Assembly (NCBI GenBank): GCA_023052935.1
Contig: CM041292.1
Coordinates: forward strand, 112,683,436 to 112,747,435
DNA: 64,000 nucleotides
Direction of reading: 5' to 3'
DNA from: Piezodorus guildinii
Taxonomy: Eukaryota > Arthropoda > Insecta > Hemiptera > Pentatomidae
Every line of letters starts with the position of its first letter. Within the stretch, counting starts at the first letter, position 1. The notes below the pieces were generated by a model, which saw only the letters and a program-made list of their open reading frames with translations, made no database searches and had not been told where the DNA came from. Shown one piece after another: positions 1 to 64,000 of this stretch. The translations under genes were made by a program, and so were the position numbers.

Positions 1-171
1 CGATTATTTAATATTTGAAAGAATCGTTTATAGTTTTTAAATGGTGTTATTAAATTCATCTACCGTAAATAAATGCTCCTACCTTGGCTAATTCTTATTC
101 ACAAAAAAAGTTTCAAATAAACAAATTACATCTTTTTTAAAAATATTGTAAAAAAGTTAGAATCATTATAT

Positions 172-396
172 TTTTTTTATTTAATTAGTTTTTTGTCCAC
201 CTCTTCCTCGCTTTGTAGGCTATACTGAGGTTTCTCGAGCCAGGAGAAGAGGGTGGGGGATTAATGCCAAGTTATAAGTCCCTTCGCACTGAGACGCGAA
301 CAAGTAATTATTTCGATTCATGTTTTCGGCCATCTGGTTGCTATGTATCGCGAATTCTTTACAACGCGCGCTAACCACTCGGCCTCTTCGCCCTCC
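172..396 (-). repeat. SINE-B, tRNA-derived short interspersed element
   Basis: On the minus strand the unit opens with a tRNA-like head. The box-A-like core GGCCGAGTGGTTAGC is complementary to 371-385. A weaker box-B-like stretch follows around 318-328, then an unrelated body and an A-rich end near 172-180. Part of the same body recurs at 13025-13100, which supports a dispersed family. Such elements are transcribed by RNA polymerase III and mobilised by a partner LINE; the partner is not identifiable here. The head resembles leucine or serine tRNAs, but no cloverleaf was folded. Confidence 0.55.
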
Positions 397-1109
397 AAAA
401 CTCCGAATATTATAAGATTAATTTCCACCGATCGTTCTTCTTCTAAGATCTTTCTAATAGGACGAAACGTTTTCTTAAATGCATTCTGAGCTTTAAGACC
501 AGTTTATTCTTAGTAAATTTTATCACGTTTTATTAGAGAAAAGATGTTCTTCGACGAATACAAATAACACTAGTTTGTCTTTGACTTCATTTAAAATAAT
601 TTCGTTCCTGTGACTAGCGAATGAAATTAAAACTGGCCTCGGGGTCTGACCTCTCCCTGGTCCCCGGAAATGGCAATATCCTTAAAAGATAAGCATATCT
701 CAGTTCTATTAAATAAAGTTTTTTTTTTATGTATGATGTTATTTTTAATTACTTCTCTTCTGAGCTTATTTATTTCTCCCTTCTGCGCCTATACATTCTT
801 TTCTAATAAGGGTGGTTAAACTTTAAACTAGCTTGAAGTTTCTCAAATATTGAACAAAATGTAATGGGATTTTCTTAATTTTAGTGGACCGAAATTTAGT
901 GGGTTTTTTTTTTTTGTGTGTGTTTATTTCAATTTCTGTCATAATATCCTCTTGAATATTATAAAGTAACTTATAATTTATGTTACTTGTTAATAATAGC
1001 AGTAACCCAACAGCTGAAAAGGTAGATGGAGAAGATGTTTCATTTATTAGCACGACCCCGAAGATGAAATTTGATGTATTTTCTAAAGGTTACTGTTGCT
1101 TCATGAACT
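397..1109. other. Unassigned AT-rich stretch
   Basis: No gene or repeat could be recognised. Short homopolymers occur at 719-729 and 903-915. A GC-richer patch at 630-680 has no recognisable content. A 76-codon open frame on the minus strand (823-1053) is low in complexity and has no motif. Confidence 0.5.
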
Positions 1110-1840
1110 ACTAATAATAAAAGAGCACCACGCTTTGACGCATTGTCTTCTGAACTTTTCAAGGAAGATGGAGAGGAGCTCATAAAGACGCTATATAACC
1201 TCCAAGTCAAATATTAGACTTGTTAATCCGGCCTGATAATTTGTAAATAATATGTAGATATATATCATGAACAATATTTGGACTGATGAAGTAATACCAA
1301 AAGATTGGATTAAAACGATTCTCTGTCCAATAAATAAGAAAGGGAGCCTACTTGGTTGCAAGAACTACCGAGCTATTTCGCTGTTGCCAAGTGCCTATAA
1401 CATCTTCAACATACTTTACAAGCACCTCTTGCCGCATGTTGAAAACATCTTGGAGAGATATCAATGTGGTTTTCGCCAGGATAAGTCCACAAGTGATCAG
1501 ATATTCTCCTTACGTCATAGAACGTAGCCGAGAATACCACATACCCACACACCACTTATTTATCTATTTACAGTCAGCCTACGATAGTGTTCAGCGTGAA
1601 CCATTATACCAGGCCATGACAAATTTCAATATACCAACGAAACTTATACGTCTGGTGAAACCCACTATGGAAAATATTGAAAATGTGGTGTGTATCCAAG
1701 GCGATTTTTCTCAGTGATTTTCGACTGTTAATGGAGTTCAACAAGGAGACTCACTTGCGTGCTTGTTGTTCGATTTATATCTGAAAAAAGCGGTCATAGA
1801 TTATATGGGAAATGGAGCGGTCATAGGAAAATGGTTAATT
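1110..1840 (+). pseudogene. Decayed LINE reverse transcriptase fragment
   Basis: The plus strand encodes broken pieces of a non-LTR reverse transcriptase in the expected order. They are a pre-RT stretch at 1135-1215 (SELFKEDGEELIKTLYN), then IWTDEVIPKDW and NYRAISLLPSAYNIF, then ERYQCGFRQDKSTSDQIFSL, then a palm-like AYDSVQREPLY. After a stop at about 1715 comes NGVQQGDSLACLLFDLYL. The catalytic YxDD region is missing. Frames change at about 1520 and a TGA interrupts near 1715, so this is dead sequence. The DQIFSL and GVQQGDSL signatures fit widespread insect LINEs, but the clade was not resolved. Confidence 0.75.
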
Positions 1841-2164
1841 TATAAATGTTAAAAAAGATTATGCATTACTTATATCGAATATATTATATAGAAACAATTC
1901 TAGTGCGAGTTACACATGACTTTTACCAATCTGTAATATAGACATTGCTACCAAATTTAAATATAGTTTTGCTTAAGAACTATGCTAAATAGTATTATGA
2001 AAAAAGGTTGTAGAAATAAGACCTCGAATTAAAAGCCCCCAGCACAAAAAACTCGAACCTTATACAATTTAACAAAGTTAACGTTTCTTATCGAATTTCA
2101 CTCGTTTTTTCGGACGTGTCTTATAATGGGATTCCTATGTTTGGACCGATTCGAAAATATTCCT

Positions 2165-2860
2165 ATTATTTATTGAGTAGACTAATACGACTATTAGCAA
2201 ATAGTTTTTCTCAGAATCACTATTTGCTTTTCGTAAACGGATCAATTTATTTTCACCATGTCGACTGTGGAAGAAGATAACTTATCCTTTCAGTATCTTC
2301 CAAAACGTACCATATTCCCTATAATTCAGCAAAAGCACCTAACTTCCCTAATATATTACCATTAATTTATTGTTTTTTTATTTTGTGCCTTTTCATTGTT
2401 TGATTTAGAACATCTTGAATCACTGCTATTATTTTCATCAGTGGTTTTAACTAGTGTTGTAAAAAAAAGGCTCGAGAACTTAAAGCTCTGAATTTAATAG
2501 CAGCAGCTCGAGCCTTGGATGCTATTTTATATACTATACTATTTTGAGGTTTACTAATATGACAATCAGCATATAGTTTTCTTCAGAATTACTATTTGCT
2601 TTTCCGGCTGTAAATGCATCAATGGATTTGCCCCATGTCCATAATTTTCCGAATATATTGAGGTAGGCTAATACGAGAATTGGAATATAGTTTTCCTTAG
2701 AATTGCAATTCACTTTTTCGGCTCTTTCTCATGAACTAATCAATAGATTTTTACCATTCCTACTATTGTCTGGCTACTTTGAGGTTGACTAACACTAGAA
2801 TCAATAAACAGTTTTCCTTCGAATTCACTTTTCCCGGTTGATCTTATAAAGGAATTAATG
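2165..2860. repeat. Degenerate tandem repeat, about 120-bp units
   Basis: A motif recurs about four times with many substitutions. It reads as a gaggtt-act-aata phrase, then a variant of ATATAGTTTTCCTTAGAATT, then CACTTTTTCGGCT and an ATCAAT-GATTT phrase. The copies sit near 2170-2330, 2545-2670, 2670-2785 and 2785-2860. The arrangement suggests an old minisatellite or the inside of a non-autonomous transposon; 2452-3571 is bounded by TIR-like ends. Confidence 0.5.
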
Positions 2861-3571
2861 AATTGTCAATCACTCGCCTTCTAGCTCAGCTCTTTTACAA
2901 CACCACCTCAAACTGTCCACTGATTTTGTTCATATTTTGTAAAATTGAATAATTACTTTCAGTGACCATTTTTAAAATCAAACAAAAATAATTTATCCAC
3001 AATGAGATGGAAATTATCATCTTAAAACGACAAAAGTCAGTAAAGGGAAACTTGAGCACAAAAGAAAGCCTGACTTAGTGAACCAATCACAAAGCTAATT
3101 CACAATGCAAAACTTTTATAATACTTCGTTTTCTTATTGTAGATATAATTTTAGAATGTTAGTTTCCCTCTCTATGTTGGTATATTTGTTTTGTCTGATT
3201 TCTAAAATAGTCTTTGAAAGGAAGACTTTTTTCCGAATTTTTTTATGTTACACAGGTTTTTACTAACTTAGAGTTAGTTGGTACATGATAATTCCTACGG
3301 GTATTATCGATCCAAAATTGTCTACTATAAATGTCAATATTTAAGTTTTCCAGAATGTTAACCTAATAACCCCTGAAAACAAATTCGTTTAGTCGCTAAA
3401 GACACCATTGGTTATTTTAAATTAAATGTTTTTAACAACAATGCTACGGAACTGGAACCTTAAACACTGAACCTCAAACTCTCGGTGTCTTGATCTTGGG
3501 TGAAAGGTAAGGGCTGGAGCATTCAGTGCTCGAACCTTATATCCATTCGGCTCAGCTCTATGACAACACTA
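2452..3571. mobile_element. Possible hAT-like element with TAGTGTTGT ends
   Basis: The left end reads TAGTGTTGTAAAAAAAAGGC and the right end at 3552-3571 reads as its imperfect reverse complement (CAGCTCTATGACAACACTA). An internal copy of the right-end motif (CTCAGCTCTTTTACAACACC) lies at 2885-2906, so there may be two nested or composite units. The flanking 8-mers do not match, so a target duplication is not supported. No transposase is visible. Confidence 0.3.
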
Positions 3572-4145
3572 ATGCTTTAGGGTCCCCTGAGGCCAAATAA
3601 ACAAGTCCCGCAGAAGGTGTGTGTGTGCCACACACTGTGTGGTAGCCTATATTGGTATAAAATGTAATGGGCTTTAATCTCATGTAGGTCTCATTCTATC
3701 TAATCAAAATAGTTTGAAATGGCTTAAATGCTGATATCTTATATTTTCTAATCTTTAAAAGTATCTTTAATCTGTAGATTCGAAAAAAAAAAAACTAACC
3801 ATATCATCTTGTTATCATTGAAAAAAACCGGAACGAATTCGATGAACTTATAAAATAAAAGAGAAAAGAGCAAAAATATTTTTCAATGTAAAAATATTAT
3901 CTTATATAGAAAGTTGTAAAAGGTAATGGAGAGAGACGGTTAGGGCATAAATTTATTACTGATTATAATACGTGACAATTAATATTGCTATATTATTTAC
4001 AAATATGATCTAAATTATATATTTCCAACGAGGTTGAATAAATATAGTTGATGTCTCACTTTATTTGAAAATTCTTAAATTGATTTCAGCAACGGAGGTG
4101 AGTGAAAGCCGTGAGTTGCGCGCAAGAGATTTTTTCAATTATTTC
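3572..4145 (-). repeat. Repeat X copy (reverse)
   Basis: This is a copy of a dispersed family seen at least a dozen times here. In this orientation it runs from GGTCCCCTGAGGCCAAATAA through the TAATGGGCTTTAAT and AATGGAGAGAGACGG blocks. It ends in GGAGGTGAGTGAAAGCCGTG followed by a TTGCGCGC block. It has no coding capacity. A TG-rich patch at 3619-3645 corresponds to the expanded GT microsatellite of the 37.8 kb copy. Confidence 0.7.
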
Positions 4146-4442
4146 ACTTTGGCCGAGCATAATCCACAACTAATATGGACCCAAAACGCACTGCTCTCGG
4201 CCAGAAGTTACGTTTCCAATTGAATTGGTTTGACTTCTACTCAATGAATAATTATTTTATTATAAAATAAACTTTCCCGTCGCTACTTTAGGCGCCATTG
4301 AACATTTTCCGCGGCTTGGATTATTGGGATTTTTAAGAAAATGTTTGTTTTAATAACTACTGAAACGTACATAAAATTCAGCATGCCCTTAATTTTTTTC
4401 CACCCGAAGAGGAATTTTACTGGGGTACAAACAAAACACAAC

Positions 4443-4503
4443 TTAACTAAAAGAAGATAAGTAACACAACACAACTAACTAAAAGAAGATAAGTAACACA
4501 ACA
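4443..4503. repeat. 31-bp direct tandem duplication
   Basis: The phrase AACTAAAAGAAGATAAGTAACACAACAC occurs twice head to tail. It lies in the presumed GST intron and looks like a recent slippage or repair duplication. Confidence 0.7.
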
Positions 4504-5190
4504 CGTCCAAACTTGAAAGATAGTTAAGGTCAGTAAAAGCTTTCTTATTAATTTTAGCCCATTTAAAATACATTTTTTTATATAAATAAAATAATAATTA
4601 TATTTTCAACACTCCTCCTTACTTATTATTTGGACTTAATGAAGAAATACTTAAGGTCATCGTGAATTTATCAAATATGGTCTAATCACATCAGTAATTT
4701 GCTAATATCAACATACATATTAAAGAGGAAATTGCTACATATTAAATATTTGTTTTCTATTTTTCTGTTATTGTAACTTTACTAGCAAAACGGATATTAT
4801 AAAAAACTCTTGTTCTTTTAGAATGGGACAAAGTTCAATATAAAACATTATACGTTTTACGTATTTTTAGATGCTCATTTAAAAGAATATCAAATCATCA
4901 GCACCATTAAAGAAACATTCAATAATTTACTTATTAAAACGCTATCCCAAAAATTGAAGTTGAATTTTTTGTAATAGTGGTTGGCGGTTTGTTGTATAAG
5001 ACCGACAAGACTAGTCTCTTCCCTTCTCAAATAACAGAATAAATAACTGAACAGGTTTAGACCTCCAGATCTAGAGGTCAGTACCGCAATGTAATACAAT
5101 CGAACAATCCCACTCCTAACTATAATTAAAAGGAAAAGAAATTTTATAAAATTGATCAATTATTAACAATAATCAGTTTTGTAAACTTAC
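4504..5190 (-). other. Intron sequence following the GST exon
   Basis: AT-rich sequence just downstream (minus strand) of the GST donor. The 89-codon minus-strand frame at 4890-5159 has no family motif and no consistent splice context, so it is treated as chance. Confidence 0.5.
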
Positions 5191-5328
5191 TGTTCCTTAG
5201 CCGAGATAATGTGTCGAATGGAAGTCGAACATCTTCAAACTCCTTTCCCAAATAACAAAGAATGAATCTAATGGATTCTCCCAAGCCTTTTGCATCTAGG
5301 TAAGTTAGTTTATACGTTGTCATTTTTT
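5191..5328 (-). CDS. Glutathione S-transferase, sigma class, N-terminal coding exon
   Basis: The exon encodes the first 44 residues of a sigma-class GST. After a TTTCAG acceptor and six A residues the ATG lies at 5323-5321. The protein opens MTTYKLTYLDAKGLGESIRF and continues ILCYLGKEFEDVRLPF, ending in RLRN. The exon closes at a perfect GTAAGT donor (5190-5185) in phase 1. This is the beta-alpha-beta start of the thioredoxin fold. The second Tyr of YKLTY is at the position of the family's catalytic tyrosine, and the FEDVR block is typical. The enzyme conjugates glutathione to electrophiles in the cytosol; some members isomerise prostaglandin. The acceptor just before the ATG implies a separate 5' UTR exon at higher coordinates. 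No PFGQxP-containing exon was found at 1-5190, so the rest should lie left of the window. Codons are intact. Confidence 0.88.
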
Positions 5329-5479
5329 CTGAAATAATATAAATAAATATTCAATTAATCAATACTTATGTAATGAAGAATTTATTATACTAAAATGGCA
5401 TTATAAGCTCAATGACTAACAAACATAGTCATTAGGAGAAATAAATGTACAATTTTAAGTAATGACTCATAAATTAATA

Positions 5480-5830
5480 TTGTAAATTTTTTTACACACT
5501 AATATTTAAGCTCTATCAGACTATTTTTTCAATTATTCTTAAAGCCCATTAAATTTTACACTGATATAAGAATTTTAATCAAAATCCTTAGCCGTTTTAG
5601 GGAAAATCGTAAAAATGTGCAAAATGCATGATATAAAGTGGCTTATCTAGTTCTTTGGGTTTATTGAAAGAGTCCTTGTGACGTCTTAGCCATTTCGAGC
5701 TAGACTTACCAAATACACAAGCGCAATCTTTTTGCGAACTTGGTCACTTGGACTCAGGAGTCCCCAGTATTCAAATGAACTAGTCTGAAAATTGTATACG
5801 TTTCTTTTTTCGGTAAGTTAAAGTAAAAAT
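5480..5830 (+). repeat. Repeat X copy (forward, partial)
   Basis: It contains the X blocks AAAGCCCATTAAATTTTACA, GTGCAAAATGCATGATATAA and CTTGGTCACTTGGACTCAGG in order. It is diverged and lacks both termini. Confidence 0.6.
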
Positions 5831-6204
5831 AAATGATAGTCATATAGAAAATACGTTTTTCGCATACTTATTATTATACGTTGATAGTGTGTGATGACTC
5901 ACTATCGCCAACAAATCACAAACTTTCAGCTTTGACTTGCCTTTCTCAAACGTCATTTAGCGTGGCCATAAAAAATGTCTTTAATTCTGAGGACAAGCTC
6001 ATTAAAAATAAATCAAAAACCAAAACTCGACCGAAAATCATGTGCCACAGATGTTTCAGTAATTGTTTCACTAAAATTTACACACCAGAAAAGCCACTTT
6101 ACCTTTTTAAAATTTTCTCTAAATTAAATCAAACTTAGTTAGTTCATTTTTCATTGCTGTTTTCGTTCTATATCCTATATGATTCTTCAAGAAATACGTT
6201 TTTA

Positions 6205-7120
6205 ATCTGAAATTTACAAACGCTGCAAATTATTACACAATGGTTTATTATTTCCGAATAACTATATTATGGTATAACTGTTTATAAATCTGTTTACACG
6301 CAATTAACTAATATGAAAAGCAATAGAGCAATAATAAATAAATAAATGGCCACTGTTAATTTTAAAACGCTATATTTCTGCTATTTCTTAATCAATTCCA
6401 ATGATTCTTTTTTTATTTTTTTGGACGTTTACTTATCTGGCTTTTTATAGGATTAAAAAACACTGTACAAACATTTCTCTATCTACAAAAATAATATAGT
6501 AATTGAATTGCACCATTTTTAAAAGGCCGCCATTTCAAAACTAATCGGCTGATATCAACGTCCACGAATTTTGTGCCAAATTTCAAAACAATTAGTCCAG
6601 TAGTTCTGGAGAATAGCCGTGGACGGCGTACTGCGGACAGGCTTTTTTCGTTTGTTTATTTATTTAACGTCACTTAATACTACTATGGCTAATCTGCTAC
6701 AGTGGGGGTCCTAAATTTTGCCTATCCAGGTTTTATTAGGATAGGGATCTTTACGAGTACTTGAAATCGCACAGGCTCGGGACCACGTTTTAACGTCTCC
6801 TCCGAAGGACGGCATAACTAAGGATTTTTACACCCATTAAAAAATCCTAGGACCACCTGCGGGTTTGAATCCGTGACCTTGGGCATAGGAGGCTCTTAAG
6901 CCAGCCACCCAGCTACAAGTGATCCCTTATATTATATCGTTGTTATCCCTTATATTCGTTATTAGGGTTCAAAACGTAAGCCCTCAAAGTTTGAGGCAAA
7001 GAGGGTATATATTATATATATATATATATATTATATATATATATATATATTATATATTTTTTTTTTTTTTTTTTTTGCCAATTTGAAAGATTCATTATTG
7101 AAAACTTAAAGCCAAAAAAT
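6205..7120 (+). repeat. Repeat K copy, interrupted by SINE-A
   Basis: Copy of a family also found at 51956-52720 and, reversed, at 26150-27330. It starts with AATTATTACACAATGGTTTA and includes a GGCCGCCATTTCAAAACTAA block and a CAGTAGTTCTGGAGAATAGC block. The SINE-A insertion at 6651-6926 splits it, after which AAACGTAAGCCCTCAAA resumes at 6973. A (TA)n and poly(T) run lies at 7013-7075. No reading frame of note. Confidence 0.6.
6651..6926 (-). repeat. SINE-A copy nested in repeat K
   Basis: Full-length tRNA-derived SINE on the minus strand. The box-A-like core is complementary to 6901-6917 and the box B (GGTTTGAACCC type) to about 6863-6874. The body ends in an AAATAAATAAACAAA-type tail at 6651-6665. 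It is closely related to the copies at 22411-22680, 22716-23010 and 61254-61445. No clear target duplication was found. Confidence 0.75.
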
Positions 7121-7837
7121 AACAAGTCGACATATCTAATTTCTTAGTTTTAAACCTTTTTTCTTTCCGTATGCAGAGAAGTTGAAAAAAAATACTACAT
7201 GATTTGTTTTAAAATACATGTCTTAAGCTATTTTCAGCTGAATATTTTCCTTGCTTTGTGAATGTTTATGTTTATACCATATTTTGTGTAGGAGGTTACA
7301 AGGTTGACATTTAATACGGCAGAAATCTAAAGTAGTGGTCATTTAGCGAGATGAATCCGATTGTAATTGTTTATAATAATCGTGAATGTTTAAACTATCG
7401 ATTATATAATAGCTTTCCATCCAGAAGTTATCTATAAATATCAAAAGAATGATGGCGAATTCATTAACTAAAAATCATTTACTATTTATTGGGACAAATG
7501 AAATAATCCCTCTTCACATTTATAAAGAGTAATTAATAAGTGTTCTACTAAAGGAAAAAACACATTAACAATTGATAACCAACCTCAATTCACCTGAAGA
7601 CGAATAAGATTCGACCAACACTGATGTAATGCTGGGAGTTAGTAGCTCGCAACAGATAGCGCCAGTGTTGGGAGGATCACCTGGTATTCTCGTGATAAAA
7701 CTGAAGGTCAGGGAATGAAAGAAAAGTATCTCCTGTAACATCGCTACACGATGGGACAACCTCTCTCCCACTCATCCTTTTTCACTCATGAGGGATTTTC
7801 AGAGATAATTATAGAACTAAGTCTTTTTTTTTTTTTT
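7121..7837. other. Unassigned stretch before the Jockey insertion
   Basis: AT-rich except for 7600-7790, which has more balanced composition. There, 68 codons are open on the minus strand (7565-7771), with a CAG/GTGAAT donor-like site near 7598. It could be an untranslated exon or an old transposon; nothing identifies it. Confidence 0.35.
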
Positions 7838-7850
7838 AAACTGTTAATTA
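7838..7850. repeat. Target site duplication of Jockey copy A, left
   Basis: AAACTGTTAATTA, identical to 12417-12429 after the poly(A) tail. Confidence 0.9.
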
Positions 7851-8162
7851 GAATCAGCTGATGCGCTCGATGATAACAGTCATACGTTACATCGTCTCTC
7901 AGATTTTTGCTTTTTTCAGTAGGAATTCGCTTGAATTCAGTCTGGAGAATATCACTAGACCTCAGGAATACTACGGCAGTGAATATTGGAGAAATTTCGG
8001 TAAGCAAAGTTATAATTTACTTTGTACAATCACGAAAAAGTGAAAGGAGGGTCACTGATCAGCTGATTGAGCTAGATCGGCAAGCTCGGGCTTGCTTTTC
8101 TTTTACTTATCTTTAATTCTTATCTAATCATTTATTTATTATTATTATTATTTTCTTAATCA

Positions 8163-9442
8163 ATGAGATATTTTCATCAAGTCATGTCCTCAAAGTCTGC
8201 AAGTAAAAGATCTAGATATTCAGGTTCAAACTCGTCTCCCACAAAACAGAGACCCCGCCGTGAACAAAATAAAAAAATGATTCCACCAGCGACCGCGTCA
8301 GCTACCTCATTAGGATCTGAACCACAGCCCAGCACATCATCACAAGGAATAACTGATGAATCCCCGTTTTTTACACCGAATCCATTTCAGATCCTCCAAA
8401 ATGAAAAAGAAACCATGGAATCTTCTCCTATACCCAGGGAACCACTACCTCCACCGATATTTGTTAAAAATATTAAAAATTTTAAACTGATGTGTGCGTA
8501 TTTAAACAAAGTAACTGATCCTAATAGTTATTATTGTATAAGTAGAACACATGATACTAAAATATCTCCGACTACTGCTGAAACCTACAGAAAGATTGTA
8601 AAATATCTGACTGAGACCAAAGCTGACTTTCATACTTATCAGCTGCGCCAGGAGAGAGCATTAATGGTCGTAATCAGAAACCTACATTCCTCAACACCCG
8701 TTGAAGCTATCAAAGAAGAACTGACCGAATTAGGATTCCAAGTGAGGCAAATCACCAACGTACTAAAAGATAAAAGTCCACTGCCTCTATTCTTCGTGGA
8801 CTTGGAACCATCAGCAGGAGTCGAAAAAATCTATGACCTCAGTAGACTGTACTATACCCGTGTAAAAGTTGAAAAACCTTACACAAAGAAAGAAATAGTT
8901 CAGTGTCATAACTGTCAGGCATATGGTCATACCAAAAGTTATTGCCATCACATACCACGCTGTGTAAATGCGGTGAACAGCATAAATCAGAAGAATGTAC
9001 AAGATCAAGATCAACACCCGCTGTATGTGCTCTGTGCCTCAAGGACCACCCGGCTAACTACAAGGGATGTGAAATCTACAAGAAACTCAGAACCAGATAC
9101 CAAAAACCTCAGGATCCGAATGAAACAGCTACACCAATCAGAAGCAGAAGAGAACCATCTAAACTTGTAAATTCTAACTTGTCATTTGCCCACTTGCTTG
9201 GAGGTGGGAACCAGAGTCATGAAGTCGAGGCCCTGCCGGAACAACGTTTTCCTCAACATTCTCAATCTATTGTACAACAATATATCCCTCAAAGTTTACC
9301 TGACCTTCAAAAAACTCCTCAACATCAAATTTCTCATATCCCTCCACCATCAAACGCCACAGATCTTACCAGTCTAATGACATCGTTCATCTCCGAAATC
9401 AAATTCTTGTTATGCCGCTTATATCACTCCTTACAAATCTAG
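8163..9442 (+). pseudogene. Jockey copy A ORF1, Gag-like nucleic-acid chaperone, one frameshift
   Basis: ORF1 proteins of Jockey LINEs bind the element RNA in a ribonucleoprotein. The ATG at 8163 is the first; a second at 8184 (MSSKSASKRSRYSGS) is also possible. The N-terminus is basic and Ser-rich, with polar low-complexity sequence to about residue 100. The conserved Gag domain follows (PPPIFVKNIKNFKLMCAYL, then RALMVVIRNLHSSTPVEAIK). CCHC zinc knuckles come last (CHNCQAYGHTKSYC, then CGEQHKSEEC and CALCLKDHPANYKGC). A one-base deletion in an A run near 8966-8969 shifts the frame between the first and second knuckle. The knuckles and Gln/Pro-rich tail therefore continue in another frame to the stop at 9442. 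Confidence 0.88.
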
Positions 9443-9477
9443 TATCAAATCTAATCCCTGCCTTGAAAAATCCTTAA

Positions 9478-12147
9478 ATGACTTCACCTAACTCCTTATC
9501 CATTCTCCTTTGGAATGCGAATGGTGTTAGAAATCATACTGACGAACTGACAGCGTTGTTACAAGACAAAACAATCGATGTTGCACTTATAACTGAAACA
9601 AGACTAACGACTAAACAGAACTTAAAAATACCGCAATACATGACATACCGTACTGACCACCCAGACGGCAAAGCCCATGCCGGTTCTGCTATCATTGTCC
9701 ACCAATCCCTCTCTCACCATTTACTCCCACTTCCCACCTATGATTTCCTACAAGCCACAGCCATAGTAATCAAGACTTTTTCCTTTCCGGTAACCCTCAC
9801 ATCTGCATATTGCCCTCCTAAACATTCCATTTCCAATTCCGAATTTGTATCCTTCCTGGATTCCTTAGGAAATCGTTTCATTCTGGGTGCAGACTTAAAC
9901 GCCAATCATCAGCAGTGGGGTTCCAGAACTACGAATTCTCGGGGACGAAATTTGCTGTCTGCACTCAACTCCCGAAATTTTAATATCCTGCCTCCTGACT
10001 CCCCTACCTACTGGCCAACCGATCCTAACCGCAATCCTGACATCCTTGACTTCTTTATCCACAACGGATTAGGCTCCCTCAACTTTTCTGTAACTCGCCT
10101 TGATTAACTATCCTCAGACCATAGTCCACTGATCCTAAAAGTATCTCTCACTCCAATTCCAAAACCCGTTCCACCATCATTCATCCGAGGCCCTTTCAAC
10201 TGGAACCTTTTCCGCAAATCCTGACCGATAATATTGATCTCAGAGTAACCCTCAAAACCCCAGATGACCTAGATAATTCCGTCTATTCCTTTACCACCGC
10301 CACCCAACATGCTGTCTGGACTGCTTCCTCTCCTAAACACTCCAATATAAATCCTGACCAAAATCATTTTCCACAACATATAATAGATCTCATCCACACC
10401 AGACGCCGAGCAAGATCATTATGGCAGCGCACCCGACACCCAACAGATCGCCGCTCCTATAACTTCTATTGTAGACAATTGAAGAGGGAGTTGGCGACCT
10501 TCCGTTCCCAGTCCTTTAATTCCTACCTCTCCTCTCTATCAGCTCGTGATAATTCCCTGTGGAATGTCACGAAAAAGATCCTAAAATACCATTAAGTTTC
10601 CCATCCTCTCCGACGTGGTGATGACTCCTGGGCTGCGTCTGATGAAGATAAAGCCGAGGAATTCGCCACACACCTCTCCAAAGTTCATTCCTCACCCGGA
10701 ATCCCACATCAATCACACCAAAACAGTGCAAGACTTTCTTATGTCACCAATTTCACTTTCCCTACCTCCTAAAGCTATTAACCCCTCTGAGGTCAAATAT
10801 CTTCTCCAAAAACTGACCCTCCGTAAATCTCCTGGACACGATCTCCTTACTCCCCAGATCCTCCGACAACTTCCGCAGAAAGCTATTATATTCCTTATTT
10901 ATATTTATAACTGCATCCTACGCACCACCTATTTTCCTCTGTTATGGAAACATTCCACTATCATTCTTTTTCTAAAACCAGGCAAACCTTCCAACAACAC
11001 TTCATCCTACAGGCCTATTAGTCTACTCCCCATCCTCTCAAAAATCTTCGAAAGGCTTCTTCTTAAACGTATTCTACCCATATTAGAATCTCAAAATCTT
11101 CCTTCCCATCAGTTTGGATTCCGTCCTCAGCATTCCACAGTTCAACAGGGGCTCCGAGTTGTAGACCATATTTCCTCAGCTCTTGAATGCAAAGAGTATT
11201 GTTCTGGTGCGTTTCTGGACATTGCGCAAGCTTTTGACCGGGTATGGCACACTGGATTACTCTTCAAGCTGAAAACCCATTTACCCCAGTCTCTATACCT
11301 AATTCTCAGATCCTATCTCTCAAACCGTGCCTTCCGAGTTCGCTGTGGTGTAGAATTTTCTAACCTTTACCCCGTTGAGGCCGGTGTTCCTCAAGGCAGC
11401 GTCTTGGGACCCGTCCTCTACATCCTTTACACTGCTGATATTCCTACACATCCTGATACCTTTCTGGCAACTTTTGCAGACGATACCGCCATCCTATCAT
11501 CCAGTTCCAATCCTGAAACAGCATCCTTAAACCTTCAGAGACACCTTTTCCTTATCGAACACTGGTGTAATAACTGGCGTGTAAAGGTAAACGAAGCCAA
11601 ATGTAAACACATAACCTTTACTCTTAGACGAAAATCCTGTCCGCCAGTTTATTTCAACTCATTACCAATTCCTCTCTCAGATACAGTCCGGTATCTTGGC
11701 TTACTGTTAGACAAAAGATTGACTTGGAACCCACATACAAGAATTAAAAGACAAGAACTCAACCGACGATTCGGACAGTTATACCGACTACTCAACAGAA
11801 AATCTGAACTTACAGTTGACAACAAATTATTAATCTACAAGACAATACTGAAGCCCATCTGGACCTACGGACTTGAACTGTGGGGGACAGCTAAACGTAC
11901 TAACATCAAACGCATTCAATCCTTTCAATCCAAAGTCCTCCGTACAATAGTAAATGCTCCTTATTATGTCTCCAACTATACCTTGCACCACGACCTTAAT
12001 GTTCCATTTATTTCAGACCTAATTCCATCCAAATTTTCTAAATTCCACCAGAACCTCATTCATCATCCTAATCCTCTAGCTCAATCCCTCCACTCATCCA
12101 TACAACCCACCTAGAAGGTTGAAACGGCAGTGGCCTCGCGACCTTTT
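9478..12147 (+). pseudogene. Jockey copy A ORF2, endonuclease and reverse transcriptase, inactivated
   Basis: ORF2 nicks target DNA and primes cDNA synthesis. The apurinic-like endonuclease shows LLWNANGVRN, LITETRL, LGADLNANHQQWGS and the SDHSPL block. The reverse transcriptase shows SYRPISLLPILSKIFERLL, AFLDIAQAFDRVWH, GVPQGSVLGPVLY and an intact FADDTAIL catalytic box. Lesions: a TAA at 10105-10107 where the 29-kb copy has GAA, a one-base loss near 10213, a TAA near 10594, and a small deletion near 12110. The last ends the frame early at 12114, while the conserved RRLKRQWPRDLL tail reads on in another frame to 12147. The stretch 10615-12114 is open. Confidence 0.9.
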
Positions 12148-12416
12148 GTAAATATATTGGAGTTCTAGCACTGGCTAGATTCTCCACTCAATGTGATGTA
12201 TGTATGAGTGTGTATATGTGTATATAGGTATAAGCGAATTCTCGACTGTATTGTTTTAATTCATTATTGTGTATATATTTTATTGTAATTTTATGCTGTG
12301 TAAATATTGTATGAATGTAGTATGTATGATATCTTTCAGCACTACTATTAATGTTCAAAGTGGGACAGATTGTAATTTTACTGAATAAAAATTGTTGTTT
12401 AAAAAAAAAAAAAAAA

Positions 12417-12429
12417 AAACTGTTAATTA
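12417..12429. repeat. Target site duplication of Jockey copy A, right
   Basis: AAACTGTTAATTA directly after the poly(A) tail, matching 7838-7850. Confidence 0.9.
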
Positions 12430-13024
12430 TAGCATATAGGGTCATTCACTATCATTGTTATAGCACATTATTTGTGCTATTCTACTGTATAACAACAGTA
12501 TATTTGTTTGTTTGTTTATAATTAATGTATGTTTATATTCGCGAATATTGTTTATTTTATTTACCCCTAAGCGTAATTACAAAAATCGGTAGAAAATATG
12601 GCGACTCATAACAACCGGGTTGCTGTTAAGAGCAAAAAAAAAAAAAAAAAAAAAAAAAGCACTCAACTTGACCGCAGAAAATATAGAAAACAGAGACATA
12701 TTTTAGGATAATATCGTTTTACTAGATTTTCATAAATATTTGATACCACTTATTTGGTTATCTTGCACTCCTAAAATTAATTAAAATGGTAAATTTTGTC
12801 GTTTCTTATATACTTGCCGTTTTTAAAAATTATTTTCAACTGTTCTTGTTTTACTTTTACTTTCTTATAGAAAAACTGACGAATTAACGATATAAATTCC
12901 TCTAAAGAAAGGTGAAATAAAAGTTGGTAATGTGTAATTTGAAAACTTTATAAATCAATCAGTCATGACAAATTACTTTGTAGTACAAGTTAACCTCAAA
13001 ATTCTATAACTAACATTTTTTGCT
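12430..13024. other. Unassigned AT-rich stretch
   Basis: Contains a poly(A) run at 12634-12658 and no recognisable gene. The GGTTGCTGTTAAGAGC phrase before the poly(A) could be the 3' end of an unknown retroposon. Confidence 0.4.
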
Positions 13025-13100
13025 CACCTCACTTTTAAAGGCTAACGAGGGTTTCTCGGACCAGGAGACGAAGCGGTTGGATTAATGCCGAGAAAAAAGC
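13025..13100 (-). repeat. SINE-B body fragment
   Basis: Matches the 3' body of the 172-396 unit: GGGTTTCTCGGACCAGGAGA and GGATTAATGCCGAG correspond to GAGGTTTCTCGAGCCAGGAG and GGATTAATGCCAAG. The tRNA-like head is absent. Confidence 0.55.
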
Positions 13101-13429
13101 CATTTTGTCATTTAAAAGAGATAAGAAGTGGAGTTTATAGCCACACTTTAAAGATTCAATTTCTGAGACAGACGAAAATATTTTAATATGTATCTTATTA
13201 GTTCTCAGAGCTGTGATGGTACATTGTTTAAGAATTGTTATTTTCAACAATCGTTGGGGGTTATTTTGTTTTATTCATAAATAAATAAAATAAAAGGACT
13301 TTCACTGCACCAGTAACCTCATAATACCTCAAAGCTAGAAATAGGTAGCTGCTTTTTCACCAAGTACTTCTTTTCTACATCAAAAAGAGTTTATTCAAGT
13401 ATTTTTAAGTAATAACATCATTAATGAAA

Positions 13430-13660
13430 AAATCTGGTGAGCGCAACATACAACTTTCACTTACCTCCGTTTTGTAAATGAATTTTTAAATAAAGCTAGA
13501 GATTATTAAAGATTAAAGAATTAATTATATTATTTTTGATAGAAAAATGTGTTGTATTAAATAATCTATATTATAAACTATCAGATAGTTTTATCCGCTA
13601 TTCATCGCTCTCCATTACCTAATACAACTTTGTGCATAGCTTGCCAACAATATTATATAT
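13430..13660 (+). repeat. Repeat X copy (forward, 5' part)
   Basis: Starts with GTGAGCGCAACATACAACTTTCACTTACCTCCG and runs through the TTGTATTAAATAATCTATAT and TTCATCGCTCTCCATTACC blocks. It is cut off at the (TA)n run at 13651-13670 that abuts the adjacent MITE. Confidence 0.7.
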
Positions 13661-13668
13661 ATATATAT

Positions 13669-14590
13669 ATGAGTCAATCCATTTGAAATCGTCCAATTTT
13701 CATTAATTTTGCCGCTCAACATTTTTGATTTTCGTGATTTTTTATTTCTCTATCCTTTCGTAAATATAAAACCATAAATCAAAAAAATTTCGGGCCAATA
13801 CTTTTAGTGTTGCAGCCGTTTTAAGTCAGCTTCACGGGCGAAAACATGTGATGGGAAAACTTTTGTAATTTCTTTAATATTTTAAATGTTGAATCAAAAC
13901 AAAAATTAACAATAAGATAAGGACATGCTATGTATTTTTTTTCCTCATAACTTATTGCCTAAAAAGTGAAAAAGTTGTTACAAAAATTCTCGAAAATTAA
14001 TAAAAAACGAGATCTTTAACAAGATAAAAGTACTTCAAGAAAAAGATACTCACTTTTAATTATTTTTTATTATGAAGTTTAGTCTTAGTCCTACTTGCTG
14101 TAAAAAATTCGATCTTGAGAACATAGTACTTTTTTCTATATGAATTTGCATTTGATTTTTCGCGATGTTTACACGGAGACATCTCAAAAGGGACTGAGTG
14201 AAAAATTATGAAACTTAAAGTGATACAAATTCGGTCTTTGAGATTAAGCTGGATCCGGAGTTATAAAACTCTCTTAAATGTTAAAATAAAGTTTTCTTTA
14301 AAAAATATTAATCCTGTAATTTTGCATATTTAAGAACCAAACAAAACAAGAATGATAATGAGAGTATTTTATAAAATTTTGGTCCTTACAACACATTACC
14401 TAAGTAGCTAAGAAAATGGTTTAAAAAGATCAAGAAAAATTAAATCAACTGAAACCTTTGGCACGCTATGACAAGGAAGGTTAGAAATGATTTTCACGCT
14501 TGGAAATGATATTCACGAAAGTCAAAAAAATTACGAAAATCAAAAATGTGGAGCGGCAAGGCCTGGACGATTTCGAATGGATTGACCCAC
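13669..14590. mobile_element. MITE with about 75-bp terminal inverted repeats, TA-flanked
   Basis: The left end reads GAGTCAATCCATTTGAAATC and then GTCC, a GCCGCTCAACATTTTTGATT block and TTCGTGATTTTTT. The right end is the reverse complement with few changes (AAATCAAAAATGTGGAGCGG, GGACGATTTCGAATGGATTG, ACCCAC). Both ends abut TA-rich sequence, consistent with TA target duplication as in Tc1/mariner. The 0.92-kb element has no transposase frame, so it is non-autonomous. It lies immediately left of the mariner, whose termini also read GTGGGT, but the two inverted repeats differ beyond that. Confidence 0.75.
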
Positions 14591-14609
14591 ATGTATATAT
14601 ATATATATT

Positions 14610-15892
14610 CGTGGGTGAATCAAATATAAACGAGACTTTTTGTCCTGGAAGCCCAGTGAAGGTGCGGGAACGTTTCCGCGTTTAGAGGTGTTGGGTAGGG
14701 ATGCCAGGAGTGGGGAAAGCAGGCGGGCTCCCGAACTCACCAGTTACCATCGTGACGATGTCTGAGCAGGTTGTATCCCCCTCGATTGCGCAACGTATTA
14801 TCATCAAATTTCTTGCTGCTGAAGGTGTAAAACCGGCTGAAATCTTAAGAAGGTTGACTGTACAGTTCGGGGAAGAGATACTTTCTCGTGCCAGAGTGTT
14901 TGCATGGCATAAACACTTTGTGGAGGGTCGTGATCGTGTTCAGAATAAAAGCCATGACAGCAGACCCCGCTTCAGCATCACAGCAGACAACATCAGCCGT
15001 GTTCGACAGCTTATTGAAGGTGACAAACGTTTAACCACCAGTGAAATTGCAAGTGAGGTTGGGATAAGCTATGGAAGCACTTTTTCCATACTCACCGAGG
15101 AACTAGGGTTTCGTAAGGTGTGTGCCAGGTGGGTTCCTCGACTTCTCACAGCTGAGCAGAAGCTGGACCGTTAGCAGGTCTGTGAAAGTTTTCTTGCAAG
15201 ATTTCAGGCTGAGGGAGCCTCATTTCTCACTCACCATATCACCTGTGATGAAACTTGGGTGCACCATTACACCCCTGAATCAAAACAAGCGAGTATGGAG
15301 TGGAGACTGAAAGGGGAACCTGGACCAGTGAATGCCAAGTCACGACTGTCAGCTGGGAAGGTTTTGGGTTCCGTGTTTTTTTATCAGCGTTGCTTGCTGC
15401 ATCTTGATCTTTTGCATGAACGCAGGACTATCAGTGCCGCATACTACTGCGACTTTTGAATGTAGTCAGACTTGCATATCGCCGCAAAAGAAGGGATATA
15501 CCGATGAGAGAAGTGGTTCTTCTTCAGGACAATGCTCGCCCGCATACTGCGGCCCTGACGAGAGAAAAATTGGAGCAACTGGGCTGGGAGACGCTGGAAC
15601 ACCCTCCCTACAGTCCAGACTTATCACCATGTGACTTTCACCTGATTGGCCCACACAAGGAAGCTTTGGGAGGTCAGAGATTCGTCAGTGACGATGAGGT
15701 TGAAGCCTACGTGCTCAATTGGCTGAAGACACAACCTTCTTCATTCTATGAGCACGGGACTGGAAAATTACCTATGCGCTGGGAAAAATGTATTTCCAAA
15801 TCAGGAGACTATGTAGAAAAATGAGGTGTACTTTTCTTTGTGTTCAAAGAAAAAATTAAAAAATAAGTCTCGTTTATATTTGATTCACCCAC

Positions 15893-15893
<1 letters not shown>
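14610..15893 (+). mobile_element. Mariner DNA transposon, 1.28 kb
   Basis: The terminal inverted repeats match for about 28 bp: CGTGGGTGAATCAAATATAA then ACGAGACTT at 14610-14638, with the reverse complement ending at 15893. Length is typical for mariner. The right flank is TA; the left flank is TT inside a (TA)n tract, probably a mutated TA. It encodes one transposase. The element sits between two (TA)n tracts and next to the 13669-14590 MITE. Confidence 0.93.
14758..15824 (+). pseudogene. Mariner transposase, one nonsense and one frameshift
   Basis: The transposase would cut and paste the element at TA sites. The ATG at 14758 opens MSEQVVSPSIAQR, followed by the helix-turn-helix DNA-binding region (LTTSEIASEVGISYGS, then RWVPRLLT). 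The catalytic D,D34D triad is present: TCDETWVHHY, LLQDNARPHTA and PYSPDLSPCDFHL. A TAG at 15172-15174 replaces the codon after LDR, and a one-base deletion near 15449 shifts the frame before NVVRLAYRRKRRDIP. The rest reads through to 15824. With only two lesions the copy is young compared with the LINE remnants, but it cannot make full-length protein. Confidence 0.92.

Positions 15894-15965
<72 letters not shown>
15894..15965. repeat. (TA)n microsatellite at the mariner 3' boundary
   Basis: Uninterrupted run of about 36 TA units starting at the TA target site of the mariner. Confidence 0.9.
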
Positions 15966-15968
<3 letters not shown>

Positions 15969-16013
15969 AACTCTCCTTCTTTGGGGTTACCATAGAAGGA
16001 AAAGAAGAAAAAA

Positions 16014-16062
<49 letters not shown>
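15894..16062. repeat. (TA)n microsatellites flanking a short A-rich segment
   Basis: About 36 TA repeats run from the mariner end to 15965. A unique phrase follows (ACTCTCCTTCTTTGGGGTTA), then poly(A) at 16009-16030 and a second TA run to 16062. Confidence 0.9.
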
Positions 16063-16065
<3 letters not shown>

Positions 16066-16134
16066 CATACAATACTATTAATACGTTAAACGTAAAAAAG
16101 ATTACCATGTTTTCTTACTTAGTAGGTAATGGCA

Positions 16135-16556
16135 TTCGTTTAACCTGTATATTTAGCCGTTTCTCACCAATCCTAAGAGGGGGATATGATCATTTTTTTT
16201 AATTCGAGAAAGTTAAAGGTACTACAAAAAAAAAAAAAAAAAAAAAAAAAATCGGCATTTAAGCCCTGTCAGACTATATCAATCAGAATGAAACATACAT
16301 GATATTGAAGCCCATTAAATTTTACATTGGTTTAATGAGTTTAATCAATATCGATTGGGCTGTTTCTGAGAAAATTGTGAAAAGTTGCAAAATGCATTGT
16401 ATAAAGTAACAATCTCGGTCAGCCGATTTTAGTGAACCTTCGGGCTTATAGTCGTCTTAAATATGAAATTTCAGTTTCGTACGACTTTTCATTTTCGTGC
16501 TAGACCAGTGGTTCCAAATAAAATATTATCGCGGATGCCTTCATTTGAATATAACA
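16135..16556 (+). repeat. Repeat X copy (forward, internal to 3')
   Basis: Contains the X blocks TTTAAGCCCTGTCAGACTAT, ATGATATTGAAGCCCATTAA, TTGCAAAATGCATTGTATAA and AAATATGAAATTTCAGTTTC. A poly(A) interrupts at 16227-16250. The 3' terminus is replaced by the adjacent CR1-type LINE. CAGTGGTTCCAAAT at 16506 resembles a hAT terminus but has no partner. Confidence 0.65.
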
Positions 16557-16847
16557 TAATAATAATTTCTTTATTTATTCTGGGACAAGTCCCTTCAGAA
16601 TAATACATATGAAAGTAAATGAAGTCCTAGATGCCTTAGAGTAATAATGGAAGAAAAAAAAATACAGTGATAATTTAGATGATAGTTAAAAAAATAAATA
16701 AAATATAAAATTATCCTTCTGTTCCTGTGCAGAGCTTTGATAAAAAATAATTATATACAACTCCTATCTAATTAAAAAAAACAACAAAAAACAGGAGAAC
16801 AAAATTAAAAATAGCTTCTAGGTTAACACTTTTTTTAATTTATTGAT

Positions 16848-16882
<35 letters not shown>

Positions 16883-19090
16883 AACATTCTCATTTAAAAT
16901 CGGTTATTGTTGAGATTCCTAGGAAATTGAATGGATAGGAAGTAATTGAATAGACGGGATTTAAAGGTTGGAAGGGTGTTAGAGTTACGGAAATGAGAAG
17001 GGATAGAGTTCTATACGGAAGATGATCGGATAATGAAAGATCTGTCGAAAGCTGCGGTTCGATGGGGCGGAATATACAAATCAGAAGGCCGTGCACGAGT
17101 GTTGCGGGAATGAATCGAGGATTTGAATAGTAGGAGGTCAAAGATGTATGATAGACGGCGGGATCGGATTACTTGGTAGAGGAAGGATGCCAAGAAGTAC
17201 TTGCGACGATAGGAAGGATAAAGCCACTTTTACTCTTCGTAGAATCGAGTGAGAGAGGTGTCTCTGGAGATCCCAAAGATGAATCGGATGAAGCAATTAA
17301 ATAGTCTTTTTAGTTTTTCCTCAAGATCTCCAAAAACACCCCCAAACACCGTACAGCAATAGCCAAAGTGGGGAAATATTAGGGAGGAAACCAGTAGCCT
17401 ACGGGTTTCTAGAGGGAAGAGGTGACGAATGCTGTTTAATCGCCTTAGGGAGATGTCAGAAATATGTTTTTTCCAGGAGAGGGTTTGGTCAAAAGTGATT
17501 CCAAGGTTTTTAATGGAATGAAGAAATTCTATTGGATCATTATTTAGCAAAAGTGTAGGAATGGGAGGGAGAGTTTTAAGGAGCGGACTTGAACCTATTA
17601 CCATTGCCTTAGTCTTCTTAGCATTCAACTTTAACTTGTTATCTGTGGCCCACTGACTAATTTTATTTAAATCATTTTGTAGCTTGTCGGCTGCTAGTAA
17701 TAGATCCGAGGGTGGGAAGGACAGGTAAATTTGGAAATCGTCGGCATACAAATGATATTGGGAGTGATCAATGAGGAGAGGAAGGTCATTTATGTAAATA
17801 GCAAATAGGGTGGGAGACAGTGATGAGCCCTGTGGAACACCACATGATAGAGGCAGAGTCGTGGTAGGAGTTTGACCTGGAACCACTACGTACTGGGAAC
17901 GGTTAGGAAGGAAGGACTTGAACCATCGTAGAGCACTATTGGATAGTGGAAGATTTCCAAGTTTGGAAAGGAGAATGTTGTGATCAACGGTGTCGAAAGC
18001 TTTAGAAAAATCTAAAAGAATGAGGATTGTTAGTTGTTGGTGTTCCATGGCGGTTTGGAGATCCTGAGTTATTTTAAGGAGAGCGGATTGAGAGAATACC
18101 CTGTTCGGAAGCCGGATTGTAGAGGATTCAAGAGGGAATTTTCTTCTAGGAAATTTGAGAGCTGGATTTGCACAAGGCGTTCCAGTGGCTTGGAAAGATT
18201 AGACAGTAGTGAAATAGGACGGAAGTCAAGCGAAGAAGAAGGGTTTGGGATTTTGTTCAATGGTCAGACTAGAGCGGTTTTCCAAGAGGTAGGAAATATG
18301 GAATATTGCAAGGAAAAATTGTAAACATGATAGAGAATGGGTAAGAGGACCGGAAGACAGGATTTTATTAATGTTACAGGGATGTTATCAGGTTATTATG
18401 GATTGGTGTAGGATTTTAGGATTGTGGTTAATAATTCCTCATCTGAGATGTGAGAGAAAAAAAGCTTTTGGGTTAAAGCTGTGATGTTCAATATCGGTAA
18501 AGGATGGCGAGTTAGGAACAAAGGGTGTGAAATGATTATTAAGATCGTCTGGTGTGAATGGTATTGAGGTGAGGTTATTCGATTCTGGGAAAGATAATTT
18601 AAGCAGTATTTTCCATTTTGATTTGGAATCAGGAGCATTGGAGAGGGCAGTATGGATATGGAGGGATTTAGCTCGCCGAACTGCGACTTGAGTTTCATTT
18701 CGAAGTTCTTTAAAATACACAAAGTCTGCTGGCAGGCGAGTACGACGAAATTTGCGTCTTGCTGCTTCCCGTCTTCTCATAATTGTCTTTATTTCGGGAG
18801 TCAGCCAAGGCGCAGTTGGGCGGCGTAAGGTTCGGGTTATCATAGGAGCATGCAAGTCTAATAAGGGTTTTAGATTTGAGGTTATATCGGAAACCATAGG
18901 ATCTATGGAATTATAGGAATATATGATGTCCCAATGGAAGGATTCCAGGTCATTTTGAAGGGATTCGTAGGAGAGTAGGTTCAAATTACGATAAGAAATC
19001 ACTTTAGGAGAGAAGGATTTAACGGGTAGGTTGTAAGTAATCTGGACGAGGTCGTGCAAAGAAAGAAACGGGACTGGGTGCTGGGAAGAC
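16557..19090 (-). mobile_element. CR1-superfamily LINE, 5'-truncated
   Basis: Minus-strand element containing the end of a pre-RT region, the reverse transcriptase and a 3' UTR. The 3' UTR includes an A-rich tract (poly(T) at 16850-16881 on the plus strand). At 16576-16603 it has a hairpin, GGGACTTGTCCC between TTCTGAA and AGAATAA. The same hairpin occurs at 38341-38370 at the end of another copy, so it is a family feature probably recognised by the reverse transcriptase. The endonuclease is missing, so the element is 5'-truncated. A repeat X copy abuts each side. Confidence 0.8.
17011..19059 (-). pseudogene. CR1-type LINE ORF2 remnant, reverse transcriptase
   Basis: Minus-strand frames in order. 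19059-18439 holds the linker between endonuclease and RT (APWLTPEIKTIMRRREAARR). 18260-18069 holds FRPISLLSNLSKPLERL and LNPLQSGFRTGYS. 18048-17230 holds LLDFSKAFDTVDHNILLSKL, CGVPQGSSLSPTLFAIYIND and the intact catalytic YADDFQIYL. The C-terminal thumb follows, with PPHRTAAFDRSFIIRSSSV at 17193-17011. DFSKAFDTVDH with YADD-QIY separates this family from the Jockey copies (FLDIAQAFDRVWH) and points to the CR1/L2/Kiri group. Frameshifts near 18430, 18250 and 17200 inactivate it. Confidence 0.85.
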
Positions 19091-19094
19091 GAAA

Positions 19095-19620
19095 GGGCTT
19101 TATTGGATTATCTTGTTAACGCTGATGAAAAACCGGTAAATATATAAATTGAATAAATTCGATACCCAACTAAAGGAGAAAACAGAAAAAATATTTTTTT
19201 AATGCAATTTTTCGTTTTTGAACATAAGAGCAGTAATATACATGTATGACATACCGTTGGAAAGCTAAAGATTTTAGAAAAAATATCATCCCATTCACAA
19301 GATTTTAAAAGTTAATAGAGAGTGATGAAATCAACATAAAACTAAATGATTAGTTTAGATAATAATATAATAGATTTTTTAATAAAACACTTGTTTTTAT
19401 AGAAATTTAATTTAATTAATTCCTTAATAGTTTCACGTATTTTTATCTTTAACTGTATTTGAAAATTATTTCATTGATTTTAAAAATGGAGGTAAGTGAA
19501 AGTCGTGTGTTGCCCGCACCAGATTTTTTTTATCTCTAACTGTATTTGAAAATTCTTTCATTGATTTTAAAAATCGAGGTAAGTGAAAGTCGTGTGTTGC
19601 CCACACCAGATTTTTGTTTT
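19095..19620 (-). repeat. Repeat X copy (reverse) with duplicated terminus
   Basis: Runs from the internal GAAAAACCGGTAAATATATA block through ACCGTTGGAAAGCTAAAGAT to the GGAGGTAAGTGAAAGTCGTG terminus. The last 90-100 bp, including that terminus and TTGCCCGCACCAGATTTTTT, occurs twice in tandem (about 19430-19527 and 19528-19618). Confidence 0.75.
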
Positions 19621-20339
19621 GGAATTATATGATTTGTATTAGTTCAAAACAAGGGATACACGAACTCCCTCCTCCCCCTCTCCCTCTGTTCCTCTCTCTC
19701 AGCGTACTCCCTTTTTATAAACTCATAGATATAAACTAAGGTTATTATCATTTAAATTTAGAATATATGTTATTAATTATTTCCACTATTAGAATATTAC
19801 TTGAATCACCGAAATTTATATGGGATTCCTTCTCCTTTAACTTCCTCCTTTGTGCCTTTCAGCTTGGAGGAGCCTGCCAACTCCTTGTTACCGAGGCCTT
19901 CCAACGTTTCCAATGTTTCATTTTACAGAGCTTTCATTGCATCCAGCCTGTTCAAGCATCTTTTACAGTTAATTATATATATAATATATATGTAAATAAT
20001 AATTTAATATAAATATATATATATATATATATATTATATATTTTTTTTAAGTCAACATATGTTTTTGTTTTTATAATATTCATTGGTTTCATAGTTGCAA
20101 TTCACATGTGTTATAAAAGAGTTAGTGAATTATTTGAGTTGTTTTAAACGAGAAAAAAAAGGATACTCCTTGTGTTGAAATAATTCAGTTTCCAAGAAAT
20201 TGAACTTATCTCGTGGGTCTGAAGTGAAGGTAGCAACCAGGTGGTAAGTTACATCTTTCTCATTATTCTTAATTTAACCACCCAACAGTCTTACGGGGAA
20301 AAGTTTGTTTTTCAAATCAGAAAAGCACCTTGCCCTAAC
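19621..20339. other. Unassigned AT-rich stretch
   Basis: Contains a pyrimidine-rich tract at 19665-19702 and (TA)n at 19970-20050. No gene recognised. Confidence 0.4.
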
Positions 20340-20560
20340 ACAGCTTCTTTCTTTTTTTATTTTTTCTCCTAATGGAACCATTCATACCATCCTTGACATT
20401 GTTTGACTGCCTCTTGATCTCCTGAGCTTTGAGGAACTTGCATGGTTCGATCTTCACTCATTCTGCATACATGGTCGAAACACTTTAGTTTTCTCTTTTC
20501 GAAGATCTCTGTCAAAGATTTCACCTCTGCATTATCTCTTCGTCTTTAGATTCTTATGAG
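20340..20560 (-). pseudogene. LINE ORF C-terminal remnant
   Basis: The minus strand translates in one stretch to KRKLKCFDHVCRMSEDRTMQ. This matches the R-L-x-W-x-G-H-V-x-R-M motif at the C-terminus of RTE-like and related LINE polyproteins. No catalytic part is nearby; the family is undetermined. Confidence 0.45.
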
Positions 20561-21428
20561 GTATTTCTGGGTTCGGCCAGCCACCTTTTTATGATATTTT
20601 ATCACGCGGTGACTCTGCTTAAATGTTTATCTAAAGAAACACAGCAGTCACTAATCTACAAATAGGATAGAAAGGTAAATCGCTATGAAGATGTAAAGTT
20701 TTACTTTTTTTTTCAACCTCACGTTTCCATGAAACGACAAGGAATTTCCATGGAAACTAAATAAAACTTTTAAAATGTAGCATAAAACAAGGTTAAATGA
20801 ATAAACAAAGATGTAAGACACTAATGTTATCAAAACTAGTATAGTGCCTTTTTAAATTCAAATCTTACTGGTGCGAATCATAGGCGGTCAGTAGTAATAA
20901 TTACTTAAAGATAACTAGTGAGAGGCAAGCACTCCTTCTGGTATATTGGTATTCTGGTATATGGTATAGACACTTCTAGGTGTAAATGTACCATCTTCTT
21001 AAATCAAAAATGGAGCATTTACTCAGTTGCAGTTAGTCAAAATTTACTCTCTTTTTAAGAACAATTTTAAAATATATAAAAAGGAACTTATTGCACTTTA
21101 CCAAACCAGATGAATTTTGCTCCTTAACCAGTGATACATTCTTGTAATCCACTCCAGTATGGATGATACATTTAATTACGCGATTAACTTTTTCTTCTTC
21201 TGGAATTTCAATCACTTCCATATAATTTTAATTTTCCAAGCGTTAGAGAGGGAATGGAGTTTTTCAGGGAAGGAGTCATACCTAGTTCAGGCCAAATCAG
21301 TCATTATGAATGTGTCACAAAGTAAGGATCATTGGATACGGGAATAGTTCCATAGTTTAGTAAAACCCCAAGGTTAACTTCATAAGTCCAGATAGACCAT
21401 ATGATGGTCATGTAGATAAGCCTTACGT
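20561..21428. other. Unassigned stretch
   Basis: Nothing recognisable. A short direct repeat lies at 20937-20963 (TGGTATATTGGTATTCTGGTATATGG region). Confidence 0.4.
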
Positions 21429-21586
21429 AGTTAAGTGGAAGGTTAGAGCGTCAGTCTAGTAAGTCTTGAAGTAACCGAGCAGTTTCTTGTAATGGAATCC
21501 CCACTCATGACTGAAACGACAAGAAACTGCTCGACGTTTTCGGCTACTTCAACACTTACTAGACTAACGCTCTAATCTTCCAGTTA
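21429..21586. repeat. Inverted duplication, about 60-bp arms
   Basis: The left arm (21429-21490, ending CGAGCAGTTTCTTGT) is the reverse complement of the right arm (21519-21586, starting ACAAGAAACTGCTCG). There are a few substitutions, an 8-bp insertion in the right arm, and a 28-bp spacer. The right arm is in register with a Jockey ORF2 fragment, so the left arm is an inverted copy of transposon sequence. Confidence 0.85.
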
Positions 21587-21700
21587 ACTACAAACGGCTA
21601 ATTAACATGACTAATATAAGGTCAGTCTGGACTTACAGAGTTGAGCTTTGAGGTTCTACCAAACCATCGAATTCTTCTGGTACAATGAAAAATATCTCCC
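21505..21700 (+). pseudogene. Jockey ORF2 fragment
   Basis: The nucleotide sequence follows the 43469-44420 copy block by block: CTGAAACGACAAGAAACTGCTCG against CTAAAACGACAAGAGACTGCCCG, and GGTCAGTCTGGACTTACAGAG against CATCAGACCCATCTGGACATATGG, then a block matching SKPSNSS. Only about 200 bp remain. Confidence 0.6.
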
Positions 21701-22049
21701 TAGAACAGTGGTTACCAACAAGTGCTCCGCAGACGATGTCCAGGGGCTCCTCAAGGTGTCATTAATAATCTTGAATAAACGTAAAATGTTTGTGACGCCT
21801 TGGCGTTTAATAAGAATCATACACGATCTCACAGAGACTTTCAAAATTTTAAGATATAATAAATTTGTCATTTATAGTTTGAAACGTAAATGAAATATGT
21901 ATCTTCGCTTAAGATGATGAACAATATGTGGTATCTTTATAAGTATTTGAGTTATACTACCTATGAGTTATAATACCTATCTTGTATTATTTTTAAATTT
22001 GAGTTCTTCAATGTTGTGTAGATTTAACTACACTCCTAAAGCCTGTTTC
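21701..22049. other. Unassigned; one hAT-like end
   Basis: CAGTGGTTACCAACAAGTGC at 21707 with CTCCGCAGACGATGTCCAGGGG resembles the 5' end of hAT MITEs. No matching right terminus was found. Confidence 0.25.
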
Positions 22050-22145
22050 TTTTTTTGTTTGTTCATTTATTTAACGTCACTTTATGCTAATATGGCTAAT
22101 CGGACGATGCTACAGTAGGAGTCCTAAATTCTGCCTATCCATGTT
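22050..22145 (-). repeat. SINE-A 3' fragment
   Basis: Matches the SINE-A tail and adjoining body (ATTTATTTAACGTCACTTTA then ATGGCTAATCGGACGATGCT). Truncated at GCCTATCCATGTTCC. Confidence 0.75.
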
Positions 22146-22410
22146 CCTTTTTTTTTTTTCATTCCTATTTTCCCTACTTGGCCATTACTTGCATACTGAG
22201 TTTCGGTAACAGTGATATTATTATCATTTGGTATTTTCATAGAAATAAAAGCGATATGATATGGCCCTTTAGAAATCTAAATACATATCTAATATATCGG
22301 ATTTGGATGATCCTTTCTATTGAAATGATTAAATTTAGAGGTCAGCGAGAAATTTTTGTTGGGAATCATGCCAAAGAACAATGCGTTTCTTTGTTTTTCT
22401 GGCTTGGGTT

Positions 22411-22680
22411 TTTATGTTTATTTATTTAACGCCCCAATATGCTACTGTGGCTAATCAGACGATGCTAAAATTTGCCTATTCAGGTTTTATTAGGATAGGT
22501 TTTATTAACGTGTCCTGACAACGCACAGGCTCGAGGCCAGCTTTTTACGTCTCCACCAAAAGACGGCATAACTAAGAATTTTTTACTCCCATAGAAAAAT
22601 CGTTGGCCACCTGCGGGATTAAACCTGTGACCTTGGGCATAATAGGCAGTTATGCTAACCACTACGCTACAGGTGACCCC
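22411..22680 (-). repeat. SINE-A copy, diverged
   Basis: Full-length copy with tail at 22411-22430, body and tRNA-like head at 22600-22680. The box-B region reads GGGATTAAACC, so it is more diverged than its neighbour at 22716. Confidence 0.75.
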
Positions 22681-22715
22681 ACTGTCTGAGGTTGCAAGCC
22701 ACAAGTATACCATTT

Positions 22716-23010
22716 GTTTGTTTATTTATTTAACGTCACTTTATGCTACTATGGCTATTCGGACGATGCTACAGTGGGAGTCCTGAATTTCGCCTATCCA
22801 GGTTTTATTAGGATAGGGATCTTTAACGAGTACCTGCCATCGCACAGGCTCGGGACCTCCTTTTTTTCCCCCGGGACCTCCCCTCCGAAGGACGGCATAA
22901 CTAAGATTTTTTTACTCCCATTAAAAAATCCTAGGACAACCTGCGGGTTTGAACCCGTGACCTTAGGCATGGGAGGCTGTTATGCTAGCCACCCAGCTAC
23001 AAGTGATTCC
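22716..23010 (-). repeat. SINE-A copy with 13-bp target duplication
   Basis: The flanks AAGTATACCATTT at 22703-22715 and 23011-23023 are identical, giving exact ends. Minus-strand order: tRNA-like head with box-A core TAGCTGGGTGGC (complement of 22987-22998), box B GGTTCAAACCC (complement of 22945-22956), tRNA-unrelated body, and an AAATAAATAAACAAAC tail. A second SINE-A lies 36 bp away in the same orientation. The element should depend on a LINE for mobility; which one is unknown. Confidence 0.92.
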
Positions 23011-23181
23011 AAGTATACCATTTAAAAACCTTTCTAAAAAACTTAACTGCTGTAGAGTAAAATACAGATTGTGTTCACACAAATGTAAAGTGCCATAAAT
23101 CCTAGAAGTATGCAATAAAAATACATTGTTAACAAATTGTATGAGGTTGAGCCAAATAACAAATCATTTCATGAAAATGTC

Positions 23182-23187
23182 TTTATT
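23182..23187 (-). terminator. Candidate polyadenylation signal of the Gr gene
   Basis: The first AATAAA on the minus strand downstream of the Gr stop codon, 453 bp away. No other canonical signal was seen between 23188 and 23639. The position is plausible for a 3' UTR but unproven. Confidence 0.4.
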
Positions 23188-23639
23188 TTTACAATATTTT
23201 CTTAAAAAGTTACACAACGTTCTCCTTACTTGGTCCATCCATATATAAAAAAATATATGAAATGATTATTTAACATAATATAATATAATGTACTATAAAA
23301 CCATTTGTTAAAAAAAGTAATATTTCGTCTATGTTTCGGTACTTTGTCCCCGTTAACATTAGTTTTTATAGTGTCTATGAAATCCAAAAAGTCTTGATTA
23401 TAGGCACAAAACCCCCAAACATTGACTCAATATAAAAAATGTTTTAACCGAAAAAAGAATATTTTGGTATAAACAAAAATTAGATTAAAAAAATATTTTG
23501 GAACATTGAAGTGCTCAAAATATTTTTTTTTTAATGTTAAAACTTCCTAAAGTAAGGGTATAGCAAGATAAATATATTTTTCATTTAATATAATATGGAG
23601 CGAATTTCTGATAATATTATGCAGGTTTCTTTTTTCAGT

Positions 23640-23711
23640 TCATGGTCCTGTGTCCTGGCTACTACGGAACTGAACAAGAACTATGAGGTAAGTGATTCCA
23701 CCAGAGATAAG
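23640..23711 (-). CDS. Gr exon 7: TM7 and C-terminus
   Basis: Acceptor CTTTTTACAG before 23711; 23 codons and a TGA stop at 23642-23640. LISGGITYLIVLVQFRSSQ carries the T-Y-x(5)-Q-F signature that defines insect gustatory receptors, followed by a short cytoplasmic-side tail. It joins exon 6 in phase 0 across a 260-bp intron. Confidence 0.93.
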   Translation of the reverse strand, partial: LISGGITYLIVLVQFRSSQDTGP

Positions 23712-23971
23712 CTGTAAAAAGAAAGATAATGTTTTACGATTCGAAATAAATTTCTATTAAAAGGAATATACCATTTCCTTAAATATTTCATATTTTAACG
23801 CTTTAAAGCAGCGGTAGCTTTCTTTCTCTTTTCCCGTAATAAACGACATTTAAACTACTGCAACGAAAATCTTGCTTAAGCTCATGCTGAACAACATCCA
23901 ATATAAGTATGTGAGTGAATATTTATCTCTATCTATTTACCTTATGTATATATATAAAATATGTTACTCAC

Positions 23972-24061
23972 CGAAACCAAATATTTTCGATTGAGATTGA
24001 TAAAACCACAGAGCTCAAAATTTGGATAATGGAAATGTATTGTTTGTATGAATAGATTAAC
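23972..24061 (-). CDS. Gr exon 6: pre-TM7 block
   Basis: A 30-codon exon with acceptor TTTTCCATTTAG before 24061 and a perfect GTGAGT donor after 23972, phase 0 on both sides. It encodes VNLFIQTIHFHYPNFELCGF then INLNRKYLVS. The F-x-x-C-G-F-x-x-L-N-R motif is a Gr hallmark just before TM7. Confidence 0.92.
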
Positions 24062-25046
24062 CTAAATGGAAAAAATAAAATTATTATTTAAGTGTTATAT
24101 TTGGAAAATGTAAAATTAAAAAAATATTGTTTTTTGTAACAGAAAAATAGTCAACAATATTCTTTATTTATCAAACAATAAAAAGAGGACATCCCTAGAG
24201 AAGCCCCAACATCGGCGGATCGGCCTGTATAGTAAACAATATAAAATACACTGCCTTGGTTTTTTAATTTTAGTTATTCAAAAGCCGAATCCAGGGCAGT
24301 AGAACGTTGTAAAACCTAATATGAATTCCAAAATAGAATCTTTCCTTTTGAATTGAATATTAATAATTGACCGTTGGGAAATTCAGGAGGAAAATAATCT
24401 GTGTGGTAGTCAAAAAAAGATAAATAATGAGATAGTCAAAACTATAAAATAAATACATAATTTCATTTGCACTGTATTCACTTTTTGATGTATACCCATC
24501 ATCCTTTTATTTTATTTTTTTTAAATTCTCAAGAGACAAATAACATAATCTTTCTTTGAGATCTTCTTGTTCTTTCAGTAGACTTTCATTCTTTCCAAAA
24601 ATGCTTGTTTACGTACATCAGACCACTTTGATCTGTACTGTATAGTGTTTTACTTGCCTAGAAATTGCTGGTTTTATGCCAGTATGTATTACTGCCAGTT
24701 TTATGATTGTCATTTATTGTAGTTTATTTTATTTTAAGGCTATCTATATGAATTAAATTAAGAAGAATTTGTTAGAATTATAGGTATTCTAGACCCTAAC
24801 ATGGTTATGATCCATTATTATAATTAACCCTCTCGTATTTTTGTTTTTCACCCCTTCCTATACGAGGGTTTTGGGCCCGGGGGGGGTACGCACTAGTATT
24901 TAGAGAATACTGCCTTACCCAGCCATCTTACTCTCAATTATGTTGTAATTATGCACAACAGACAGCAATATAGGGTATGTTTTCCCTTCACAGATACTAT
25001 TACACATCGAATCTTGATCCCCGGCTCGGCAAGCGTTGCAGTCGAG
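24062..25046 (-). other. Gr intron 5 part, no gene
   Basis: AT-rich intron sequence. A C/G-rich knot at 24874-24888 (GGGCCCGGGGGGGG) stands out but has no assignable role. Confidence 0.5.
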
Positions 25047-26149
25047 TAAGGGCCTTTTCACACATAGACGGCTGACGTCCAAACGGTTTATAATCCTAGG
25101 CTTATCAGCCGGGCAAACGGTCGTTGAGATAGGGACATAGTTGGAGCTTTCACACATACACGGCTGCCGTAAAAAGGCTTATCTGCCATGAAGCAGCCGT
25201 GCATTACCACTGAAACCACACGGCGCCGTGTAATTTATTTTGAATAATAATTAAATTTTGTTTCAATATAGACCAACTAATATCATTGTATAACACAACT
25301 AATATAATAAATTAATTAATTACGTAAATCAATGTTGAATAATTTGAATTTTTTTTTATATTAATTTAATAAAAGTTTTTTCTAGTATTCACAGCTATGA
25401 TTTAAATAATTATTTAACTTACACGGACATACTAACAATCTAATACGGAGCATGGCCACTAGTAACATGCCGGACAATACTCGCAGAAGACTGAAATGAT
25501 GCTGGATGAGGGACCTTCTAAGCTAAATCCTTGCCGCTATCTTCTCTCCATGATGCCTACAACGCCAACTACCATTCCTTCATCATCACATTCGCTGATT
25601 GTCAACATTTATTGACAGGTGTGAATGAAAAAATTTGAAGGTAAAAAAAAATAAAATAAAATAATTATTTCGTCACAAATCTATAGCTACAAAGTGTTAT
25701 GTAATTAATGACTTGCTGAAATGGTAGCTTTTAATTTAAAATTGTTTTAACTAGTTAATGCAATTATGATCATAATAGCAGGCAATTATCATTGTTGAAT
25801 TCTTATAAAATGTTGCTTTCAACTTTATATGTTCACTCTTATGTATTATAATCTAAGAAGTATTTTTATTAAATTAAAATATTTAATAGATGCATAACAA
25901 ATAAAAGAAGGATAGATGAAAACAAATTAAAAGAAACATTTGCATAAAAGAAAATTCCAAAAATGAATTAATTAGAATCCGCAACACTATTTATATTTAA
26001 TAACTATAAAACTTAGTTATTTAGTATCTGGTAAATTCAGTGAAGTAAACTTTTACTTATGTTTTGAAATTTATTATCCCTTTTTATAAATAATTCAAAT
26101 ATGTTAAGAATTCATATTCTTTGCTGCTGAAATTGCTGAAAACTGTGGG

Positions 26150-27330
26150 ATTGGTTTTCAACGCGGGAAAAAATATTCCTTCTTTAGTTAATAACTAATT
26201 GTTTCATAGTTTATATTTATCCATTTTGGTTTATTATTTTCAATAATGAAACTTTGTAATCGACAAAAAAAAAATGATAAAAAAAAAAATAACCCCAACT
26301 TAAAATTTGTTTCAAGATGCGTAGAATCCGAATAAAAAAAAAAATCCGTTTGTCCGCCGTCCACCGAACGCCCACTTTCGCGGCATTTCTCCGAAACTAC
26401 TGGACCATTTTTTTTTTTAATTCGCCACAAAAATACTAGTCCATTCAACGATGATCCTAACACCTAGACATTGATTGATATCTGCTGGTTAGTTTTAAAA
26501 TGACGGCCGATTAAATGTGATTTTATTTAATAACTCTTATCTCTATTTTTGAAGAGAGAAAAAAAATTATTATTGTTTTTTAACCAAAAAAAAAAAAACG
26601 CGAATAATTATATAAAAGAGCAAAAAGAAAAGAAAAATTGAAATTTTTTACATAATTATGCTTACAACTCAGTTATTTTTGAAGATAGAGAAAAGTGTTT
26701 TAGAATCAGTACAGCTCGATAAAAAAAAAAATTAATAAATAAAAAAAAAAATCATATGTATGTATATTCAAGTAACCAATTATAATAGATGTAATTACAT
26801 TAAAAATCAGTTATTATTAAAGAAAGATAAAAATCGAAAAGAATTTCGAGATCAAGACAACGCGACGGATAAAGTGTAAAGAAAAAAAAAATCATCTTAT
26901 ACGGTCAAGCCACAACTTATAAGAGATGTGATACACTGATAACTCGGTTATTATTGATGAAATGGAAAAAATGTAAGGTTTTCTGGAATCAAGAAATTGT
27001 ATTTGAATTAAAATCGAAAGAAAAGGAAACAGTAACGCAGTCCTGTATAAACGCTTTTGGTTTATTAATTTCAATAATGAACGTTTGTAATCGACCAAAA
27101 AAAAAAAAATAATAATAACCCCTCCTCAAAATTTGAGAGCTTACGTTTCAAGATGCGTACTACAACAACTAGTATAGATATTGCGATTTGAAATCAGTGG
27201 TAGTATTATGATATGTTGTTTTGAATTAGTGCTTTTCATATTACTTAATTGCATATCAACAGCCATATAAACAATTATGCCCTAATATTGTTATTTGGAA
27301 ATAATAAACCATTGTGTAATAATTTGCAGT
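26150..27330 (-). repeat. Repeat K copy (reverse) nested in the Harbinger-like element
   Basis: Read on the minus strand it starts AATTATTACACAATGGTTTA near 27328. It passes the GTAAGCTCTCAAATTTTGAG block and TTTGGTCGATTACAAACGTT, and ends with the CAGTAGTTTCGGAGAAATGC and GGACGGCGGACAAACGG blocks. Several (A)n runs mark it. No coding function is seen. Confidence 0.6.
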
Positions 27331-27549
27331 GTTTTTTTTTATCACTAAGATTGAGAAAAAGATAATTAATTATCAATATATACTGAATTAAAGGTATCAA
27401 GAGGGCCTTTTGTTGAGGAGATATGAAACAAGCTTAAATACCTGACTGCAGTTTTTTTTATTTTTGCTGTTGTTACTATTTTATTTTAGAGCTACTCTAT
27501 CAAAGCAATCGTTATTCAAGACTATTATATTAAATTATAAAAATTATTA

Positions 27550-27600
27550 TATTTTAAAGTTAGTATAATTATCAATTATAATTATACTAACTTTAAAATA
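27550..27600. repeat. Perfect 23-bp palindrome with 5-bp loop
   Basis: TATTTTAAAGTTAGTATAATTAT arms at 27550-27572 and 27578-27600 are exact reverse complements. It lies inside the Harbinger-like element and could be the junction of a small foldback insertion. Confidence 0.85.
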
Positions 27601-28300
27601 TTTTATGTTTCATATTACTAATATATTATATCATAAGTAAATATTTCATGTTGTATGTATTGATTTAATACATGAATCTTAAAAGAAATGCTGATCATTA
27701 AAATAAAAAGAATTACGAAATACAATTCGTTATATATTGATTACAATCAAAAGTGAACATTAAACAGCATAAGGTTATTACTATTAAATATTCAAAATAC
27801 ACAATACTAATCCAATATAGGGTATTACTATTTGATAATGGAACAACAATGTATTATTTTTATCATCTCTTACATTTGTCATGAGTCAGTTCTTAATCCA
27901 TAATGGAAATTGATACTGAGTATAATGAGCCACATACTCCATTTTCTCTGAATTAATTAAAGGTCAACCCAATATAACCTTTTATTTGTTTGTCTCTTAA
28001 TTTTCTTGATAAGCAAACAGACCGCTGAGAGTTGTTCGTGCTCCATTATTTAACTGAAAATTGAAAGATAAAACAACTGAAAGAAGAAAAATAAGATAAA
28101 CCGCGTAGCTGCCGCATAGAGGCGTGTAACGACCGTGCATAGCCGTGTAGCGGCCGCATATAGCCGTGTACGGCACATTTCCCTATCTCGGCAACTATAA
28201 GTGGACGGCAGCCGTGTACGTGTGAAAAGGAGGGGGATTAACGACCAGCACGGAAGATAAACATTTTTACAGCAGCCGCCTATGTAAGAAAAGGCCTTAA

Positions 28301-28904
28301 GACTTGTTGTCTACTTATTTTATTAGTTCCTTGATGAAACCCATGCCGAATATATCAGCGATATAAGTGTTTCCCCATAAATCATAATTTAATCCTTTAT
28401 GCAGCGGATTGTAAGAGGAACTAATAACCAAACTATTAATTTTCTCGATCAATTTATCAAAAAAGCCTTTTTCCATTAATAAATAAATCAATCTTTTGAC
28501 TCCACCGGAGAAGAGGGGAAGGGTAGAAAGGCCCTGCAAAATCTGAATAGAGGGCCGTGAAGCAGGACATGGCAGCAAAGAGGTCTAACGGAGAAGGGCT
28601 GCATATATAGAAAACACAGGTTTTCAGAAGTACTGAGTTTAGGAATGTGACAAGTTGCAGAACCCCAAAATAAAAATTACTTCCACTGTTTTCAAAAACT
28701 CAGCCTACTACTTACTATAAAGCTGTGTGATCGACAGTTTAATGGTTGATTAAATATGGGATTCAGGGGTTCTGCAATACAGCTTTATTTATTTATTTCC
28801 TTTTCTTATAGCGACTTCCACCACATCAAATATGCTTCACCATTCATCGAAACCAGTCATTAAACTAGCTCGGCTAAATTTCATACGGGAGTGAGACACA
28901 TTCA
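28301..28904. other. Gr intron 5 part, no gene
   Basis: An 87-codon open frame on the minus strand (28315-28578) shows no motif and no splice sites in register with the Gr exons; treated as chance. Confidence 0.4.
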
Positions 28905-28964
28905 TTTGTTTGTTTGTTTATTCTTTTAACGTCACTTTTATGCTACTATGGCTAATCGGACGAC
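28905..28964 (-). repeat. SINE-A 3' end, 5'-truncated, with 9-bp target duplication
   Basis: Only the tail (TTTGTTTGTTTGTTTATTC) and the ACGTCACTTTTATGCTACTA block remain. ACACATTCA flanks it at 28896-28904 and 28965-28973. Confidence 0.8.
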
Positions 28965-29000
28965 ACACATTCACTAAAAATTCTTTTTACTTTCAGCTTC

Positions 29001-31185
29001 CTCAGCTCTAGACGTTTCAACCTCCTGCCTCCTGACTCCCCTACCTACTGGCCAACTGATCCTAACCGTAATCCTGACATCCTTGACTTCTTCATTCACA
29101 GCGGATTAGGCTCCCTAAACATGTCGGTGACTCGCCTTGATGAACTGTCCTCTGATCATAGTCCATTGCTCCTTAAAGTATCCCTAATTCCTATTCCTAA
29201 ACCCACCTCACCGTCATTTATCAGAGGACCAGTAAACTGGGACCTTTTTCGCCAAATCCTGACCAATGATATTGACCTCAGAGTGAAACTCAAAACTCCA
29301 GATGACCTTGACGATGCCGTAAACTCCTTCACCATCGCTATTCAACAAGCTGTTTGGACTGCCTCCTCTCCCAAGCACTCCCAGATAAGTCATAACCAAA
29401 ATCATTTACCACAACACCTCATCCGCACCAAACGCCGATCCAGATCCTTATGGCAACGCACCCGTCACCCACAGATCGCCGCTCCTATAACTTTTATTGT
29501 AGACAATTAAAGAGGGAGCTGGCGACCTTACGTTCCCAATCCTTTAGTTCCTTCCTTTCTTCTCTTTCGGCTTGTGACAATTCCCTGTGGAATGTCACCA
29601 AGAAAATTCTAAAATCCCACCATATTTCCCATCCCCTCCGTCGTAGTAATGGTTCCTGGGCTGCGTCTGATGAAGACAAAGCCGAGGAACTTGCCAAATA
29701 CGTTTCCGAAGTCTTCACACCTCATCCAGAATCCCATCCAAACCACACTGCAGTAGTGGAAGAGTTCCTTCAGTCTCCAATCCCGCTTTCATTACCTCCT
29801 AAAGCAGTTAATCCCTCTGAGGTCAAATATCTTCTCCGAAAACTTGCACTCCGTAAATCTCCTGGATACGATCTCCTCACTCCTCAGATTCTCAGACAGC
29901 TTCCATCTAAAGCCGTTATATTTCTTACATATATTTACGACTCCATTCTACGCACTACTCATTTTCCTCTCTTATGGAAACATTCCACAATAATTCTCTT
30001 CCTAAAACCAGGTAAACCTCCTAACACTACATCATATATACCTATCAGCCTACTCCCAATCCTTTCAAAAATCTTAGAAAAAATCCTCCTCAAACGAATA
30101 TTACCTTTATTAGAATCCCACACTATTCCTTCCTATCAATTTGGATTCCGTTCCCAACATTCAACCGTTCAGCAAGGGCTCCGAGTCGTTGACCATATTT
30201 CCTCTGCCCTTGAGAACAAAGAGTACTGCTCGGGTGCATTTCTGGACATAACGCAAGCATTTGACCGGGTGTGGCACCCGGGATTGCTCTTTAAGCTCAA
30301 AAACCATTTACCCCAATCCTTATACCTAGTCCTCCGATCCTATCTATCAAACCGCTCCTTCCGAGTTCGTTGTGGTGCAGAATATTCCCATTATTATCCA
30401 GTCGAATCCGGTGTTCCTCAGGGCAGTGTCCTTGGTCCTATCCTCTACAATATATACACAGCTGATATTCCTCTTTGCCCTAATACCTTCCTTGCAACGT
30501 ACGCTGATGACACAGCTATCCTATCCTCTCACTTAGATCCCGAAATTGCATCTACAGGCCTCCAAACGCACCTTTCTCAAATTGAAGACTGGTGTAACAA
30601 CTGGAGAATCAAAGTCAATCAATCCAAATGCAGACATGTCACCTTTACCCTTCGAAAACAATCCTGCCCTCCAGTTCTCTTTAACTCCGTTCCGCTTCCT
30701 TTCTCCGACACAGTCCGGTATCTTGGCTTCCTTCTGGACAAAAGACTAACTTGGAACCCGCATACTAGACTTCAACGACAAGAACTTAATCGACGATTTG
30801 GACAATTATACAGACTACTGAACAGAAAGTCTAAATTATCTATCGAGAACAAACTGCTAATATACAAGACAGTACTGAAACCTATCTGGACCTACGGACT
30901 TGAACTGTGGGAACAGCCAAATTTTCTAACATCAAACGCATTCAATCCTTCCAATCAAAAGTCCTCCGAACAATAGTTAATGCTCCTTATTATGTATCCA
31001 ACCATACCTTACACCGCGACCTAAATATTCCATTTATTTTAGACCTTATACCATTAAAATTCTCTAAATTCTATCAGAACCTTATCCATCACCCTAATCC
31101 TCTAGCTCAATCCTTATCCAGCTCCACACATCCTTATCATCCTCCTAGAAGGTTGAAACGGCAGTGGCCTCGAGACCTCTTGTAA
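29001..31185 (+). pseudogene. Jockey copy B ORF2 (partial): end of endonuclease plus reverse transcriptase
   Basis: In frame from the truncation point: LNMSVTRLDELSSDHSPLLL (end of endonuclease). The RT follows with LLPILSKILEKILLKRILPL, AFLDITQAFDRVWHPGLLFK, GVPQGSVLGPILYNIY and an intact ATYADDTAILS. The conserved end is RRLKRQWPRDLL then the stop at 31183. Two single-base losses, near 29457 and near 30912, split it into three frames. There are far fewer lesions than in copy A, so this insertion is younger. Confidence 0.92.
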
Positions 31186-31459
31186 AATGTATATTGGAGT
31201 TCTAGCATTGGCTAGATTCTCCACTCACGTGCTGTATGCTTGTGAATTGTATATAGGTATGAGTGACTTTTGTATATATTTTTATTAATTTTGTTTTGTA
31301 TATATTTATATTGTATTATTATTATATAAATTTATTGTTTTGTATATATCGTGTGAATGCAGTATGAATGTTGTACTTTATCCCTATTAAAAATGTCCTA
31401 AATTGGACAGATTGTAATATTGTTCAATAAAGAATTGTTTCTAATAAAAAATAAAAAAA
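29001..31459 (+). mobile_element. Jockey-clade LINE copy B, 5'-truncated, 13-bp target duplication
   Basis: TACTTTCAGCTTC occurs at 28988-29000 and 31460-31472, giving exact ends. It begins inside the endonuclease domain and continues through the RT, 3' UTR, AATAAA (31426) and a short A-rich tail. Sequence and order match copy A at 9958-12416. It lies antisense in the Gr intron between exons 5 and 6. Confidence 0.94.
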
Positions 31460-31479
31460 TACTTTCAGCTTCATTTTAA

Positions 31480-31925
31480 CATATGGGAACAGTTACAGGG
31501 AGTAAGGTTTGGACTAAAAGGAGGGCGCCGAAGAAGTTCCAGTCCAGAAGTGACCAAATTCTCTCCGCATACTTTGGCACGGTGTGCTGGAGCGTTATCA
31601 TGGTCGAGGTACCAGGTGTCCATTGTTGACTTATATCAAAATTTTTTCATGGACTCCATGACTTTAGGCCGACACTTCTCAGTTTACTACGTAGTTGTGA
31701 TTGTCTTCTGTGTATCCAAAACAACACGCTCTATAATTCTACTAGATCTGAAAAACACAGCGATCATTTTTTCTTTGCATGTTATGATTTCCTGACTATT
31801 ACATTTGTATGCTTATTGTCAAAGATCCAAACAGTAATTTCAGCATCTTTGGGCACTAAATCACGCGATGAGCCATTTGCTCTTCTGTGACACAATGAGG
31901 CACCCAAAGATAAAGTTTCTTTCAT
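31480..31925 (-). pseudogene. Decayed mariner-family transposase fragment
   Basis: The minus strand gives, across several frames, VWIFDNKHTNVIVRK, a KMIAVFF-like block, VVLDTQKTITTT, and YLDHDNAPAHRAK followed by ELLRRPPFSPNLTPCN. This is the order W-x-F-E/D, DNAPxHxA, PxSPxLxP of mariner transposases, though stops are frequent. The terminal repeats were not located. It differs from the 14610 mariner (LLQDNARPHTA). Confidence 0.7.
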
Positions 31926-33054
31926 TAACAAAGTTTATTTACCTTTAAATGAGTTCTCAGAATCGCATGAATTGATGGTGCATGAAGGTATAATGTATCC
32001 TCTATGTGTTGATATGTCACTTACCAGTCTTCATCATATATTTTACTTACAGAAGAAATGTTTTAGTTACTGACTTACGCGGCCTCTCTTCTTTTCAACA
32101 TCCTTCAGTTCTCCATTCGGTAAAGTTCTCCATTTTAAATTATCTATATCATATGATTATAATCGTACGAAAACGTACTCCCACCACTTACCGCGATTTA
32201 TTAAATGTTTTGTCACCATACGTTTGAGCAAAGCAGTGAACCTAAAATATTACCAGAAGCTTGCGCTCTACACGAGAACGGACATTTGGCGAACTACAAA
32301 GTTCGAGATCTACAATTAATTTGGCCTGATTCTCCAGTGAAGAATGTTTGCAACTTAGCGGTCTAATGAGTCTTTTAAGGCACGAGTTTTTGTAGTATAA
32401 TTAACTACAAATTTGGTTCTGTCTCACTCCTTTGTATCAGATACTACAACGATACCTGGTATTTCGAATCTGAAGCAATAGCATCGACTTGAGGCTAGTC
32501 CCAGATGCGTACGTTTTTACTTCTTCCTCGCCACAGGTTTAGTGTTCTCGCTCTACGTCTACCCTTCTCCGTTACCAAGCCTCTTCCAAACGTACCCTCT
32601 CACTATATGGCAGCATTTAGCTCTGCAGGTCTGCTTTCACTAATCTATCCCTCTATAAAGTAAAATATTGAAAATAATAAACCACTACAACTGAAAACAG
32701 CATCTGTGTCGAGTAAAGTTTTAAAAAAATAATAAAATGTATTGGTTTACGGTTTCTTCACAGTGTCAAGAGATAATTTAACCGAGGTCACGCACAACTT
32801 ACAGGTTTCCTCCCAATTAAGGGACTCTTTAAGACATTCACGCCGGCGTGTACCAACTACCACTCACGCCGCTCGATAGGACAATCATGTGTGAGCAACG
32901 ACACCAATGGCATCGGTTTGATCACAACGACTGCAATACGTCGTTACTTTTATATTTCCATTCATTGCAGAATCTCTATCCTTTTTTGGAAATGTATTCA
33001 TAACATTCCCGCCAGATAGATCAAAGCACTGTGAAAGTAATTGCCGAAGGGAAT
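31926..33054 (-). other. Gr intron 5 part, unassigned
   Basis: More balanced base composition than its surroundings, with CGCCGGCG-type words near 32841-32875. It may hold the upstream half of the decayed mariner or another old element. No motif was recognised. Confidence 0.35.
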
Positions 33055-33122
33055 TAAAAAGGAATTTCAGCCTCGGCGCGAACTTCCTCGATTAGTTCTC
33101 AGTTCTACACCCACTGAGCTAC
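33055..33122 (-). repeat. tRNA-like sequence (SINE head or tRNA pseudogene)
   Basis: On the minus strand: GGGTAGCTCAGTGGGTGTAG (box A), then AACTAATCGAGG and GTTCGCGCCGAGG in box-B position. Without a matching acceptor stem it is more likely a tRNA-derived SINE head or relic than a working tRNA. It lies about 110 bp downstream of Gr exon 5. Confidence 0.5.
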
Positions 33123-33229
33123 CCTGTTCTAATGAATATTTGTAAAACATCTGAAGTTATATTTACCGAAATGTATTTCAGTCTAGTTTCATTAAAAAAA
33201 AAAAAAAAATCAACATTAAAGAAGGATAC

Positions 33230-33301
33230 CTCTCGCTGATATTCTTTATCCCTTCCCATTAAGTTCAAATGTAGGAGTTCTGTTTGAACTTTTTTTCCCA
33301 C
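33230..33301 (-). CDS. Gr exon 5: intracellular loop before TM7
   Basis: A 24-codon exon with acceptor CTTTTTCAG before 33301 and donor GAG/GTATCC after 33230, phase 0 on both sides. It encodes VGKKVQTELLHLNLMGRDKE followed by YQRE. The V-x(4)-Q-x-x-L-L-x-L pattern matches the conserved loop before the last membrane segment, which forms part of the channel gate region in this superfamily. Confidence 0.88.
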
Positions 33302-33939
33302 CTGAAAAAGAAATAAAAATTGGTTCATTAACTGCATGATAGATGTTCAATTAATTTGTTTTTAAATTTCTTTATTAAAATTATGTCTCAAGATTCTAAG
33401 TGTCATGGCCGCTAATCAAGTTCAGTATTCGTATATGTCTGCCTTTGCCACTATTTAACTAATGTGAATTATAATACCAGCTTTTAGCATTTGCTAAGTC
33501 TAAAAACCTAAATCAACAAAACCTTCTAACATCATTAAACATCGAAATGAGAGAATTTTATTTTAATAGACTGCTCACTCTGTGAAACAGTTTGGGGACG
33601 TAGCAGTAATTCCATCTTTTATCAGGACTCCAAGTTCACGGTCTGGGCCCTAGAAACTACAGAGCATAAAATATTCGAGAAGTGACAAGCGCTGCATTGG
33701 CACCACCTTTCTTCTGATTCTTTCTCTATATCCCTGCTTAGTTTCTTTTTTTGTTTTCTGGTATTGATATTTTTTAAACATTATTAGTCATGACATAATT
33801 GTATCGGTGATAGAGTTAGATAATAAATACGCTTATATATCAACCATAGGCGGTTCTATGGTTGATATATAAAAAAAAGACGATCAAGAAGATAATAACA
33901 TTTCAGCAGTAAGTTTTTTCATTTCATTGTATAAAACAG

Positions 33940-34010
<71 letters not shown>

Positions 34011-34261
34011 TTTTTTATGGGGTTCTTGAATTAAAAAATAGACTGACAGTACATATTCATGGTAAAATAAAACGTATAATTGCAACAGAAACATTAATAT
34101 ACTGGAATAAGATGTTGTTAACTGTGGATAAGGAATGGTTGTATTGGTCAATAGAAGGAGCAGAATCCCAAAATAGAGAACAGATAAGAAGAACAAGATC
34201 ATATTTCGTGTGGTTGGAGTGGGTACAGGGTATATTATATTGGAAGAGTATATAGACAGGG
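33302..34261 (-). other. Gr intron 4 part, no gene
   Basis: AT-rich. Contains a 17-bp-arm hairpin at 33833-33872 and a (TA)n run at 33951-34003. Confidence 0.5.
33833..33872. repeat. Perfect 17-bp hairpin
   Basis: TTATATATCAACCATAG and its exact reverse complement are separated by GCGGTT. Confidence 0.85.
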
Positions 34262-35125
34262 CGCGGTGATTCTTATCTATCTATATATATATATAAATCT
34301 CGTGTCACGATGTTTGTTCGGGATAAACTCTGAAATTACTGAACCGACTTTGATCAAACTTCGTAAATATCTGTTATTTAGTCCAACTTAAATGATGGGA
34401 TAGTTTTTATTACTATTCTAAATAGTTGAAAAATGTATTTTTCTAAAACGTAAAACAATTTTGTTTAACTGTGGCAACACTGATTCCCAGTAAGTAACCT
34501 TCCCATATATTCACATATGTGATTATTAATTCAAATATAAGTGTGCGTTGATTGTTTCTATGCGTTCTTATTTATTCATATTATATATCATACATTCATA
34601 TTATATATCATACATTCATATTATAGTTTCCAGTAATAATAAAATACATATTAGTTGGCGACGAGGATGGGATAAAATATACATTCACTCCATAGGTTCC
34701 AGTTATAATAAAATACTACTATTACTATTACTATTAACTTTTAATATAAATATTACTATACGTTTCCAGAAAAATTACAAGTACTCATTTGAATGACTTG
34801 GAATGATTTATGAGTTGCAAAGGAGTTATGATGATATACAACGGTTATGTTTAAAAGATTAAACGATGTTATAGAATAATTTTGATGTGGCTACTTGGTA
34901 CTGGTATGTAATTGTAACATTGAGTAAAAAAAACTGATATCTGACATGAAATAATAATCTTTTATTTATCATAAACAGAGTAGCTTATTTCTAACCACCT
35001 GTATTTCTTTTGAATAATATCATACAACATAGTCACTATCCACATCTTTCGTAATTTGTGGCAATTTTAATTTAAATTATTTTATTTATCAAATTGAATT
35101 CACCAAACAGCAAATAAAGATAAAG
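34262..35125 (+). repeat. Repeat L copy 1
   Basis: Starts with TATCTATCTA then (TA)n AATCTCGTG, then ATGTTTGTTCGGGATAAACT and CTGAACCGACTTTGATCAAA. It continues to ACCAAACAGCAAATAAAGAT. A second copy at 42695-43404 follows it block by block. The TCGGGATAAACT and AACCGACTTTGATCAAA phrases are common in insect dispersed repeats; the element class is not determined. No coding sequence. Confidence 0.7.
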
Positions 35126-35569
35126 AAGTGTAGTTTTTGTTCTATTTTTTCAGTGTCTCGATATTAGAAACAAGATATTTATAGTTATATTAGATTAATT
35201 ATAGTAATAGGCTAAGTTGTTTTAAAATCACTTTCTTCATCAACCATAATTCTAACTTTAGTCTAATAAGTTGCCATTTAATTCTGTCAAATATACAATA
35301 GCGATCCAATAGAAGTAGGCATATCCAAAATTACTCGATATATTTTAGGTGTAACGTAATCGGGTATATAGTCACGTTTGCAACATAAATGTGATTGATA
35401 TACATTGATCCAACGAGTGGGAATATTTTCACTTGAAAACAACTTTTATAAATATAATTGTAAAAAATATATGTTTATATTTCTTGAAAATTCATACGTC
35501 TTATAATAATGGAGTAGTTGTTGACCGTTTTGACTATATGGTAAGAAAGTTGGTTGAGGGTGCAGCCAC

Positions 35570-36470
35570 CAAAACACACCGTAATAGAAAAAAATATGGT
35601 GCGCGCAACACACGGCTTTCACTTACCTCGTTGTTAAAATCAATTTAAGAATTTTTAAATACATATAAAGATACAAATAAATGGTTAAAGAACAAATTAT
35701 TCTGAATTTCAATCAAAACATGTGTTTTATTAAATAATCTATTACATTTATATCTACAACAATCACTTAGTTTAATCGGCTTTTCATCACTCTCCATTAA
35801 CCTTTAAAATTCCCTATATAATATAATATTTTTCCTAAAATCTTTAGTCATCCAACGGTATATTATACATCTATATTATTCTTATGCTCAAAACCATAAA
35901 AATTGATAAAAAATATGTTTGCACTTTTCTCATTTATTTAGTCGTTTATCAAATTCGCTCAACTTGCATGTTTTCCCGTTATTTATCAATGCTAATAAGA
36001 TCATGTTCCATTTTTTTTTAAATCTAAAAAATTCAAGTTACTTTAGAGGAAGAAAATTTAAAATATCGCCACTTAAGCCCTGTCATTCTATTTCAATCAG
36101 AATGAAACCTACATGATATTAAAGCCCGTTACATTTTACATAGGTATGGTGAGTATAATCAAAATCGTTAGAGCCGTTTTTGAGAAAATCATAAAAAGGT
36201 GCAAAATGCATGGTATAAAGTAGATCTTCCGGTCAGCCGATTTTGATGAAAAAGATTTTGTTACATCTCGATAGTTGTCCTAAATATGAAATTTCAGTTT
36301 CCTAGGACTTATCGTTCTCCCCCGGGAGTTACCACACACGTTACTTGGACACAAGGGACCCTAAAACGTGTATTTCCGTTGAAAACTGGAATTCGAAAAT
36401 TTTCACGATCGCAATACTTTTCCTTACTATATATAGTAAGTGAAAGTAATAAAGAAAGTGTATTTTATTG
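35570..36470 (+). repeat. Repeat X copy, most complete (about 0.9 kb)
   Basis: Begins GGTGCGCGCAACACACGGCT with ACTTTCACTTAC-type core and ends at the palindrome TTACTATATATAGTAAGTGA followed by AAGTA. The 12-bp cores near the two ends are inverted copies. Internal landmarks: TTCATCACTCTCCATTAACC, TTTAGAGGAAGAAAATTTAA, TTAAGCCCTGTCATTCTATT, AGGTGCAAAATGCATGGTAT, GAAAACTGGAATTCGAAAAT. No ORF. Serves as reference for the other X copies in this window. Confidence 0.8.
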
Positions 36471-36717
36471 GTAGTTTCTTTGTTACCACATTCCCAAACA
36501 ACTGCTCCATCATATACCTTTTATAGTTACTACTCATAAACGCATTTATGCAAATTTAAATAAAGACAAAATGAAATATTCGCGAGCAAAGCTAAATATA
36601 CTATATATATTATACACCAATCCCCATAATCATTGTATTAAGATCCCAATAAGTAATTACATACATCTTATTCTTAATATTATCATTTAACTTACCCATA
36701 TTGTATCAACAACTTAC

Positions 36718-37254
36718 AGAAGAACTGCACCTGTGACCGAACTCACAAAGAAAGATCAACATTAAAGAGCTGATAATCAAAAAGAAGACCCCAGATTTGA
36801 TCATTTCGGTTTGATTAACAGTATTATCTGTCACAACACCATCGAGAAGGAAGATCAAGGAGTAAGAGCTGAGGATGGTGACGGTACTGCCCAAGAGTAG
36901 CCATTCCATTATGGTCGGGCCTAGAACATTCCCTAGGTCGATGGTCAACTGAGCAAGCTTAATCCATAGTTTTCTCCCAACAACGATCTCTTTAGTTTGA
37001 TGGCTACTCTTAATAAACTTGATTAGGCTGATCGCTGTAAATTTACTGAAAAAGCCTGTAATTAACACTAGTAATAAGGTGAGAAAAGTGTTAGCATGGA
37101 TGATGATAACAGCAGGTAAGTAGAATATGTTTTCATGGTTACTTGCTTCGAAATAGGATACAGAGATTATGTAAATGAGGCCCAACAGCAAGAGGCCATA
37201 AGTCCATTTCTTAAGCTTGGTATCCAAAACCATATTGTAGGCATTAAGATCTTC
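36718..37254 (-). CDS. Gr exon 4: TM3 to TM6
   Basis: A 179-codon exon with acceptor TTTATTGCAG before 37254 and a perfect GTAAGT donor after 36718, phase 0 at both ends. Hydrophobic segments in order: WTYGLLLLGLIYIISVSYF (TM3), LPAVIIIHANTFLTLLLVLI (TM4), GPTIMEWLLLGSTVTILSSY (TM5) and GVFFLIISSLMLIFLCEFGH (TM6). The LAQLTIDLGN stretch before TM5 and the C-x-x-G-H-x(5)-V step at the exon end fit the Gr family. Without splicing the frame would run three codons past the donor and stop. A repeat X fragment lies 68 bp upstream of its acceptor. Confidence 0.92.
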
Positions 37255-37321
37255 CTGCAATAAACAAAATAAATATAAAAACAATAAATATTTAGTATAA
37301 ATATATTTTTTTAAATATCTG

Positions 37322-37400
37322 ATGCGCGCAACACACGACTTTCACTTACCTCCGTAGTTAAAATCAATTTTAGAATTTTTAAATAGATTCAGGGATGAAA
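37322..37400 (+). repeat. Repeat X 5' end fragment next to Gr exon 4
   Basis: GATGCGCGCAACACACGACT then TTCACTTACCTCCGTAGTTA. It lies 68 bp from the exon 4 acceptor. On the Gr sense strand it reads CGGAG/GTAAGTGAAAG, a strong donor-like site. Confidence 0.75.
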
Positions 37401-37604
37401 ATAATGAATTATATTAATAATAAAATAAACTTTATTCACACATTTTAATATTGACAAAATGTTAACAATGATTTCGTATGAGTCATCCTTACAATCACTA
37501 AAATATTTTTGTTTTTTGGTAATTATAATCCATTAGCCTAAATGACTAACATATGGTAAAATTAATTTGAGGTTATATTACGATTGTAAGAAAAGTTATA
37601 CAAA

Positions 37605-37794
37605 AAAATCTGGTGCGTGCAACACACAGCTTTCACTTACCTCCGTTGTTAAAACCAATTTAAGAATTACTTTCACTTACTATATATATAGTATATAGTA
37701 TTGCGATCGTGAAAATTTTCGATTTCTAGTTTTCAACGGAAATACACATTTTAGGGTTCCTTGAGTCCAAATAACCAAGTCCCGCAAAAAGGTC

Positions 37795-37828
<34 letters not shown>

Positions 37829-38220
37829 TGTGTGTGTGTGTGTGTGTTGTGGTGTGTGTGTGTGTGTGTGGTATGTGTGTGTGTGTATCTGTGTGTGTGT
37901 GTTAACTCCCGGGCGGAAACGGTAAGTCCTATGAAACTGAAATTTCATATTTAAGACAAATATACGCCCAAGACGTTACTAAACCTTTTTCATCAAAATG
38001 AGCTAACCAGAAGAACCACTTTAAACCATGCATTTTGGACATTTTTTCGATTTACTCAAAAACGGTTCCGACGACTTTGATTAAACTCGCTAAATCAATG
38101 TAAAATACAATAGGCTTTAATATTATGTAGGTTTTATTGTGATTAAAATAGTCTGACAGGGCTTAAATGCCGATATTTTAAATTTTCTTCTTCTAAAGTA
38201 CTTTTAATTTTATATCAATT
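37605..38220. repeat. Repeat X, head fragment plus reverse copy, with (TG)n expansion
   Basis: A forward X head (37605-37660) abuts a reverse copy (37662-38220) at the ACTTTCACTTACTATATATA palindrome, an inverted junction. In the reverse copy the short GT stretch of other copies has expanded to about 110 bp of GT-rich microsatellite (37794-37905). Confidence 0.75.
37794..37905. repeat. (TG)n microsatellite inside repeat X
   Basis: GT-rich run of about 110 bp with few interruptions. Other X copies have only short GT or CA stretches at this place. Confidence 0.9.
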
Positions 38221-38307
38221 ATTATTATAGAAGAGTAATTTTAATTATGAATGTATTATTCGAAACTATCTCTTCTTTTTATTTATATGTTCTATTATTA
38301 TAGAAGA

Positions 38308-38468
38308 GTAATAGTTTAGAATAGAATAGAAAAATGAACTTTATTCTGGGACATAGTCCCTTAAGAATAACATTGATGTTACAAATAAATATAGCTCTTC
38401 TGGCCAGAATTCATTAAATAGATTGAACTTATTTACAAACTTAATTATTTACATAAACAAAGTAGATT

Positions 38469-38520
<52 letters not shown>

Positions 38521-39184
38521 CACACACATACATACATATACACACACACACATACATACAAAAATCACAAAGTAATAATAATGATGATAAGTAAAATAGA
38601 ATGAGAAAATAAAGACCATTAATTTTGAAAATAAAAACCAAAAAAAAACAGCAAACAAAAGCAAAGTAAAATAGACATTTAGTCATTATAATTATTAAAT
38701 TATATCATCAATTATCAGATTTAAGATCAACAAGCGTCTGTGAGGGATGATAGATGCTGGAAAAGGAGATATTTAAATGTGGATAAGGAAGACATGACGT
38801 AAATAGGAAGGAATGGAATTCCAGAATGCAGTGGAACGGGCAAGAAAGGATCGATCATAGGCTTTAGTTCTGAGGGATGGGATATAGAGGTCGTAGTGGC
38901 GCGATCTTGTACCAACCAAGTGGACAGAGGATTTAAATTGAAGGAAACTGTTAAAATAGGAAGGATGCTAAGATTTTATCGTTTGGTAGAGAAATGACCC
39001 AAGGAAGTACTGTCTGCGTGTGGAAGGGAGGAGCCACTTCAACTCGGCATAGAGGTGAGTCACGTGAGACCGTCTCGAGGTACCAAAAACAAATCTTAAA
39101 CAGCAGTTCATGATACGCTTCACTCTGTTCTCAAGTACCATACAAAGGTCCACGTATACCGCACAGCCGTAGTCGTTTATATAT
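38308..39184 (-). mobile_element. CR1-superfamily LINE copy 2, 3' end only
   Basis: Minus-strand remnants of the RT C-terminus (NCCLRFVFGTSRRSHVTHLY, then STRRQYFLGSFLYQTI) correspond to the 16557-19090 copy. The 3' UTR has a (TA)n run at 38470-38512 and the same terminal hairpin at 38341-38370 (GGGACTATGTCCC, then AGAATAAA). It ends in short TTCTA repeats, a CR1/L2-type tail. Sense orientation within the Gr intron. Confidence 0.7.
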
Positions 39185-39309
39185 TACACGGTTAGTTTAT
39201 ATATGTTATGGTAAATCCATCTCTCTATCTATCTATCTATCTATCTATCTATATATATATATATAAAATATATATATAATATATATATATAATATATATA
39301 TATATATAT

Positions 39310-42300
39310 CATTTCCAAGTCAAATTCAACCTTTTCCAAGTCAAATTCGATTAAATTAAAATAATAAAAATCAAATTAACATGATTTTATGTTTTTATGG
39401 TTATTTTAATTACACATTATGGTTATAACCCTTGTGGCTTGTTAAATGTTCCCAGAGGCCTTTTTACATATAATTAGTCGCGATTATAATAATAAGTATA
39501 ACCAATTTTAGACATTTTCGATACAAGGTCTGGTAGTCGGATTAGCGGGGGTTTGTTTTATTTTAGTTTTATATTCGCCGACGAAAATATTATCAATAGA
39601 GGTTTAGTTTAACTTTTTCGTCTTTATTGGATAGTAGGCTCAGTAGATGCGTTCCCAAAGGTTCGTTACCGATTATACTATTAATTTTAAATGCGCTCGC
39701 TCAAGTAAAGGTTTATTTTAACTTTTTCGTATTTATTTGATACAAGGCTCAGTAGCTCCGTTCCCAAAGGTTCGTTACCGATTACACTATTAATTTTAAT
39801 CGCGCTCGCTCAAATATGGGTTTATTATAACTTTTTCGTATTTATTGGATATTAGGCTCAGTAGCTGCGTTCTCAAAGGTCCGTTACCGATAACACTATT
39901 AATTTTAATCGCTCTCGCTCAAATATGGGTTTATTATAACTTTTTCGTATTTATTGGATACTATGCTCAATAGCTGCGTTACGGGGGGTTCTATCCCAAT
40001 TACTAAATTTATTTTAAGTGCGCTTGCTCAAGAAGAAGTTTATTTTAACTTTATCGTATTTATTGGCTACTAGGCTCAGTAGCTACGTTCCCGAAGGTTC
40101 GTTACCGATAATACTATTAATTTTAATCGCGCTCGCTTAAATATGGGTTTATTATAACTTCGTGTTTCTTTTCTATGCTAATTTCTGTATTTTTGTTTTG
40201 GGGGGTTTTGTTAGTGAGTGTGTTAATGTTTTTTTAGTCAGTTGGTCTAATGTATGTTTATTTCGTGATTTTTGTAACTTTTCATTTATTGGGTTACCGC
40301 TAATTCTTTTTATCAGGGTAGTAAGTTATCTTTTTGGTTAATATTTTGGAGTTTGATAATAATCAAACTAAACAGAACGATTTTATACGTCCATTTTTAT
40401 TTGATAAACCTCTACTTAAGTTAGCGCAATTAAAATAAATAGTATAATCTGTTACGACCTTGGTTACGCAGCGACTGAGCCTAGTATGCAGTAAATACGA
40501 ACAAGTTAAAATAAACCTCTTCTTGAGCGAGCGCAATTAAAATAAATTTATTAATCGGGATAGAACCCCCCGCAACGCAGCAACTGAGCCCAATAGCGAA
40601 TAAATACGAAAAAGTTATAATAAAACCATATTTGAGTGAGCGCACGAATAATTAACAGAATAGTAGGGATAGAACCCCCCTTAACGCAGCTACTGAGCCT
40701 AGTATCCAATAAATACGAAAAAGTTATAATAAACCCATACTTGAGCGAGCGCGATTAAAATTAATAGTGTTATCGGTAACGGACCTTTGAGAACGCAGCT
40801 ACTAAGCCTAGTATCCAATAAATACGAAAAAGTTATAATAAACCTATATTTGAGCGAGCGCGATTAAAATTAATAGTGTAATCGGTAACGAACCTTCGGG
40901 AAGCATCTACTGAGCCTACTATCCAATAAATACGAAAAAGTTATAATAAACCCATATTTGAATGAGCGCACGAATAATTAACAGAATAGTAGGGATAGAA
41001 CCCCCCTTAACGCAGCTACTGAGCCTAGTATCCAATAAATACGAAAAAGTTATAATAAACCCATATTTGAGCGAGCGCGATTAAAATTAATAGTGTTATC
41101 GGTAACGGACCTTTGAGAACGCAGCTACTAAGCCTAGTATCCAATAAATACGAAAAAGTTATAATAAACCTATATTTGAGCGAGCGCGATTAAAATTAAT
41201 AGTGTAATCGGTAACGAACCTTCGGGAACGCATCTACTGAGCCTACTATCCAATAAATACGAAAAAGTTATAATAAACCCATATTTGAATGAGCGCACGA
41301 ATAATTAACAGAATAGTAGGGATAGAACCCCCCTTAACGCAGCTACTGAGCCTAGTATCCAATAAATACGAAAAAGTTATAATAAACCCATATTTGAGCG
41401 AGCGCGATTAAAATTAATAGTGTTATCGGTAACGGACCTTTGAGAACGCAGCTACTGAGCCTTGTATCAAATAAATACAAAAAAGTTAAAATAAACCCAT
41501 ACTTGAGCGAGCGCGATTAAAATTAATAGTGTTATCGGTAACGGACCTTTGAGAACGCAGCTACTAAGCCTAGTATCCAATAAATACGAAAAAGTTATAA
41601 TAAACCTATATTTGAGCGAGCGCGATTAAAATTAATAGTGTAATCGGTAACGAACCTTCGGGAAAGCATCTACTGAGCCTACTATCCAATAAATACGAAA
41701 AAGTTATAATAAACCCATATTTGAATGAGCGCACGAATAATTAACAGAATAGTAGGGATAGAACCCCCCTTAACGCAGCTACTGAGCCTAGTATCCAATA
41801 AATACGAAAAAGTTATAATAAACCCATATTTGAGCGAGCGCGATTAAAATTAATAGTGTTATCGGTAACGGACCTTTGAGAACGCAGCTACTAAGCCTAG
41901 TATCCAATAAATACGAAAAAGTTATAATAAACCTATATTTGAGCGAGCGCGATTAAAATTAATAGTGTAATCGGTAACGAACCTTCGGGAACGCATCTAC
42001 TGAGCCTACTATCCAATAAATACGAAAAAGTTATAATAAACCCATATTTGAATGAGCGCCACGAATAATTAACAGAATAGTAGGGATAGAACCCCCTTAA
42101 CGCAGCTACTGAGCCTAGTATCCAATAAATACGAAAAAGTTATAATAAACCCATATTTGAGCGAGCGCGATTAAAATTAATAGTGTTATCGGTAACGGAC
42201 CTTTGAGAACGCAGCTACTGAGCCTTGTATCAAATAAATACAAAAAAGTTAAAATAAACCTTTACTTGAGGGAGCGCGATTAAAATTAATAGTATAACGG

Positions 42301-42694
42301 TAACGAACCTTTGGGAACGCATCTACTGAGCCTACTATCCAATAAACACGAAAAAGTTAAACTAAACCTCTATTCATAATATTTTCGCCCGCGATTATAA
42401 AACTAAAATAAAACGAACCCTCGCTAATCCGACTACCAGACCTTGTATCGAAAATGTCTAAAAATTAAAGTATCGGTTATACTTATTATTATAATCGCGA
42501 CTAATTATATGTAAAAATGAGAGCCCTGGGAACATTTAACAAGCCAAAAGGGTTAAAAACATAATGTGTAATTAAAATAAACATAAAATCATGTTAATTT
42601 GATTTTTATTATTTTATTTAAATCGAAAAAGGTTGAATTTGAAATGGAAAAAGTTGTATTTGACTTGGAAAAAGTAGAATTTGACTTGGAAATG
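39310..42694. mobile_element. Foldback element, 3.4 kb, arms of 109-bp monomers
   Basis: The two ends are inverted copies starting CATTTCCAAGTCAAATTC, each with two or more tandem copies of a 20-bp TTCCAAGTCAAATTC unit. About 290 bp of unique terminal inverted repeat follows. Inside, the left arm (39600-40150) carries five monomers of about 110 bp and the right arm (40440-42365) about seventeen to eighteen in opposite orientation. A 250-bp unique core (40160-40410) separates them. Flanks are (TA)n, so a 9-bp duplication cannot be proved. No transposase. The architecture matches foldback (FB/TU-like) transposons. It split repeat L at its 5' microsatellite. Confidence 0.82.
40440..42365 (-). 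repeat. Higher-order tandem array of 109-bp monomers
   Basis: Three monomer types differ in the middle (GATAGAACCCCCCTTAACGC; GTAACGGACCTTTGAGAACG; GTAACGAACCTTCGGGAACG) and alternate. The first type recurs at 40563, 40673, 40998, 41325, 41761 and 42089. Spacings are about 110, 325, 327, 436 and 328 bp, i.e. a three-monomer higher-order repeat with one four-monomer period. All share the frame TTATAATAAACCCATA and GAGCGAGCGCGATTAAAATT. The organisation resembles satellite DNA evolving by unequal exchange. Confidence 0.85.
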
Positions 42695-43404
42695 CTATAT
42701 ATAAAAATCTTGTGTCACAATGTTTGTTCAGGATAAACTGTGAAACTACTAAACCGACTTTTATCAAACTTCGTAAGTATCTGTCATTTGGTCCAACTTA
42801 AATGATAGGATAGTTTTTATTACTACTCTAAAAGGTTGTAAAATATATTTTTCTAAAACGTAAAACGAAATTTGTTTAATTGTGGCAACACTGGTTAAAC
42901 ATGGTAACCTTCCCATATCTTCACATATGTGATTATTAATTCAAATTATAAGTGTGTTGATTGTTTCTATGCGTTCTTATTTATAAAATATACATTCACG
43001 TTATAGTTTCCAGATATAATAAAATACATATTACTATACACTTCCAGAAAAATTATAAGTACTCATTTGAATGACTTGCAAAGAGTTATGAGTTGCAAAG
43101 GAGTGATGGTGATATACAACGATTATGTTTAAAAGGTAAAACGATGTTATTGAATAATTTGGATGTGGCTACTTGGTACTGGTATCTTATTGTAACATTG
43201 CGTAAATAAAATTGACATGAAATAATAATCTTTTATTTATCATAAACAGAGTAGTACATTGCTATTCACCTGTATTTATTTTATATAACCTCATTCAAAA
43301 TAGTCACTATCAACATCTTTCGTAATTTGTAGCAATTTTAATTTAAATTATTTTATTTATCAAATTTAATTCACCAAACCGCAAACAAAGATAAAGAAGT
43401 GTAG
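42695..43404 (+). repeat. Repeat L copy 2
   Basis: Continues directly after the foldback element: CTATATATAAAAATCTTGTG, ATGTTTGTTCAGGATAAACT, ending ACAAAGATAAAGAAGTGTAG. Its 5' (TCTA)n lies on the far side of the foldback at 39217-39256, so the foldback inserted into this copy. Confidence 0.7.
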
Positions 43405-43456
43405 TTTTACTTTCACTTATTATACTATATATAGTAAGGGAAAGTATTTCGATCGT
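43405..43456 (-). repeat. Repeat X terminus, left of a Jockey insertion
   Basis: ACTTTCACTTATTATACTAT then ATAGTAAGGGAAAGTATTTC and GATCGT. This X copy resumes at 44421. Confidence 0.75.
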
Positions 43457-43468
43457 AAACATTTTCCA

Positions 43469-44420
43469 TTCTTCCACATTTTCTCAGTCTGCAGGTGTAC
43501 CTCAGGGTAGTATCCTAGGTCCCATCCTTTATACGGTATATACAGCTGATATTCCACTCCATCCTAGCACTGTCCTCACAACTTACGCGGATGACACTTG
43601 TGTGTTATCCGTCCATAATGATCCAACCGCTGCATCCCAAACCCTTCAGTCCCACATCACAACCATTGAGAAATGGTGTCAGAACTGGAGGATTAAAATA
43701 AATCCTAATAAATCCCACCAAATTACCTTTACCCTTCGTCGCAAACCGATCCTGCCCCACAGTATCCTTTAACAATACCCCACTCATTCCTGTTGAACAA
43801 ATCCGATACCTAGGACTCCATCTTGATAAACGTCTTACATGGAATCCTCACACGAGACTAAAACGACAAGAGACTGCCCGTAGATACGGATTACTACAAC
43901 ACTTACTCGACAAACGTTCAAAACTTCCAATTCATTACAAAAAGCTCATTTATATTACCGTCATCAGACCCATCTGGACATATGGAATCGAGCTTTGGGG
44001 CTCTACGAAGCCATCTAATTCCTCCCGTATCCAATCCTTACAATCCAAAATCCTTCGAAAAATCCTAAATGCTCCTTATTTCGTCACAAATAAAATAATC
44101 CATAACGACCTTAATATCCCATTTGTTACAGACCTTTCTCGTACCAGATATACCACTTTTAATTCCAAACTCCCAGCCCATATAAACCCTCTTGTCCGCA
44201 ACCTATCAACCTCACATATTCCTGACAACCCTCCTAGGCGATTGAAAAGAAGATGGCCTCGGGATCTACTTACTTAAATAAACATCGAAGTTCGACCACT
44301 GGGTAGTTTCTTCACAAGCCTTTCACGCCCTTTATTCTAATTCAACAGTTTTACTTATTGTATTTATGTTAATACAGTTGTAAAATTCAATAAAATATGA
44401 ATAAAAAAAAAAAAAAAAAA
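43469..44420 (+). mobile_element. Jockey-family LINE copy C, 5'-truncated, inserted in repeat X
   Basis: Target duplication AAACATTTTCCA at 43457-43468 and 44421-44432; in uninterrupted X copies these flanks are adjacent. It contains the last third of ORF2, a short 3' UTR, AATAAA near 44390 and poly(A). It is a different family from copies A and B but shares RT motifs. Antisense to the Gr gene. Confidence 0.92.
43472..44276 (+). pseudogene. Jockey copy C ORF2 C-terminal part
   Basis: Reads SAGVPQGSILGPILYTVYTA, TTYADDTCVLSVHND, KWCQNWRIKINPNKSHQITF, IRYLGLHLDKRLTWNPHTRL and RPIWTYGIELWGSTKPSNSS, ending RRLKRRWPRDLLT. The catalytic YADD is intact. One frameshift near 43745 (RRKPILP) interrupts it. 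The N-terminal two thirds were never inserted. Confidence 0.88.
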
Positions 44421-44740
44421 AAACATTTTCCAGTTTTCAACGGAAATACTCGTTTTAGAGTCCCCTGAGTCCAAATAACCAAGTCCCGCAAAGGTCAGTG
44501 TGTCTGTGTGTGTGCGTGCGCGCGCGTGTGTCTGTATGTGAACTCCCGGGCGGAAGCGAAAAGTCTTAAGAAGCTGAAATTTCATATTTAAGACAAATAT
44601 ACGCCCAAGACGTTACAAAACCTTTTCCATCAAAATGAGCTAACCAGAAGAACCACTTTAAACCATGCATTTTGCACATTTTTTCGATTTACTCAAAAAC
44701 GGTTCCGACGACTTTGATTAAACTCGCTAAATCAATGTAA
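44421..44740 (-). repeat. Repeat X (reverse), right part after Jockey insertion
   Basis: ATTTTCCAGTTTTCAACGGA, then the GTCCCCTGAGTCCAAATAAC block, a GT/GC-rich patch at 44500-44540, and CTCAAAAACGGTTCCGACGA. Ends where the I-clade LINE begins. Confidence 0.75.
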
Positions 44741-45015
44741 AAGCGCAAAACATCTAGGTCATTAGCGCCCGATCCAGAAAATAATTTAATATAAGAAACA
44801 AAAAAAAAGTAATTAAAAGAAAATAAGAATAAGATATTATATAATAAATAAAAGAACGAATGTGAAAAGAAAGATAAGGTCATATCAATAATAAATAAGT
44901 ATTAAATACAAATTAATGTTTCAATACAAAATTTTTTATTATTATTTTTTATTATTATTTTTTTTATAATCTATATTTTATTTTTTTTTATTTTATTTTT
45001 TGGTCATTATGGACA

Positions 45016-48000
45016 TTAGAAATATTTTAACAGCTTTGTTATATTGAGAAAATATATGACTTGGTCAGCTCTGTTAGTATCGTTCCCTAAGGTTATTGAT
45101 ATGTTTTGAGGTATTCCTATTTCTTTTAGTTTATTGATGTAATATGGGCATTCCTGGAAAATATGGGCTATTGTCAGAATATTGTTACAATTTGGGCATT
45201 TCGGTGGTAAATCTTTTGTGATGAGGTGAGAGTGTGTCAGTCTAGTATGGCCAATCCTAAGGCGTGTAAGGACCACTTCCTCTCTGCGGATGTAGCGACA
45301 AGAAGATGGCCAAGCTTTTACGTCCTTCTTTACCAGTTTTAGTTTACTTGTAGGACTCCTATCCCATAGGTCTTGCCATTGCTTATATATATTGTCTTTT
45401 AGTCGTCGTGCCAGATCTGATGAGGTAAGAAGGGCTCTTCCGCGACCTGGAAGAGAGATTGCCTCTTTTGCTGCCCTGTCAGCCATTTCATTGCCCTTTA
45501 TTCCAACATGCCCTGGTACCCATATGTAAGAAATGGATTTTCCATTATCAGATATCAGTTTTGTTTTTTCTAAAATTCTTTGGATTCCTCGGTTATCAAA
45601 ATACATATTTGATAAAGCCCTGAGAGTACTCAAAGAATCTGTAGCAATTACTATATTTTTTAAAGATATTCCAGAAGAATATTTCAGTGCCATTTCAATA
45701 GCATTCATTTCTGCCGTATAGATGCTACTATCTTGGTGTAACTTCATTTTGTGAGTAAAATTTGAAGTCATAAAGGCCGATGCCGTTCCAATTTCAGATT
45801 TTGATCCATCAGTGAAAATTAATATATGTTCAGGTAGTGACTGGATTATGTTGTTGAACTGATTTCTGAAGTCCGATGCTGCTGTTTTTTCTTTATTAAG
45901 TTTTGATAGCTGAATGTTTATTTGAGGTTTTATATAAAGCCACGAGGGTGTATGGCTTTCTGTCGTATCTATTTTAATTAGTTTTAATTTTTGAATTGTT
46001 GAGGAGAACCTTTCTGCTAAGGGCAGGGTAGCATTAGCTTTCTGTTGAAATTTTGCGCTAAATTTTGGGCTAAACAGGTATCTGTGAGTGGGATGGTCGA
46101 TTTGAACGTATAATTTTGTACAGTAATTAATAGCAAATATATCGCGTCGGAATGATAGCAGTGGTAATCCAGACTCAACGCAGTGGCTTAATGACGGGCT
46201 AGTCCGGAAGGCTCCCGTTTCGATTCTTATTCCGCTATGATGAACTGTATCTAATTGGGCAAGAGTATTTTTTCGAGCCGAGCCAAAGACAAAACTGCCG
46301 TGGTCCATTTTGGAGCCAACCAGAGATAGATATACCTTGAGCATGGTATTTCGGTCTGCTCCCCAACTGGTTCCGCTGAGGACTTTTAGGAGCTTGAGCC
46401 TTTCCATGCATTTATCTTTTAATGATCTAATGTGACTTTCCCATGTTAGTCGAATATCGATCCAAGGAATTTACAGTTATTGACATAGGGTAAGGAAACG
46501 TTGTTTAGCAGCAGCTCTGGTGGTTGAGTCGTAGTTCTTCGTCTACTGAAGTGGATACATTTCGTTTTTTCTGTTGAGAATTGTAGTCCTGTGCTTTGTG
46601 ACCATTGGCTAATGCGATTGAGTGACTCCTGCAGGTTTAATTTTATAGATGTAGCGTTACTTGATCGGTAAAAAATTGCTAAATTATCCATAAAAAGCAT
46701 TATTTTTACCCCACGAGGTAGGTTCCTTCCAAGGTCGCTGATTGCTAAAGCGAAAAGCGTTGTACCCAGTACACAACCTTGAGGTACTCCATTTCTTTGT
46801 TCGCACTCGCCAGTAACTTCGCTTCCTATTCGTACCCTGAAACGACGGTGTGATAAAAAGCGTTGCACAAATATCGGCAGATTACCTTTGAATTTTAATA
46901 ATTCTAATTTTCGAAGGATCGCTGATGTGTTAATTTTATCGAAAGCCCTGTGCATGTCGAAGAAGACCGCTACAGCTTCCTCTCCCTGTACAAAGGCATA
47001 TTGTATCTCTGATTCCATTTGAACGAGGTGATCAATTGAAGATCTGCCCTTCCGAAAGCCACACTGAAAATTTTGAATCAGATTATTCTTCTCCAAGAAC
47101 CATACAAGTCTTTTATTAACCATCCTTTCCATTATTTTGCATAGGCAGCTCGTCAAGAAGATTGGTCTGTAACTTGCTGGATTTCTTTTATCTTGACCAG
47201 CTTTTAAAATAGGAACTACTTCTGATTGAAGCCATTGATTTGGAATCTCACCACGCTGCCAAATTTGATTATAAAGGTCCAAAAGCCAGACAAGAGTGTC
47301 ATGAGAGAGGTTCTGGAGGAATTAATTGATGCTACAAATGAGGTCCAAGATTCTTTTTTACTTGAGTTAAGGATTCTTCTGCACAAGGCTCTCTGTTTTT
47401 TATATTCGATGAAATTTGTTTCATTCATATTTTTTTGAAATTTTCTGAGAGCTCTTCGTCGCTTTTTTATGGCCTCTTTGTATCCATCGTTGAACCAAGT
47501 AACAGGTGGTCTTCTAGAGAATCCTTTAGTTTTTGGTATAGCTGATTCAGCGGCTAAAATAATGGATTCTGTTATCGCTTGGCATCTTTCGTTAATATCT
47601 AGGCTATTTACTGACGTTTGAGGTGGTTCTGCAAGGGTGGAATAGAGAGACCAATCAGCTTTTTCAATAATCCACCTCGATTTTTTGTTGCATGTATTGG
47701 AAAGGTAACATAACTTGAGTTGTAGCGGGAAGTGATCGCTTCCTTATAGATCTGGGAGTACATTCCAGTCTATAGAGTAGTAGAGCGATGGGCTAGAGAA
47801 GGACAGATCTATAGCGGTGTATGTGCCATAAGTGGAGCTGAGGTACGTAGGTTCTCCAGAGTTTAATAGCAGTAAGCCGGATATATCCAAGAAGCGTTCT
47901 AGCATTTTTCCACGGCTATTTATGTCTCTACATCCCCAGAGAGAATTGTGACCATTAAAATCACCGGTATAGAGTACAGGTTGGGGTAATTGTCTATGTA

Positions 48001-48351
48001 TGTGTAAGAGATGTTCCGTTTGTATGGAATTATCCTGAGGGAGGTAAATATTACAAATTGTAAAACTAATTCCGAAATGAACGCGAACTGCTACGACCTG
48101 AAGAGGAGAATCTATGTCTATTTGCTGGGAATAAACGGACTGTTTGATGGCGATTGCTACCCCCCGAAATGCGCGATCTGTGTTTGGACTATCTTTCTGT
48201 ATATATCAAAGTTTTTTAATGTGAATTTATCGGATGGTTTTAAATGGGTTTCCTGAAGGCTTAGACATAAGGCATCTACGTCTCTTATTAGAATTTTCAA
48301 ATCGTTGAAATGATGTTTAACACCGTTGCAGTTCCATTGAACTAAAGCCAT
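45016..48351 (-). pseudogene. I-clade LINE ORF2: endonuclease, reverse transcriptase, RNase H
   Basis: Starts MALVQWNCNGVKHHFNDLK with LSLQETHL of the endonuclease (48351-48157); the rest of that domain is scattered through shifted frames to about 47430. The RT at 47282-46446 shows ASYRPIFLTSCLCKIMERMV, AVFFDMHRAFDKINTSAILR, NGVPQGCVLGTTLFALAISD and FMDNLAIFY. That box has Asn where the family has the second catalytic Asp. After a frameshift near 46450, 46407-45016 is open: RNase H with IFTDGS, TAEMNAIEMAL, ATDSLSTLRAL and HVGIKGNEMADRAAKEA, then CPNCNNILTIAHIFQECPYY. The RNase H half is strikingly intact. Confidence 0.9.
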
Positions 48352-48739
48352 AAATAGGTAATGGAAAAGAATTGAAAAATTATTTTAAAGCCCATATATA
48401 GAAAGATAAAATTGCAATTGATGAATAAATATGCAGGAAATAGGACGTAATAATCTAAATAGTGAATTACTAATAAATCTATCAAAAGATAAAGGATAAG
48501 AGATAGTGAGATAGATGATCCAAATGAGATAATGGAAAATTTATCAGACATTTTAATTATTATTAATGCAGAGAAAATTATAATAACAGAGCTTAGAAAG
48601 TATGTATCTAAACAATTAGTAATGATATGATGTATGGATAAATAAAAAAGAGTATTATGGATTATAATTATGAAAATAATATACGTATGAATGGAAGGCA
48701 TTAACATTAAATGTTTTGTTAAAATAGTTGTAATGGTTA

Positions 48740-49336
48740 TGTGGCGGATGCTACACACGCTCGCTCACAGATAGCGCTAGCGGCGTCCATATGACTTACT
48801 GGGAAATATAAGAAGACGCTATATCCTATAAAATTGTATATTGTTGTTAATTAATATCATTGTAACTATTTATACGATATAACTGTTTTATGAGAATAAA
48901 TAAAGCACTCAAGGTAATTTGACCTAGAGCCAAGACCCTAGTCTGCTAGCAAAGCTCTCACTTTCAATTATCGACATGGATGACTAACATCCCCAAGAGC
49001 TGGCACAGCTCTACAGATCACCCAAGCGGTATCTCCCTAGGTCAGATTTACTCTGCCTTTGTAACATAATGTGGTCTATCTTTATTTCTCTTCCTTCTTG
49101 TTCCTACTCTCCTTCTTACCTTCGCTACTGTCGTGCTACTACCACGCAGGGTGAATCCTTTCCTAACCTACACTACTGGCGTGCTTCTACCACACAGAGT
49201 GTAATCCATCCTAACCAGTCTTCTCTGCTAATTCATCAAATGTCATCTCCATTAAACTCTCTTCCTTGCATGAATACGCAATTGACGAGGCCTTCTGATA
49301 CTCTTTCTTGACCATTTTAACAACCATACTTCGACA
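48740..49336 (+). mobile_element. Solo LTR, probably Ty3/gypsy-type, in the ORF1-ORF2 spacer of the I LINE
   Basis: Begins TGTGGCGGATGCTACACACG and ends CATACTTCGACA (TG...CA). GTTA flanks it at 48736-48739 and 49337-49340. Promoter-like TATCCTATAAAATTG lies near 48819 and AATAAA at 48897-48902, in plus orientation. 597 bp. Removing it rejoins a continuous spacer of about 420 bp. No second LTR or internal region is nearby, so it arose by LTR-LTR recombination. The class is inferred from ends and length only. Confidence 0.68.
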
Positions 49337-49368
49337 GTTATATTATAGTGGCTAATTTGAAATGGTAT

Positions 49369-50654
49369 TTAATTAGTATTTGAAATATTAGGAGATTTTT
49401 TCCTTTGTCTTCCTTTTTTATAATTACATACTTTAAATTCTTCTGTATCCATCAGCTCATTGCTGACAGACGCAGAAGTCGGAGAGAGTTCGGGAACTGA
49501 GGTAGTTGGAATAGGTTCAGGGATAGGAGGTTGGGGAGGAGACAGAGGAGGGGAAGGGAGCGGAGGAGGGGAAGGTGCAGGTGGAGGGGATGGAGGGCGG
49601 GGGGAGGTGGTGGCACTGGATCGGGCGCCGGTAGCGATAGGTCGAGGTATTGTGGAGGCGGTGGCTCTAGGCTGGTTGTCAGGCATAGCTACTGGGCTCT
49701 TGTTATCAGTAGATGTGCTTATGTTTTTTTGAAAGTTAAAAACGATGTCTACCTGTACCGAGGCGTCTTTTTCATCAATAATATTTTGTTTTGTAACGTT
49801 TTACTAAAGCTTAATGAGTTTTTCTCCTTATACAATCTTTTTGCCTCAAAAAAAGGGACTTTTTTTATTAATTTGTATACATTTAATTTCTCTTTGTTCA
49901 ATGAATACGGGACAGTTCCGATTCAGAGCGTTATGGTTATCTCCACAGTTAATACATTTTGGGGGGTTTGGACACTTCATATTTTCAGGGTGCCTTGCTT
50001 CCCCACAATTAGCGCAAACAGGCGTTACTTTTTTGCATTTTAATGTTGGAAGAGAAAACATTAGGCAATTGAAACACCGCATTGGCGCTGGTGTGAAAGG
50101 CAAAACCTTTAAACTATAGAAGCCAATTTTAATTGTTTCTGGAGGGTTAGTTAATGGAAAAGTTATAATATATGTGTGTGTATAATTTTGTACTCCATTT
50201 ACTTTTATTTTAATTCTATTAATGTCTGTTATACTACAACCAAGTTCGTTCTTTATTTCATCTATTTCAACATATTGAAGGTCAAAACAACTGATCACCC
50301 CTTTGTTATAATTCAATGTTCTGTGTGGACTAACCTGGACTTGAAATAACCCACCAAAATATTTAATTTCCAATAATATTTCTGATAGTCTGCTGCTATT
50401 ATTGTAGTTTCAATAAAAGTGTACCCTCTCTTAGTTTTTTTTTATATTTTTACCTCCCCAGCTAATCCCGTAACAAATTTGTTAATAAAAAATGGTGAGA
50501 CTTTTTAAAAGTCGTCTTCACCTAATCTCTCTACTATTAAATATTTCGGACTGATTTTTGGGGTTGAAACTAAGCTAATGTTTTCTATATTCGGCTTCAA
50601 ACGCCCTCTTTTTCTAAATTTATCCATGGGACGACCTAGGGGGCCTACCTCCAT
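49369..50654 (-). pseudogene. I-clade LINE ORF1, Gag-like, interrupted
   Basis: ATG at 50654 (MEVGPLGRPMDKFRKRG). The frame breaks near 50505 and 50445, then 50373-49846 carries the Gag core and CCHC knuckles (CFNCLMFSLPTLKC, CANCGEARHPENMKC, CINCGDNHNALNRNC). A strongly Pro-rich tail (TTSPRPPSPPPAPSPPPLPS) and a basic end follow at 49686-49369. The knuckles bind the element RNA. At least three lesions prevent translation. Confidence 0.82.
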
Positions 50655-50888
50655 ATTTTAAAACTAAGAAAAATGTTATACTTAATTTATCTTTCAAATA
50701 TAAGTATGATGTCTTTAAAAATAAATATATATATAAAAGTAATGTTAAATTAATTATGTATAGAATAATAAACTACAAAAAAAATTGATAAACACAACAG
50801 AAAAACTTAAATACTATGACTTATCAGTTTGAGGTTAGAGTGTAGAGCTGGAACAACCTTCCTCTTCAAGCGCCTAACAACGACTGGC

Positions 50889-51165
50889 GACATGTTTAAT
50901 GTACCGTTGGAAAGTTAAAGATTTTAGAAAAAATATTATCTTATACATACGCTGTTAAATGTTAATAGAGAGTGATGAAAAGCCTATAAAACTAAGTGAT
51001 TATTTTAGATAATAATATAATAGATTGTTTAATAAAACACATGTTTCTATAGAAATTCCATTTAACTAATTCTTTAATGGTTTCACTCATTTTTATTTCT
51101 TACTGTATTTGAAAATTCTTTAATCGATTCTATAAACGGAGGTAAGTGAAAGTCGTGTGTTTCCG
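50889..51165 (-). repeat. Repeat X (reverse, terminal part)
   Basis: ACCGTTGGAAAGTTAAAGAT, TTAATAGAGAGTGATGAAAA, TTTAATAAAACACATGTTTC and the terminus GGAGGTAAGTGAAAGTCGTG. Confidence 0.75.
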
Positions 51166-51478
51166 AAATCGTCGGAACCGTTTTGAGAAAATCATAAAAA
51201 GGTGCAATATGCATGGTATAAAGTGGCTCTTCTGGTAAGCCGATTATGATGAAAAAGTTTTTGTAACATCTCGGGCGTATAGATGTCTTAAATATGAAAA
51301 TTCAGTTTCATAGGACTTTTCGTTTCCGCCCGGGAGTTACCACACACACAGACCTTTTTCCGGGACTTGGTTATTTGGACTCAGGGGACCCTAAAACGTG
51401 TATTTCTGTCGAAAACTGGAATGCGAAAATTTTCACGATCCCAATACTTTCCCTTACTATATATAGTAAGTGAAAATA
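51166..51478 (+). repeat. Repeat X (forward, 3' part), head-to-head with its neighbour
   Basis: CGTCGGAACCGTTTTGAGAA to TTACTATATATAGTAAGTGA. It joins the reverse copy on its left at the terminus. Confidence 0.75.
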
Positions 51479-51950
51479 TGTTTGCTCTTTTCTCCTTTAG
51501 TTAGTTATCAAATTCGCTCAACTTGTATATTTAGCTGTTTTTTAGCAATGTTGATCGATCACATGGTTAATTTTATGAAATATACAAAATGAAAAGTACT
51601 TTAGAGGAAGAAAATTTAAACTGTCAGCATTTAAGCCCTGTCAGATTATTTCATTAAGAATGAAACCTACATAGGTTTAACATTAAAGCCTATTAAATTT
51701 TATAGCGAGTTAGATCAAAATCGTTATAAAGTGACTCTTCTGCCTGGCCGATATTGATATTGATGAAATTTCAGTTTTATACTACTTAGCACATACACAC
51801 ATACTGGGCAACATAGGCCTTTTTCTGGGACTTGGTTATTTGGACTCAGTAGACCCTAAAACGTGTATTTTCGTTGAAAACTGGAATTCGAAAATTTTCA
51901 CAATCGCTTTTATATAGTTTCGCTTACTGTTGATTTCATATATAGGTAAG
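51479..51950 (+). repeat. Repeat X (forward), tandem to the previous copy
   Basis: Starts at the TTTGCTCTTTTCTCCTTTAG block and ends TAGGTAAGTGAAAGT. More diverged than the preceding copy. Confidence 0.7.
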
Positions 51951-51955
51951 TGAAA

Positions 51956-52720
51956 GTAAAACGCTGTAAATTATTACACAATGGTTTATTATTTACAAAT
52001 AACACTATTACAGTATAGCCGTTTATTTATCTGTTGATAGGCAATTAAGTCATATGAAAAGAAATAAACAATTCTAAGGAAAATGACATAAAACCTCTGA
52101 TAATTTCAAAACGCTATATCTCTGCTAATTCTGAAGCAATTTCAATATTTTTTTATTTTGTAGAAAACTGTTAGGATTTATTTATTTTTTGGGAGAAACG
52201 GATTTTTTTAATTCGATATTCGGATTCTACGAATCTTGAAACGTAAGCCCTCAAATTTAAGGGGGGTTAATTTTTTTTCGTCGATTACAAAGTTTTATTA
52301 CTTAAAAAAATAAACCAAAAGCATTTATACTGGACTTCGGTATTATTTCCTTTCCTTTTATTTCGATTTTCATTCAAATAAAATTTCCTGACTCTAGAAC
52401 ACCTTACACTTTTTCTCTATCTTCAAAAATAACTGAGTTATGGCAAGATTTCAATTATTTTCCTCTTTCCTTTTTTGTTTTTCTTATTTATCGCATTTTA
52501 CTGATTCTAAAACTCTATACATACTTTTCTCTATCTTCAAAAATAATTGAGTTATGGGCGTATTTATGGGTAAAATTTCATTTTTTTTATCTGCTATTAA
52601 TTATTCGCAGACTAGAAAGAAATGAGGAGGGGGGGGGTGTAATTTGTTGGTCGATTACAAAGGTTCATTATTAAAAATAATATACCAAAAAATAATAAAT
52701 TATTGGCATTTTCAAGTCTC
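51956..52720 (+). repeat. Repeat K copy (forward)
   Basis: AATTATTACACAATGGTTTA at its start directly follows the X terminus. Later blocks are CGTAAGCCCTCAAATTTAAG and GGTCGATTACAAAGGTTCAT. Repeated AACTGAGTTATGG phrases at 52430-52560 suggest internal duplication. Confidence 0.65.
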
Positions 52721-53044
52721 CATCAATCTCGTCTTCGGGCCAATTAATTCTGTTCCTCCTTTTATTGCTAATATTTAGTTTTTTTTAATGTTTTGTATAA
52801 AGAAAGTTTTAACAATCTAAAATCGCCCGTCGTGATTACATAAAGCCGCTCAAATGCACTATGCTCAAATGTAAAATAAGTTACCAGCATTCATGTAATT
52901 TATAGGGATCAAAGCAATTTTTTTTTCCTGATATATGTTATATAGTCGTAGATTGATGAAAAATTAATACCTACGATTTTCTACTGACTATGTTCGAATT
53001 AAAAAGACTTTTTTTTTTTTTCTATCGAGCTAACGATTCTTGAT
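52721..53044. other. Unassigned stretch
   Basis: AT-rich, no recognisable feature. Confidence 0.4.
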
Positions 53045-53240
53045 ATGGTCATGTCTTTATTTTATTTTGCTTGTTTGGTTGTATTGCGTTCAACAGCTAG
53101 GTCATCAACGCCCAGAGATTTTATTTTGTTGTTTGTCACTACCCTGAAAGGTCATTGGCAACTGAGGCTTCTTAGATTCAGACATCTTTTAGTTCCTGTT
53201 TATACTGCAGACGATTTGCTGGCTGGCTACTCATTTTATG
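53045..53240 (-). repeat. I-clade LINE 3' UTR relic
   Basis: Minus strand CTCTGGGCGTTGATGACCTA then GCTGTTGAACGC parallels the terminal GGGCGCTAATGACCTAGATG-TTTTGCGC of the 44741-50888 LINE. GC-complementary ends around a GACCTAG loop suggest a conserved 3' hairpin. No coding part is attached. Confidence 0.5.
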
Positions 53241-53850
53241 ACTAGTCTTTTCAGCTCTGAAAACGGGGTTAACGGGAAAGTTTTGATCCTGTTTTGATTT
53301 GTTCACCATTTATGTTTTTTGGGTCGCTAAACACGAATCTGAAGTTTGCGGGCAGAAATTTTGTAAGAGTTTTTGAGACATAAAAGATATGTTAAAACAG
53401 AAACTAATCATATGTTCGATGGGATAGAAAATCGAATGTAATTGGTCACTTCATCAAATTAATTAGCTGCTTAGTAAGAGTTTTAGAACTGCAAGAAATT
53501 CATTTTTGTAATACGTATAGTACTACCGAATTTTTAAAAATATTTCTAGATATATGTTCGATTATGTAGTCAACCATGCATCTTTTGAAACCGCTTTATT
53601 TTGAATAAAACCATGTTCTTAAGTGCGTTTTAGTGTTCAAAAACGTTTTTCTAAAAGTTTGTTAACTTTTCCGGTAGTTTATAATAACTTATATTTGTCA
53701 AGCTTACGGAAAATCACATGAGACAGATACAGGTTACAAATTGTTGTTAATATTCTTTGAACTCAATTAATTTCTTAGTTTTACAGTTTAATGCAGTGTT
53801 TCCAATCACTAAATTACTAATTATTAGGCTCGTTTCGTTTTAGTAGAAGT
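53241..53850. other. Unassigned; may include the 5' UTR of the next Jockey element
   Basis: AT-rich with no motif. The 5' end of the Jockey element starting near here could not be fixed, because no convincing target duplication to the poly(A) side was found. Confidence 0.35.
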
Positions 53851-53878
53851 GCTAATAAACAAAAATTCCATCCCATTG

Positions 53879-55222
53879 ATGGGGGAGCCGTCAGCGCCCG
53901 CGCTTTCGGTTAGTGAAATGGACACTCTTACTAACAGTGAAGAAAATAATGCATGGGAGCTAGTGATAGGAAGAAAAAGGCCTCTCAATAGTGATAAAGA
54001 CACACCAAATCAAAAACGACCAAATCAGGTTATTCCTACCAGCAACAGCTTTGAAGTATTCTCACAAACTACTGAACCAAAAAATTTCTCTCTGAACAAA
54101 CGAAAACAAAATGAAAAGGTACCACCTATTTTTATCAATGGTGTTCAAAACTACTCACATTTTGTGTCATTTTTAGAAAAAGAAGCAGGCCATCAAAAGT
54201 TTAAAATAAAATCAACTCTGAAAGGTATAACTGTATACACAGACACCCCGACAACATACCGAAAACTCACTAGTGCACTAAGACAAAATGGTGCAGATTT
54301 TCACTCATATCATCTTTTAGAGGATCGTATCCCAAGAGTTGTGGTCAAGGGTCTTCATCACACCATTGACAAAGAAATATTAAAAAACGAATTCAAGGAA
54401 TTGTGATACGAAGTTACGAACGTAACAAATGTAATTTCCCGATTTAAAACACCATTACCGATGTTCTTTGTGGACATCACAAAGTTATCATTTAACGAAA
54501 AAATATTTGAAATCGAGTATATTTATTACTCTCGAATAAAAATTGAAGAACCTCGAAAAAAGAGAACCATCCCACAGTGCTTAAGGTGCCAGCAGTACGG
54601 TCACACAAGATCATACTGTAACCATCCACCGAGGTGTGTTAGATGTGGTCTTAATCATGTTAGCACTACCTGCACCAAGCCGAGAGACACCCCAGCTAAG
54701 TGTGCTAACTGTGGTGGAGAACACCCAGCAAACTATAAGGGCTGTCAAACTTTAAGGGACCTTAGAAATGCCAGAAGACAGTTCCAACGACCAACACACA
54801 TTCAACCAGCGCAGATGCCTCCTCGCTCAGAAGACTTCCCGACCCTCAGTCAGCCATCCCACTACCCTCCACCGCCGCAGCAACCTTCGCCCCTTCAGTA
54901 TGCACCGCCTCCTCAGTACTCTTTACCTCTTCAGTATCCTCCAACTCCGCAAAATCATGTGCCGGCACAACCAGAAACCAGCTCTGGACCTCAGAAGCAC
55001 CCTCTGCTAGCACAACCGAGATTTAGCTCTGGACCTCAACAGCAAACAATACTGTCAGGTATGGGAGAAGGCATTACCCAGCAGGTTCCTCCAACTGTAA
55101 GTAGTTCTTCCCAAATGGTAGACATAATTAGAGAAATTAATAATCTTATCCACCCCCTTTTCAGTATTCTCCAACATTTATCACAGATTTCACAAGTCTG
55201 GTGCACATCATATGGACCCTAG
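53879..55222 (+). pseudogene. Jockey copy D ORF1, Gag-like, single in-frame stop
   Basis: ATG 53879 opens MGEPSAPALSVSEMDTLTNS. Gag core: PPIFINGVQNYSHFVSFLEK, then RIPRVVVKGLHHTIDKEILK. A TGA at 54404-54406 interrupts the frame, which otherwise continues unchanged to MFFVDITKLSF. Three zinc knuckles follow (CLRCQQYGHTRSYC, CVRCGLNHVSTTC, CANCGGEHPANYKGC). A Pro/Gln-rich tail follows (QPSHYPPPPQQPSPLQY). The stop codon overlaps the ORF2 start by 11 nt (ATGGACCCTAG), consistent with coupled translation in this clade. Confidence 0.88.
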
Positions 55223-57842
55223 TCACTTAACAGTGGGTACCTTGTCAATACTCCTTTGGAACGCTAACGGACTTAACCAACATATAACTGAGCTTGATTT
55301 ATATTTGCATGAAAATAGGACAGACGTAGCACTAATAACTGAAACTCACTTAACACCACGTTCAAAATTTTACATTCCAGGTTACATTATGTACAGAACA
55401 TACCACCCTGACAAGACAGCACATGGTGGAACGGCTATACTGATTAAAGCAGTTCTTAAACATAACTCTGTAGAACTACCCATCTCACCGATAATACAAT
55501 CAACAGGCATCACACTTTACACTCAGCACCACACTATCACTCTTGCAGCTGTGTACTGTCCGCAAAGGTACGTTTTGACACCAACAATGTTTTCTGACTT
55601 TTTTAAACTATTAGGGAGATGCTTTATCGCTGGAGGCGATTTTAACGCCAAACACTACAACTGGGGTTCCCGGCTCTGCACCACACAAGGAGGAAATCTG
55701 TTAAGTGTCCTCCAAAATCTTTCATTGGACACAATCTTCCCAAATACCCCTACATACTGGCCAAATTCTCTACACAAAACTCCTGACTTACTTGACTTTT
55801 TTTATAACTAAAGGACTTAAAACTGTACCTCACACTGTTAAAACTGGCTTCGATCTTTGCTCTGATCACTACTTAGTACACTTGATTCTTCATGATGAAC
55901 CCTCAGAAGTAAATAAAAGACTCACTCAGTCAGAGAAATATGGACTGGGATTTCTACAGAGTGTACTTAGAATCTCTTATTTCAATTCCTTTATCGCTGA
56001 AAACAGAGGAAAAACTTGAGACGGCAGTTGATGTCTTCACCAAGTCTATACAGAATGCAGCGTGGTCTTCATCTCAACCCAGCAGCAAACATGCAACGAA
56101 CTTACCTTGCTACCCACAATACATAAGGGACCTGATCAGAGCAAAGAGAAGAGCTCGTAAAGTGTGGCAAACAAACAGATTACCATCAGACAAACGGACA
56201 TTTAACAAACTTAACAATGAACTGAAACGAAAGATACAAAAATTCAACAGAACTACTTATGAATCTTACATTGAAAATTTAGGAACTGATGATGGAAGCT
56301 TATGGAGACACACAAAAAACGTCTTAAAGCATCGCACGGTGTCGGCTCCTTTAAGGAGAGAAGACGGTTCCTGGGCCGTGTCGGATGAAGAAAAATCTGA
56401 ACTCTTTGCTGACCATCTTTCATCTGTTTTCACACCACATACTGACGACACTAATAAAGAACACTACGAATTTGTACTAAAAACCTTAGACATTCCACTA
56501 CAGCTCTCATTGCCTCCTCCTTCCTTCATTCTATCACAGGTCGCAGAACACATTAAAGACTTACAAAAAAAGAAAGCTCCTGGCCACGACCTTGTAAATG
56601 CTGTAGCACTTCAGCAAATGCCAAGAAAGGCTCTAGTGTTTCTCACGACTATTTATAATGCAATACTTAGGACTACAAAATTTCCAATACAGTGGAAATA
56701 CTCTTACATTTCTATGATTAATAAACCAAACAAGGACAAAAACAACCCCTCTTCCTACCGCCCAATTAGTTTGCTTTCTATTTGCTCCAAAATATTCGAA
56801 AAATTATAATACAAAAGATTAATAGACATACTAGGTGATAATCAAATAATACCCGATCATCAATTTGGATTTAGGAAATTCCACTCCACAACACATCAAC
56901 TACACAGAGTGACTGATTTCATTTCAACTGCGCTTGAGCAAAAATTATATGCAACAGGTGTATTCCTGGACGTAGCTCAAGCATTTGACAGAGTCTGGCA
57001 CCAGGGTCTCCTGTTTAAACTCAAGAAGATACTACCACACACATACTTTCTTATTATTCAATCATTTCTCTCTGACAGATTTTTCTCCGTTCGACAAGGT
57101 ACAGAAACTTCTTCAATAAGACCAGTGCTGGCAGGTGTGTCCCAAGGTTCAATACTTGCACTACTGCTATATATATTATACTCGCACGACATACCAGACA
57201 GTTCAAACATCCTAACAGCAACATACAGGATTGGTAGTACAGGATTGGTGCAAGCTGTGGAAAACAAGACTAAACTATGACAAATGCCAACATATGACAT
57301 TTACACTAAGACGTGAAACCTGCCCACCAGTGTACATCGATAATATACCAATACCAGAAACAGACAGTGTCAACTACCTTGCACTAACTTTTGACAGGAG
57401 AATGACTTAGGGCCCGCACATTAAGAAAAAACGAAAGACACTAAACCAAAGAAGTAGACTGCTGCACACACTACTCAGACGACAATCAAAACTAAAATTA
57501 AGACAGAAACTTGCCACCTACACATACTTACTAAAACCAATATGGTCATACGCCTCTCAAATTTTCGGAGCTGCAAAAAAGACTCATATACAAAGACTTC
57601 AAACTTTTCAGTCAAAAATACTTAGACGAATTACGCAAGCACCTTGGTATGTTTCAAACACAACTTTACATACAGACTTACACATGCCTACCGTCAGCGA
57701 ATACATACGAACTCACTACTCTCGATTTCACAACAAATTACTAGGACATTACAACCCTCTCATATAACAAATGGCAACAACCAATATGCCCCACAACATC
57801 AGGAGAAGACTGAAAAGGTCATGGATGAGAGATCTTCTGTAA
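55212..57842 (+). pseudogene. Jockey copy D ORF2, endonuclease and reverse transcriptase with catalytic deletion
   Basis: The endonuclease shows LLWNANGLNQH, LITETHLTP, AVYCPQRY and GGDFNAKHYNWGSR. After a frameshift in a T run near 55803, 55940-56809 holds RRARKVWQTNR, REDGSWAVSDEEKSELFADH, KKKAPGHDLVNAVALQQMPR and SYRPISLLSICSKIFEKL. A TAA follows at 56807, then QFGFRKFHSTTHQLHRVTDF, GVFLDVAQAFDRVWHQGLLF and AGVSQGSILALLLYILYSHD. The frame jumps from TATY to unrelated codons near 57225, so the YADD catalytic box and about 60 residues are deleted. The tail RRLKRSWMRDLL ends at 57842. Confidence 0.88.
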
Positions 57843-58010
57843 TCTTTTGAATTAAAACATGCCACGGAAGAGATACCACTGGGTGTTGTCATCTTCCTCA
57901 TGCCTGACATGCCACTTTTTATTGTGATTTTGACAGACAATCCACTGATTGTTATATGTATGTATAAACAGGTGTGGATAAAGAAATAAAGTTATTAAAA
58001 AAAAAAAAAA

Positions 58011-58692
58011 TAAAACCCTGCATCTGGCTCCTGGACAATCGTGTGTGCCCGTAACATATTTGTTTTGTTTGCTTGGAAGAGAGACTAAGGTTTTACATAT
58101 TTATCAGCACACCTACAGATATTCCAAATTATGTCTCAAATGAAGATAACTTTTAAACTTATAGCGTTTATTATACATTGATATAATGAGATTATTTAAT
58201 ATCATTAAGAGCCACTTTCCAAAAAACTGTAAAACTTTTGACATTGAACTACAATAACAAAAACTTGCTAAAATGTCTGAGACACATACACCAATTTTAA
58301 ATATAACATTTCGGTTCCCAATAATTTGTCGACTTATCGCACCATTTTGCGAGACTAATTAATTTTGACTCTGAGAACCTTCAAACATGAATTTGTTTTG
58401 GAAACTCACAATCGCAATACCTATACTCCTAGGTATAGGTATATTTCATTTATAGGTAAGTGAAAGTAAAAAATTATTGCATACAAAAACTGTTACGTGA
58501 GTTAAAAATTAGGTTATGAATGAATTTTTAATGCTGATAATTTTTGCTTATCAAGCAAGTGAAAAGACTAAATACCGTAGTAAGAATTTGAGCATGATAT
58601 GAGGTATAACCATAATATGAACAATTACGATCATTTGAATGGAGTTCAGTCAGTTAATTAATTAATTCTGTTAAATATTTATGATGACGTAC
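58011..58692 (-). other. Gr intron 3 start, with a repeat X terminus
   Basis: Contains a diverged X 3' end at about 58380-58470 (ending TAGGTAAGTGAAAGTAAA). The rest is AT-rich intron. An 81-codon stop-free stretch on the minus strand (58105-58350) lacks usable splice sites. Confidence 0.5.
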
Positions 58693-58937
58693 CTGAAGAG
58701 AATGACACTTAGAGAAGTACTTAAGGATGCCTGCGATTTCAAACCAAACTGTTATCGGACCAAAGGCTTGAAACATGTTAATCAAAACTTTGATTTGGGA
58801 ACGAAGTATACTGTCAAAGATATTTCTCTTATTGCTGAATAAAGTCTGTGTACGTAAATACAATAATATTATTTCGACTGTTATAAATACTATTGAATAA
58901 AACGTCCAACACGAAAAGAGTTTGAAGTGTGGAATGC
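58693..58937 (-). CDS. Gr exon 3: TM1 and TM2
   Basis: Acceptor TTTTTTTTTACAG before 58937 and donor CAG/GTACGT after 58693. Two leading bases join the G of exon 2 to form Gly, then 81 codons follow. TM1 is FSCWTFYSIVFITVEIILLY; the SW/CW-x-x-Y-S start is typical of Gr TM1. TM2 is IKVLINMFQAFGPITVWFEI. The exon ends KYFSKCHSLQ and splices in phase 0 to EDLNAYNMV of exon 4 across a 21.4-kb intron. Confidence 0.88.
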
Positions 58938-59175
58938 CTGTAAAAAAAAAAGTTCATAAAAAATAGAATTCATATCATTTTGAAGAAGACCATTGATAAT
59001 TTATAAAAATATTGCTTTTTAGTGTGGTTCTTATTTTTTTTTTAATGGAAAGGAAACATATCCATAATTATACAATTTTGCATTCAACCCATTACATATG
59101 TTGTAAAGTCAATTTTAATAATTAAAATAAAGAATTTGAAATAATCCTTGATTATGCCAATCACATTAATGCTTT

Positions 59176-59485
59176 ACCCGCGATCTTTTATAAATATATT
59201 GGAGTTCTAGCACTGGCTAGATTCTCCACTCAATGTGATGTATGTATGAGTGTGTGTATGTGTATATAGGTGTGTATAATAGGTATAGGTAGTATAAGTG
59301 AATTCTTGACATTATTGCATTGATTCATTATTGTGTATACATTTTATTGTAATTTTATTCCGTGTAAATATTGTATGAATGTAGTATGTATGATATCTTT
59401 CAGCACTACTATTGATGTCCAAATTGGGATAGATTGTAATTTTACTCAATAAAAATTGTTGTTGCTGAAAAAAAAAAAAAAAAAA
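59176..59485 (+). mobile_element. Jockey A/B family 3' UTR copy, extreme 5' truncation
   Basis: GTTCTAGCACTGGCTAGATT and TCCACTCAATGTGATGTATG match the 3' UTR of copy A at 12157-12200. It continues to the same polyadenylation end and poly(A). AATGCTTTA occurs at 59167-59175 and 59486-59494. No coding sequence; it contains only the end of the element. It lies in Gr intron 2. Confidence 0.9.
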
Positions 59486-59494
59486 AATGCTTTA

Positions 59495-59884
59495 AAACCT
59501 GGTTTTCGACCCTAATACTCCATGCAATCCGCCCTACTATTATCCAACATATGTATGATTAATAGTTCCTATGATAAATTGTATTAAAAAATTTATTTTT
59601 TATTTTTATTAAAAAAACAGATTCATAATATTATTTAGGAAAATATCTTGAAAAGTAGTAAAAATCATTCGAAAAAATAGTTATATGGTTCCTTAAATGG
59701 GCTTTAATTTTAGTGGTTAGCTTTTGAATTTAGCTTATTTTGTTGAAAATTAGTGTTTAATTTTCGGATTTCTTGCTATTATTACATCGGTTATTCCGTA
59801 AGACTAGGAAAACAACCAGACGTAATGGTGGAATGGTCGTGGGTAGCCGATATCACCCGAAGACATTGCAGATGCGGTTTCGAC
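59495..59884 (-). other. Gr intron 2 part, unassigned
   Basis: AT-rich. The patch 59805-59880 (TAATGGTGGAATGGTCGTGG) has more balanced composition and may be an old transposon piece. Confidence 0.4.
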
Positions 59885-61021
59885 TAGGGATTACAATCCA
59901 ATAAAATGGATCCGGCAATCCGACGGATCCGGCATCATCAAACCTTTACCGGATCCGATTATAGCAACTTTTGGCCAAAAATAGTGCAGTTTAACGAGTC
60001 CATACTTCGAATGCGTTAAATTTGGTGTGCATGTGTGGTTGTGAGTCGTTTGATGCCATATTGCATCACCACATCGGTTCAGTTCAGTATCATTCGTTCA
60101 CAGCGGGTTAGGAAAATAAATGTGTTTTTGTTTTGTTAGTGCTTCGCGTAAGTATAAAGATATTATCTTATTCGAGCTGTAGCATCCAATATTGTAGAAG
60201 AACTTCTGAAACAACCCTAAAATTTGTTTTAGAGAATAGCTCACTCATGACACGGTGTGAAGTACTGAATTATATGAAGCACTGCATACAAATCTACTGA
60301 ATTATAGAAAGACTGAGCCACGTTACTGCTCACGTCTTTATAGATTTCACTTTCTCAGATAATTCAAATAATTTATAACGTAACTAATTGAGATGGGAAT
60401 TGTGAATACAATGATATTAAATTATTAGGGAATGCTAACAAACAAGTCTTATATTCATGATAGACCATCATCATTTGATCAATATGTCTAATGAATGGCA
60501 TAATTATCACAATAATGATGAACTTTAACTCTTTAAATTATTCTACTGACAATATTTGTGTTTCAAAAAGTATTTAAGTACTAATTATTTTAGTATATAT
60601 TATCACAAATCAATTTTGATTTTGGGAAATGGATCGTAGAAAACAAATAGTGTTAAATCTTGTCACCGACAAGTCGACTTGTAATAGGGCTACAAACACA
60701 GCCGGCTGCCGAACAGGCCCTTCTAGCTTCTTCACTTATAGGCTTCATATTCATCAAATAACCAATCTATAGCCGACTGTTTTAACAGCCGTTAAACTTT
60801 TACTGGTTACCTGAACTGCTAAATTTAAATTCTTTTCTCCATGTCTAATCCTAACATAACATTTATTTTATAAGCTTCCTATTATGAGCACAATTACACT
60901 CGAATAACTCACTAACAGCTCATCTTGGACCGAAAAGCGAAAATCAATCTGATTTCGTCGATCCATCCGGATTGATAAGATTCGAGCCGGATTGAAAATT
61001 ACGCCAGATTGCAATTCCCTA
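59885..61021. mobile_element. hAT-like non-autonomous DNA transposon
   Basis: Ends TAGGGATTACAATCCAATAA (left) and, as reverse complement of the right end, TAGGGAATTGCAATCTGGCG. ATCCGG-rich subterminal motifs occur on both sides (GGATCCGGCAATCCGACGGA at left, CCATCCGGATTGATAAGATT at right). The 8-bp flanks GTTTCGAC (59877-59884) and CTTGCGAC (61022-61029) agree at 6 of 8 positions, as expected for an old hAT target duplication. The interior (1.14 kb) has no transposase frame. Confidence 0.75.
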
Positions 61022-61253
61022 CTTGCGACCAGAGATCTATGTATTTGATATAAAAATCAATCCAAGATGGGGAAGAGAAAAAAATTCGAATTGCTGTATA
61101 AAACGTAAAAATTTAAAATAACTACCTCAGTCGTATAGTCAGTATGAATAATCAGTACACAATCTTGGCCATACATAACTAAATCACGGAAAAATATTAG
61201 GAGACGATAAGAGTGGCATAATGATAAATCTCACTAATAAGATGTTGGCTTTG
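61022..61253 (-). other. Gr intron 2 part
   Basis: Short unassigned stretch. Includes a splice-flanked 53-bp open segment (61126-61178) that was considered and rejected as a Gr exon. Confidence 0.5.
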
Positions 61254-61445
61254 ATAGGGATCTTTAACGAGTACCTGACATCTCATAGGCACGGGACTAC
61301 CTTTTTATGTACCCTCCGAAGGACTGCATAACTTAAGATTTTTTACTCCATCCTAAGTTAAAAATCCTAGGGCCACCTGCGGGTTTGAACCCGTGACCTT
61401 GGGCATAGAATGTTGTTATACTAGCCACTTTACTACAAGTGACCC
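61254..61445 (-). repeat. SINE-A copy lacking its 3' tail
   Basis: tRNA-like head at 61380-61445 (GGGTTTGAACCCGTGACCTT on the plus strand) and body to ATAGGGATCTTTAACGAGTA. The AAATAAATAAAC tail region is missing. Confidence 0.78.
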
Positions 61446-61558
61446 CAGTTAACATTTTTTTTAATTAACATTTTTAAAAACAGTTTATTTAACTCAAGTA
61501 TTTATACCAATTCTTTCAACGATCAACCACCACAAGATATGTTATGCAAATAAAGTAC

Positions 61559-61711
61559 CTTTATGTTCAATATAAGGAAATCCACCAATCATCCGTAAGC
61601 AATATATTACTGGTTTAATTACTTTGTAGAAGGAGGATTCTGGTTTGCCAGTCAGGCCCTTTGTCTTCTGCAATGCTGTTCCACGCCAATCGTTATGTCC
61701 TTTTATTATTC
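61559..61711 (-). CDS. Gr exon 2: N-terminal region with the conserved pre-TM1 helix
   Basis: Acceptor TTGTTCCAG before 61711 and donor AAAG/GTACTT after 61559. The 50 complete codons include SSFYKVIKPVIYCLRMIGGF followed by PYIEHK. This is the F-Y-x-x-I-K-P-x-x-Y-x-x-R-x-x-G-x-x-P pattern that opens many insect Gr proteins. Enters and leaves in phase 1. It has no in-frame ATG before the motif, so a further upstream exon is required. Confidence 0.85.
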
Positions 61712-62189
61712 CTGGAACAATTGAAATATATGAATGACGAACAGATGTGTATTCATTATAAAGTTAAATCGTCCATAAAGTAGTCGTTTCAAAACAAAGT
61801 AAATGGCGTACTATAACTTTTTGTGGGCAAACATCAAGTTTGTCGTGAAATCGTTTATATGTTGGTAGAATACATTTGCAATATAGGCTAGGAAGGGATG
61901 AGAATAATAACAAATTGATATATGGTATAAGAGGTTTGCTGGTATGGATTTATCTGAATCTCAGAGTTTTAAATTTTAGACTTATACCCCTCGGCTTCAT
62001 TTACGTTTGTTACATGTTAATTTCGATTAAGGTGTATAAATAAAGTTGGGAAGGAGAGAGAATCAATAATTCTTTTCCTCTCCTTGCGGTATTCCAAGGC
62101 TTTTTTATTTTTTCAAAACTATTAGAATACGACACATAATGAGAGCTAAAATTAAACATAATAATCTGAAATTAGACGAAAACAAATAC

Positions 62190-62292
62190 CATTTTTGTTA
62201 AAAAGAATCGATGCTGTTGGATTCATGTTCACAAAACAGTTATCCGAAGCACTGGGAATGGTAATCATGAGTCGGCCTTTAATGGGTGACAT
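62190..62292 (-). CDS. Gr exon 1 (candidate)
   Basis: Starts at ATG 62292-62290 and encodes MSPIKGRLMITIPSASDNCF and 14 more residues, ending at AAAAATG/GTATTT in phase 1. Exon 2 needs exactly one leading base, and the junction restores a Gly codon. It is the only plausible start found upstream of exon 2. The sequence has no family motif, as expected for the variable Gr N-terminus. No promoter element was identified. Confidence 0.45.
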
Positions 62293-62754
62293 GGCGTGAC
62301 AGCAAATTATTTTAAACAAGAGTACTATTTGTAATATTATAATAATATCAAAAATGAAAATGACTCATCATTTAGATTATCTAACAGCAAGCGGTCACGA
62401 TATCTGTAGCCAGTGTCAAAAATTTCAGTTCACATTTTTATAGATGTTTGTAAAGAAAGCGAATTTCTTTACTTCAATAACTATGTATCAAGATACCTGT
62501 AGATTAATTATTAGATGCTATGGTCATTACCAGAGCTGTCCTAAATATAAATAAAATCATTTAAATAAAACAATTTATCATTCTTATTATTATTAAATAT
62601 TACTTTGATTTATAGCAAATTAAAAACGAATTAAAGCAATAAATCAATTAATAAAAGGTCAAAGATAAGTGAAAGTAATAAATTGAGGCAGAGTAACTTT
62701 TTTTTATTACGAACTATTAATTGTTGATCTTTGATTATTATAAATTAAATCTAA
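62293..62754. other. Upstream of the Gr first exon; no clear promoter
   Basis: AT-rich. GATAAGTGAAAGTAATAAAT at 62667 is an X terminus fragment. No convincing TATA or initiator could be singled out. Confidence 0.4.
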
Positions 62755-63170
62755 TGCGATCTACTCACGACTCTCACTTACATCCTTTCTTAAAACCAAT
62801 TTAGGAACTTTTAAACAAAGTTAAAGTTAAAAAAGTATAAAAAAAATTACATTAAATTACGATGGAAACATTTATTTTGGATTAAATAATATATTACCTA
62901 CAGAAATCACTATTTTTTATGCGCTTTTCGTCACTCCCTATCACTTCGTTTATTAATTAATTTTTGTTTTCTACAATCATTAGCTTTCCAAATGAATATT
63001 ATACATCAATAGTACTGTTTTCCGAAAATAAAGTTTAACATAGAAAACTATTTCTGTTGTATTCTCCTTCAGTTGGTTATCGCATTTTTTCATATTTACC
63101 CGTTTTGTCAATGTAATATCGGGAAATAATTGGGTATTACAAATAATCAAAGTTAAAGATACTTTAGAAC
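62755..63170 (+). repeat. Repeat X copy (forward, 5' half, diverged)
   Basis: Starts ATGCGATCTACTCACGACTC then TCACTTACATCC, followed by TTGGATTAAATAATATATTA, CTTTTCGTCACTCCCTATCA and TATTTACCCGTTTTGTCAAT. Confidence 0.65.
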
Positions 63171-64000
63171 AGGTATGGGCAACCTTTGACATGTTTGGAG
63201 CAACCTTTGACATGTTATGGGCCAATCTTTAATGTGCAAGTACGTTCGCCGGCCGTGTTTAAAAGTCGTCTTCATAATTTTTAACTACATATATCAGACA
63301 TGAAATAACACTTGTTTATAAAAAAAGTTCGCTATCTTATATAGGCAAAATGAAAGAATGATCTAGAATCGTCTTGTGTAGAAAAATAATCCTTTTAGAC
63401 CAGGCAAAGAAGGCCAAAAAATGACCTCATGTCGGAAGAAGTTAGAGACAAGCTGAATTTTTGCAAGTTGTTAGAACTAATTGATAGAAACATTCTCCCA
63501 AAATTCCCAACCCCTTCTCGTTGTGCTAATCAGTTTTTAATAATAATAAGTTTTTATTTGCTACTGAGTTTTGGTGTTGGAAAGAGGATTTCTCTAGACA
63601 TTTTTTCCCCTTTCTTAAAATAAATAAATTAAAATGTTAAAAGAAGTCCTTGAGTATTTATAATTCGCAAATAATTCCAATTATAAATAAAATCGCAAGT
63701 TTACTAATAATAAATACCAATAGTTTAACTTTAAGAAATTCAGAAGAAAGATACTCGGATAATAAAATATAAAGAAATTGTCTTAATTATTTATTGCCAA
63801 CCTAGGTCTATATTGTAGGTTTGATATTTCTTACTCAGTACCTTGAGACAACCTGATGAAGACCTAAAACAAGGACCTACATACTTTGGCAATAAATAGT
63901 TAAGGCTATTGCAATAAATAATTTTGACGACCATTCAAACTATATTCCATACAAGTTACTTGACTTTAAAAAATAATAATAAAAACATAGATTGTTAACA
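63171..64000. other. Unassigned right end of the window
   Basis: A 64-codon plus-strand frame at 63429-63623 (MSEEVRDKLNFCKLLELIDR start) has no recognised family and no matching splice context. Otherwise AT-rich. A small tandem phrase AACCTTTGACATGTTTGGAG / AACCTTTGACATGTTATGGG occurs at 63181-63222. Confidence 0.4.

What the first reader, a model, noticed from the sequence alone, without database searches (positions are those of the whole stretch)
23640..62292. A seven-exon gustatory receptor hidden in 38.6 kb of transposon sequence
Most of its exons are too short to stand out as open frames, yet they join into about 423 codons with perfect GT-AG boundaries and phases 1,1,0,0,0,0. The model contains the FYKVIKPVIYCLRMIGGFPY block, seven hydrophobic segments and the TYLIVLVQF signature. 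ORF-length or repeat-masked annotation would probably report only exon 4 or nothing. The exons show no stop or frameshift although every neighbouring transposon is decayed, which suggests selection on the receptor.
Basis: partly seen in the sequence, partly recalled or inferred. Interest (0 to 1): 0.9.

Follow-up and report, generated by a model that had tools for sequence, protein, structure and literature searches.

The report
Stink-bug CO2-subfamily gustatory receptor gene
An intact seven-exon gene spread over 38.6 kb of transposon-rich DNA in a likely stink-bug genome is predicted to encode a gustatory receptor whose closest named relatives are filed with insect carbon-dioxide sensors; it is real, but an ordinary member of a known family, and what it senses is untested.

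Summary
The finding is real. The joined protein matches 7tm_7 (PF08395) at E 3.6e-20, 73.1 bits against a cut-off of 26.6. A profile of relatives without the window protein picked exactly exons 2-7 out of 3433 six-frame ORFs. Exon 1 is supported by relatives, but they place the start 22 codons downstream, at 62226, giving 401 aa. Two paralogues in this genome share the seven-exon plan, with exons 3, 5 and 6 identical in length. The nearest relative is Halyomorpha halys 'gustatory and odorant receptor 63a' (69% identity). A sister lineage includes Graphosoma GR17; a protein of that name is put in the CO2-receptor subfamily by a published tree. So this is a new orthologue of a known gene: H. halys already has models lacking only the start. 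The subfamily placement is inherited from names and published trees. CO2 as ligand, expression and dN/dS are untested. Interest is low to moderate.

The parts
62190..62226 (-). exon 1, coding part as corrected (MNPTASILFNKN + 1 base)
   Evidence: resembles the N-termini of H. halys P0004 and paralogues A and C; score 30 against P0004's first 12 residues, reached by 0 of 200 shuffles; 37 nt as in paralogue A
   Evidence: no counterpart in P0004 or in the exon 1 found for paralogues A and C
61559..61711 (-). exon 2 (153 nt), FYKVIKPVIYCLRMIGGFPY block
   Evidence: profile of relatives E 1.2e-10
58693..58937 (-). exon 3 (245 nt)
   Evidence: profile E 2e-34; 245 nt also in paralogues A and C
36718..37254 (-). 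exon 4 (537 nt), four of the seven hydrophobic segments
   Evidence: profile E 1.5e-72; segments
33230..33301 (-). exon 5 (72 nt)
   Evidence: profile E 1.2e-7; 72 nt also in A and C
23972..24061 (-). exon 6 (90 nt)
   Evidence: profile E 3.4e-13; 90 nt also in A and C
23640..23711 (-). exon 7 (72 nt incl. TGA), TYLIVLVQF
   Evidence: profile E 8e-11
37255..58692 (-). intron 3, 21438 bp, with LINE remnants (RVT_1 and RNase_H ORFs 45016-47321 minus; PRE_C2HC and endonuclease ORFs 54407-55811 plus) and 109-bp satellite arrays
24062..33229 (-). intron 5, 9168 bp, with a LINE RVT_1 ORF (29396-30976 plus)

Best explanation
The seven exons form one intact predicted gene for a seven-segment insect gustatory receptor (7tm_7), orthologous to the Halyomorpha halys gene named 'gustatory and odorant receptor 63a', and it likely belongs to the subfamily from which the CO2 receptors of flies and moths evolved. 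Shown here: the gene structure, the 7tm_7 match, the orthologue group, and two paralogues with the same structure in the same genome (partial matches point to probably two more). Inferred: its protein forms a ligand-gated cation channel subunit in the membrane of sensory neurons, probably as a heteromer with one of its paralogues, as Gr21a and Gr63a do in Drosophila. On binding a small molecule (CO2 or another compound) it would open and depolarise the neuron. The long introns are passive: transposons have piled up in them without touching the splice sites.
For: 7tm_7 E 3.6e-20 on the joined protein, none on the incomplete join. Six of 3433 ORFs found by a profile without the window protein. 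69% identity to H. halys P0001 over 372 positions. Tree of 7 rows: window + H. halys P0001 + Nezara P0005 supported 99/98; H. halys P0004 + Graphosoma GR17 + paralogue A supported 96/98. Same seven-exon plan in paralogues A (C1:95.76 Mb) and C (C6:80.60 Mb). A Graphosoma receptor of the name GR17 comes from an antennal transcriptome and is classed as CO2-receptor subfamily (PMC11302851, passages); that it is the protein P0006 rests on the name. Oncopeltus and Cimex keep candidate CO2 receptors (PMC6444547, passage).
Against: No sequence of a proven CO2 receptor could be fetched, so the subfamily placement rests on NCBI names and published trees. Robertson and colleagues think it unlikely that all cockroach members sense CO2 (PMC6175461, passages). 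The solved structures that matched were Gr43a and one other 'Gustatory receptor', over the C-terminal part, best E 0.0067; the single-sequence search listed Gr43a at 0.048 and two NADH dehydrogenase chains at 2.4. The structure model of the H. halys orthologue was too poor to use (pLDDT 51.2). No expression data. This gene's branch is about twice that of H. halys P0001, and at four columns it departs from all the other rows present, against three for P0001, two for P0004 and 29 for C.
Confidence: 0.85

Rival explanations
1. It is a gustatory receptor of this subfamily, but its ligand is not CO2; it senses another volatile or taste compound. (This is a branch of the best explanation, which leaves the ligand open, not an alternative to the gene.)
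For: The subfamily is expanded in cockroach, termite and thrips and is thought not to sense only CO2 (passages). The window protein and Graphosoma GR17 are only about 40% identical.
Against: No result here speaks against it; it fits the sequence as well as CO2 does.
Confidence: 0.5
2. It is a recently silenced pseudogene whose exons happen still to be open.
For: Longest branch of its trio and four departures from otherwise unanimous columns. Paralogue A in the same genome has a one-base frameshift in exon 4. Coding GC is 37% against 48% and 47% in A and C.
Against: No stop, no frameshift and all twelve splice ends intact over 38.6 kb. Introns of this gene carry stops in 6-7% of codons. The C-terminal motif is intact.
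Confidence: 0.08
3. It is one splice form of a locus with several alternative 5' exon sets; 63 of 198 H. halys GR genes yield several isoforms (PMC7071726, passage).
For: H. halys has isoforms X1-X3 of the orthologue.
Against: No second copy of exons 2-7 in the window or in a stretch reaching about 9.6 kb further upstream (L032). The H. halys isoforms differ by a 57-aa insert between exons 4 and 5 and, in X2, a skipped stretch of exon 4, not by alternative receptor exons. The insert resembles a dispersed repeat whose copy in intron 4 here has an in-frame stop.
Confidence: 0.06

Closest known systems
Halyomorpha halys gustatory and odorant receptor 63a, isoform X3 (P0001)
   Same: 69% identity over 372 aligned residues; same order of segments and C-terminus
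   Different: the H. halys model has no exon 1: its first Met lines up, without gaps, with Lys52 (AAG) of the 423-aa model in exon 2; isoforms X1/X2 carry a 57-aa insert between exons 4 and 5
H. halys gustatory and odorant receptor 63a paralogue (P0004) and Graphosoma rubrolineatum GR17 (P0006)
   Same: same family; P0004's N-terminus supports exon 1; their orthologue A has the same seven-exon plan
   Different: about 40% identity to the window protein; separate orthologue group
Gr21a/Gr63a and Gr1-Gr3, CO2 receptors of flies, mosquitoes, moths and beetles
   Same: NCBI name of the H. halys relatives; published trees put pentatomid GRs there (passages)
Drosophila Gr43a (PDB 8jm9)
   Same: weak similarity over the C-terminal part (E 0.048 alone, 0.0067 with the profile)
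   Different: fructose-receptor lineage (recalled); no full-length similarity by sequence

Membership tests
Insect gustatory receptor family (7tm_7, PF08395) | full-length match above the curated cut-off | tested here: met
   73.1 bits against 26.6, residues 67-417 of 423, profile 2-368 of 370
Insect gustatory receptor family (7tm_7, PF08395) | seven hydrophobic segments | tested here: met
   seven 19-residue segments with mean hydropathy 1.34 to 2.29
Insect gustatory receptor family (7tm_7, PF08395) | C-terminal TYhhhhhQF motif (motif name recalled) | tested here: met
   TYLIVLVQF at 23693-23667
Insect gustatory receptor family (7tm_7, PF08395) | three C-terminal phase-0 introns (recalled as ancestral; PMC3011840 names ancestral introns s, t, u, but its figure with the phases was not seen) | tested here: met
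   introns 4, 5 and 6 are phase 0 here and in C; in A by exon ends and lengths, since its frameshift upsets the running count. Identity with s, t, u was not tested
Insect gustatory receptor family (7tm_7, PF08395) | channel fold of solved GRs | tested here: inconclusive
   model of the orthologue P0001 has pLDDT 51.2, pTM 0.44; no fold search run
CO2-receptor subfamily (Gr21a/Gr63a, Gr1-3) | clusters with proven CO2 receptors in a tree | tested here: inconclusive
   no such sequence was returned by three protein searches; placement only through names and Graphosoma GR17
CO2-receptor subfamily (Gr21a/Gr63a, Gr1-3) | CO2 response, alone or with a partner | not testable with these tools
   needs expression and recording
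Sugar receptors (Trehalose_recp, PF06151) | match to PF06151 above cut-off | tested here: not met
   not listed for the full protein at E <= 10; C-terminal 77 aa 12.8 bits against 21
Fructose receptors (Gr43a) | closest to Gr43a along the whole protein | tested here: inconclusive
   only the C-terminal part matched Gr43a, E 0.048 alone and 0.0067 with the profile; no tree with Gr43a was built

The most novel reading that the evidence does not exclude
In this bug the CO2-subfamily receptor complex is being rebuilt: the antennal-type paralogue (A) has just lost its frame, while the window gene, evolving about twice as fast as in H. halys, takes a new partner or a new ligand.
Probability: 0.08. 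Interest if true: 0.5.

Novelty: new member of a known kind. Interest (0 to 1): 0.27.

Why it matters
In 2009 the CO2-receptor lineage was reported absent from the pea aphid, human louse and the other more basal arthropod genomes then available (PMC3011840, abstract and passages). Later work found candidates in Oncopeltus and Cimex but not in Rhodnius, pea aphid or louse (PMC6444547, passage), and their ligands are unknown. A chromosome-level, intact orthologue with its paralogues and a corrected start codon gives the constructs needed to ask what these receptors sense in true bugs. It also shows that a receptor gene with a 21-kb transposon-filled intron can be recovered whole from sequence alone.

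Tried and rejected
Exon 4 alone, and exons 1, 2, 4 and 7 joined without 3, 5 and 6, give no 7tm_7 match, and exon 4 alone gives no PDB match.

Three protein searches returned the same six pentatomid proteins, so no dipteran or lepidopteran CO2 receptor could be put in a tree. In one search only the 7997 candidates sharing most words were scored; one search had 28 candidates.

The structure model of P0001 was too poor for a fold search; none was run.

dN/dS was not computed: the only DNA relatives (paralogues A and C) differ from the window gene at 66% and 71% of third positions, near saturation. Position-wise differences (45/31/66% over 358 codons for A, 55/36/71% over 384 for C) show constraint on second positions since the duplications, not on this branch alone.

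Rfam at gathering thresholds found nothing. A tBLASTn hint that the H. halys 57-aa insert has a counterpart in intron 4 turned out to be a dispersed repeat with a stop.

All six relatives returned are pentatomid (family recalled for Nezara and Halyomorpha, stated for Graphosoma). The Nezara record sits on a 244,108,438-base contig, against 222,218,125 for C1 here, so it is probably not that assembly; of the other contigs only C3 and C6 lengths were seen.
Full report
Observation. The two named peptides lie on the minus strand at 61631-61572 and 23693-23667. Exons 1, 2, 4 and 7 were placed by eye. I then listed splice-bounded open stretches in the two gaps (a first count with narrower limits gave 660 and 207). 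In the scored list (best 45 of each shown) 58937-58693 ranked first for exon 3; for exons 5 and 6, 24061-23972 ranked first and 33301-33230 fourth. The join has 1272 nt, no internal stop, GT-AG at all six introns and phases 1,1,0,0,0,0.

Is it more than chance? The joined protein matches Pfam 7tm_7 over nearly the whole profile, E 3.6e-20; leaving out exons 3, 5 and 6 gives no match. Because exons chosen by hand could favour a match, I took the alignment, removed the window row, and ran a profile of the six database relatives (three are isoforms of one gene) on every six-frame ORF of at least 12 aa. Of 3433, six passed (1.5e-72 to 1.2e-7), and they are exons 2-7, same strand and in order; the seventh scored 0.14. 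The reversed window (3623 ORFs) gave 0.22 at best.

Exon 1 and the start. The profile does not reach exon 1, since the H. halys orthologue models begin within what aligns with exon 2. The H. halys paralogue P0004 begins MEPTVPVFFTKE, resembling MNPTASILFNKN at the end of exon 1. A search for ATG-to-phase-1-donor stretches upstream of exon 2 in two paralogous loci found MDSTIPVFFTKE (37 nt; an in-frame ATG further upstream exists too) in A and, with a lower score (23), MAYEYLPSIYFTKK (43 nt) in C. In the window the best stretch is exon 1 with score 30 against P0004's start, reached by 0 of 200 two-base-block shuffles (mean 16.0, maximum 28). These relatives put the start at 62226, so the likely protein is 401 aa (P0004 has 403). 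Similar non-conserved N-terminal extensions are described for DmGr21a (47 aa) and DmGr63a (23 aa) (PMC3011840, passages).

Relatives. Database: H. halys P0001-P0003 (isoforms X3, X1, X2 of 'gustatory and odorant receptor 63a'), P0004 (same name, other gene), Nezara viridula P0005 (234 aa), Graphosoma GR17 P0006; two further searches added none. Own genome: paralogue A on C1 near 95.76 Mb and paralogue C on C6 near 80.60 Mb. At C3:72.185-72.245 Mb, profile matches to exons 2, 3 and part of 4 and two exon-7-like ends, one of these below the inclusion threshold (exons 2 and 3), point to probably two more divergent members that I did not model. A and C have seven exons each. C has phases 1,1,0,0,0,0; A has the same exon ends, but its exon 4 is one base off (545 nt), which shifts the running count. 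Exons 3, 5 and 6 are 245, 72 and 90 nt in all three genes. Tree of 7 rows: window, P0001 and P0005 together (99/98); A, P0004 and P0006 together (96/98); C on a long branch whose place is unsure; order within both trios unresolved.

What it does. Recalled knowledge: GRs are tetrameric ligand-gated cation channels. A receptor named GR17 in Graphosoma comes from an antennal transcriptome and is one of six GRs there classed as CO2-receptor subfamily (PMC11302851, passages). The H. halys antennal transcriptome holds six candidate CO2-receptor sequences, many of its GR sequences being incomplete (PMC7394822, passages). Arma chinensis has four (PMC11096949, passages), Gerris six related genes (PMC6249893, passages), Cimex four (PMC8382127, passages). 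A subunit of a small-molecule-gated channel in sensory neurons is therefore the best reading. CO2 itself is not shown: in cockroach the authors think it unlikely for all members (PMC6175461, passages). I met no functional test of this subfamily in a bug, but the look was short: one search listed 8 of 8 papers, one search listed 12 of 83, and I read passages of only some of them.

Results against the reading. The window branch (0.31) is the longest of its trio. At four columns it departs from all the other rows present, against three for P0001, two for P0004 and 29 for C. Coding GC is 37% against 48% (A) and 47% (C). These could mean relaxed constraint. Against decay stand the open frame and intact splice ends: introns carry stops in 6-7% of codons, so 400 open codons would have chance about 1e-12, though exons were chosen for being open, so this number flatters.

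Surroundings. The gene body is about 3% exon (1272 of 38653 bases). Six of the ten ORFs sent to Pfam lie in it; five carry LINE-type domains (RVT_1 in intron 5; RVT_1, RNase_H, PRE_C2HC and endonuclease in intron 3) and one, 55913-56809, had no match.

Verdict: a true, intact new orthologue of a known receptor gene.

Noticed in passing
39595-40160 and 40423-42368: Two arrays of a 109-bp satellite (5.2 and 17.9 copies) in opposite orientation, about 260 bp apart, inside intron 3: a large inverted repeat. A genome-wide copy search did not complete.
   Followed up: partly
L018+L019 (C1:95754001-95772900), near base 8062 of the joined stretch: Paralogue A, which groups with H. halys P0004, has a one-base frameshift in exon 4 while its other exons are open with GT-AG ends: fresh pseudogene or assembly error.
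   Followed up: partly
L033, L031, L034, L035 (C3:72185101-72225000): Partial matches to probably two further divergent members of the subfamily, with TYLIVLVQ ends.
   Followed up: partly
35583-36451, 50890-51167, 19107-19533: Dispersed repeat family. The 57-aa insert in H. halys isoforms X1/X2 resembles it, so that insert is probably an exonised repeat; the copy in intron 4 here has an in-frame stop.
   Followed up: yes
14686-15824 (+): Remnant with an HTH_23 match below its cut-off, probably a mariner-type transposase broken into two ORFs (type recalled).
   Followed up: no
G000: 81 genome-wide 7tm_7 matches at E <= 0.001 (111 of 307 candidates scored, so a lower bound), several with stops inside: a large GR family with likely pseudogenes.
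   Followed up: no
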